DNA of 28,105 bases from a virus. Where the stretch lies: IMG/VR virus record IMGVR_UViG_3300020472_000134, positions 1 through 28,105 of that record. One strand, 5' to 3'. Numbering within the stretch: the stretch's first letter is position 1; the number at the start of each line of letters is the position of its first letter. Under the pieces are notes generated by a model. That model saw only the letters and a program-made list of their open reading frames with translations. It ran no database searches and was not told the origin of the DNA. Shown here in pieces: positions 1 through 28,105 of this stretch. The position numbers were made by a program, and so were the translations under genes.

Positions 1-218
1 TTTCTAAATACTGTATTTACCTCATCCCAATATACCTCACCTAAATTATGTATTCTCTCATCATAATTTTCATCTATAACGAGGTCAAAACAACCTGCAT
101 CTTTTAATGCTTCATCTGACATAGCAGGAGCATTTAAATAACTACCTGTTGAAGTTTTTAGTACATTCGGTACTGAATTGTAAACTGTTATTATTCCATT
201 TATATTTACTGCTTTCAT
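1..218 (-). CDS. Partial hypothetical phage protein, C-terminus beyond the window start
   Basis: An open frame starts at an ATG at 218 and runs off the left edge after 72 codons with no stop. It begins MKAVNINGIITVYNSVPN and the visible part ends near EVYWDEVNTVFRK. The start lies one base after the TAA of the fibre-like gene at 220-990, so the two are almost certainly cotranscribed. No catalytic motif or membrane segment is visible. Small proteins opening with MKA..NNG..V are common beside fibre genes in flavobacterial phages, so a tail-fibre-associated role is possible, but that is inference from context. The true length is unknown. Confidence 0.7.
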   Translation of the reverse strand, partial: MKAVNINGIITVYNSVPNVLKTSTGSYLNAPAMSDEALKDAGCFDLVIDENYDERIHNLGEVYWDEVNTVFR

Positions 219-219
219 A

Positions 220-990
220 TTAACTTGCTATTTGTGAAATTGTGTACCAAGCCTCTGTTGTTGATATAAATTTCAGTTGAATTAAATTTTTAACTGCTGC
301 ATCATTATATGTTCCTGATATTAGATTAAATGTTCCTGCTGAACCACCTACATTGAACACAATAGTATTATTACCACCACTTCCTGTTACCATTAAAGTT
401 TTGGTCATTCCAAGTGTAACATTAGTAAAATTAACAGTCATTGTTGAATGACCTGAAGTCCAAGTCCATACATCATAAGCATTACAATCTAAAGTCATTG
501 CTGCTGCACTTGATATTGCGTATGCTGCTGTAAATTCATCTGCTAATTTATCTGCAGTTACTACATCATTTGCAATCGTTAAAGCAGTTGTTCCTGTAAC
601 ATCTCCTGTGTGAGTATCAAGATTAATTGTTACTGCACCACTTGTTCCTCCACCTGATAGACCTGTTCCTGCAGTAACACCTGTAATATCTCCTGTTGTT
701 GCTGCTACCCAAGAAAATGAACCATCACCATCACTTGATAATAACTCACCTGCTGATCCATTACCTGCAACATTAAGTAATCCTGCAGTTACAACATTAC
801 TATCAGATGTTCCTATTAATGTTCCATTTGTAGTTGAAACAATTACACCTGCATTTGTAAGTGTAAGTCCAAGTGCATTTCCTGCACCATCTGTAAGTGC
901 TTGTGCTGAACTATCTATTGCACCATTATCACCAACTTTTAGTAGTGATGAATATGTATCTTTTATTTTATTACCTGTTAAACTTGCCAT
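220..990 (-). CDS. Tail fibre-like structural protein
   Basis: A 256-residue protein rich in Gly, Thr, Ala and Asn, with only two Cys and no charged helices, as expected of a beta-rich fibre. Residues about 100-145 carry the phrase GDITGVTAGTGLSGGGTSG followed by a second GDVTG, a repeat style frequent in tail fibre and collar proteins of marine phages. The C-terminal half (about 150-256) has alternating hydrophobic strands and reads like a receptor-binding or trimerising tip (inference). It sits at the end of a run of small structural genes (1003-1397) and is followed after one base by a partial gene. Which virion part it forms cannot be told from sequence alone. Confidence 0.65.
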   Translation of the reverse strand: MASLTGNKIKDTYSSLLKVGDNGAIDSSAQALTDGAGNALGLTLTNAGVIVSTTNGTLIGTSDSNVVTAGLLNVAGNGSAGELLSSDGDGSFSWVAATTGDITGVTAGTGLSGGGTSGAVTINLDTHTGDVTGTTALTIANDVVTADKLADEFTAAYAISSAAAMTLDCNAYDVWTWTSGHSTMTVNFTNVTLGMTKTLMVTGSGGNNTIVFNVGGSAGTFNLISGTYNDAAVKNLIQLKFISTTEAWYTISQIAS

Positions 991-1002
991 ATCTTATTTT
1001 TT

Positions 1003-1128
1003 TTATTGTGCTTGATCCCAATCTGTTGCTTCTGCTTCCCATAAACTATTATACTCATTCCAATATTTCTCAATATGAGATTTTATCTTTACTGCTACAC
1101 TTGATAAAGTATTAAATAATCCTATCAT
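1003..1128 (-). CDS. Small hypothetical protein, 41 aa
   Basis: A short frame beginning MIGLFNTLSSVAVKIKSHIE and ending in an acidic, Trp-containing tail (YNSLWEAEATDWDQAQ). Its ATG overlaps the TGA of the gene at 1125-1397 in an ATGA four-base overlap, the classic sign of translational coupling, and it ends 12 bases before the fibre-like gene. The sequence predicts an amphipathic helix and no membrane span. The phrase LWEAEATDW resembles tail-associated sequence elsewhere in this window (LWEAETELWNEANNLW in the 906-residue tail protein), which may hint at a shared interaction motif. Function unknown. Confidence 0.6.
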   Translation of the reverse strand: MIGLFNTLSSVAVKIKSHIEKYWNEYNSLWEAEATDWDQAQ

Positions 1129-1397
1129 TGTAAATAAGCTATTATTTTACCACTATCAACTGTAATTGCAGTTAAATCTCCATACATTATAAATCCTGCT
1201 TCTAATTCTAAATTAGTAACTGTTGTATCTCCTGCACTTGCAGAAGAAGTAAAATCTACTTGTGCATCTGCCACAACTTGAATAGCAAGAAATTTCTCAC
1301 CACCTGCAGATGTTTCACCTGAACCTAAAATTCTTAAACCTTTATGCCCAAAAGCAGCACTTTGAAAATCCCCTGAATAATATAAATCTGTCGCCAT
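1125..1397 (-). CDS. Small phage structural-type protein, 90 aa
   Basis: A 90-residue protein rich in Ala, Ser, Gly and Thr that starts MATDLYYSGDFQSAAFGHKG and contains several predicted beta strands (FLAIQVVADAQVDF, DTTVTNLEL, DLTAITVDSGKIIAYL). This is the look of a small virion decoration or fibre-associated protein, though no family is recognised with certainty. It overlaps the 41-aa gene by ATGA and is separated by about 40 bases from the small basic gene upstream. A perfect -7 box (TATTTTTG) lies 18 bases before its ATG, so it may begin its own late transcript that also carries the fibre gene. Confidence 0.6.
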   Translation of the reverse strand: MATDLYYSGDFQSAAFGHKGLRILGSGETSAGGEKFLAIQVVADAQVDFTSSASAGDTTVTNLELEAGFIMYGDLTAITVDSGKIIAYLQ

Positions 1398-1415
1398 AAT
1401 ATTGAATATTTAATA

Positions 1416-1423
1416 CAAAAATA
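1416..1423 (-). promoter_or_regulatory. Candidate -7 promoter box, 18 nt before the gene at 1125-1397
   Basis: Minus-strand TATTTTTG matches the Bacteroidetes -7 consensus TAnnTTTG and is followed by TA, like most other boxes in this window. No good -33 TTG is found about 19 bases upstream, so the call rests on the -7 box and its position only. Confidence 0.4.
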
Positions 1424-1435
1424 ATAAATTAATAT

Positions 1436-1588
1436 TTAATGCTTTCTACCTTGCCCACGATACTTTTTCTTATAAGCATTTTGACCTTTACTTGCATTTT
1501 TACTATGCCTACCAGGTCGCTTTTTTCTCTTTGGTGGTATATATATATAGACCTTTGGTCTTTTTACCTTTCGCTTTCTACTCGGCAC
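1436..1588 (-). CDS. Small highly basic protein, 50 aa, ending YRGQGRKH
   Basis: A GTG-started frame overlapping the TAG of the holin gene by one base (TAGTG). A TAA two codons upstream excludes an earlier start. The product is extremely basic: it opens MPSRKRKVKRPKVYIYIPPK, continues RKKRPGRHSKNASKG and ends KKYRGQGRKH, with more than 20 Lys, Arg and His and one acidic-free stretch throughout. Small basic proteins ending in YRGQGR are, from memory, recurrent in flavobacterial phages near the lysis and fibre genes. A nucleic-acid- or phosphate-binding role is possible, but no function can be assigned. It is easily missed because of its size and GTG start. Confidence 0.6.
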   Translation of the reverse strand: MPSRKRKVKRPKVYIYIPPKRKKRPGRHSKNASKGQNAYKKKYRGQGRKH

Positions 1589-2043
1589 TATTTACTAATC
1601 GTTTTAAACTTCTCTGCACCCCTCGAACCAAAGTAAGCTACATAAACTGTAATTAACAAACTTTTTAATAAATCAATCCATCCACTATCAACTGAAAATT
1701 CTATTCCTGTTGAATCAATAAAAATTAATAACACCATAGATACAGTTAGAAATATAAGTGCCATCGGTCTTGTGTTTTTAGACATCCACGAATCTGACTT
1801 CATATCTGAATCCCATCTTTTTGAAACTTCTTGCATTTCAATAGTGTCTTGATTTAAAAGTGCTAATGCCTTTTCTTTATCTTCAGCAGGGAGTTGTGGA
1901 TCTTTCTTAATTAGATTTTTTACTAATCCCATTACACCTTTATCAGGAAGTACATCACCTAAATTATCTATTATACCTGTTCCTGCACCAAGTAAAAATT
2001 TACCTACTGCAGTATCTTTAAGTTTCTTTTTTGGCTTACTCAT
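1588..2043 (-). CDS. Holin, 3TM GTA-type family
   Basis: The product starts MSKPKKKLKDTAVGKFLLGAG (151 aa). An upstream in-frame ATG exists at 2097 but would overlap the endolysin by 62 bases, whereas 2043 overlaps it by only 8 bases and sits on the coupled motif ATGAGTAA. The central part carries the conserved RWDSDMKSDSWMSKNTRP region, followed by two strong membrane segments (ALIFLTVSMVLLIFI and LLKSLLITVYVAYFGSRG). This matches the 3TM holin family known from gene transfer agents and many phages. The N-terminal GKFLLGAGTGIIDNLGDVLP stretch is the weaker third hydrophobic segment. It should form the inner-membrane lesion that releases the endolysin encoded just upstream. Confidence 0.85.
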   Translation of the reverse strand: MSKPKKKLKDTAVGKFLLGAGTGIIDNLGDVLPDKGVMGLVKNLIKKDPQLPAEDKEKALALLNQDTIEMQEVSKRWDSDMKSDSWMSKNTRPMALIFLTVSMVLLIFIDSTGIEFSVDSGWIDLLKSLLITVYVAYFGSRGAEKFKTISK

Positions 2044-2566
2044 CTGAATCGGTTTTACAATCAGTTTCACAATTATCATCACAAATACATAAATCAAAAT
2101 ATTGATATGTAGTGTAACCTTTACCTGCTTTTCTTGTAGCTTGGTAAACTAATTTTCTATTATTGCCTTTTCTATAAGATATATGAATCCAATCAGGATT
2201 TTCATTATCTCCGTGTTCCCAAATTAGCTTGTCAAATTCAAACTCTGATTTTATAATACAAAACAACTCTTTATTAGTCATTCCTTTTGTAGCATCTAAA
2301 TCAATCGCTTGACCTTTAATGTGTTGCGAAGTTGTCGCAGATCCTGAAATCGCTTGATTTAATTCTTGACACCTAAAGAAACTATTTATTCTAATTGGTT
2401 GACCAACTCTTTCTCTTAATGGTTCAAATAATTCTTCTGCTAATGTTTTCATATTAGATAACTGCTCATCATCTGGAATATTATCAATATCAAGTTTTTT
2501 AGCAGTAGCTGAACCTGTAGCTTCTTTCCAACTTATATGCTTACTGAATTTATCTTTTTTTGCCAT
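2036..2566 (-). CDS. Endolysin, peptidase M15 (D-Ala-D-Ala carboxypeptidase-like)
   Basis: A 176-residue protein with the M15A zinc signature: SQHIKGQAIDLD gives ligands His82 and Asp89, and DWIHIS supplies His128. RINSFFRCQELN just before it is the typical S-x-x-R-C element. These peptidases cut cross-links or stem peptides of peptidoglycan and act as phage lysins. The holin follows with an 8-base overlap, forming a two-gene lysis cassette. There is no signal peptide, consistent with holin-dependent release. An odd feature is the acidic, Cys-rich tail after residue 157 (Cys160, 162, 166, 170), which most relatives that I recall do not need for catalysis. Confidence 0.9.
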   Translation of the reverse strand: MAKKDKFSKHISWKEATGSATAKKLDIDNIPDDEQLSNMKTLAEELFEPLRERVGQPIRINSFFRCQELNQAISGSATTSQHIKGQAIDLDATKGMTNKELFCIIKSEFEFDKLIWEHGDNENPDWIHISYRKGNNRKLVYQATRKAGKGYTTYQYFDLCICDDNCETDCKTDSDE

Positions 2567-2572
2567 AACTTA

Positions 2573-3010
2573 TTAATTTTGTTGAACTCTATTTGATATA
2601 TCTATCAATGCTTTAAAATATGTTTTTTCCTCATCTTCTTCTTCACTATAACTAACACCATTTAATACACTTGTATATACATTGAAATTTTGACTTGTTA
2701 GATCAAAGAAATCAGTTGTTGATGTTTTTATTAATCCAAGAATCGTATTTACTATTGAATTACATTGTAATTCCCCACCACTATCTGCAAAGAAAGATGT
2801 AACTACTTCAATTCTTGTAATACACTCGTAAATAAAATCTGTTTGATTAGGTGTTACACCTGCAGTTTCTACAGAGTAAACTATAATATAAGGTTCATCT
2901 TGTGTTGATGGCACTCTATTATAAACAGGTACATTTGATCCACCATAACTAACATTTCCATTTAGAAGTGTATATATTTTTTGTCTTATATAATGTATTG
3001 GTTCTTTCAT
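2573..3010 (-). CDS. Tail terminator / tail completion protein (DUF3168-like)
   Basis: A 145-residue protein opening [20 protein letters not shown] with [20 protein letters not shown], then a central [16 protein letters not shown] strand and a C-terminal [14 protein letters not shown] strand. This is the pattern of tail-completion proteins that cap the tail tube at the head side: an N-terminal helix, the phrase V-Y-x-x-V-P-x-x-x-x-x-P-Y-I, and alternating beta strands. It follows the gp10-like gene with an ATGA overlap, the expected order connector, closure, gp10, terminator. The next expected gene, the major tail protein, is not adjacent but near the other end of the window. Confidence 0.7.
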
Positions 3011-3360
3011 CTTAAAGCTCTATTTATTGCATTGTTTAAATCTGACATTAACCTTACTAAACCTAAATTTATTTTACCAAAAAAGAATGGTTGTGCTTTC
3101 ATAAATCTTGTACCAAATTCAAGAAATCCTGAATATTCTGCTTGTGATATTATCGCTTTTTGAAATTTATCATAAATAACATTTCTTCTTAAATTTCCTG
3201 TATCAACAGGAATTGGTGGCTTTTTAATATCTCTTACAATATTTAGACCTGCTCTATCTAAAAGTGTATAAGCACTACCGTTAGTTTTTGTAATAGCATC
3301 CAATTCTGCCATTTTTCGTTCTAATTTTCGTAGATCAGATTGATTGACTTTTATGCTCAT
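3007..3360 (-). CDS. HK97 gp10-like minor tail / neck protein
   Basis: A 117-residue protein with the family hallmark [10 protein letters not shown] at about residues 51-60, followed by [20 protein letters not shown] (about 74-93). In the HK97 gp10 family these mark the conserved fold thought to join head-tail connector proteins to the tail. An N-terminal helix [16 protein letters not shown] also fits. It is coupled on both sides: its ATG shares one base with the upstream stop (TAATG) and its TGA overlaps the tail terminator ATG. Family assignment is firm; the exact virion position is inferred from gene order. Confidence 0.85.
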
Positions 3361-3686
3361 TACTCCCTTTTAGTTGCTTCTATTGTTGTGTAATATTTAT
3401 AATTACTATCAAACATTTTATTTATCTGGAAAAAACCAGTTGTATTTTCAATTTGTAATAAGTCAGTTATATTTAAAGTATCAGCAGTTTTTTTTCTTAT
3501 TATAACCTCTACTTTTAAGTTTCTATCTTTTTTACCATTTTTACTTGTAATATCTCCATTTATATAATCAACTTTTGCCCATATAGTAGATTGTGTAGCT
3601 ACTGTATCTGTAAATCCACCGAATCCATCAGCAGATTTAGTTTGCCTTTTTATCAACACTCTTTTATTTAATTTTCCTGCGTTCAT
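3360..3686 (-). CDS. Head closure / head-tail adaptor protein (SPP1 gp16-like)
   Basis: A 108-residue protein beginning [20 protein letters not shown] with GFGGFTDT and [13 protein letters not shown]. This matches the head-tail adaptor family, whose members start G-x-L-x-x-R-V-x-I-x-R and carry a D-G-x-G-G motif. It continues with beta strands ending TTIEATKRE. These proteins close the portal channel and present the surface for tail joining. It lies 8 bases after the connector gene and is coupled by TAATG to the gp10-like gene. Confidence 0.85.
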
Positions 3687-3694
3687 TATATATT

Positions 3695-4240
3695 TTATAT
3701 AAATGGTGTTTTATGAGAACTTAATATTGTTTTGACCTCTATTGGTAAATCACTTACAGTAGCACCTACAACAAAATCAGCTCTATTATCATATAGTGTT
3801 GATATTAATTGCAAGTTTGCAGCATATAACAAACTATCACTCATTCCTGCTGTTGTGTAATTAACAATCACTTCTTCTGATGGTAAGTCGCCAAGTTCTA
3901 TAATCGTATCATCAAGACCGTATGTTGTATAATCAGTTGTTGCAGTTCCATCAATAGTTATACTTTGAATTGAAGCTATTGGCGAAAAAGGTAATACAAA
4001 TCTTTCATCTACAGTCGATAAATACAATGATCTTGTTTTTGCTACTATATCTTTACTTATATAGTTCTCAATTATAATTCTTGCCTCTGTTACTATTTGA
4101 CCTATTAGTGTATCATCAGCAGTTGTATCAACTCTCATATAATCTTTTGCATTAGATGTTGTAACAATCTCACTACCTGTTGTAGAATTGATTTTTATTT
4201 GTGTATGAAACCTGTTTAATGGATTACTATAATATGTCAT
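3695..4240 (-). CDS. Head-tail connector protein (gp6/gp15-like)
   Basis: A 181-residue protein that begins with about 25 residues of leader and then shows SNAKDYMRVDTTADDTLIGQIVTEARIIIENYI, the DDxxI helix of the gp6-like connector family. The middle (LPFSPIASIQSITIDGTATT) is the P-I-x-S-I-x-S-I element also seen in this family, and the C-terminus forms helices (YAANLQLISTLYDNR, LPIEVKTILSSH). These proteins form a ring under the portal. Its ATG overlaps the TGA of the preceding 50-aa gene (ATGA), and closure, gp10 and terminator genes follow in the canonical order. Confidence 0.85.
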   Translation of the reverse strand: MTYYSNPLNRFHTQIKINSTTGSEIVTTSNAKDYMRVDTTADDTLIGQIVTEARIIIENYISKDIVAKTRSLYLSTVDERFVLPFSPIASIQSITIDGTATTDYTTYGLDDTIIELGDLPSEEVIVNYTTAGMSDSLLYAANLQLISTLYDNRADFVVGATVSDLPIEVKTILSSHKTPFI

Positions 4241-4389
4241 AATTTTAAATCTTTTGTTTCTCGCTTATATGCTTGTTTTAATTCTTTAGTTTCTTTTTTT
4301 CTTTTATCTTCTTTTAAATGTTTCATTTCAGCTCTATCTGAAATTTCTTGAATAGCATCTTTAAAAAACTTTATTATTCGTATTAACAT
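4237..4389 (-). CDS. Small lysine/glutamate-rich coiled-coil protein, 50 aa
   Basis: A short frame starting MLIRIIKFFKDAIQEISDRA and then almost wholly charged (KHLKEDKRKKETKELKQAYK), which predicts one long helix. It ends in an ATGA overlap with the connector gene, so it is part of the head-tail joining operon, and it starts four bases after a perfect TAnnTTTG box that itself directly follows a terminator. This makes it the probable first gene of a new late transcript. No family is recognised. A scaffold-like or assembly role would fit the position, but nothing in the sequence proves it. Confidence 0.65.
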   Translation of the reverse strand: MLIRIIKFFKDAIQEISDRAEMKHLKEDKRKKETKELKQAYKRETKDLKL

Positions 4390-4393
4390 ATAA

Positions 4394-4401
4394 CAAAAAT
4401 A
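4394..4401 (-). promoter_or_regulatory. TAnnTTTG box exactly 4 nt before an ATG (gene 4237-4389)
   Basis: Minus-strand TATTTTTG, then TTAT, then ATG. It lies directly after the T-tract of the terminator at 4403-4436, so a new transcript could begin at or beside the start codon. No convincing -33 TTG is present. Confidence 0.55.
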
Positions 4402-4402
4402 C

Positions 4403-4436
4403 AAAAAAAAAGCACCATAAAATTTACAGTGCTTTT
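4403..4436 (-). terminator. Rho-independent terminator after the PD-(D/E)XK gene
   Basis: On the minus strand the stem AAAAGCAC / GTGCTTTT (4429-4436 with 4408-4415) encloses a 13-base loop and continues into an uninterrupted run of nine T. It lies 27 bases after the stop of the gene at 4464-4823 and ends transcription of the accessory island before the connector operon. Confidence 0.8.
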
Positions 4437-4463
4437 GGTTGAAAAGAATAAAGAAAGAAAAAA

Positions 4464-4823
4464 CTATTTGAAGTCAAAGTTATTAAAAAATTTTGAATTT
4501 GAATTGTCCATACTTAACCTAATACTTTGTTGACCAACATTTTTGAAAATAAAGAATCCTTTATATAGATCTACCCATACTGCAAAATAATCAACATCAC
4601 CTGGTGAATAGACAATATGCCAATTTGCTTGTACTGTACTGCGATTCTTTTCTTTTGCTTTTCCTGTGGACTTTATTTGAACTCTATATATGTCTTTTCC
4701 TGTATCTGCAAGACAATCATAAACACAAGCATCTAATATAGGAAAGGAAACTATAATGCCTCTTTTTAAGCACTCTACACCGAATGAATATTCGGCAACA
4801 CAACCTCGTGTATTTACATCCAC
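4464..4823 (-). CDS. PD-(D/E)XK endonuclease-like protein, 119 aa
   Basis: A compact nuclease-like protein. Residues 7-20 (GCVAEYSFGVECLK) give the helix with Glu11, YDCLAD gives Asp36, and YRVQIKSTG gives the Q-x-K motif (Gln49, Lys51). The E...D...QxK order and the following VDYFAVWVDLYKGFFIF strands match the PD-(D/E)XK type found in Hjc-like resolvases and some intron-associated endonucleases. The start is GTG at 4823, with no in-frame ATG nearby, and a near-consensus TAACTTTA box lies just upstream. It sits between two terminators, so it can be expressed alone. Substrate unknown: a resolvase, a free-standing homing or host-nicking enzyme, or a counter-defence nuclease are all possible. 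Confidence 0.75.
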   Translation of the reverse strand: MDVNTRGCVAEYSFGVECLKRGIIVSFPILDACVYDCLADTGKDIYRVQIKSTGKAKEKNRSTVQANWHIVYSPGDVDYFAVWVDLYKGFFIFKNVGQQSIRLSMDNSNSKFFNNFDFK

Positions 4824-4828
4824 GATTG

Positions 4829-4836
4829 TAAAGTTA
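4829..4836 (-). promoter_or_regulatory. Degenerate TAnnTTT(G) box before the nuclease gene
   Basis: Minus-strand TAACTTTA, then five bases, then GTG. It differs from the perfect boxes by its last base and by one base of spacing, but it occupies the same place: directly after a terminator T-tract and just before a start codon. Confidence 0.35.
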
Positions 4837-4868
4837 AAAAAAAGTGGCTAAACTTAATTAACCACTTT
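4836..4868 (-). terminator. Rho-independent terminator between the small-gene operon and the nuclease gene
   Basis: The minus-strand stem AAAGTGGTTAA / TTAGCCACTTT contains one G-U pair, has a 6-base loop (4852-4857), and is followed by a T run. It separates the small coupled genes (4921-5413) from the nuclease gene. A second small perfect hairpin TACACT-TTT-AGTGTA lies nearer the stop at 4921 but lacks a T-tract immediately after it. Confidence 0.75.
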
Positions 4869-4920
4869 CAAACTAACTAATCACTATGAAAAACACAATT
4901 ACACTAAAAGTGTAAATATC

Positions 4921-5100
4921 TTAAATATTTTGCTCTAATTCATCTATCTCATAAACCTTTTTCATAATTTCATAATAGTTATCAGAATTTATTTTTTCTT
5001 TTTTATTTATCAATTTAGCATTTATAAGTTTTAAAATACTTGTTACAAGTGATGTTGGCTTGTATCTTTTAAATTCAATATTTTCTTCAGGTTTTTCCAT
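4921..5100 (-). CDS. Small hypothetical protein, 59 aa, third gene of the island operon
   Basis: The start MEKPEENIEFKRYKP at 5100 is chosen because its ATG shares one base with the TAA of the preceding gene (TAATG); the in-frame ATG 27 bases upstream would lie inside that gene. The product is charged and helical, with SLVTSILKLINAKLIN as an amphipathic helix and an acidic C-terminus (YEIDELEQNI). It has no membrane span and no recognised motif. It is cotranscribed with two small membrane proteins, so a cytoplasmic partner of them is a reasonable guess, nothing more. Confidence 0.6.
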   Translation of the reverse strand: MEKPEENIEFKRYKPTSLVTSILKLINAKLINKKEKINSDNYYEIMKKVYEIDELEQNI

Positions 5101-5309
5101 TATGCTATTAAATAAATAAATGCCCAAAATAGATCTGTAAACATTTGTGCAATACCATCTGCATAGTAAAATAAAAAGTTAATTATCATAATTAACCAAA
5201 ATGTACCTAATCCTAATCCCCAACATATATACTTGACAATTCTTCTTGTATATTCATAATCAGTATTCATATTGAGGTCTCGTTTTGTTGCTTTATATAC
5301 TACTTTCAT
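5100..5309 (-). CDS. Small membrane protein, 69 aa, two hydrophobic segments
   Basis: The start MKVVYKATKRDLN at 5309 is fixed by a TAATG overlap with the 34-aa gene upstream; a longer in-frame start at 5366 would overlap that gene by nearly 60 bases. After a basic N-terminus come a long hydrophobic segment (ICWGLGLGTFWLIMIINFLF, about residues 28-47) and a second one at the C-terminus (MFTDLFWAFIYLIA). It therefore looks like an inner-membrane hairpin. Such small membrane proteins in accessory islands are often superinfection-exclusion or lysis-timing factors, but no family is recognised here. Confidence 0.65.
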   Translation of the reverse strand: MKVVYKATKRDLNMNTDYEYTRRIVKYICWGLGLGTFWLIMIINFLFYYADGIAQMFTDLFWAFIYLIA

Positions 5310-5413
5310 TAGTGAGTTATTATACAAATTAATGTGTGTATTGAAAAATAAATTGCTGCAAACCAAATAATTGGCATTTGCAATTTTTCTATGATTCTTA
5401 TTATTTTTTCCAT
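5309..5413 (-). CDS. Single-span membrane microprotein, 34 aa
   Basis: A short frame MEKIIRIIEKLQMPIIW followed by FAAIYFSIHTLICIITH. An amphipathic N-terminal helix leads into one hydrophobic span reaching the C-terminus. Support for its reality comes from position: it is the first gene after a consensus promoter (5513-5542), its ATG is preceded by an A-rich stretch typical of Bacteroidetes ribosome sites, and its TAA shares a base with the ATG of the next gene (TAATG). The same TAATG linkage is repeated at the next junction. Function unknown. Confidence 0.6.
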   Translation of the reverse strand: MEKIIRIIEKLQMPIIWFAAIYFSIHTLICIITH

Positions 5414-5596
5414 TTTTTAATTAATTTTAAAGTTAACACCCAAACCCTCGCACTACAGCTAATAAGCCAGATCTTTGATATTGAGAGTTTAGGTATAACT
5501 ATTTTCATTAGACAAAAGTAATTAAATCATTGATAAAAACAAAAAATTCTTTAAAAAAGATAATTTATTTAATATTTATTACTATATTAGGGTATT
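5414..5596. promoter_or_regulatory. Divergent control region between the minus-strand small-gene operon and the plus-strand gene
   Basis: This is the only divergent intergenic region in the window. On the minus strand it holds a strong promoter (5513-5542) and about 90 bases of leader containing a G-rich stretch (GAGGGTTTGGGTGTTAAC). On the plus strand it should hold the promoter of the 54-aa gene, but I find no clean TAnnTTTG there. No RNA family is recognised in the leader. Confidence 0.5.
5513..5542 (-). promoter_or_regulatory. Bacteroidetes-type promoter driving the small-gene operon
   Basis: The minus strand shows TTG (5540-5542), exactly 19 bases, then TACTTTTG (5513-5520). This matches both halves of the known Bacteroidetes consensus (TTG, 19-21 bases, TAnnTTTG) and is the best complete promoter in the window. 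Transcription should begin near 5506, giving a leader of about 90 bases. Confidence 0.75.
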
Positions 5597-5761
5597 ATGT
5601 TAGATCAAAATAAAAAAAGAAAATTCGCATTATTCAGAAATGAGAGTTGGACTTCTTTTACAGCTTGGTGGTTTACAGGTTATGGAACTAAGCAACAAAT
5701 ACACTCAAAGAAGTTTGATAATCATAAAGAAGCTGAACAGTGGATAGAGGATAATAAATAA
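5597..5761 (+). CDS. Only plus-strand gene: small aromatic, basic protein, 54 aa
   Basis: A 55-codon frame beginning MLDQNKKRKFALFRNESW and ending FDNHKEAEQWIEDNK. The middle is unusually aromatic (FTAWWFTGYG, with four Trp in all). It is preceded at a sensible distance by AGGG, one of few Shine-Dalgarno-like sequences here, and followed directly by a GC-rich hairpin shared with the capsid gene. The layout (divergent promoter region, convergent terminator) is that of a real gene. The final F-x-x-x-x-E-A-x-x-W pattern resembles the end of small beta-alpha domains, but no family can be named. A regulator or a moron factor are both possible. Confidence 0.6.
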   Translation: MLDQNKKRKFALFRNESWTSFTAWWFTGYGTKQQIHSKKFDNHKEAEQWIEDNK

Positions 5762-5784
5762 AAAAAGGGGCATAAAGCCCCTTT
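5761..5784. terminator. Bidirectional terminator between the capsid gene and the plus-strand gene
   Basis: Perfect stem GGGGC / GCCCC around a 5-base loop (5772-5776). On the minus strand it is followed by seven T, making a strong stop for the capsid transcript. On the plus strand it is followed by TTTAATT, a weaker stop for the 54-aa gene. Confidence 0.85.
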
Positions 5785-5810
5785 AATTATATATACTCTA
5801 AATCTTATGA

Positions 5811-7019
5811 TTATAGAGCTGCTATTACTGTAGCGAAATCTCCTCTACAAAAAGCATTTGGTAAATAAGTAGTGAAAGCGATTCTTTCTTGAACTCTAAC
5901 TGTGATAAAGTTCTTTTGAACATTATCAGAATCTTGGTCAAAAAATTCAACACTTACATTTTCTCTTACCCATAGTTGAGCTCCTTGAGAGAAGTTACCA
6001 ACTATAAACTCACCTTGTGCCATAGAAGTATTAATCATTACAGGAATACCCATAAATGTTGGCTGAAGTCCTTGATAAACTTGGTCTTTCAGATATCTGT
6101 TGTCAGAATCTTTAAGAGCAAGGATCTTGTGGAAATCAGTAGGATGTAGAAGTATGTAATCACATCTGTAGTTTTGTTTTGCAACTTGGTTTACAGCAGT
6201 AATTAATACATCAAACTCTTGTGGGTTTGCGAAATCAGCAGCACCAAAACCTGATGCACCAGTACTCCAAATAGTACCTGTATTTCTCAAACCGTGTAAA
6301 TTAGGTGCAGCACCATTTCCTCCAAGTAACTGGTCATCTTCTACTGTTAAAAGTTTAGCAGGAACTCTTGCAGAAATATAAGAACTTAATTGTTCTGTAT
6401 CTTCAAGCATTTGTCTTGATAATCTTAAATAAGTACCGATTGTTTCAACATTAGCTGTTGAAGCAGTTAAGTTAAAGTCAGTTTGCCCTAATGCACTACC
6501 CTCTGAAGTTGCAGCAGCACCCTCTGTGTAAGCTGATTCTGTTACATATCTAATAAGATCAGAGTTAGTTGTTCCAATAGGAAGCATCTGTCTTATATGA
6601 ACAGGAGTAGTAGGATCATATTTAATACCTGGAGCTCTTGTAGCAGCGATTACCTCGCCAGTATAGTCAGCACCAGTTGTCATATCGGCTTTAATTTCAA
6701 ATGCTGCTGCTCTTGAATTACCTTTTTTAAGGTTGTCAATAGCACCACCATCAATCGCTGATTTTAAAGCTGATTTAAAAGTAGCAGGTGCAGTAGCTTT
6801 TGCTTCAAGTTTTTTACTTGAAACTTCAATACTATCTAATCTCTTTTGCACTTCTTCGTGCTTTGTTGAGATTTGTTCAGTTAAGTTGTCTATTTCACCT
6901 TTTAGTGATTCAGAAACTTCACCTTTAGCATTATCTTTAGCCGACACCATTGCTTTTTCGATTTTAGAATCAACCAAATCTCCGAGTTGGTCTAATTCCT
7001 TTTTCGTTTCATCTGTCAT
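5811..7019 (-). CDS. Major capsid protein, HK97 fold
   Basis: A 402-residue protein of the HK97 phage capsid family. Residues 1-75 are a charged coiled coil (LDQLGDLVDSKIEKAM, LTEQISTKHEEVQKRLD), equivalent to the delta domain that serves as an internal scaffold and is removed by the prohead protease; the cut probably falls near residues 95-112. The mature part shows the conserved phrases VETIGTYLRLSRQMLED, CDYILLHPTDFHKI and FMGIPVMINTSM. It follows the protease gene by 5 bases and is closed by a strong terminator. A high-level late product is expected. Confidence 0.95.
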   Translation of the reverse strand: MTDETKKELDQLGDLVDSKIEKAMVSAKDNAKGEVSESLKGEIDNLTEQISTKHEEVQKRLDSIEVSSKKLEAKATAPATFKSALKSAIDGGAIDNLKKGNSRAAAFEIKADMTTGADYTGEVIAATRAPGIKYDPTTPVHIRQMLPIGTTNSDLIRYVTESAYTEGAAATSEGSALGQTDFNLTASTANVETIGTYLRLSRQMLEDTEQLSSYISARVPAKLLTVEDDQLLGGNGAAPNLHGLRNTGTIWSTGASGFGAADFANPQEFDVLITAVNQVAKQNYRCDYILLHPTDFHKILALKDSDNRYLKDQVYQGLQPTFMGIPVMINTSMAQGEFIVGNFSQGAQLWVRENVSVEFFDQDSDNVQKNFITVRVQERIAFTTYLPNAFCRGDFATVIAAL

Positions 7020-7024
7020 AATTT

Positions 7025-7735
7025 CTATGATTTTAATTTATTAAACAAATATTTATATATCTCGCTATTATCTGCTTTAATTGTAGTCGGCTCTGTAACT
7101 TCCATATCAGTTGGCAAAGTGGCTTTATCATTAAAAATTGATTTTAGCTTTATAAGTTCTGCCTCTATGGCATAACCTAAATTGTCAGATATGCTGCCCT
7201 TGCGAATTAACTTCACAAGATTATCATATCTACCCAATACTTTTTCCTTATCAAAATTCCCTTTTACATCAAGTATCATTGCTTCATCATTTGCAGCTAA
7301 AGTAACTGCAGATATTTCATACAATTTTACCTCTGTAAGTTTTCTATAACAATTTTCCATTCCATCAGGGCAACCCTCTTTTTGTAGTGGTAATATACCA
7401 ACACTATTTTCAGTTATTACTCCTGCTTTCATAAGTTCTAATACATCTTTACCAAGTTGAGTTTTAGGAATCTCTGCTTCAAACATTAATCCTTTTTCAT
7501 CTTCATAAAGATTAACCATTTTTCCTAATGGCTTATCCATTTGATGTTGGTATAGATATTTTACTCTATTACCATTTTCAGATATTGTTTTAGTATAAGC
7601 ACCTTTTGTGATTATATCGCCATCTGAATCAATGTTGCCAAAAATTGAACCATAACCCTTTACGATTCCTGTCTTATCATCTATGTCCTGAAGTTCCCCT
7701 ATCGGACTTGATTTATATATTATATTATTTTCCAT
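7025..7735 (-). CDS. HK97-type prohead protease (peptidase S78/U35)
   Basis: A 236-residue protein with the prohead protease pattern: VKGYGSIFGNIDSDGDII and GAYTKTI near the N-terminus, LYQHQMDKPLG giving the likely catalytic His64, and ENSVGI giving the likely Ser111, followed by LYEISAVTLAANDEA. It should cleave the capsid delta domain during maturation. Residues from about 160 form a charged C-terminal extension typical of proteases that include their own scaffold tail. Its ATG stands exactly four bases after a perfect TAACTTTG box, so protease and capsid may be transcribed from here independently of the upstream head genes. Confidence 0.92.
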   Translation of the reverse strand: MENNIIYKSSPIGELQDIDDKTGIVKGYGSIFGNIDSDGDIITKGAYTKTISENGNRVKYLYQHQMDKPLGKMVNLYEDEKGLMFEAEIPKTQLGKDVLELMKAGVITENSVGILPLQKEGCPDGMENCYRKLTEVKLYEISAVTLAANDEAMILDVKGNFDKEKVLGRYDNLVKLIRKGSISDNLGYAIEAELIKLKSIFNDKATLPTDMEVTEPTTIKADNSEIYKYLFNKLKS

Positions 7736-7739
7736 AATG

Positions 7740-7747
7740 CAAAGTTA
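7740..7747 (-). promoter_or_regulatory. TAnnTTTG box exactly 4 nt before the protease ATG
   Basis: Minus-strand TAACTTTG, CATT, ATG, located in the short gap after the MuF-like gene. It matches the -7 consensus fully; no clear -33 TTG is seen. It is one of six boxes at identical spacing. Confidence 0.55.
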
Positions 7748-7758
7748 TTAATTTTCAC

Positions 7759-8652
7759 TTAATTATTTTCTGGTGTATCGCTATCTAAAATTTCTTCTAC
7801 AACAGCAACAGTTGCGACTGTTTGTGCAACTGCACCTACAATGTCAATAATTCTTCCTGAACTTACATTTTGTTCAACCTCTATTGGAAATGGTGCTGTA
7901 GTACAACGACAGTTGATTACATTCCAAGCAGAACCTGATGGATCACCAGGTCTTTCTAACTTTTGTCCACCTACAATAAAGTTTTCTTCCATCTTAACAA
8001 TTTGTCCATCTGCTTCAATATGCTCTAATCTTGTTCTGTTATCTCTTGTTGCTATCCACTCTTTTTGTAAATTTTCTTTTCCAAAAACATCAATAGCACT
8101 TTGATTGGTTGCATAATTAGCAGCATTTACACTTTCTGTTCTAATAATTCTTTTAGCATTTACAATGCTTATATGTTTAAACTTTTTTCTTAATACTCTT
8201 TGAGCTTGTCTTTCATTCATTACTTGAAACTCTGGATTAGCCATATACTTATTAAGTGTTTTTATTAATTCCTTTTTCCTATTGCCACTTACACTAACAA
8301 TTCTTTCTCCTGCTGTTGCTTTTCCAATAAATGCAAATTTCTCTGACCATATATCTTGAAACTGACTTGCATCTTGCTTTCTTATATACTTTTTATAATT
8401 ATTCATATACCAATTTGCCATTCGTAGTCCAATATCTTTATAAAGACCTATATATAGATTTTCAAACTGATCTAAAGTATAATAAGCATCTACATTTTGA
8501 ATATTCTTATTATTAGCTAAAAACTCATCAATTATCTTATTAGCTTCTCCATTTAGATAATCAAACCATATCTTATCTTGTTTTTTCTCGCCAACCTCTA
8601 ATTGCTTTAACCAATTCTTATGAAAATTTGCTTTTATTTTTTTAATGTCCAT
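7759..8652 (-). CDS. Minor head protein, Mu F / SPP1 gp7-like
   Basis: A 297-residue protein. The C-terminal half carries the phage head morphogenesis domain: NAKRIIRTESVNAANYATNQSA, WIATRDNRTRLEHIEADGQI, and the closing motif SAWNVINCRCTTAPFP with the paired cysteines. The N-terminal half is helical and basic (MDIKKIKANFHKNWLKQLEV). Members of this family are minor capsid proteins, sometimes injected, that attach to the portal. The position between portal and protease genes is canonical. A hydrophobic Ala/Val stretch near the end (VGAVAQTVATVAVVEEI) is unusual and could be a helix that inserts into the capsid or into membrane. Confidence 0.88.
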   Translation of the reverse strand: MDIKKIKANFHKNWLKQLEVGEKKQDKIWFDYLNGEANKIIDEFLANNKNIQNVDAYYTLDQFENLYIGLYKDIGLRMANWYMNNYKKYIRKQDASQFQDIWSEKFAFIGKATAGERIVSVSGNRKKELIKTLNKYMANPEFQVMNERQAQRVLRKKFKHISIVNAKRIIRTESVNAANYATNQSAIDVFGKENLQKEWIATRDNRTRLEHIEADGQIVKMEENFIVGGQKLERPGDPSGSAWNVINCRCTTAPFPIEVEQNVSSGRIIDIVGAVAQTVATVAVVEEILDSDTPENN

Positions 8653-8667
8653 AAAAGAATAATTAAA

Positions 8668-10284
8668 TTATATTGACCAATCCTTTTTCTTTCCTGTTCT
8701 TCTTAACCATTCTTCGTGAGTTTTAAATGGCATATAATAAACCTCACCTTGATACCTGTGAATATGATGACCAGATCCTCCAAGTTCTTTTGCTCTATCT
8801 TCAGCTTCCCTGATAGTTGTGTATTTATCAGGACCTACTTCAGTAGCTGCTCTTTTTTCTTCTACTTCCTCTTTCTTATCATCTTTTATATCATTTAGTT
8901 TTACATCATAAAGTTCACTAAAGTTTGTTTCTAAACTTTTAAAGTCATCTTCAATAATATCATCTTCTAATGGCATTAGATTGGCAGGAATATAAAAATC
9001 GTTTAACTTTTCATTATCAGCATCAATACTATATGACATTGCCTGTCTTTTTTCATTTGGTGTTAGCCACCAAGCACTATTCATCTGATTTACCACTTTA
9101 TCCATTTCTTCTTGTAATTCTGAAATATTAGTGTAATCAAAATCTATATATATTTTTTCGCCATAAGCAGGTGCTAACCATCTATTAAGCTCATCACGAA
9201 CTTTATTAAGTTCTGGAATAATAGCATTTTGGTATAAACTCTTTTTAGCTTCTATTACATTATTGTAAGTTGATGATTCTGTATTGTTAAGTAAAACAAC
9301 AGGAACTGAATAAATATTACATAAATCTTTAATTGAAGCATTATACTGCTCAATAAGTGAAAGATCAGCAGCAGTCATTCCAAAATTAACCCAAGATAAT
9401 TTTTTAGGAGTAATAACAATATCTCCTGCATTTTTAGATCCTGAATAATTATTTCTAAACTTCTCTTTTAATGCTTGTGCTTGAACTTCGTTTAAATCTC
9501 CCTCCTCTGACATTAACACTCCTCTTGCAGTTTGATTCTGTAAATATTTCGCACCAGTCGTTACTGCTTCGTTATTAGTATCTAAAGCTCGTAATCCTGC
9601 TTTTAGTGGCGACATTCCGTAAAGGTGCGATCCTGTACCATCATAGTAAGGATTAAAATCTTTAATATGGCAAACATCTTCAACAGGAATATGATAATTA
9701 CCATTATAATCTAATGTATAAGATTTTACAGGTTCAAATATCCCACCACTATTAATCTCAACATTTTGACTTGGCAAAACATAAAGTTCCTGGAATTTAC
9801 TTTGATTAGGACCTGATTCAGGTTTTATACCATAGATATATCTATTACCTGTTAATTTACCAAAAGCTATTATCTCTTGAATCCAACTACTATAACTTTG
9901 TGCAGGATTCGGTCTTTCAAGTAGTTCGTGTAATTCTGTATCGTGTAGTTCCTGTAGTGAGTGTTTTCTTAATATCTCTGCTTTATGCATACTCGTACCA
10001 TTTGCAAGACCACTTGTAATTGACTTATACCTTTTTAAGTCATTTTCGCTTTTAACCTCATAAACATTAAAAGGAATTGTTGATGCTGTTTTTGCTATTA
10101 AATTAACTATTGAATAAATAGTTGTATTTTGTCTATAACCTTTGTTAACATAAGTTTCATCATTATCAGGATTCCATAAAATAGAATTACCCAAATAATT
10201 GAATATTGCTTTGTTAAAATCTATACTTGTCTTTTGAAAGTTTTTTGAAACTAATTTTCCAAACCTGTCTAATATTGATGCCAT
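8668..10284 (-). CDS. Portal protein, HK97 family, with C-terminal extension
   Basis: A 538-residue protein. The N-terminal 400 residues show the HK97-type portal pattern: YRQNTTIYSIVNLIAKTAST, then ELLERPNPAQSYSSWIQEI, GNRYIYGI, HIKDFNPYYDGTGSHLYGMSPL and IYSVPVVLLNNTESSTYNN. It forms the dodecameric ring for DNA entry. After about residue 430 comes a charged linker and then a separate 50-residue module (TIREAEDRAKELGGSGHHIH, YYMPFKTHEEW) that is not part of the portal core and resembles C-terminal modules seen on other marine phage head proteins (from memory). A TATTTTTG box lies 20 bases before the ATG. Confidence 0.93.
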   Translation of the reverse strand: MASILDRFGKLVSKNFQKTSIDFNKAIFNYLGNSILWNPDNDETYVNKGYRQNTTIYSIVNLIAKTASTIPFNVYEVKSENDLKRYKSITSGLANGTSMHKAEILRKHSLQELHDTELHELLERPNPAQSYSSWIQEIIAFGKLTGNRYIYGIKPESGPNQSKFQELYVLPSQNVEINSGGIFEPVKSYTLDYNGNYHIPVEDVCHIKDFNPYYDGTGSHLYGMSPLKAGLRALDTNNEAVTTGAKYLQNQTARGVLMSEEGDLNEVQAQALKEKFRNNYSGSKNAGDIVITPKKLSWVNFGMTAADLSLIEQYNASIKDLCNIYSVPVVLLNNTESSTYNNVIEAKKSLYQNAIIPELNKVRDELNRWLAPAYGEKIYIDFDYTNISELQEEMDKVVNQMNSAWWLTPNEKRQAMSYSIDADNEKLNDFYIPANLMPLEDDIIEDDFKSLETNFSELYDVKLNDIKDDKKEEVEEKRAATEVGPDKYTTIREAEDRAKELGGSGHHIHRYQGEVYYMPFKTHEEWLRRTGKKKDWSI

Positions 10285-10304
10285 CTAAATATCTTTATAT
10301 TTTA

Positions 10305-10312
10305 CAAAAATA
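10305..10312 (-). promoter_or_regulatory. Candidate -7 promoter box, 20 nt before the portal gene
   Basis: Minus-strand TATTTTTG followed by TA, in the gap after the terminase gene. The 20-base spacing to the ATG is identical to that at the major tail protein gene. The -33 half is not evident. Confidence 0.4.
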
Positions 10313-10316
10313 CTAA

Positions 10317-11507
10317 TTAAATTACAAAAAAGTTTTCTCGCTTTCCAAAATGGGAATAAACAGCATAACGAATAGAATCCATTGTATGATTTTCTTTGTC
10401 TTGTGGTTTATTTATTATCGTTCCATCTTTTAATTGTTCCCAATAATAACTATGATATTCATTAATAATATTCTTTGATTCATTACTAACAATTATATCA
10501 TATTCTTTTAATTTTGATATTCCAGAGTTTATAGATCCTTGACCTTTTACTGCAGGTTTAATATAAAGACCTAATCTTCGCATTTCTTCTATTGATTTAG
10601 GTTCTGCAGAATCGCCATAACACAAAACTTCTCCATAACCTTTTTCTTTAAGGTAATCTACAATATCCGAATTAGTCATTGACTTACGATATAATATTTC
10701 GTGAATATATATTTTATCGTTCTTTTTATTGACAAGAACACAAGCTGTAGGATCATTAGAATATCCATAGTCAATTCCTATTACAGATTCCATTTCCAGG
10801 TCAAACTCTGGGAAATCTTTATAATCTATAAATTCCCAATTATTAAATACTTGTCTTGCACTAAATATAGCTTTTAAACCCTCTCCGTAAACCCTCCAAT
10901 AATCTATATCTCTTTTTTTCATTCTTTCAATCTCATTTACCAGGTCTTGCGACAAGAACTTATTATCCTTATATGTTGTTATCCAGGTATCGCAATCTTT
11001 TCTTGGTATTAGGTCGCTATATATCCAATGTATAGGATCAGATGGGTTAAAATCAAGAATTACCATATCTATTGTTCTCATATTGATTTGTCTAAAATCC
11101 TCAATATTAAGCTCATTACCCTCATTTAAAAAAGCTATATGCCTTTTACGACCACGAATCTTTTGTGGTTCATCAACTGATAGAAACTCAATTAAATGTC
11201 CATTATAGCTAAAAGTGTTTTCAGCTTTGTTATGAACTCCTAAAAAATAAATACCTGTGTCCTGGAGAATTAGCATTATATCTCTTAATACAGAACCTTT
11301 AAGTGCAGGTAATGTCTTACGAACAATAGAGATAGTTAAAGGTTTCTCTGATGTTGTAAGTAAATAAACAAGGTATTGACAAACAGCTACTGTTTTTCCT
11401 GATCTTGTTCCTCCTTGATGGACTTTGAATCTTTTTTCTGATTTGATAAGGTCGTAGAATTGTCTGTTGCATCTTTGCTCAACTTTTCTTCTTGTGGTGG
11501 TTTCCAT
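10317..11507 (-). CDS. terL: Terminase large subunit (TerL, PBSX/Terminase_3 type)
   Basis: A 396-residue packaging ATPase-nuclease. Walker A is GGTRSGKT at residues 32-39 and Walker B lies in HIAFLNEGNEL (about 122-132). The nuclease half shows GIDYGYSNDPTACVLV, CYGDSAEPKSIEEMRRLG and NHTMDSIRYAVY, which carry the acidic metal ligands. The start cannot be later because Walker A is so near the N-terminus. As a result the first 40 codons are read over the last 40 codons of the small subunit in another frame, a 121-base overlap that includes Walker A. Portal follows after 32 bases. The family points to headful or cos packaging but does not decide it. Confidence 0.93.
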   Translation of the reverse strand: METTTRRKVEQRCNRQFYDLIKSEKRFKVHQGGTRSGKTVAVCQYLVYLLTTSEKPLTISIVRKTLPALKGSVLRDIMLILQDTGIYFLGVHNKAENTFSYNGHLIEFLSVDEPQKIRGRKRHIAFLNEGNELNIEDFRQINMRTIDMVILDFNPSDPIHWIYSDLIPRKDCDTWITTYKDNKFLSQDLVNEIERMKKRDIDYWRVYGEGLKAIFSARQVFNNWEFIDYKDFPEFDLEMESVIGIDYGYSNDPTACVLVNKKNDKIYIHEILYRKSMTNSDIVDYLKEKGYGEVLCYGDSAEPKSIEEMRRLGLYIKPAVKGQGSINSGISKLKEYDIIVSNESKNIINEYHSYYWEQLKDGTIINKPQDKENHTMDSIRYAVYSHFGKRENFFVI

Positions 11508-11851
11508 TCTATAAGTGTTGATTTAATTGATCCATCGTGTTGGATTTCTTGTCGTTCAATATAACCTCTTTTTTTCCCTTTTGTTTTTAGTAGGAATATT
11601 GTAGCAGTTGTATTGCCCTCACTAATTTGCTTATGAAGTTGTGATTCTGCGAAATCTAAAGCGATATTTTCAATGTCTTTTACCTTTTTAGCAAATTCTT
11701 CATCTTCTTTTAGATATTGATAAAAAGTAGTTCTACCCACTTTAGCAATCTTACAAGCACTTGTAACAACTCCTAATGATTTTTCTAAAGCAGTGAGCAA
11801 TGCTTTTTTAGTATGTTCTTTTTTGTTTGTTTTCACTTTACAAAAGTACAT
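11387..11851 (-). CDS. terS: Terminase small subunit (TerS)
   Basis: DNA-recognition subunit of the packaging motor. Residues about 15-60 form the helix-turn-helix (LTALEKSLGVVTSACKIAKV, then GRTTFYQYLKEDEEFAKKV), followed by helices for oligomerisation (LDFAESQLHKQISEG, TIFLLKTKGKKRGY). The last 40 residues are charged and low-complexity and lie over the TerL start. The ATG at 11851 directly abuts a terminator T-run and has no room for a leader. A GTG at 11836, giving a protein that begins (M)KTNKKEHTKKALL, stands exactly four bases after a perfect TACTTTTG box and is a strong alternative start. Confidence 0.85.
   Translation of the reverse strand: MYFCKVKTNKKEHTKKALLTALEKSLGVVTSACKIAKVGRTTFYQYLKEDEEFAKKVKDIENIALDFAESQLHKQISEGNTTATIFLLKTKGKKRGYIERQEIQHDGSIKSTLIEWKPPQEEKLSKDATDNSTTLSNQKKDSKSIKEEQDQEKQ
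11841..11848 (-). promoter_or_regulatory. TAnnTTTG box exactly 4 nt before the alternative TerS start (GTG 11836)
   Basis: Minus-strand TACTTTTG, TAAA, GTG. It lies between the terminator T-run and the GTG. A TTG occurs 16 bases upstream inside the hairpin, shorter than the usual 19. If it acts as a promoter, a transcript would start at or near the GTG and exclude the ATG at 11851. Confidence 0.5.
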
Positions 11852-11876
11852 AAAAAAAACCCACCAAATAGGTGGG
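11852..11876 (-). terminator. Rho-independent terminator before the packaging genes
   Basis: Minus-strand CCCACC / GGTGGG stem with loop TATTT and a run of eight T. It ends the transcript of the gene at 11903-12397, separating the small replication-side genes from the packaging and head operon. Confidence 0.9.
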
Positions 11877-11902
11877 CTTGATTTTAAAACAATGATTTAG
11901 GA

Positions 11903-12397
11903 TTATTTTTCTAATTTTTCAATAAGTGCTATTTGTTTTGGAGATAAATTTTCAATCCATTTAGGTTCTTTCCTAATCCACTCATTAAAGTATTTTTTAT
12001 TTAAACTTGTTTTATTCCAAGTTAAACCAGTTTGATCAGCAAGAGAATATATAATTCCTAAACTCCACACTTTATCTTTCAATGCAATTAATCTTTTAGA
12101 TTGCTCTACCCATTTCGGATACCAACTATCTTTTAGATTGTTAAATCTAATTCTTTCTTCTTGAATTTCTTTTTGAATTTCTTGTAAATTATTTTCATAG
12201 TCATCAAAATTAAAAACATTATCGTTGGTAAATTTATCTTTTTCCCAATCAGGTATTGATTTTATTGACTTGTTAAATTTTTCAACACACACAGGTCCAT
12301 ATATTTTACCACCAACAATATATTGGTTTTTAATATATCTCCCACATCTTGAACATTTTTTCATTTTATTAATTTTTAATATTTCTAATTCTTCCAT
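11903..12397 (-). CDS. Zinc-ribbon-like protein, 164 aa (DUF6011-like N-terminus)
   Basis: Near the N-terminus is a compact metal-binding motif, MKKCSRCGRYIKN...GPVC, with Cys15, Cys18 and a later Cys, resembling the C-x-x-C-G-R-x-I ... G-P-V-C pattern of small phage zinc-ribbon domains. The rest is helical and charged (LQEIQKEIQEERIRFNNLKD) with Trp-rich patches (DSWYPKWVEQ, KYFNEWIRKEPKWIENL). No catalytic motif is seen. An internal ATG at 12364 (MKKCSRCGR) is a possible alternative start with a better A-rich ribosome site. It is the last gene before the terminator at 11852-11876, at the boundary between replication and packaging genes. Confidence 0.7.
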   Translation of the reverse strand: MEELEILKINKMKKCSRCGRYIKNQYIVGGKIYGPVCVEKFNKSIKSIPDWEKDKFTNDNVFNFDDYENNLQEIQKEIQEERIRFNNLKDSWYPKWVEQSKRLIALKDKVWSLGIIYSLADQTGLTWNKTSLNKKYFNEWIRKEPKWIENLSPKQIALIEKLEK

Positions 12398-12407
12398 TTT
12401 AATTATT

Positions 12408-12563
12408 TTAAGTTAGTTTTTGTTTTTCAGATTCTTCTTTAGCTTTAAATAATTTTGATTCTAAAGGAGTAAGTGGTGAATTATTATCTATTGAATCTAC
12501 AAATGCTCTATATAGTGTTTGTACTTCTTTATATGTTAATTCTAATTTTATTTTATCTTCCAT
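12408..12563 (-). CDS. Small hypothetical protein, 51 aa
   Basis: A short frame starting MEDKIKLELTYKEVQTLYRA and ending SKLFKAKEESEKQKLT. It has predicted strand-helix-helix character, is acidic-basic mixed and lacks membrane segments. The opening K-I-x-L-x-L-T-x-x-E-V-x-x-L is a common design in small phage proteins of Bacteroidetes and probably forms a beta strand plus helix. It lies ten bases before the gene at 11903-12397 and starts downstream of an AT-rich palindromic gap. Function unknown. Confidence 0.6.
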   Translation of the reverse strand: MEDKIKLELTYKEVQTLYRAFVDSIDNNSPLTPLESKLFKAKEESEKQKLT

Positions 12564-12680
12564 TTAATTAATTTTTAGTTATTTATTTTTTATTATACTG
12601 CAATATAAAGAATATTTTACAAATAAAAAAATATTTTATGTAAATAATTGCTAACTTATTGATAATCAATAAGATTAATT
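12564..12680. other. AT-rich palindromic intergenic stretch
   Basis: About 117 bases without a gene, nearly all A and T. It contains the inverted repeat CTTATTGA-TAA-TCAATAAG (12655-12673). Next to it is AAGATTAA-TT-TTAATCTT (about 12672-12689), which runs into the stop of the 57-aa gene. It also holds the direct repeat AATATTTTA at 12611-12619 and 12630-12638. It may be an AU-rich terminator, an operator or a melting element of an origin; the sequence does not decide. Confidence 0.45.
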
Positions 12681-12854
12681 TTAATCTTCTTCTATAGGAG
12701 TATAGTAATTTATGTTAATTATTACGAAAAAAAAGATAATTTGAATAGTATGTCGCAGATCATTAGCTATGTAATCTACACCCTCTAAATCTTCATTAGA
12801 GTAGTTAATTCCTACCCCAAAACCTCTCATTAAAGCTATATTGACATCAAACAT
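12681..12854 (-). CDS. Small hypothetical protein, 57 aa, with a hydrophobic segment
   Basis: A frame starting MFDVNIALMRGFGVGINYSN, continuing with an acidic part (EDLEGVDYIANDLRH) and one hydrophobic stretch (TIQIIFFFVIININYY), ending TPIEED. It begins exactly four bases after a TAACTTTG box and 12 bases after the primase-helicase stop. From memory, small phage proteins with the design L-x-x-G-F-G-x-G-x-N-Y occur in Flavobacteriia phages; no function is known to me. The hydrophobic stretch could be a buried strand or a membrane anchor. Confidence 0.6.
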   Translation of the reverse strand: MFDVNIALMRGFGVGINYSNEDLEGVDYIANDLRHTIQIIFFFVIININYYTPIEED

Positions 12855-12858
12855 ATTA

Positions 12859-12866
12859 CAAAGTTA
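12859..12866 (-). promoter_or_regulatory. TAnnTTTG box exactly 4 nt before the 57-aa gene
   Basis: Minus-strand TAACTTTG, TAAT, ATG, beginning on the base after the primase-helicase stop codon. It matches the -7 consensus fully, without a clear -33. Confidence 0.55.
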
Positions 12867-14540
12867 CTAAAAAGGTATGTTATCTTTAATAACTTCAAAC
12901 CTTTGTTTGTCTTTATCTATTTCTTTATACACACCCCCATTTTTAAAATCAGGTGCAACCATAAAATCGCCTTGTTTTCCATTTTCTTTTCTCTTAACTT
13001 TTTGAACATATATTTGAACACTATCGCTTCCATATATTGTTTTTTGACCAAGATTTCTATAACAAGTAATACAATTATATGCTTTGTTAAAAAAATCGCT
13101 TGACTGTGAAATATCATAAGGATTTGGAACTCTATATTTTCCCTCTACACTTTCCATTTTTCTTGGATGGGCAACTAAAAATAAATGAGTATTGGTTTGT
13201 TGGCAAAACTGGGTAATCTCTGATAATAGTTTACCAACATAAGTAAAATCTTTTTGAGCCGAATGGTCTAACATATTATATGGATCTATAACACATATAT
13301 TTACCCCTTTTTGAAAAACAAGTTGTTTAAAAGCATCTAAAATGCCTTTTAGAGTAAGATTTTGCAAGTCTATCTTAACAAAGAAAAAGTGTTCTTCAAT
13401 AAAATCTTTTGTGTTGTTTAGATCTTCTGTTGTACATTCTTTTTCGTTTATCTTATTAGCAAGTCGTTTTATATGAGCTTCATAAGGAAAACTCTCTGGA
13501 GAGAACATTGCTATCCGAAAATCGTTGTGTATTGCAAGGTTAGTGCATATTTGGTCGCAGACATCTGATTTCCCTGCATTAGGTATCCCTGTGAGAACTG
13601 TCCATTCTCCGAAGCTAATGTTAAAATATCTATTACTGTCTCCAAGTCGCACACTATAATTCTTGATTCCATTTTCATTATAATTTAATACACTATCCCA
13701 AATATCGTGAATATTTAGCACACCCTCAATCGGAAAGTTTTTTGCTTTACTAATAACCTCACGAAGCTCACTTGCACCTTTGTTTACAAGAATATCGTTA
13801 GCATCTTTATAATCGCCAAATTCTACATACTTACATCTTCCTTGACCAAATCTTCTTGCAAGTTCATTTCTTAATGATAACCCTGCATCATCATTATCGG
13901 TGCATAATACTATTTCCGTTTTTTCAACAAAGTATTCCCAACAATTATCAAGGTATTCTAATCTTTGTGATCCTATATTAGCACCATTAGGAACTGAACA
14001 AACACTATAAAGACCTGCCTCGTGTAGTGAAAGTGCATCTATCTCTCCCTCTGTTATATAAATTTTGTTCATTGTCTTAATATTATCTATACCATAAAAG
14101 ATAAGTTCAGCATCTTTAAATAACTTAAAGTTCTTTTGACCATCACGATATTTAATATTTATAAGTTGTTTTTCACGATAGTAGTTAAAATTAATAGCTA
14201 CTCTTTGTTGTTTTGCTTGTGGGAAATACTCTTTAGATTCTGTGATTTTCCAATTCACAAGTGTTGTTTCGGTAATACCTCTTTTAGAAAACCATTTTAA
14301 AGTTTTTTCAGATAATTCTGATTTTACCTCTATTGGTCTTACATATTCTTTCTTTTTGGTAAGATTTACATTTCCAGACCAGTTACAATGATGACAATTA
14401 AATAATCCTTTAGGTTCGTTTATAGATAAACACCTTTCTCTTTTCTTTTTTCTTTTGTGTGAACATTTTGGACAAGTTGTGTGAAATTCACCTGTTTTAA
14501 ATCCAATGTCTATTCCAAATTCTAAAAACTTTTCTTTCAT
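12867..14540 (-). CDS. Primase-helicase, T7 gp4 / Twinkle-like
   Basis: A 557-residue bifunctional replication protein. The N-terminal zinc ribbon has Cys23, Cys26, Cys49 and Cys52. A TOPRIM primase domain follows, with YITEGEIDALS (Glu165) and CTDNDDAGL (Asp215, 217, 218). The DnaB-like helicase domain has Walker A GIPNAGKS (318-325), Walker B VCVIDPYN-type at ICVIDPYN (Asp419) and LFLVAHPRK (about 453-461). It should unwind DNA and lay primers at the fork. The protein ends KDNIPF, which looks like the acidic-Pro-Phe tip of SSB proteins. Its ATG shares a base with the upstream stop (TAATG). No phage polymerase is seen nearby, so the host enzyme is presumably used. Confidence 0.93.
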   Translation of the reverse strand: MKEKFLEFGIDIGFKTGEFHTTCPKCSHKRKKKRERCLSINEPKGLFNCHHCNWSGNVNLTKKKEYVRPIEVKSELSEKTLKWFSKRGITETTLVNWKITESKEYFPQAKQQRVAINFNYYREKQLINIKYRDGQKNFKLFKDAELIFYGIDNIKTMNKIYITEGEIDALSLHEAGLYSVCSVPNGANIGSQRLEYLDNCWEYFVEKTEIVLCTDNDDAGLSLRNELARRFGQGRCKYVEFGDYKDANDILVNKGASELREVISKAKNFPIEGVLNIHDIWDSVLNYNENGIKNYSVRLGDSNRYFNISFGEWTVLTGIPNAGKSDVCDQICTNLAIHNDFRIAMFSPESFPYEAHIKRLANKINEKECTTEDLNNTKDFIEEHFFFVKIDLQNLTLKGILDAFKQLVFQKGVNICVIDPYNMLDHSAQKDFTYVGKLLSEITQFCQQTNTHLFLVAHPRKMESVEGKYRVPNPYDISQSSDFFNKAYNCITCYRNLGQKTIYGSDSVQIYVQKVKRKENGKQGDFMVAPDFKNGGVYKEIDKDKQRFEVIKDNIPF

Positions 14541-14866
14541 TAACCCTTAAAGTTTTCTTTATAATTATTTCTTTCAACTTCTAATTTATAAAAATTAAAT
14601 GATTGCATACCTATAATATGAGAATCTGTTGGTACAAAATATTTCCAACCTTTAGCAATTCCCCTATTTATATAGTAAAAAAAGAAAACTGCTTTTTTAC
14701 CAGTATTCTTTTTAAATATTACCGAAGCTGTATGATCTGACATTGGAATTACCTCAACTACTTTAAATATTTCATTGTTATAATTTCCCTCTCTATTTTT
14801 TATAGAAAATTTATCAGCTACATCCTCTGCTTTTGCTTTTAGTTCTTTTACAAGTGTTTTATTCAT
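14540..14866 (-). CDS. Hypothetical replication-module protein, 108 aa
   Basis: A protein starting MNKTLVKELKAKAEDVADKF, with a charged N-terminal helix and then alternating strands (IFKVVEVIPMSDHTASVIF, KAVFFFYYINRG, GWKYFVPTDSHI). It has no catalytic motif. It is bound tightly to its neighbours: ATGA overlap with the HTH gene upstream and TAATG with the primase-helicase downstream. This indicates translational coupling and probably a shared role, for example as a helicase loader or cofactor, which is inference only. The beta-rich second half could be a small nucleic-acid-binding fold. Confidence 0.65.
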   Translation of the reverse strand: MNKTLVKELKAKAEDVADKFSIKNREGNYNNEIFKVVEVIPMSDHTASVIFKKNTGKKAVFFFYYINRGIAKGWKYFVPTDSHIIGMQSFNFYKLEVERNNYKENFKG

Positions 14867-15549
14867 AAATTCATTTGTTTTAATTGTTTACCAAATTTTG
14901 CTTCAAACAGATTTATATATTTTAATCCATCTTTATTTCTTTTTCTTAATTTAAGTAGAGTTAAAAAATTGTCTTTCCAAAATTCATCTGATCTAACTTT
15001 TTGTGATATGAAGTAAACTTTTCTTGGTGAATATCCATCTAACCTTTCAAGTTTATCTATACAATCAAGCCAAGCAATTTTTTCAGCTTGTGTTTTAGGT
15101 CTTGTTTGAGGTGGAAATAAATTACAAATAGGTTCAAAGGACTTTAAAACAATATCTGAATATTCTTTACTTTTATTATTAACTGTATTATTATTATTAT
15201 ATATAATATTATTAACCTGGTGATTATTTTCTATAGGTGGTGTGTTTTTTTGCGATACCTCACGAAAATTTGTGATGTAGATTTCTCTACTTTTTACCTC
15301 TTTAGAATTTTCTTTATACAACAACTTTAATTTAATATATCCTTTATCTTTTAATTGAGAAATCCAATCGGTTATTGATCTTGTTTTTACACTATACAGG
15401 TCAGCAAAATATTTATTACTTGCAAAACAATATCCTTTTTCATTACATAAAGCTGTAATCTCGCCATATAATAATTTGGCATTTGGAGTTAGTTCAGAAT
15501 CATACCTTACAAAAGCAGGTATAACTGCATAGTAACTTTTTTTTGTCAT
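14863..15549 (-). CDS. HTH replication protein (HTH_36-like, O/DnaD type)
   Basis: A 228-residue protein. Residues 1-90 form a winged-helix domain of the HTH_36 kind: YYAVIPAFVRYDSELTPNAK, LLYGEITALCN, CFASNKYFADLY, TRSITDWISQLKDKGYIKLK. An Asn-rich linker follows (NNIIYNNNNTVNNKSK), then a C-terminal helical part (about 150-228) with basic residues. This is the arrangement of phage replication initiators such as lambda O, whose genes sit next to the helicase. It should bind the phage origin and recruit the primase-helicase encoded two genes downstream. The origin itself is not recognisable in the gene. Confidence 0.75.
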   Translation of the reverse strand: MTKKSYYAVIPAFVRYDSELTPNAKLLYGEITALCNEKGYCFASNKYFADLYSVKTRSITDWISQLKDKGYIKLKLLYKENSKEVKSREIYITNFREVSQKNTPPIENNHQVNNIIYNNNNTVNNKSKEYSDIVLKSFEPICNLFPPQTRPKTQAEKIAWLDCIDKLERLDGYSPRKVYFISQKVRSDEFWKDNFLTLLKLRKRNKDGLKYINLFEAKFGKQLKQMNL

Positions 15550-15570
15550 TCTAAAATTCTAAATTTATTA

Positions 15571-15807
15571 TTATAAATTCTCTGTTATATCTTTTAGATT
15601 ATTACAAAAGGTTCTTAACTTATCATACATAAGTTGTACTTCTTCAAAACTTATTAATTCATCTTCATATTTAACAAATAATGCTTCAATAAGTAAATCA
15701 AATTCAACCTTTGTCAATGCACCGACATAATCATAATTCTCATAATCTTCAAAATTATGTTTAACTGTAAACCTAATTCTTTGTTTAGTTTCTGACCAAT
15801 ATATCAT
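15571..15807 (-). CDS. Small acidic hypothetical protein, 78 aa
   Basis: The start MIYWSETKQRIRFTV at 15807 is chosen because it follows the stop of the VRR-NUC gene by one base in an A-rich context (TAAAATG). An ATG at 15822 (MQTYKMIYWS) would overlap that gene by 14 bases and is also possible. The product is acidic and helical after an N-terminal strand pair (FDLLIEALFVKYEDELISFE, VQLMYDKLRTFCNNLKD). No motif is recognised. It lies between two DNA-binding replication genes and is probably cotranscribed with both. Confidence 0.6.
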   Translation of the reverse strand: MIYWSETKQRIRFTVKHNFEDYENYDYVGALTKVEFDLLIEALFVKYEDELISFEEVQLMYDKLRTFCNNLKDITENL

Positions 15808-15808
15808 T

Positions 15809-16483
15809 TTATATGTCTGCATTGTGAGAATTTTTACTGAAGTAATCTTCAATGACCTGTATGACTTTATCATAATCATTTAGCCAATGACACTCCCAAT
15901 TCTCTTTCTTTAATTTTTCAATAGATTCTAATTGATTTTCTGTTGGCTTATTATAACCAACTTTTAATTCAATAGCAAGACCATTCTTTTCACCGTTTGA
16001 TCTAAATATCATAATATCTGGAACTCCTGCTCTACCACCTAAATATTTAAACTTAAATCTTTCAAATGGACTTCGCTTACCCTCATTCGGAATATGAATT
16101 GCATAAACATCTGGGTATTGAAATTTCATATATTCCATTACACTATGTTGAAGTTTATCTTCTTTTCCTAAATATTTTTCAAAAGGGTTTGCCAAATTCT
16201 CAATATTACTTAAACAAATATTCTTTAAAGTTAAATAATTATTTTGTATGGTTTTGTCATAAGTTAATAACAATTCCAAAGTTTTAATACCGTGAACGAC
16301 AGAGGCGTGGTTTAATCCGACAGATCTGCCGATTCTATCACAAGTAATTCCTGATATTAATTGTCTGCTTAATGTAAAGTAAATAAATCGTGCATCAACA
16401 TATTCTCTTTTCCTATTTTTATCTCTAATTTCTAACTCAAAATATTTATTTACATATCCTCGTATTAGTGCTAAATCTTTCAT
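15809..16483 (-). CDS. DnaA-domain-IV-like / VRR-NUC nuclease fusion
   Basis: A 224-residue two-part protein. Residues about 28-92 (DARFIYFTLSRQL, GITCDRIGRSVGLNHASVVH, GIKTLELLL) match the helix-turn-helix of DnaA domain IV, whose signature is G-R-x-x-x-x-x-H-x-x-V-x-H. Residues about 111-212 form a VRR-NUC nuclease: Glu117, GVPDIMIF (Asp156), LAIELKVG (Glu172, Lys174) and PTENQ (Gln184). VRR-NUC enzymes cut branched or flap DNA. The fusion suggests a nuclease steered to DnaA-box-like or other specific sites, in origin processing or recombination intermediates. Both halves are clear by eye; the joint function is inference. It lies between the exonuclease and the HTH initiator. Confidence 0.8.
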   Translation of the reverse strand: MKDLALIRGYVNKYFELEIRDKNRKREYVDARFIYFTLSRQLISGITCDRIGRSVGLNHASVVHGIKTLELLLTYDKTIQNNYLTLKNICLSNIENLANPFEKYLGKEDKLQHSVMEYMKFQYPDVYAIHIPNEGKRSPFERFKFKYLGGRAGVPDIMIFRSNGEKNGLAIELKVGYNKPTENQLESIEKLKKENWECHWLNDYDKVIQVIEDYFSKNSHNADI

Positions 16484-16494
16484 TTAAGAGATTT

Positions 16495-17283
16495 TTAAAT
16501 AATTATACTACCATCTTTATTATACTCGCCAATAAAACCTGGCACTATACCATCATTTAAATACATTTTCCAATACTTAAAAGCTGACCTATATCCCTCC
16601 CTACCTTTTTCTACTAAATCTTCCGATAATGAGTACACTTGCACTTGATATGGGTAGTTAGTTTCACAAGCAATAAATCTAAAATTTAAAGGATCAACAC
16701 CTATCATATCGCAATAAAAAACTGCTTGTAGATGATAAGACCATTTATATAAATCCATTCTAAAAGCTCTTGGTGAAGAATCTTGACAAGTTTTAACATC
16801 ACTTATCCAACTTCTATCTCTTGCTATACAATCAGGTCTTACACGAACATCAATACCCTGATACTGACCATAATGAGATATTTCTATATCGCCATTAGAA
16901 TATTTTTGTGCTATTTCTGACCTAATATGATTTTCATAAATACCCCTTATAATAGTATCATCATCTTGCGATAATAAAATCTTACCATCTGCCTTTTTTA
17001 AAAGTTTTTCTTTTATCTCTTTATCTTCTTTTCTACGAAGATCAAGTTTTGGCATTATAAAGTATTGCTTTAAAAATTCTTCATAACCCTCATATACCAT
17101 TATATGAGTTGCGATTCCTAAATCTAAACTTTTGGATTGTATAGGTTTTTTATTTAAGTAGTGATAAACTGATTTTTTAAAAATCAATTTTAGTCCTGAT
17201 GCAGATATACATTTTTTAGAATGATAATCTTGTATTGAATCAGTTTTTGTTTGTAGGTTCTGAATTTGTGGTGTTAGTTTCAT
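16495..17283 (-). CDS. RecE/YqaJ-type exonuclease, PD-(D/E)XK fold
   Basis: A 262-residue protein of the phage exonuclease type that pairs with annealing proteins. Landmarks are CISASGLKLIFKKSVYHYL at the N-terminus, LDLGIATHIMVYEG with His60, RVRPDCIARDRSWISDVKTC giving Asp151, Asp162 and Lys164, and YKWSYHLQAVFYCDMIG with Gln186. The enzyme should resect double-strand ends to make single-strand tails for the Erf protein encoded nearby. Its start overlaps the end of the 54-aa coiled-coil gene by 44 bases. Together with SSB-like and Erf proteins it forms a Red-like recombination set. Confidence 0.88.
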   Translation of the reverse strand: MKLTPQIQNLQTKTDSIQDYHSKKCISASGLKLIFKKSVYHYLNKKPIQSKSLDLGIATHIMVYEGYEEFLKQYFIMPKLDLRRKEDKEIKEKLLKKADGKILLSQDDDTIIRGIYENHIRSEIAQKYSNGDIEISHYGQYQGIDVRVRPDCIARDRSWISDVKTCQDSSPRAFRMDLYKWSYHLQAVFYCDMIGVDPLNFRFIACETNYPYQVQVYSLSEDLVEKGREGYRSAFKYWKMYLNDGIVPGFIGEYNKDGSIII

Positions 17284-17404
17284 TTGATTTTTCTTTATTC
17301 TTTAGTTTTTTTATTTCCTTTTTTAATTTTTTGATTTCTTCGTTTTTCTCGTTTATAGTTTTATCAAGATTGATAATTAACTGTTGTAATATCCAAGTGT
17401 CCAT
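17240..17404 (-). CDS. Small coiled-coil protein, 54 aa, overlapping the exonuclease start
   Basis: A frame beginning MDTWILQQLIINLDKTINEK with a heptad-like charged helix (NEEIKKLKKEIKKLKNKEKS) and an Asn/Thr-rich tail. It is read in a different frame from the exonuclease for its last 44 bases. It starts after the terminator at 17430-17460, so it may begin a transcript. Coding evidence is the clean coiled coil and the gap it fills; there is no family match. Its tail may simply be what the overlapping exonuclease frame allows. Confidence 0.55.
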   Translation of the reverse strand: MDTWILQQLIINLDKTINEKNEEIKKLKKEIKKLKNKEKSNETNTTNSEPTNKN

Positions 17405-17429
17405 AATATGTAATATTAAATTTTAGATT

Positions 17430-17460
17430 AAAAAAAGGGAGTATAATTAAATACCCCCTT
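17430..17460 (-). terminator. Rho-independent terminator after the SSB-like gene
   Basis: Minus-strand stem GGGGGTAT / ATACTCCC with one G-U pair and a 6-base loop, then seven T. It follows the SSB-like gene by about ten bases and would limit read-through into the exonuclease and primase genes, separating the recombination genes into two transcripts. Confidence 0.8.
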
Positions 17461-17470
17461 GTGTTTATAT

Positions 17471-17767
17471 TTAAAATGGCAAGTCATCATCAACTTGCTC
17501 ACTTCTTACAGGTATAGATTCTGTCTGTACCTCTTTTGCTTCAGGTTTAAAAGTGTCAAGAGTAATGTTTATTTGACCATTTCTCCCTTTTAAAAAATTA
17601 ACTTTTAATTGTTTTTCACCTTTATACTCTGTTAAATGTTCTTGATGCTCTTTAATAAAAGCAATTAAAACATTTGGTGTAATAACTCCTGAACCTAATA
17701 CAAAGTCAGGAGCTTTTTCATTTTTTGGGAAAGTGTTTATTCCCTTTACATAAATAGTTTCTGCCAT
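17471..17767 (-). CDS. Single-stranded DNA-binding-type protein with acidic tip DDDLPF
   Basis: A 98-residue protein starting MAETIYVKGINTFPKNEKAP, with alternating strands compatible with a small OB-like fold (DFVLGSGVITPNVLIAFIKE, QLKVNFLKGRNGQINITLDT), a flexible linker, and the C-terminus QVDDDLPF. The D-D-D-L-P-F end is the hallmark tip by which SSB proteins recruit partners. It lies ten bases after the Erf gene, as expected for a recombination partner. The body is not a canonical bacterial SSB, so the call rests mainly on tip, size and context. Confidence 0.7.
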   Translation of the reverse strand: MAETIYVKGINTFPKNEKAPDFVLGSGVITPNVLIAFIKEHQEHLTEYKGEKQLKVNFLKGRNGQINITLDTFKPEAKEVQTESIPVRSEQVDDDLPF

Positions 17768-17776
17768 AATTTAAAT

Positions 17777-18274
17777 TTAAAATTGTTTTTCTTTTAGCCA
17801 AGCAGGTTGATGTTGATTGTTTGCTTGACTTTTTGTTTGACTTACTGTCTTTCCAGATGCAGTATTTGCATCATCATCTTCGGTGTTTAATCCAAGTAAA
17901 GATTGTAAAGTGTACCTACGAAAATAGGTAATCGTACTTCCAAGTTTTTGTGGATCAGACACCATTTGAAGTTCTAAATCTGCTGATTTTGATTGTCCTG
18001 TTTCAATACAAGTTAAAATAGTATATACCCTACCATTTGAAGTGGGTTGTTCTATTGTAACACCAAATTTTAAAAATAATGGTTGTAGTTGTTGTAACAT
18101 TGAATTTATATCAGCATATTTTGACTTAAAAAATGGATTGGTGGCATCTTTACTAATAGCACCAATTTCATTTTGAATCTTATAGATTTTGATTGTAATA
18201 CTCCAATCAGGATAATCTATCTTTTTAGTAGCCACCTTTTTAGGTGCTGCTTTCGGAGTTTTTGTTTGACTCAT
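17777..18274 (-). CDS. Erf-family single-strand annealing protein
   Basis: A 165-residue recombinase. After a basic leader (KAAPKKVATKK) the Erf domain begins with WSITIKIYKIQNEIGAI. It then shows NPFFKSKYADINSMLQQLQP (the F-K-x-K-Y-A-x-x family signature), RVYTILTCIETGQ and the strongly conserved GSTITYFRRYTLQSLLGL with EDDDAN. Such proteins anneal complementary strands made by the exonuclease. The start overlaps the end of the small HTH gene by 35 bases. The C-terminal tail is Gln/Asn-rich (TKSQANNQHQPAWLKEKQF). Confidence 0.9.
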   Translation of the reverse strand: MSQTKTPKAAPKKVATKKIDYPDWSITIKIYKIQNEIGAISKDATNPFFKSKYADINSMLQQLQPLFLKFGVTIEQPTSNGRVYTILTCIETGQSKSADLELQMVSDPQKLGSTITYFRRYTLQSLLGLNTEDDDANTASGKTVSQTKSQANNQHQPAWLKEKQF

Positions 18275-18485
18275 TTAAAATAGTTTTTAAGTTAAAATTT
18301 AATTCTTTCAAATTTTCAATATCCTTTAAATTTAAAGTTTGAGGATTTTTGATTTTTGAATTTAATGTTGGCATAGTCATTTCTAACTTATCTGCCACAT
18401 CTTTTTTCTTTAGACCTAATCGCCTAATATTATCAATGAACTCTATCTCAAATTCAGTAATAAAATCACTTATATTTATACTCAT
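18240..18485 (-). CDS. Small helix-turn-helix protein, 81 aa (XRE-like)
   Basis: The start MSINISDFITEFEIEF at 18485 follows the stop of the upstream gene by 10 bases; an upstream non-optimal start would lie inside that gene. Residues about 17-62 (FIDNIRRLGLKKKDVADKLE, MTMPTLNSKIKNPQTLNLKD, IENLKELNFNL) follow the five-helix pattern of Cro/CI-type domains: helix, K-K-x-x-V-A-x-x-L, turn, T-x-x-S-K. It may regulate the replication operon it heads or be a small Cro-like protein. Without an integrase or repressor pair in view, it does not prove lysogeny. Confidence 0.72.
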   Translation of the reverse strand: MSINISDFITEFEIEFIDNIRRLGLKKKDVADKLEMTMPTLNSKIKNPQTLNLKDIENLKELNFNLKTILNESNKNSESST

Positions 18486-18495
18486 AATATATAAT

Positions 18496-18756
18496 TTACC
18501 ATTTACCCAAAGGACAAACTGATGTTGGAGATAATGCTTTTGCATCTATTGAACAACCACAACCATTTACAATTTGACCTGTAACAAGATGTTCACCACT
18601 CATTAGTGGATTACACACCCTCCCTTTTCTCATTTTACAAAAATGACAATTCGCCAATCTGGTTTGTGCAAGTTCTTTGGTTTGTTGATCTAAAGTTCCA
18701 AATTTATCTTTTATCAAATTACCCCAACCATCAAATATTTCTTTGAATAAACTCAT
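18496..18756 (-). CDS. Cys-rich zinc-binding-type protein, 86 aa
   Basis: The protein starts MSLFKEIFDGWGNLIKDKFG and carries CHFCKMRKGRVC (Cys37, 40, 48), then GQIVNGCGCSIDAKAL and CPLGKW at the end. The six cysteines in C-x-x-C ... C ... C-x-C ... C order suggest one or two zinc sites. Proteins of this design, beginning with a W-containing amphipathic helix and ending CPLGKW, are, from memory, common in phages and prophages of Bacteroidetes. Function is unknown. It is the first gene after the tail operon and may open the replication operon. Confidence 0.68.
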   Translation of the reverse strand: MSLFKEIFDGWGNLIKDKFGTLDQQTKELAQTRLANCHFCKMRKGRVCNPLMSGEHLVTGQIVNGCGCSIDAKALSPTSVCPLGKW

Positions 18757-18764
18757 TAAAAGCT

Positions 18765-18804
18765 AAATTAAAAAAAATTTTCTAATAAAAAAAATATTTT
18801 ATTA
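18765..18804 (-). terminator. Possible AU-rich terminator at the end of the tail operon
   Basis: Perfect 8-base inverted repeat TAATAAAA / TTTTATTA (18783-18790 with 18797-18804) that includes the stop codon of the tail gene. It is followed a few bases later on the minus strand by eight T. It has no GC pairs, so termination would be weak. Confidence 0.35.
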
Positions 18805-20076
18805 ATCTTCGTAGTAAGTTTGAATAAAACTTTTAATATCATCATTTTGATTTGGCAAGTGCATAACAATAGAATATTCATTTGATTTTACTTTAAATTC
18901 CATTGAATCTATCATAGCAGAAACAGGATCTTGTAAAACATTAGTTCCAAAATTTACCCATACTTTATTATGAAATTGTATAGGATCTTCTGAAACATCT
19001 TTTCTATAAAAATCTCCCTCATATCTTTTTACACTTGTTCTATAGTCATTAATAATTTCTTGCGATATAATGCCATCTAAAGTTTGTGATTCATCAAAAT
19101 TTTTCCTTTTATATTCACCTTGTATTTTACCTAAAAATAATGAATCTTGTAGGTTGTTTGTATTATAAACTTCTTCTCTTTCATAAGTACCTGTTAATTT
19201 ACTTTCTTGAATAACACCACCTAAAGTATAAATTCCATATTCTCTTTTTTCTGCATATTTCTTTCCTAAAGTATTTCTGTTTGCAATATAAATAACATCA
19301 TAATAATTAGTTCTTAAAGATGTTTCTCCTGTACTACTTCTAAAAGGAGGGTATATTTCTACTTTAATTCTTGGAGATTCATTTGTAGTTTGTGGTGCAT
19401 TTAAAATTTGTGTAAATTTCACCCATTGATTCATACTATTTGTTTGTATTTTTTTAAAATATTTATCAGCAGTATAACTTCCAGATCCTGCTTCAAATTT
19501 ATTATCTTCAAAATTATATCCCATATCTATACTTCCATTACCTGTTGTGTCAAGACCTGCTGTAATATAAAATATATAACTATCTCCACCACCACCCCAA
19601 GTATTAAAATAATAATTAAAGCCAAATTCTATATCTGAACCTGTATTGATATATGTTTTTAAAATTTCATTTGTAATTATAGCTGTTCCTTTATCTGTAT
19701 CTACTATTGGCATAACTGTTTGTTGTGATTTTAAAAAATAACTTCCTGAAACAGGTATAGGATCAAGCACACCTTGAAGTTGCACAGAATTACCTGTACT
19801 TATAGACCAGTTATAATTTTTATATCTAAAAGTTGGATTTTTATTTATAGTATCGGCTTTATTAAGTTCTGTTCTTAAAATAACATTTCTTAAAGGTCTT
19901 AAATATTCTATTGATAAATTCTCATTTATTGGTTGTATATTATTTGGGACACTTACTAAAACATCTTTTGTAACTGTTCCTTTTGCACTTCCTGTATAAT
20001 CAAAAATATAGAATTTTATATTTTCTTTACCATTAGTTTGCAATAAATTTAATTGTTGTTCTCTTATAGTTGCCAT
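18802..20076 (-). CDS. Tail structural protein, 424 aa
   Basis: A long protein starting MATIREQQLNLLQTNGKENI. Its first 110 residues form a strand-rich domain; residues about 110-250 carry a lectin-like jelly-roll look (SYFLKSQQTVMPIVDTDKGT, FGFNYYFNTWGGGGDSYIFY, DKYFKKIQTNSMNQWVKFTQ). The last 200 include RNTLGKKYAEKREYGIYTLGG and end MEFKVKSNEYSIVMHLPNQN. No enzyme motif is seen. Position in the tail operon and composition favour a baseplate, tip or side-fibre component, possibly a carbohydrate-binding one (inference). It is separated from the large tail protein by two glycosyltransferase genes and has its own TAATTTTG box four bases before the ATG. Confidence 0.65.
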   Translation of the reverse strand: MATIREQQLNLLQTNGKENIKFYIFDYTGSAKGTVTKDVLVSVPNNIQPINENLSIEYLRPLRNVILRTELNKADTINKNPTFRYKNYNWSISTGNSVQLQGVLDPIPVSGSYFLKSQQTVMPIVDTDKGTAIITNEILKTYINTGSDIEFGFNYYFNTWGGGGDSYIFYITAGLDTTGNGSIDMGYNFEDNKFEAGSGSYTADKYFKKIQTNSMNQWVKFTQILNAPQTTNESPRIKVEIYPPFRSSTGETSLRTNYYDVIYIANRNTLGKKYAEKREYGIYTLGGVIQESKLTGTYEREEVYNTNNLQDSLFLGKIQGEYKRKNFDESQTLDGIISQEIINDYRTSVKRYEGDFYRKDVSEDPIQFHNKVWVNFGTNVLQDPVSAMIDSMEFKVKSNEYSIVMHLPNQNDDIKSFIQTYYED

Positions 20077-20080
20077 ACAA

Positions 20081-20088
20081 CAAAATTA
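20081..20088 (-). promoter_or_regulatory. TAnnTTTG box exactly 4 nt before the 424-aa tail gene
   Basis: Minus-strand TAATTTTG, TTGT, ATG. The first three bases are also the TAA stop of the sialyltransferase-like gene. Full -7 match; no clear -33. Confidence 0.55.
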
Positions 20089-20583
20089 ACTAATTATATT
20101 TACATTTAAGGACTTGATAATTTCATATTCTTTTTGAGGATTATGCAATTTTCCCCTAACTTCTGAATCTCCGTAATGATGTTTTTTTGTACCCCACCAA
20201 TCAAAACCAATAATATCAACATTGCAATCAAAATAATATATAGCTATAAGTCCTGTTGATGGAAACCCAAGTGGTATTTTTTTTAAAACATTTTTATCTA
20301 CTTTTTCGACATCAGGTCTTTGTTCTCTTAATTCTTTATACATTTTACATTTATCTTTGTCTGCCCAAGAATGAACTACAACTTTATCAAAAGTGTTTAT
20401 TTTATCAAAATGATGCCTGTTTACAGTAAACCAAACATTTGTTCTATTGCCAACAAATCTTTCATATCCATTTAATTTAAAACTATTAAATCTAACTATT
20501 ATAGAATAAGTGTTTATTATATTTGAATATTCTTTATCTAATAAACTCGTTCCATTTCCAACTAACAAAATTTTATTTTTCAA
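20086..20583 (-). CDS. Sialyltransferase-like glycosyltransferase (GT29-type motifs)
   Basis: A 165-residue protein with all the sialyl motifs in order: VGNGTSLL (8-15) and IVRFNSFKLNGYERFVGNRT (L-motif), GFPSTGLIAIYYF (106-118, S-motif), GFDWW (126-130), and H-N-P-Q-K-E (His147 to Glu152), the H-x4-E of motif VS. GT29 enzymes move sialic acid or a related sugar from a CMP donor to a glycan. It starts with TTG in a TTGA overlap with the preceding glycosyltransferase stop; no ATG could be used without losing the first motif. The protein is short for the family but the motif set is complete. Likely targets are host glycans, or glycosylated tail proteins encoded next door (inference). Confidence 0.8.
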   Translation of the reverse strand: MKNKILLVGNGTSLLDKEYSNIINTYSIIVRFNSFKLNGYERFVGNRTNVWFTVNRHHFDKINTFDKVVVHSWADKDKCKMYKELREQRPDVEKVDKNVLKKIPLGFPSTGLIAIYYFDCNVDIIGFDWWGTKKHHYGDSEVRGKLHNPQKEYEIIKSLNVNIIS

Positions 20584-21482
20584 AGTGCTTCAATTAATAG
20601 TTGATAATAATTATAAGATGACTTGTTAATATTAATGTCTAAATTTTTAGGTGGCACTTCTGAAAGCCAATTACCTTTATAAAAAAGTTTGTTTTTTGTA
20701 TTAGTAACTCCTGCATTATGAAAAATAGCTTTTCTTGTCCAAAACTCTTTAGGATCTGTCGCCCAAATAAAATCCATTTCTTTAATAATTTTTGTTTGTT
20801 TTTTTTCTATCCATAAATTCCAAAGGACTGCCCACATATCAGCACACCAAATTTGAAGTTCGTGATAATTTTCATCTAACACTTTTAGTTTTTTATTCAT
20901 CTGATGAATATTTTTATAAAGCTGAACACAATCTTTTTCTACATTTTCCCAAAATTTATAATCTATGTTTTTTAATAAATATTGAGCCCCACCACTATTT
21001 TCTTCATTATCTTTTACTGTTTTTTTATCAAGATCAAAACAATGTAACATTCTATCTAAAACAGCTTCACCTTTTGATACTATATAATTATACCCAATAT
21101 AGCTTTTTGTGTCGCTTAAATAACAAATTTCATCATCTAAATACTGTTCTATATTTAATGGTCTTGTAAGTGCAATATCGCAATCGTGATATAAAAAAGC
21201 ACCTTTATATAGTTCTGGAAACTTTACAAAATGTTTTTTTAATATATGAGGTCTTATGCTTGAAACATAAAATTTATCTTCTCTTGTGTCAGGGTAATAG
21301 TAAAAATTAACATCTTTATATTTATCTTTTAGCTTATTATAGTAGTTACAATTTTCATTATTATCAGCTAATATTATATCTATTTGGTCTTGTTTTACCC
21401 CATTATTAATAAATGAATAAATCATTATATCTATTTGCCAAGCATAATAAAGTATTGCAGGTTGAGCTGAAATATATCTCAT
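20580..21482 (-). CDS. GT-A type glycosyltransferase, 300 aa
   Basis: A 300-residue protein opening MRYISAQPAILYYAWQIDIM, with IDIILADNNENCNYY and VNFYYYPDTRED forming the alternating strands of a nucleotide-sugar domain. The metal-binding DxD is at YHDCDIAL (Asp100, Asp102). Downstream come YIGYNYIVSKGEAVLDRML, the acceptor-side helix WCADMWAVLWNLWIEKK and FHNAGV near the end, a pattern like GT8- or GT77-type enzymes. It overlaps the sialyltransferase-like gene by four bases, so the two are made together and probably act in sequence on one acceptor. It follows the large tail protein after 9 bases. Confidence 0.75.
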   Translation of the reverse strand: MRYISAQPAILYYAWQIDIMIYSFINNGVKQDQIDIILADNNENCNYYNKLKDKYKDVNFYYYPDTREDKFYVSSIRPHILKKHFVKFPELYKGAFLYHDCDIALTRPLNIEQYLDDEICYLSDTKSYIGYNYIVSKGEAVLDRMLHCFDLDKKTVKDNEENSGGAQYLLKNIDYKFWENVEKDCVQLYKNIHQMNKKLKVLDENYHELQIWCADMWAVLWNLWIEKKQTKIIKEMDFIWATDPKEFWTRKAIFHNAGVTNTKNKLFYKGNWLSEVPPKNLDININKSSYNYYQLLIEAL

Positions 21483-21491
21483 AAAGTCATT

Positions 21492-24212
21492 TTAAGGACA
21501 AGCAGGGCAATTTGTATTAGTTAATGTTGATCCACTCCAAAAATAATAAGTTTGTCCATCATCTGTAAAATATGTTCCAGGATCTACTGTTTTTGAACAA
21601 TCAGATGCTTTATATACTATCGTAGCATTTGCTAAAGATGAAGCAGTAATATAAAAAGTAGTAAGTGTTGTTACATTACAACAAGCATCAGTTTGTGATG
21701 TAGTTGATGCAAAAACTTGAACTGCAGAACATTGTTGTACTGTTGTTGTAAATGCTTGTGTTGTAGTGGCTACTGCATTACAAGCAGTACAATTTGCATA
21801 AGATGTAAAATTACCAACTGCACCATCAGGACCAACACTTATATTTCCACTTTGAGCTTCAAAACACTCGTTGTTATCTTTTATAACATTTGGAAAAGAA
21901 TTTGTTGTATTTGATACTTTTCTAACTGCACCTGTAGGTTCACCACAAGTAATATATTTTTTATAATATACAGTAGGTGGTGCTGTAGTTGATGTAGTTG
22001 GTGCAGCAGTCGTGGTTATTCCTTGACAAGCAGCACAATCACTAAATCCTGTAGTATAATCTCTTGTTACCCATTCTGAAGAAGTTTCTTGTGTTTGCTG
22101 ATACTTGAAAAAACATTCATTACTTGAATTTTTGATTATCTCTGGGAAATTACTATTTGTGTTACCAACACTAATTAACTGATCCATACCTCCTGTTGCA
22201 CAATCTCTATAGTGCATAAAATGAGTTAATGGTGGTGTTGTTGTTACTGCTGATGTTGTTGTTGTAATATTACATACACTCGCTATTGTTGGAAGCCCTG
22301 ATGTACTACCTGCAACCTCATCACTAATAATTTTATAACAATTTGAAGCATCTACAGATAATATAACATTTGAATTTATAGCAAAAGAAGCATTTTTAAC
22401 AACAAATCTTTCAAAACCATCTGATAATCTTCTTACAACATATATATTAGCATTTGGAAAAACAGTTGTAGATGTTGTTACAGGTGCTTTAGTTGTTGTT
22501 GTTGCAGGTGCTACTGTTGTTGCAGGAACTTGTGTTGTTGCACAAGAACCACTTATTGTTGGTAAAGCAGATACAGTAGATGGATTAGAAACATATTTAG
22601 ATCCCACAACTATATAACAGGTTGAACCACTATTTGATAAAGTAACATTACCACCAACTGCAAAAGATGTATTGTATTGAGCATCAAATACTGTTCCATC
22701 CGAAACCCTACTACATAAATGAACATTATGGCTATACATTCCTTGAACAGTACCATAAGCAGTCGCAACACCATTTGTTGCATAAGGTATCATATAATAT
22801 AAAGTTCCTGTTGCACTAAAAGTAAATGTTTTAGTTAAAGTATAATCTCCTAAAGATGTTCCTGATACTATGTTTTTATTTGCAGGAGTTATTGTTTGTG
22901 TTGTTCCAAAATAAAACCCTCTTTGTGTTAAAGCTGTACCTCCATTTGATGATATTGAAGCATCTAATTTCATAGCTGTTCCTGTAACTTCCGATATTTT
23001 TGTTTTTGTATTATCAAATACAGGAGCTCCAGATGTTGTGGCTAAAGTAGTTGTTGGTTGTGCTACTTTATCTACTGTTGCACCAACTCCCTCACCTGCA
23101 GAATTTACTGCATAAGCAGTTATATAATATCTTGTGCCTGATGATAGACCTGTTTTTGCAGAATTAAAAGTACCTGTTGTTCCTGCTACAGTTATTTTAG
23201 GTGTGTTATTAAGATAGTTTGAACTTGTACCAAAATAAAAACCTCTTTCTATAATACCAAGTCCATTATCCGAAGTAACATTTCCATTTAATGTCATTGA
23301 TGATGATGTAGGATTAGTTGGTGCAAGAGTTTCTACAGTTGGAATTAATGGCGATTGTGTTGTTGTTTGAACAGGTACAATAGCTTCATCATAATAATTA
23401 CTATTTGAAATTATATACCAAGAACCATTTGATTGAAATATCCTTGCATTTATAATTCTTAAAATATTTTCTAAAACTTCCTTTGCATTTCTTTTTGAGA
23501 AATCATCCATTAATGAAAACTCATTTAAAAGTATATCGTGTAATAAAGTTAAATCTGGCGAAGCAGTTGTTGATCTTATTTTATTTTGTATATAAATATC
23601 AAAATTCAAATCTAAATTTTGTAATATTTTATATACATAGGAAAAAGCAGAATCAAAGTTAGTTTGTAAACCAGTATTTATAGCACCTGTTCCATCTAAT
23701 AAAATTTCACCATCAGGTTGCTCAAAAGAATCTAATGTTCCAAGACCATCTATTGCTTTTAATGTTAATATATAAGGAGTAGAAATAAATTGCTCTCTAT
23801 AAGCATCTGACACTAACCAACCCTCCCAATAAATATCAACATCACCTGAACTATCCCAAAGATTATTAGCTTCATTCCAAAGTTCTGTTTCAGCTTCCCA
23901 TAAAGTATCTACTACAGTACCACTTGTACCACTTCCTGAACTTAATCTAACTTTATATTGCCTTTCATCAAATACCTGAAACTCATCATAGCTTGTAGTG
24001 TCTGTAACATATAAATTTATAGTACAAGTAGAACCGATTATCGGTGTGTAAAAATCATCATCATTTTCCCAAGCAATAGTAACAGGTTCTTCCCCTGCAA
24101 CCATTTGTGTTACTGTACCAAAATAATTTTTAGATAAAATTTCTAATGTTCTTTCATTTCCCTTTACATCAGAAAATGACAATGAATATTTTGTTCTATA
24201 TGTAGTCGCCAT
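21492..24212 (-). CDS. Large tail protein with FN3-like domains, Cys repeats and mucin-like linkers
   Basis: A 906-residue protein downstream of the tape measure. Residues 1-285 look like a tail hub or baseplate domain (YRTKYSLSFSDVKGNERTLE, LHDILLNEFSLMDDF, ILRIINARIFQSNGSWYII). Residues about 290-386 and 396-490 are two FN3-like repeats sharing RGFYFGT and a T-x-Y-Y-x-x-x-Y-A-x-N strand. Then come two copies of a Cys repeat (about 497-557 and 588-648, each with R-x-S-D-G), two copies of another (664-729 and 748-812, each with NSxFPxxIK...NEC), and a Cys-rich tail. Thr/Pro/Ala linkers lie at 559-585, 650-662, 732-747 and 814-826. It is probably the host-binding tail tip. The linkers resemble O-glycosylated mucin segments, and two glycosyltransferase genes follow. 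Confidence 0.8.
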   Translation of the reverse strand: MATTYRTKYSLSFSDVKGNERTLEILSKNYFGTVTQMVAGEEPVTIAWENDDDFYTPIIGSTCTINLYVTDTTSYDEFQVFDERQYKVRLSSGSGTSGTVVDTLWEAETELWNEANNLWDSSGDVDIYWEGWLVSDAYREQFISTPYILTLKAIDGLGTLDSFEQPDGEILLDGTGAINTGLQTNFDSAFSYVYKILQNLDLNFDIYIQNKIRSTTASPDLTLLHDILLNEFSLMDDFSKRNAKEVLENILRIINARIFQSNGSWYIISNSNYYDEAIVPVQTTTQSPLIPTVETLAPTNPTSSSMTLNGNVTSDNGLGIIERGFYFGTSSNYLNNTPKITVAGTTGTFNSAKTGLSSGTRYYITAYAVNSAGEGVGATVDKVAQPTTTLATTSGAPVFDNTKTKISEVTGTAMKLDASISSNGGTALTQRGFYFGTTQTITPANKNIVSGTSLGDYTLTKTFTFSATGTLYYMIPYATNGVATAYGTVQGMYSHNVHLCSRVSDGTVFDAQYNTSFAVGGNVTLSNSGSTCYIVVGSKYVSNPSTVSALPTISGSCATTQVPATTVAPATTTTKAPVTTSTTVFPNANIYVVRRLSDGFERFVVKNASFAINSNVILSVDASNCYKIISDEVAGSTSGLPTIASVCNITTTTSAVTTTPPLTHFMHYRDCATGGMDQLISVGNTNSNFPEIIKNSSNECFFKYQQTQETSSEWVTRDYTTGFSDCAACQGITTTAAPTTSTTAPPTVYYKKYITCGEPTGAVRKVSNTTNSFPNVIKDNNECFEAQSGNISVGPDGAVGNFTSYANCTACNAVATTTQAFTTTVQQCSAVQVFASTTSQTDACCNVTTLTTFYITASSLANATIVYKASDCSKTVDPGTYFTDDGQTYYFWSGSTLTNTNCPACP
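21735..22538 (-). repeat. Low-complexity Thr-codon tracts in the tail protein gene
   Basis: Four tracts, at 22458-22538, 22227-22265, 21972-22019 and 21735-21773, consist mainly of ACT/ACA codons (TTG/TGT triplet runs on the plus strand) and encode the Thr/Pro linkers between Cys-rich repeats. Similar tracts could recombine with each other and change the number of domains. Confidence 0.7.
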
Positions 24213-26206
24213 TACTTAAATCTGTTTCTGTTTCTTTCAGCTCTTTGTAGTGCAACAACTAAATCTTGACCTCTTAAAACAAACTCTCCTTGCATTGCAC
24301 CACCACCAATCATTGATTTTAATTTTGATAAAGGTGCTACCACCTCTGGATTACTTCTTGCACCTGGATATTCGCCAATTAATGCAGTTGTAGGTCCTGA
24401 TACAATACCACCACTTGCCATTTTTTTAAATCCTTTTTCCTGAACCGAAGATGCTATAGCTTTTATTAATGTACCTAATGTAAATGCTGCTAATCCTGCA
24501 GCGAAACCTACACCAGGTATAGCAAAGGTTTTAGCTAATTCTGATGCTGCCATTGCTGCCATACCCATTTGAATCAATAAATCTCCTATAACACCTAACA
24601 TTGCCATTGCAAAACTTTCAAAACTTCCACTTGCATTTGTAAAAGCACCTGATAAGGAATTTGCAAAACCTGTTAGGAAAGGTGTCATTAAATCTATATT
24701 ACCTTTTACTGATTCAGAAACTGAAGAAAAATCAGCATCAGCATTAACTTTAAAATCAGTAATTTTTGTTGTTAAATCATTCATATACATTGTAAAGCCG
24801 TTGATATGATTTGACATTTTTGGCAATTCTTTATCTATAACACCTGATAAGGTCGTAAACCCTGTACCCATCATAAATGGATTTATTCCTAAAAATCCAC
24901 CACCCATTGCAGAATCTCCTAAAAGTGTTGTTCCTGAATCACCTCCTGTATCTCCTGGTGGTGTTGATGTCGGAAATTGTGTTTCTCTTGTACCTGTAAA
25001 AGTAAGTGGATCTGCAAATGCTAAAGATGGTATGTCAATTATTTTTTGAGTTGTTTTATCTATTGTTCTTTGTAATTCATCTAATTCATTTCTTGCATCA
25101 ATAGAACTTTGAATTAATGGTGAAAATATTTGTGATGGTGCTAATTGAGTTTTACCCAATGTTTTTAAAATATCTCTTAATTTTATATTAAAACTATCCA
25201 TTATTCCAATAATGGCAGTAAGACCTATAACCCACGGATTAAATCTACCAAATACACTTTTTAATGATTTGCCAACTTTTCCAATCCACCTCCAAAAACT
25301 TGCGAAAGCACCTATAGCTATTGCTAAAAGACCTCCTTTAGCTACTAAAGAACTTAAATTAAACATTGCTTCTTTTGTAGAACTATCTAAATTTTTAAAT
25401 GCTGTTGTTGCTTTTTTAATTTCTTGTGTAAGTTTTGGAATACCGTTTTTTAAATCTAAAATATCAACTATTTCTTGACCAAGTTCTGCAAGTGCTATAT
25501 TAACATTATCTTTTAAAGTTGAGAATAATCCACTAATAGTTGTACTTAATGTTTCCATACCATTATGGAATTTACCACCCTCACTTGTGGCATCTTTAAA
25601 TGCTTGATTTAAAATATCAAAGGTTATCTTACCCTCTGAAGCCATATCCATTATTTCACCCCTTGCAACCCCCATAGAAGTAGCTAAAATGTCTAATATC
25701 GGCACTCCATTATTAATAAACTGTCGTAGGTCTCGTGTCATAACCCTACCCTCTGCTGCAGCTTGACCAAAAGCAATTCCTATTCCTTGTAAATCACCAC
25801 CAACAATTCCTGAAATATCACCAAGCATTGACAAACTATCAAATGCTTCATTTGAAGATAAACCAAATCCCATTAACATATTATTGACATCTACAAGTTG
25901 ATCTAATTGAAATGGTGTCTTTGCACTAAACTCAACTAATTTTTCAAAAGCAGCAGCACCCTCTTCTGCAGATCCTGTTAAAGTGTTTAATTTTATTCTT
26001 AATGTTTCAAATTTTGCAGCTTGTTTTACTGCAACACCACCTGCTAATGCTAATGGTGCAGTAAATCTCATTGTAATATCTCTACCAACAGCCCCTATAT
26101 CTCTTGCAAACGAATTTAATTTTCCCTTTGCTCTACCAATTTTTTGATTGAACTTATCAGTATTTGCAATAAAATCTACTCGTAATTTATTATTAAAATC
26201 TGCCAT
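24212..26206 (-). CDS. Tail tape measure protein
   Basis: A 664-residue protein. The N-terminal part carries the tape measure domain: NSFARDIGAVGRDITMRFTA, QAAKFETLRIKLNTLTGSAE, LVEFSAKTPFQLDQL, AAAEGRVMTRDLRQFINNG and MASEGKITFDILNQAF. It is followed by hydrophobic helices (LAIAIGAFASFWRWIG, WVIGLTAIIGIMDSF and an Ala/Gly-rich stretch near 560-610) that may insert in the host membrane. It sets tail length; with the usual rule of about 0.15 nm per residue the tail would be about 100 nm or less. Its ATG stands four bases after a TATTTTTG box, and its stop overlaps the large tail gene start (TAATG). Confidence 0.93.
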   Translation of the reverse strand: MADFNNKLRVDFIANTDKFNQKIGRAKGKLNSFARDIGAVGRDITMRFTAPLALAGGVAVKQAAKFETLRIKLNTLTGSAEEGAAAFEKLVEFSAKTPFQLDQLVDVNNMLMGFGLSSNEAFDSLSMLGDISGIVGGDLQGIGIAFGQAAAEGRVMTRDLRQFINNGVPILDILATSMGVARGEIMDMASEGKITFDILNQAFKDATSEGGKFHNGMETLSTTISGLFSTLKDNVNIALAELGQEIVDILDLKNGIPKLTQEIKKATTAFKNLDSSTKEAMFNLSSLVAKGGLLAIAIGAFASFWRWIGKVGKSLKSVFGRFNPWVIGLTAIIGIMDSFNIKLRDILKTLGKTQLAPSQIFSPLIQSSIDARNELDELQRTIDKTTQKIIDIPSLAFADPLTFTGTRETQFPTSTPPGDTGGDSGTTLLGDSAMGGGFLGINPFMMGTGFTTLSGVIDKELPKMSNHINGFTMYMNDLTTKITDFKVNADADFSSVSESVKGNIDLMTPFLTGFANSLSGAFTNASGSFESFAMAMLGVIGDLLIQMGMAAMAASELAKTFAIPGVGFAAGLAAFTLGTLIKAIASSVQEKGFKKMASGGIVSGPTTALIGEYPGARSNPEVVAPLSKLKSMIGGGAMQGEFVLRGQDLVVALQRAERNRNRFK

Positions 26207-26210
26207 AGTA

Positions 26211-26218
26211 CAAAAATA
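26211..26218 (-). promoter_or_regulatory. TAnnTTTG box exactly 4 nt before the tape measure ATG
   Basis: Minus-strand TATTTTTG, TACT, ATG, located just after the stop of the frameshifted chaperone frame. Full -7 match; the nearest TTG upstream is only 13 bases away. Confidence 0.55.
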
Positions 26219-26219
26219 A

Positions 26220-26552
26220 CTATTTTTTATTCAACTTACTGTTTACTAATTCTTGAAATTCCTCAAATTGTTCTCTTGTAGATTTAACAGGTTTTTTTAA
26301 TTCAATATTATCTTGTGGTAACTCAAACAACTCGTGTGGTTTTATCATTTGTGTTTTTTTAGTACAATTTACATTATGAATCATAGTCGCTAAAAAACGA
26401 TTTTGTTCCCATAGAACATTTATCTTACTTACATAAGATTCTGATATAAGTTTATTTTCTTTAAATGTATTAGTCCAAAATTCATTAGGATTAATACCAC
26501 AATAACCAATGTAGAAATCGGTTATATCTTCCCAAGAAGTATTATCGGTTAT
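26220..26552 (-). CDS. Tail assembly chaperone T-like extension, read by -1 frameshift
   Basis: An open frame of 110 residues with no start codon near its beginning. It reads on from the chaperone gene in the -1 frame: ITDNTSWEDITDFYIGYCGI, NPNEFWTNTFKENKL, then SKINVLWEQNRFLATMIHN and a charged tail ending LVNSKLNKK. G-I-x-P-x-E-F-W-x-x-T is the mark of the second half of siphophage tail assembly chaperones, here encoded upstream of any in-frame Met, so it must be made as a fusion of about 234 residues. It binds the tape measure during tail assembly in known systems. The stop at 26220 is 14 bases before the tape measure start. Confidence 0.8.
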   Translation of the reverse strand: MTDNTSWEDITDFYIGYCGINPNEFWTNTFKENKLISESYVSKINVLWEQNRFLATMIHNVNCTKKTQMIKPHELFELPQDNIELKKPVKSTREQFEEFQELVNSKLNKK

Positions 26553-26923
26553 TTTTTTTTTGAATCGTTAGGATCAGGATTTCTTTTTATCCCTGCATTT
26601 AAGTCATTTCCAAGTATTCGTGATTCGGTCATAGCTTTTATAATCTTCTCAATATCTTCTGCAGTAATATCTTCAAGCCAATTTCCTACATCATATATAT
26701 CATAATCAATTTCTTTCTTATTTTCTTGGTCGTAAGTTAAAATACCTGAATAAACTATTGAAATAATAGCTTTTATAGAAACACCTGATTGAAATAAATC
26801 ACCAAGTTGATCTAATGAAATTTCAAGCAACTCGGTAAAAGTTGCCCAAAAGTTCATACTAAAATGTAGTGTGCGATTTTTTCCCCCTATTTTAAGAGTA
26901 TAATAACCTCTTTGTTTAGTCAT
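26549..26923 (-). CDS. Tail assembly chaperone, G-like zero-frame product
   Basis: A 124-residue protein, starting MTKQRGYYTLKIGGKNRTLH, with the typical FSMNFWATFTELLEISLDQL helix, the acidic WLEDITAEDIEKIIKAM segment, and an end of Lys codons (SKKK). It lies between the major tail protein and the tape measure, the invariant place of the lambda G gene and its relatives. Ten consecutive A at its end allow ribosomes to slip back one base and make the longer fusion product. The shorter product is normally made in excess over the fusion. Confidence 0.85.
   Translation of the reverse strand: MTKQRGYYTLKIGGKNRTLHFSMNFWATFTELLEISLDQLGDLFQSGVSIKAIISIVYSGILTYDQENKKEIDYDIYDVGNWLEDITAEDIEKIIKAMTESRILGNDLNAGIKRNPDPNDSKKK
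26552..26561 (-). promoter_or_regulatory. Programmed -1 ribosomal frameshift site (A10)
   Basis: Minus-strand run of ten A directly before the zero-frame TAA (GATTC-A10-TAACC). It contains A-AAA-AAA heptamers, the most slippery class. A slip of -1 changes the next codon from TAA to ATA and enters the 110-codon frame. Confidence 0.8.
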
Positions 26924-26933
26924 CTAAAAATTA

Positions 26934-27365
26934 TTAATTAACACTTTCAGTAATTGCACCTGTAACAGTTATAGTTCCAGAGTAAGTCACTGCTTCTTCC
27001 ATAGCACCAGAAATCTCTGCTGCTGAAATGTAACCCTCTCCTGTATATACTGTATCTCCTGTTGCTGCAGTTCCGAATGAGAAATCACACTTTTGTCTTG
27101 TTAAAAGTTTGTGTGCAATTTCACCTCCACCTGTCATACCACCTGCACCATCTGTATAATCTACTAAACCATCAAAAGAGATTTCTGCTGATCTAACTGC
27201 AGGTATTACTTCTGAAAATCCTGAAGAATCTTTAGTTGTTGCTGCTGCCATATCGTTTGTAAAACTGATTGAACAGCTTGTGGAATGACCAATAGTAGCA
27301 GGACTAACACCATCATCTGCGATTTTCACTAATAAATTTGTTCCGTTGAATACTGTACTTGCCAT
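26934..27365 (-). CDS. Major tail tube protein
   Basis: A 143-residue protein, starting MASTVFNGTNLLVKIADDGV, with HSTSCSISFTNDMAAATTKD, SAEISFDGLVDYTD and a C-terminal EAVTYSGTITVTGAITE strand. This is the pattern of TP901-1/HK97-type tail tube proteins: an opening strand pair, the T-x-D-x-x-S loop and a final immunoglobulin-like strand set. The tail assembly chaperone follows 10 bases later, which confirms the call. A perfect TATATTTG box stands 20 bases before the ATG, in line with strong late expression. Confidence 0.88.
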   Translation of the reverse strand: MASTVFNGTNLLVKIADDGVSPATIGHSTSCSISFTNDMAAATTKDSSGFSEVIPAVRSAEISFDGLVDYTDGAGGMTGGGEIAHKLLTRQKCDFSFGTAATGDTVYTGEGYISAAEISGAMEEAVTYSGTITVTGAITESVN

Positions 27366-27385
27366 TGTTTTTAAATTTTATACTA

Positions 27386-27393
27386 CAAATATA
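27386..27393 (-). promoter_or_regulatory. -7 promoter box, 20 nt before the major tail protein gene
   Basis: Minus-strand TATATTTG, a perfect -7 match followed by TA. The spacing of 20 bases leaves a short leader with an A-rich ribosome site (TTTAAAAACAATG). The -33 position holds only a weak TGG-type match. Confidence 0.55.
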
Positions 27394-27394
27394 A

Positions 27395-27499
27395 TTAAAT
27401 TTTAACTAACCATTTCTTTACTGTTCTATTCCACCATTTCTTAAATGATAGCTTTCTATTCTTCCACCAAGTTTTAATTTTTTTAATTGTCTTTTTCAT
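27395..27499 (-). CDS. Trp-rich cationic microprotein, 34 aa
   Basis: A frame starting MKKTIKKIKTWWKNRK and ending FKKWWNRTVKKWLVKI. It has five Trp (two WW pairs at 11-12 and 22-23, plus Trp30) and 14 Lys/Arg without one acidic residue. A helix would have an aromatic and a basic face, as in membrane-active peptides. It overlaps the preceding membrane protein gene by 17 bases in another frame and ends just before the major tail promoter box. Size and composition limit certainty. A lysis, membrane-binding or DNA-binding role are alternatives. Confidence 0.55.
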   Translation of the reverse strand: MKKTIKKIKTWWKNRKLSFKKWWNRTVKKWLVKI

Positions 27500-27647
27500 T
27501 TTTTTGTTTTTTTATAAGTTCGTAAATTTTTATTAAAGTATAAATAATTGTAACCAAAACCAACACTAATTGTGCCAAATCGTTAAGTTCTGCCATTGAA
27601 ATTAACAAAACAAAGACACCTAATACTGTTGGTTCAAAGCTATTCAT
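27483..27647 (-). CDS. Small membrane protein, 54 aa
   Basis: The start MNSFEPTVLGVFVLLISMAE at 27647 is preferred because its ATG overlaps the stop of the thioredoxin-like gene by 8 bases in an A-rich context; an ATG at 27668 would add seven residues. Two hydrophobic segments (TVLGVFVLLISMAEL and LAQLVLVLVTIIYTLIKIY) are followed by a charged cytoplasmic tail (KKQKNEKDN). The layout is that of a small holin-like or spanin-supporting membrane protein, but a holin is already present at 1588-2043. Coupled to an exported protein upstream and a cationic peptide downstream. Confidence 0.65.
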   Translation of the reverse strand: MNSFEPTVLGVFVLLISMAELNDLAQLVLVLVTIIYTLIKIYELIKKQKNEKDN

Positions 27648-27960
27648 TTTTATACTTATTGATTTCATTTTGTATTTCTTCTAATCTAACTCCTATCTTC
27701 ATTGTAAGCCCTCCCTCGTAAGTTTTAACAGGTTTTCCATCTTTATAGATAACTATGGTCGGAACACTTTTAATAGATGATTTAAGTGCAGCTGATTGGT
27801 CCTCTACAAAAGCATATTGCACCTTTGCATTTCTTAATCTATCAAGACCTTTATATTTATTGCTTGAATTCCATTTATAATTAAAATGAACAAGTGTAAT
27901 GTCTTGACCATAACTAACCATACTAAATAATAATGCTAATACTAAAAATAAAGTTCTCAT
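27640..27960 (-). CDS. Exported thioredoxin-fold protein lacking the active-site cysteines
   Basis: A 106-residue protein. Residues 1-18 are a signal peptide (MRTLFLVLALLFSMVSYG, with cleavage before QD). The rest is a short thioredoxin fold: ITLVHFNYKWNSSNKY, then VQYAFVEDQ and SIKSVPTIVIYKDGKPVKTY with cis-Pro67. Where thioredoxin has W-C-G-P-C this protein has W-N-S-S-N (residues 30-34), and there is no Cys in the whole sequence, so it cannot be a redox enzyme. It is probably a binding or chaperone-like protein in the periplasm or envelope. Its ATG overlaps the TGA of the preceding gene (ATGA). Confidence 0.75.
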   Translation of the reverse strand: MRTLFLVLALLFSMVSYGQDITLVHFNYKWNSSNKYKGLDRLRNAKVQYAFVEDQSAALKSSIKSVPTIVIYKDGKPVKTYEGGLTMKIGVRLEEIQNEINKYKNE

Positions 27961-28105
27961 TTTTTTATAATTTCATAAAGTTTGTCATCAATCTCTTTTA
28001 ACTTCTCCCCATTATCTTCAACTTTCTCTTGTGTTGACATAATAGTTTCTCTAATTAATTGATCTTTTAGATCATACTCTGTTCTTGAAACCTCTGGTTC
28101 AGGTA
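27957..28105 (-). CDS. Partial hypothetical protein, C-terminus only
   Basis: An open frame enters from the right edge and ends in a TGA overlapping the ATG of the thioredoxin-like gene. The visible 48 residues read PEPEVSRTEYDLKDQLIRET, then IMSTQEKVEDNGEKLKEI and DDKLYEIIKK, a charged helical tail. It could be a coiled-coil end of a fibre-associated protein. It does not continue directly from the partial gene at 1-218: joining the two window ends gives a frame mismatch and an immediate stop. Confidence 0.6.
   Translation of the reverse strand, partial: PEPEVSRTEYDLKDQLIRETIMSTQEKVEDNGEKLKEIDDKLYEIIKK

Follow-up and report, generated by a model that had tools for sequence, protein, structure and literature searches.

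Why should a promoter-like box stand at one and the same distance from the start codons of several genes of a phage? The window analyzed here comprises 28,105 nt (positions 1 to 28,105 of IMG/VR record IMGVR_UViG_3300020472_000134) and belongs to a marine phage. A preliminary description had pointed out TAnnTTTG boxes exactly 4 nt upstream (N4) of six start codons on the minus strand and had predicted leaderless late mRNAs from them, leaving room for a modified promoter recognition or a translational signal. All identified genes of the window run in the minus direction. Comparison with PHROGs identified the small and large terminase subunits, portal, protease, capsid and connectors among the packaging and head genes, and additionally endolysin, holin, primase-helicase, replication initiator, exonuclease, Erf, major tail and tape measure proteins. 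Judged by portal and primase, the closest isolates are mostly phages of Cellulophaga, Tenacibaculum and Flavobacterium with about 27–37% amino acid identity, and the host of the phage is probably to be sought among the flavobacteria. A scan of genome contigs for the host yielded seven loci with one near relative only, which has 59% identity and comes from a MAG with the label Rhodobiaceae; no host emerged from it. When 24 kb of the window were compared with phage records by megablast, there were zero matches, and tRNA and Rfam scans of the window were both empty.

Boxes at a fixed distance from start codons

All six boxes were recovered at their positions, exactly 4 nt before the start codon (Table 1); as described, five of the six continue with G-T, and three of the six with GTA. 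Scanning both strands for TAHHTTTG with a start codon 0 to 12 nt further on revealed a seventh site, at 5508, that had been missed, whereas the same scan of the plus strand of the window found no N4 box with an ORF. All seven boxes match TAHHTTTG, meaning that G is absent from the two free positions. The motif TAnnTTTG as such is no more frequent in the window than expected (38 observed, 52 expected), yet it peaks at N4, indicating that the enrichment is positional. Seven boxes in the 40 upstream regions of the window were located at N4; N18 is represented once and N20 twice. Dinucleotide shuffling, repeated 3000 times, gave a mean of 0.04 and a maximum of 2 at N4, and six or more boxes were never obtained at any spacing from 0 to 20. 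The earlier assertion that the identical spacing exceeds what base composition would give is borne out by this comparison with shuffled sequence.

Table 1. Boxes, terminators and a small ORF of the window; N4, N5, N18 and N20 give the nucleotides between box and start codon.
Feature	Position	Strand	Sequence	Spacing and start	Context
Leadered box	1416..1423	(-)	TATTTTTG	N18, ATG 1397	
N4 box	4394..4401	(-)	TATTTTTG-TTAT-ATG	N4, ATG 4389	heads 50-aa ORF 4237-4389 and connector genes
Intrinsic terminator	4408..4436	(-)			hairpin and T-run; ends 6 nt before box 4394-4401
Degenerate box	4829..4836	(-)	TAACTTTA	N5, GTG 4823	
Intrinsic terminator	4840..4869	(-)			abuts degenerate box 4829-4836
35-aa ORF	5401..5508	(-)			after capsid gene, under the seventh N4 box
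N4 box	5513-5520	(-)	TACTTTTG-TCTA-ATG	N4, ATG 5508	seventh site
N4 box	7740..7747	(-)	TAACTTTG-CATT-ATG	N4, ATG 7735	head maturation protease, then capsid gene
Leadered box	10305..10312	(-)	TATTTTTG	N20, ATG 10284	portal
N4 box	11841..11848	(-)	TACTTTTG-TAAA-GTG	N4, GTG 11836	terminase small subunit (TerS)
Intrinsic terminator	11857..11879	(-)			ends 8 nt before TerS box
N4 box	12859..12866	(-)	TAACTTTG-TAAT-ATG	N4, ATG 12854	57-aa gene directly after primase gene
N4 box	20081..20088	(-)	TAATTTTG-TTGT-ATG	N4, ATG 20076	424-aa gene without family match (putative tail gene by position)
N4 box	26211..26218	(-)	TATTTTTG-TACT-ATG	N4, ATG 26206	tape measure protein
Leadered box	27386..27393	(-)	TATATTTG	N20, ATG 27365	major tail protein

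Conservation in related phages

The search for the motif in homologous genes of related phages, which had been proposed as a check, was run on about 240 loci from IMG/VR scans, and the start codon in each relative was taken as the codon aligned to the N-terminus of the homologue. The box stands exactly at N4 in 51 of 63 distinct upstream regions of TerS and in 34 of 39 of the protease. Before the 57-aa gene (12854), N4 was found in 24 and N3 in five of 42 distinct relatives, and before the gene at 20076 N4 was found in 11 of 17. The N4 spacing at 4389 recurs in the relatives L003 and L004, and that of the tape measure gene in L083; scans with the tape measure protein and with the 20076 product returned one relative contig apiece. 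At 5508 the N4 box heads a group of small genes after the capsid gene, and the 35-aa ORF with its N4 box was found again in a single close relative (L003/L086, one contig), in which the bases of box and spacer have changed. In two more distant relatives (L031 and L088), the homologue of the gene that follows the 35-aa ORF bears an N4 box of its own.

Among TerS homologues with at least 50% identity that were not selected on the box, 50 of 54 carry it, or 17 of 20 after clustering. In the TerS alignment the fixed columns of the box reach 1.4–1.7 bits, compared to about 0.6 in the flanking columns. The spacer is constant in length and variable in sequence, with 31 different 4-mers among 127 sites. 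After clustering, the spacings of all genes comprise two cases of N3, 51 of N4, three of N5 and one of N6, none from N7 to N12, and a remainder mostly at N13–N24, which results in two peaks. The gap between N6 and N13 suggests that an mRNA has either no leader or one of at least about 9 nt, a rule that can be tested for initiation independent of Shine-Dalgarno sequences. An ORF-based count that made no use of homology gave 144 boxes at N4 and none in the reversed-sequence control.

Two further traits agree with leaderless mRNAs. The start codons at leaderless spacing are ATG in 50 and GTG in seven cases and never TTG, placing a purine at the predicted +1, and Shine-Dalgarno-like motifs occur in only two of 924 upstream regions. 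No in-frame alternative start was found upstream at the N4 sites of the protease (34 of 34), the 57-aa gene (24 of 24) and the gene at 20076 (11 of 11).

For TerS the choice of the start codon is less simple. In the clade of the window (11841-11851, minus strand), an in-frame ATG at −15 adjoins the box (ATGTAnTTTTG); in the window it sits at the end of the terminator T-run. An ATG at −15 in frame and without an intervening stop occurs in 21 of 50 TerS relatives with N4 and in the window, and would probably be picked as the TerS start by gene callers. Other TerS relatives have ATGTAA at this place, i.e. a stop codon right after the upstream ATG, which rules it out as start in those phages. In the GTG clade of the window, a longer, leadered TerS product from the ATG at −15 is possible. 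A further point against the leaderless reading is that in E. coli non-AUG leaderless starts are inefficient (PMC9031893), and TerS starts with GTG here.

Two sites in the window lacking a strict N4 box show a similar arrangement in relatives. Homologues of gene 18756, which stands first in the replication operon, have a strict or a G-to-A box at N4–N6 in most relatives; in the window itself only a box with one mismatch (TAATTTAG) is present, at N6. The relatives of the 4823 site carry TAACTTTA or TAACTTTG at N4–N5 immediately 3' of a terminator, and the TAACTTTA-type box there perhaps represents a weaker variant class.

Predicted promoters with and without leader

In Flavobacterium johnsoniae, transcription starts 4 or 5 nt after the −7 box (PMC6847099), so that a box at N4 would place +1 on the start codon. 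G is virtually absent from the two free positions of the F. johnsoniae −7 box, and an AT-rich motif is found at −18 (PMC6847099). The N4 set likewise contains merely 0–2% C+G at −19 to −17. Leadered and N4 boxes are both AT-rich from −20 to −14 and have a consensus in common, with T at −16 (0.90 and 0.82), T at −4 and A at −3. At the fifth position past the box, 94% of the leadered sites have A; in the N4 sites this position is taken by the first letter of the start codon, A or G. Internal operon genes without a box have A at −12, −11, −5 and −3, a context that resembles the non-Shine-Dalgarno context described for the phylum.

Terminators adjoin several of the boxes (Table 1). Upstream terminators were detectable at only 22 of 57 leaderless-spaced sites (about 39%); for the leaderless-spaced TerS regions the figure is 15 of 18. 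A strong terminator-like hairpin also lies at 17435-17460 (minus strand) between genes 17767 and 17283, within the replication gene group. In the connector operon, the leaderless-spaced 50-aa ORF comes first in the lineage of the window, and several relatives have the box at N20–N21 of the adaptor gene instead. The portal box varies between N13 and N24 among relatives. Leaderless and leadered boxes at the same operon indicate that the promoter persists while the leader is variable; in the connector operon and in the TerS group of Flavobacterium phage 11b, the promoter thus appears to have stayed while a leader was gained or lost.

The conserved N4 spacing with variable spacer bases, the two-peaked spacing, the consensus shared with leadered genes, the abutting terminators and the published distance to the transcription start make it very probable that the seven boxes are ordinary promoters of the host sigma-A type, spaced for leaderless mRNAs. 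As sigma-A-type −7 elements of Bacteroidota (TAHHTTTG) at operon heads, they would be transcribed by the host polymerase, which would begin the mRNA with the start codon itself, at the A of ATG or the G of GTG. Translation would proceed by ribosome binding to the 5'-terminal start codon. The same promoter would serve the portal, the major tail protein and the gene at 1397, there giving leaders of at least about 9 nt, and in these mRNAs the A-rich non-Shine-Dalgarno context would be available. At several sites the promoter would directly follow the terminator of the previous operon, forming a terminator-promoter-start unit of about 45 bp. Of the predicted leaderless late mRNAs, the leaderless part is strongly supported by the comparison with relatives, whereas the term late is not: the sites mark operon heads, including the 57-aa gene after the primase gene and, in relatives, the homologues of 18756. 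That the lineage uses leaderless initiation as its main mode of starting operons and gains by it during infection seems unlikely to us; a gain might come about, for example, if altered or 70S ribosomes in infected cells preferred mRNAs without a leader to the leadered ones of the host.

A phage sigma factor or late activator that reads these promoters at late genes only could account for the many structural genes among the targets and for the missing −33 TTG, from which a phage-modified or extended recognition had been considered. The −33 TTG is indeed absent from the N4 sites. However, a −33 TTTG or TTG by the B. fragilis definition is absent from the leadered class alike, and in F. johnsoniae promoters a −33 motif is not evident (PMC6847099), so that the motif is dispensable in flavobacteria and a phage factor is not needed to explain its absence. 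Promoters of this kind would show a motif that is restricted to late genes and differs from the host promoter; the boxes instead represent the plain host consensus, as in the leadered promoters, and also stand at heads of non-structural operons in the window and in relatives. A Sigma70_r2 domain was not found in the record, which with 28 kb is possibly a fragment. We regard a phage factor as distinctly improbable.

The constant distance to the start codon recalls a ribosome-binding site, and the mRNAs of Bacteroidota are mostly leadered; the TAnnTTTG block at N4 might hence be a translational signal, contacted by the ribosome or S1 on longer mRNAs, and no promoter. The same block with its flanking consensus is also found 13–24 nt before other starts, at variable distance, and this occurrence in leadered genes led us to reject a translational role, which has a very low probability. 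The block moreover matches the published −7 promoter element, including the H positions, most internal operon genes have an A-rich context in place of it, and terminators lie immediately upstream at 4389 and 11836. Alternatively, the promoters could be real and the starts, which were set by homology, misassigned, with translation beginning at a codon further downstream on an mRNA that has a leader. This is extremely improbable: the assigned starts match the N-termini of the aligned homologues, N4 is exact across families, and misassignment would scatter the spacing, yet N7–N12 is empty. Chance occurrence of a frequent motif (38 copies) in an AT-rich genome can practically be dismissed in view of the shuffles, the conservation of N4 in relatives and the reversed-sequence control.

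Comparison with known systems

The boxes resemble the sigma-A (sigma-ABfr) promoters of Bacteroidota as characterized in F. johnsoniae (PMC6847099) in the box itself, the positions lacking G, the AT-rich −18 region and the absence of a clear −33 motif. Leaderless mRNAs of Bacteroidota hosts likewise have a −7 box promoter and start at or beside the start codon, as predicted here. They differ in frequency. According to published figures, leaderless mRNAs account for 5.5% in F. psychrophilum (PMC9723704), about 3.7% of mRNAs have leaders below 10 nt in B. thetaiotaomicron (PMC7366714), and 87% of the predicted transcripts of F. johnsoniae have leaders longer than 10 nt (PMC6847099). Compared to the share of about 4–6% in the hosts, the predicted share in the phage lineage is far higher and is conserved at orthologous operon heads: box-bearing starts in relatives split about evenly between N3–N7 and N12–N30. 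In seven other flavobacterial phages, about nine boxes at N3–N5 were counted against 37 at N13–N30. The difference between 57:32 in non-redundant relatives and 9:37 in these phages (Fisher p 8e-7) is a guide only, as a clustered, homology-based set is set against an unclustered, ORF-based one. In phi10:1, the homologue search with a gene bearing an N4 box returned that gene only.

Flavobacterium phage 11b has the same arrangement at TerS as the window, with a terminator, TATCTTTG, N4 and an ATG at 4930; its genome contains only one N4 and one N5 site. The annotated TerS start of phage 11b (L251:4858-4930) is a TTG at 4858, upstream of terminator and N4 box, and the true start is, by this arrangement, probably the ATG at 4930. 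Some relatives of the phage 11b TerS keep N4 and two have the box at N16. The N4 rule may improve start-codon calls and expose small genes of flavobacterial phages, such as the 35-aa ORF of the window and TerS in phage 11b.

In the largely open-access literature consulted, we found no report of leaderless mRNAs in phages of Bacteroidota. Transcription of a phage gene without a leader is known for lambda cI (PMC3160421 for leaderless initiation; PMC9031893 names cI). This is one mRNA in a host with Shine-Dalgarno initiation, in contrast to about seven predicted operon heads in a presumed non-Shine-Dalgarno host here. With the relatives, predicted leaderless genes can be compared in large number for a phylum without Shine-Dalgarno initiation, side by side with matched leadered promoters of the same genomes. 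While leaderless mRNAs are known from Bacteroidota, their predicted prevalence in one phage lineage, at about half of the box-bearing starts, is new.

Follow-up and report, generated by a model that had tools for sequence, protein, structure and literature searches.

Gene content of the capsid-connector interval

The DNA analysed here (the window, meaning the whole stretch) is a linear virus record of 28.1 kb, whose major genes all lie on the (-) strand in the order terminase, portal, MuF-like, protease, capsid, the block under study, connector, and the tail and lysis genes. None of the isolated phages is close to it at the DNA level, and its nearest cultured relatives by portal protein (32%) are Cellulophaga phages which, together with the style of its promoters, point to a probable host among the marine Flavobacteriia. 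The block is bordered upstream by the major capsid protein (MCP) gene (5811-7019, (-) strand; Pfam PF05065, 1.6e-37) and downstream by a head-tail connector gene (3695-4240(-); PF05135, 1e-5; PHROG 442, 2e-13), which is preceded by an ORF call for a basic 50-aa product (4237-4389(-), ATG at 4389). These matches confirm the identities that an earlier sequence-only reading had given to the two border genes, and the ORF coordinates, the TAATG overlaps and the three terminators of that reading, at both borders and before the nuclease (5764-5784, 4840-4869 and 4408-4436), were all recovered. Its premise that capsid and connector genes are normally adjacent holds for Cellulophaga phage phi12:1 (70 nt apart), but neither for the family of the window, where the interval spans 1.2-3.4 kb, nor for Flavobacterium phage 11b (1.7 kb).

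Beside the capsid gene, an intrinsic terminator active in both directions by prediction (5764-5784, both strands), with a hairpin identical in the relatives L003 and L004, would serve both the capsid gene and a convergent ORF of 54 aa (5597-5761(+)). This ORF is found whole only in the window and in one near-copy, L004 (96%), with a single partial match of 19 aa elsewhere (L171), and is cleanly absent from L003, whose capsid protein is identical to that of the window. When phage pairs whose capsid genes match by 93% or more at the 3' end are grouped into bands of increasing capsid identity, the MCP-proximal stretch (capsid to nuclease) shows identity medians of 0.71, 0.78 and 0.93, whereas the nuclease and connector medians of the same pairs stay near that of the capsid. 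Hypervariability is thus confined to the stretch adjoining the capsid gene, and it is this stretch, not the whole block, that behaves like a moron or cargo. Such a slot would gain and lose small genes, the 54-aa plus-strand ORF being its occupant in this phage. Further variable slots lie at 11905-12554 and 24924-25448, where the window cannot be aligned to G002, the contig of its close relative L003, with neighbouring sequence mostly 90-98% identical.

The slot would be followed by a promoter-driven mini-operon of tiny membrane proteins, of conserved architecture. Its predicted Bacteroidetes sigma-A promoter (TTTG-N19-TACTTTTG, 5513-5543(-)) had been regarded as the best complete promoter of the window and is indeed the sole exact Bacteroidetes -33/-7 match in it, but shuffled sequences give 2.5 on average, so that the match alone is not above chance; the support comes from the conservation of the promoter, together with a leader of about 100 nt, in two close relatives (L003 and L004). 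Matches to sigma-70-type promoters are at background (24 vs 19.3 +/- 4.9). The leader (5414-5512(-)) has a 56-nt core identical in L003 and L004 and was not found in more distant relatives. Joined by TAATG overlaps, the genes of the mini-operon encode a single-TM protein of 34 aa (5309-5413(-); family in 8 loci), a membrane protein of 69 aa, 51 aa in most relatives (5100-5309(-); family in 36 distinct intervals), and a soluble product of 59 aa (4921-5100(-); family in 47 distinct intervals), and their pN/pS values of 0.20, 0.35 and 0.36, respectively, mark the three ORFs as real genes. As previously noted from the letters, none of them has a family match (Pfam, PHROG), which leaves the nuclease fold as the only known one among the products of the block.

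In 99 of 104 intervals, the nuclease has tiny co-directional membrane ORFs upstream of it, of at least two kinds in 75, and their pN/pS values across relatives are mostly 0.2-0.6. The families vary by subclade: the 34-aa and 51/69-aa proteins are found near the window, and elsewhere there are other single-TM proteins and TM proteins of about 50 aa, unrelated single-TM ORFs taking the position of the 34-aa gene in other relatives. They are often accompanied by a small soluble ORF, and an ORF with a CxxC...CxxC motif is present in 33 intervals. L003 retains the promoter and leader of the window and has a homolog of its 59-aa ORF, and the 34- and 69-aa genes are swapped there for unrelated ORFs. 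As a guess, these membrane proteins may act in exclusion, in superinfection or on the host membrane.

The mini-operon ends in an intrinsic terminator directly upstream of the nuclease gene (4840-4869(-)), and another lies downstream of the nuclease (4408-4436(-)), with similar hairpins after this gene in relatives. Five terminator-like sites were counted in 3.6 kb, as compared to 0.9 +/- 1.0 in shuffles, and, of 108 distinct loci, 100 have a terminator in the 80 nt that precede the nuclease, as against 0-11 when shuffled. The T-run of the pre-nuclease terminator runs into a TAHHTT element, TAACTTTA (4829-4836(-)), the predicted -7 element of a near-leaderless nuclease promoter, and a second such element, TATTTTTG (4394-4401(-)), would make transcription begin on the start codon (ATG at 4389) of the small ORF that follows. 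Both were placed by the register of the -7 box of Flavobacterium johnsoniae, which has T-12, A-11, T-8, T-7, T-6 and G-5 relative to the transcription start (PMC6847099). When the nuclease start codon is taken as the reference point, 94 of 140 loci have the element in near-leaderless register (A-11, T-8 and T-7, with no G at -10/-9), and displacing it by 1-4 nt leaves 29, 4, 0 and 0, which predicts a leaderless or near-leaderless nuclease transcript; the match is degenerate, its last base being A, not G, in most loci, and the window's own element lies one base further out than this register. Leaderless mRNAs make up 5.5% in F. psychrophilum (PMC9723704). The independent transcription that had been proposed for the block is in this way supported as a prediction.

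A sub-threshold match to FopS (RF04319), a Bacteroidetes sRNA family, covers 4834-4896(-), where GTGTTTTTCATAGT.ATTA precedes the terminator; its E is 0.057 in 2.4 kb and 0.004 in 171 bases. With 30.4 bits against a gathering threshold of 56, and not being reproduced in L003 or L078, it is no more than a lead to an sRNA; a FopS motif has been reported in a Caudovirales phage (PMC11697453). Among relatives, 48 of 144 distinct upstream regions (140 nt before the nuclease) contain the motif TTTTTCAT, as compared to about 4.5 in Markov shuffles, and it typically precedes the terminator.

A nuclease of the I-Ssp6803I family

The nuclease gene (4464-4823(-)), whose GTG start codon at 4823 was picked by alignment, matches the Pfam family PF11645 (PDDEXK_5) at 4e-11, with 43.5 bits against a curated cut-off of 26.1. 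A profile of the nuclease family searched against the PDB finds only I-Ssp6803I (2OST) below an E of 0.001, at 2e-8, and an AlphaFold2 model of the protein (pLDDT 91) has 2OST as its top Foldseek match (E 5e-8, TM 0.81), ahead of all others. The next structural neighbours are SPARDA and Hjc-type nucleases, archaeal Hjc resolvases among them with a TM of about 0.5-0.6; there is no sequence match to the resolvases in the PDB, and their TM stays behind that of I-Ssp6803I, which argues against an Hjc-like Holliday-junction resolvase. The catalytic residues E11, D36, Q49 and K51 are retained in 143-144 of 144 distinct nuclease proteins, and the D and QxK align to 2OST, with the motif-I E facing a Q in the 2OST chain. 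By sequence and modelled fold, the protein is a member of the I-Ssp6803I homing-endonuclease family, which refines the more general PD-(D/E)XK assignment of the sequence-only reading. As judged from its residues the enzyme would be catalytically intact, and cleavage is predicted.

The best match in the viral library is a protein of an uncultured marine virus, 44% identical, and no relative turned up when bacterial and archaeal genome contigs were scanned with the profile of the nuclease. The gene is free-standing and sits between intact genes, and no intron family is found among the Rfam matches at E<=1 in the region 3600-6000. I-Ssp6803I also appears in the reference list of the paper on the Hna defence system. 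Elsewhere in the window, an ORF at 15809-16483(-) fuses a DnaA C-terminal DNA-binding domain (PF08299) to a VRR-NUC nuclease domain (PF08774), and two ORFs amid the tail genes (20086-21482(-)), the 300-aa one of which belongs to PHROG 4417 (unknown function), resemble sugar-transfer enzymes as judged by eye.

Fixation, allele replacement and a second phage lineage

A first capsid-based scan of viral contigs gave 68 relatives, and the nuclease was found between the end of the capsid gene and the start of the connector gene in all 57 loci containing both, a few of which came from a nuclease-based scan. Two more capsid scans, seeded from distant members, enlarged the sample, so that the nuclease is present in 98 of 98 distinct intervals of this main family sampled by capsid alone, with no empty site among them, and in 152 of 152 when loci found via the nuclease are included. 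It is single copy in 8 of 8 genomes. The median dN/dS of the nuclease (about 0.17) compares with 0.10 for the MCP and 0.09 for the connector, and its distances correlate with those of the MCP (0.69) as MCP distances do with those of the connector (0.70), all loci being metagenomic contigs, many of them fragments, and the pairs non-independent. Universal presence, the dN/dS value and distances that follow those of the capsid make the nuclease a core gene in the main family.

These results change the picture of an accessory moron island that had been drawn for the whole block. The predicted promoter and terminators of its own, the small membrane proteins, the nuclease and the variable MCP-proximal part with the 54-aa gene all stand; however, sporadic presence is seen only for the 54-aa gene and the slot that holds it. 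When the interval is compared among relatives, as had been recommended, the nuclease is always present and the membrane ORFs are nearly always so, and the block as a moron is therefore rejected for both. The earlier reading had itself named the same genes at this place in all relatives, as essential virion components, as the result that would count against it, and the first half of this is largely what is observed, a role in the virion forming no part of it.

Allele replacement was looked at in 53 close pairs of the main family, whose capsid and connector segments share 95% identity or more. In 10 of them, which reduce to about six independent lineages, the nuclease body falls below 90% identity, down to 67%, between flanks of 90-100% (60 nt on each side of the nuclease gene, and the final 30 nt of the gene itself), as in window/L003 (86%), L077/L102 (67%), L078/L112 (71%) and L181/L182 (73%). 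No such replacement is found in the neighbouring control genes, either the protease (0/39) or the second adaptor gene (0/45), so that gene-conversion-like exchange is centred on the nuclease gene. In L077/L102 the divergence extends across most of the nuclease ORF, with flanks at 97-100%, and most of the diversification between alleles lies mid-protein. Overall, the distances of the nuclease follow those of the head genes, so that such swaps are frequent but not dominant. In L080, inverted nuclease fragments (4046-4114(-) and 4330-4440(+)) at the end of a short contig are probably an assembly artefact.

A phage of another kind, G001, which has no homolog of the window's capsid or connector and a portal in a different PHROG, carries a nuclease 61-63% identical, adjoining its holin gene. 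The presence of this relative in such a phage leads us to reject the nuclease as a part specific to the window's capsid. Five loci of the G001 type form one supported clade in the nuclease tree, sister to that of the window; the tree has few columns and several long branches, which leaves the date and direction of transfer between the lineages unsure. Sampled via the ERF gene and not via the nuclease, this second lineage has an occupied site in L298, L300-L302, L333, L336 and L337 and an empty one, with the neighbouring genes visible on both sides, in L299, L303-L311, L334 and L335. In the subgroup L333-L337, whose flanks are nearly identical, the insert runs from the terminator hairpin to the nuclease stop, and thus comprises terminator, promoter and ORF. 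Occupied and empty sites with conserved flanks are found in the second lineage, the 98 capsid-connector intervals of the main family having no empty one. An allele pair is seen here too, L333/L336, with the middle of the nuclease gene down to 30% nucleotide identity and flanks at 93-100%. In G001 (L085), a Mom-like protein (2588-3256; PF25680, 5e-43) directly follows the nuclease, and L310 has a Mom gene at that site without a nuclease. A small thioredoxin-like ORF with a signal-peptide-like start is common to the window (27640-27960(-)) and the G001 lineage (L085, 318-635).

Candidate roles and known systems

Clean insertion of the gene and overwriting of alleles over short tracts are best explained by a homing-type enzyme that acts in co-infections, and we consider it fairly probable that the block is a composite one in which a free-standing homing-type endonuclease has become fixed, its alleles competing in co-infected cells. 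The nuclease gene, insulated by terminators on both sides, would have a transcript to itself, probably a leaderless one. During co-infection, the enzyme would cut the corresponding region of a rival genome with another allele or none, and the break would either block the rival or be repaired from the donor, whose nuclease allele would thereby overwrite that of the rival. Every member of the family would in this way keep an allele, and alleles would replace one another at one address. In this model, the promoters, the leaderless start, cleavage, its target and timing, the link to competition and the role of the membrane proteins are inferred. Empty sites and decay would be expected if the homing gene were purely selfish, and both are lacking in the 98 intervals of the main family, so that some benefit to the phage has to be assumed; fixation there suggests that carrying an allele is beneficial. 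Other points that sit uneasily with this explanation are the lack of a group I intron, unlike I-Ssp6803I, the motif-I glutamate that aligns with a glutamine in 2OST, and the fact that ordinary homologous recombination with diversifying selection could replace alleles without any action of the enzyme. A related possibility, which we put forward only tentatively, is an obligatory nuclease, constantly re-alleled at a single address in the head module, so that co-infecting relatives would contend allele against allele. Recombination at its conserved ends (terminator-promoter on one side, C-terminus on the other) would switch its specificity, in the manner in which recognition domains are exchanged in restriction systems, with the membrane operon and the cargo slot riding along.

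The universality of the gene in the main family, purifying selection on it, its place in the head module and the archaeal Hjc resolvases among its structural neighbours would also suit the main alternative, a DNA-processing nuclease, either branch-resolving (Holliday junctions) or linked to packaging, needed in every infection and used late. However, G001, whose nuclease is closely related, encodes a RusA resolvase as well, the second lineage has members with and without the gene at the same site, and swapping of alleles between intact flanks is unexpected for a housekeeping enzyme; these three observations weaken such a role and, with a VRR-NUC protein and a DUF3799 PDDEXK protein also encoded in the window, make it unlikely. 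Allele diversification mostly in mid-protein, intact catalytic residues and a predicted transcription of its own could likewise be expected if the nuclease degraded or nicked host DNA for takeover and its alleles diversified through host-encoded inhibitors or DNA modification, which we hold to be very improbable, since the nearest characterised relative is a site-specific homing enzyme, and sharply bounded allele tracts together with empty and occupied sites point to mobility. As for the whole block being a moron for superinfection exclusion, host takeover or counter-defence, as first proposed, its own promoter and terminators, the tiny membrane proteins and the hypervariable slot speak in its favour, as does the different set of small genes, a lipoprotein-like ORF among them, that Flavobacterium phage 11b has between capsid and connector; but only the slot adjoining the capsid fits, the nuclease and the membrane operon being present in essentially all relatives, and the proposal now appears rather improbable. 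As far as sequence comparison goes, the data point to a virus-versus-virus weapon rather than to an optional island for host takeover.

Homing endonucleases are usually regarded as sporadic selfish genes. Here, an enzyme of this type seems to be fixed in a large phage family, intact under selection and with alleles overwriting each other between near-identical phages, and the natural pairs of alleles and of empty and occupied sites make the question of the nuclease as a weapon a testable one. Moreover, capsid-connector gaps in phages of this kind show a regular anatomy of cargo slot, membrane mini-operon and insulated nuclease, whose genes are left as hypothetical by annotation pipelines.

The window's nuclease resembles I-Ssp6803I in its Pfam family, its fold and an aligned YD...QxK active-site motif, and differs from it in overall sequence (about 18% identity) and in the motif-I residue, E here and Q in the 2OST chain. 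I-Ssp6803I is a group I intron enzyme, whereas the gene studied here is free-standing and has no intron match. In Flavobacterium phage 11b (NC_006356), the 1.7-kb gap between capsid and connector genes also holds small ORFs, terminator-like hairpins and TAnnTTTG boxes, but it has no nuclease and its small genes are different; in that phage (L090) the stretch 10403-12080 looks like an equivalent of the slot with other contents, one ORF being lipoprotein-like. Homing endonuclease genes are common beside essential phage genes, that of the capsid included (PMC10448857), and the free-standing ones described there likewise adjoin an essential structural gene at a site of observed genetic exchange; they are, however, of the T5orf172 and IPA-HNH types and sporadic, whereas the PD-(D/E)XK enzyme of the window keeps one address throughout its family and undergoes allele replacement. 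The use proposed here, cutting the genome of a co-infecting relative for competitive advantage, is that of the intron endonuclease gp210 of PhiPA3, for which interference competition has been demonstrated experimentally (PMC11620839); gp210 is an intron-encoded HNH enzyme, and the free-standing PD-(D/E)XK nuclease of the window would be its counterpart by inference.
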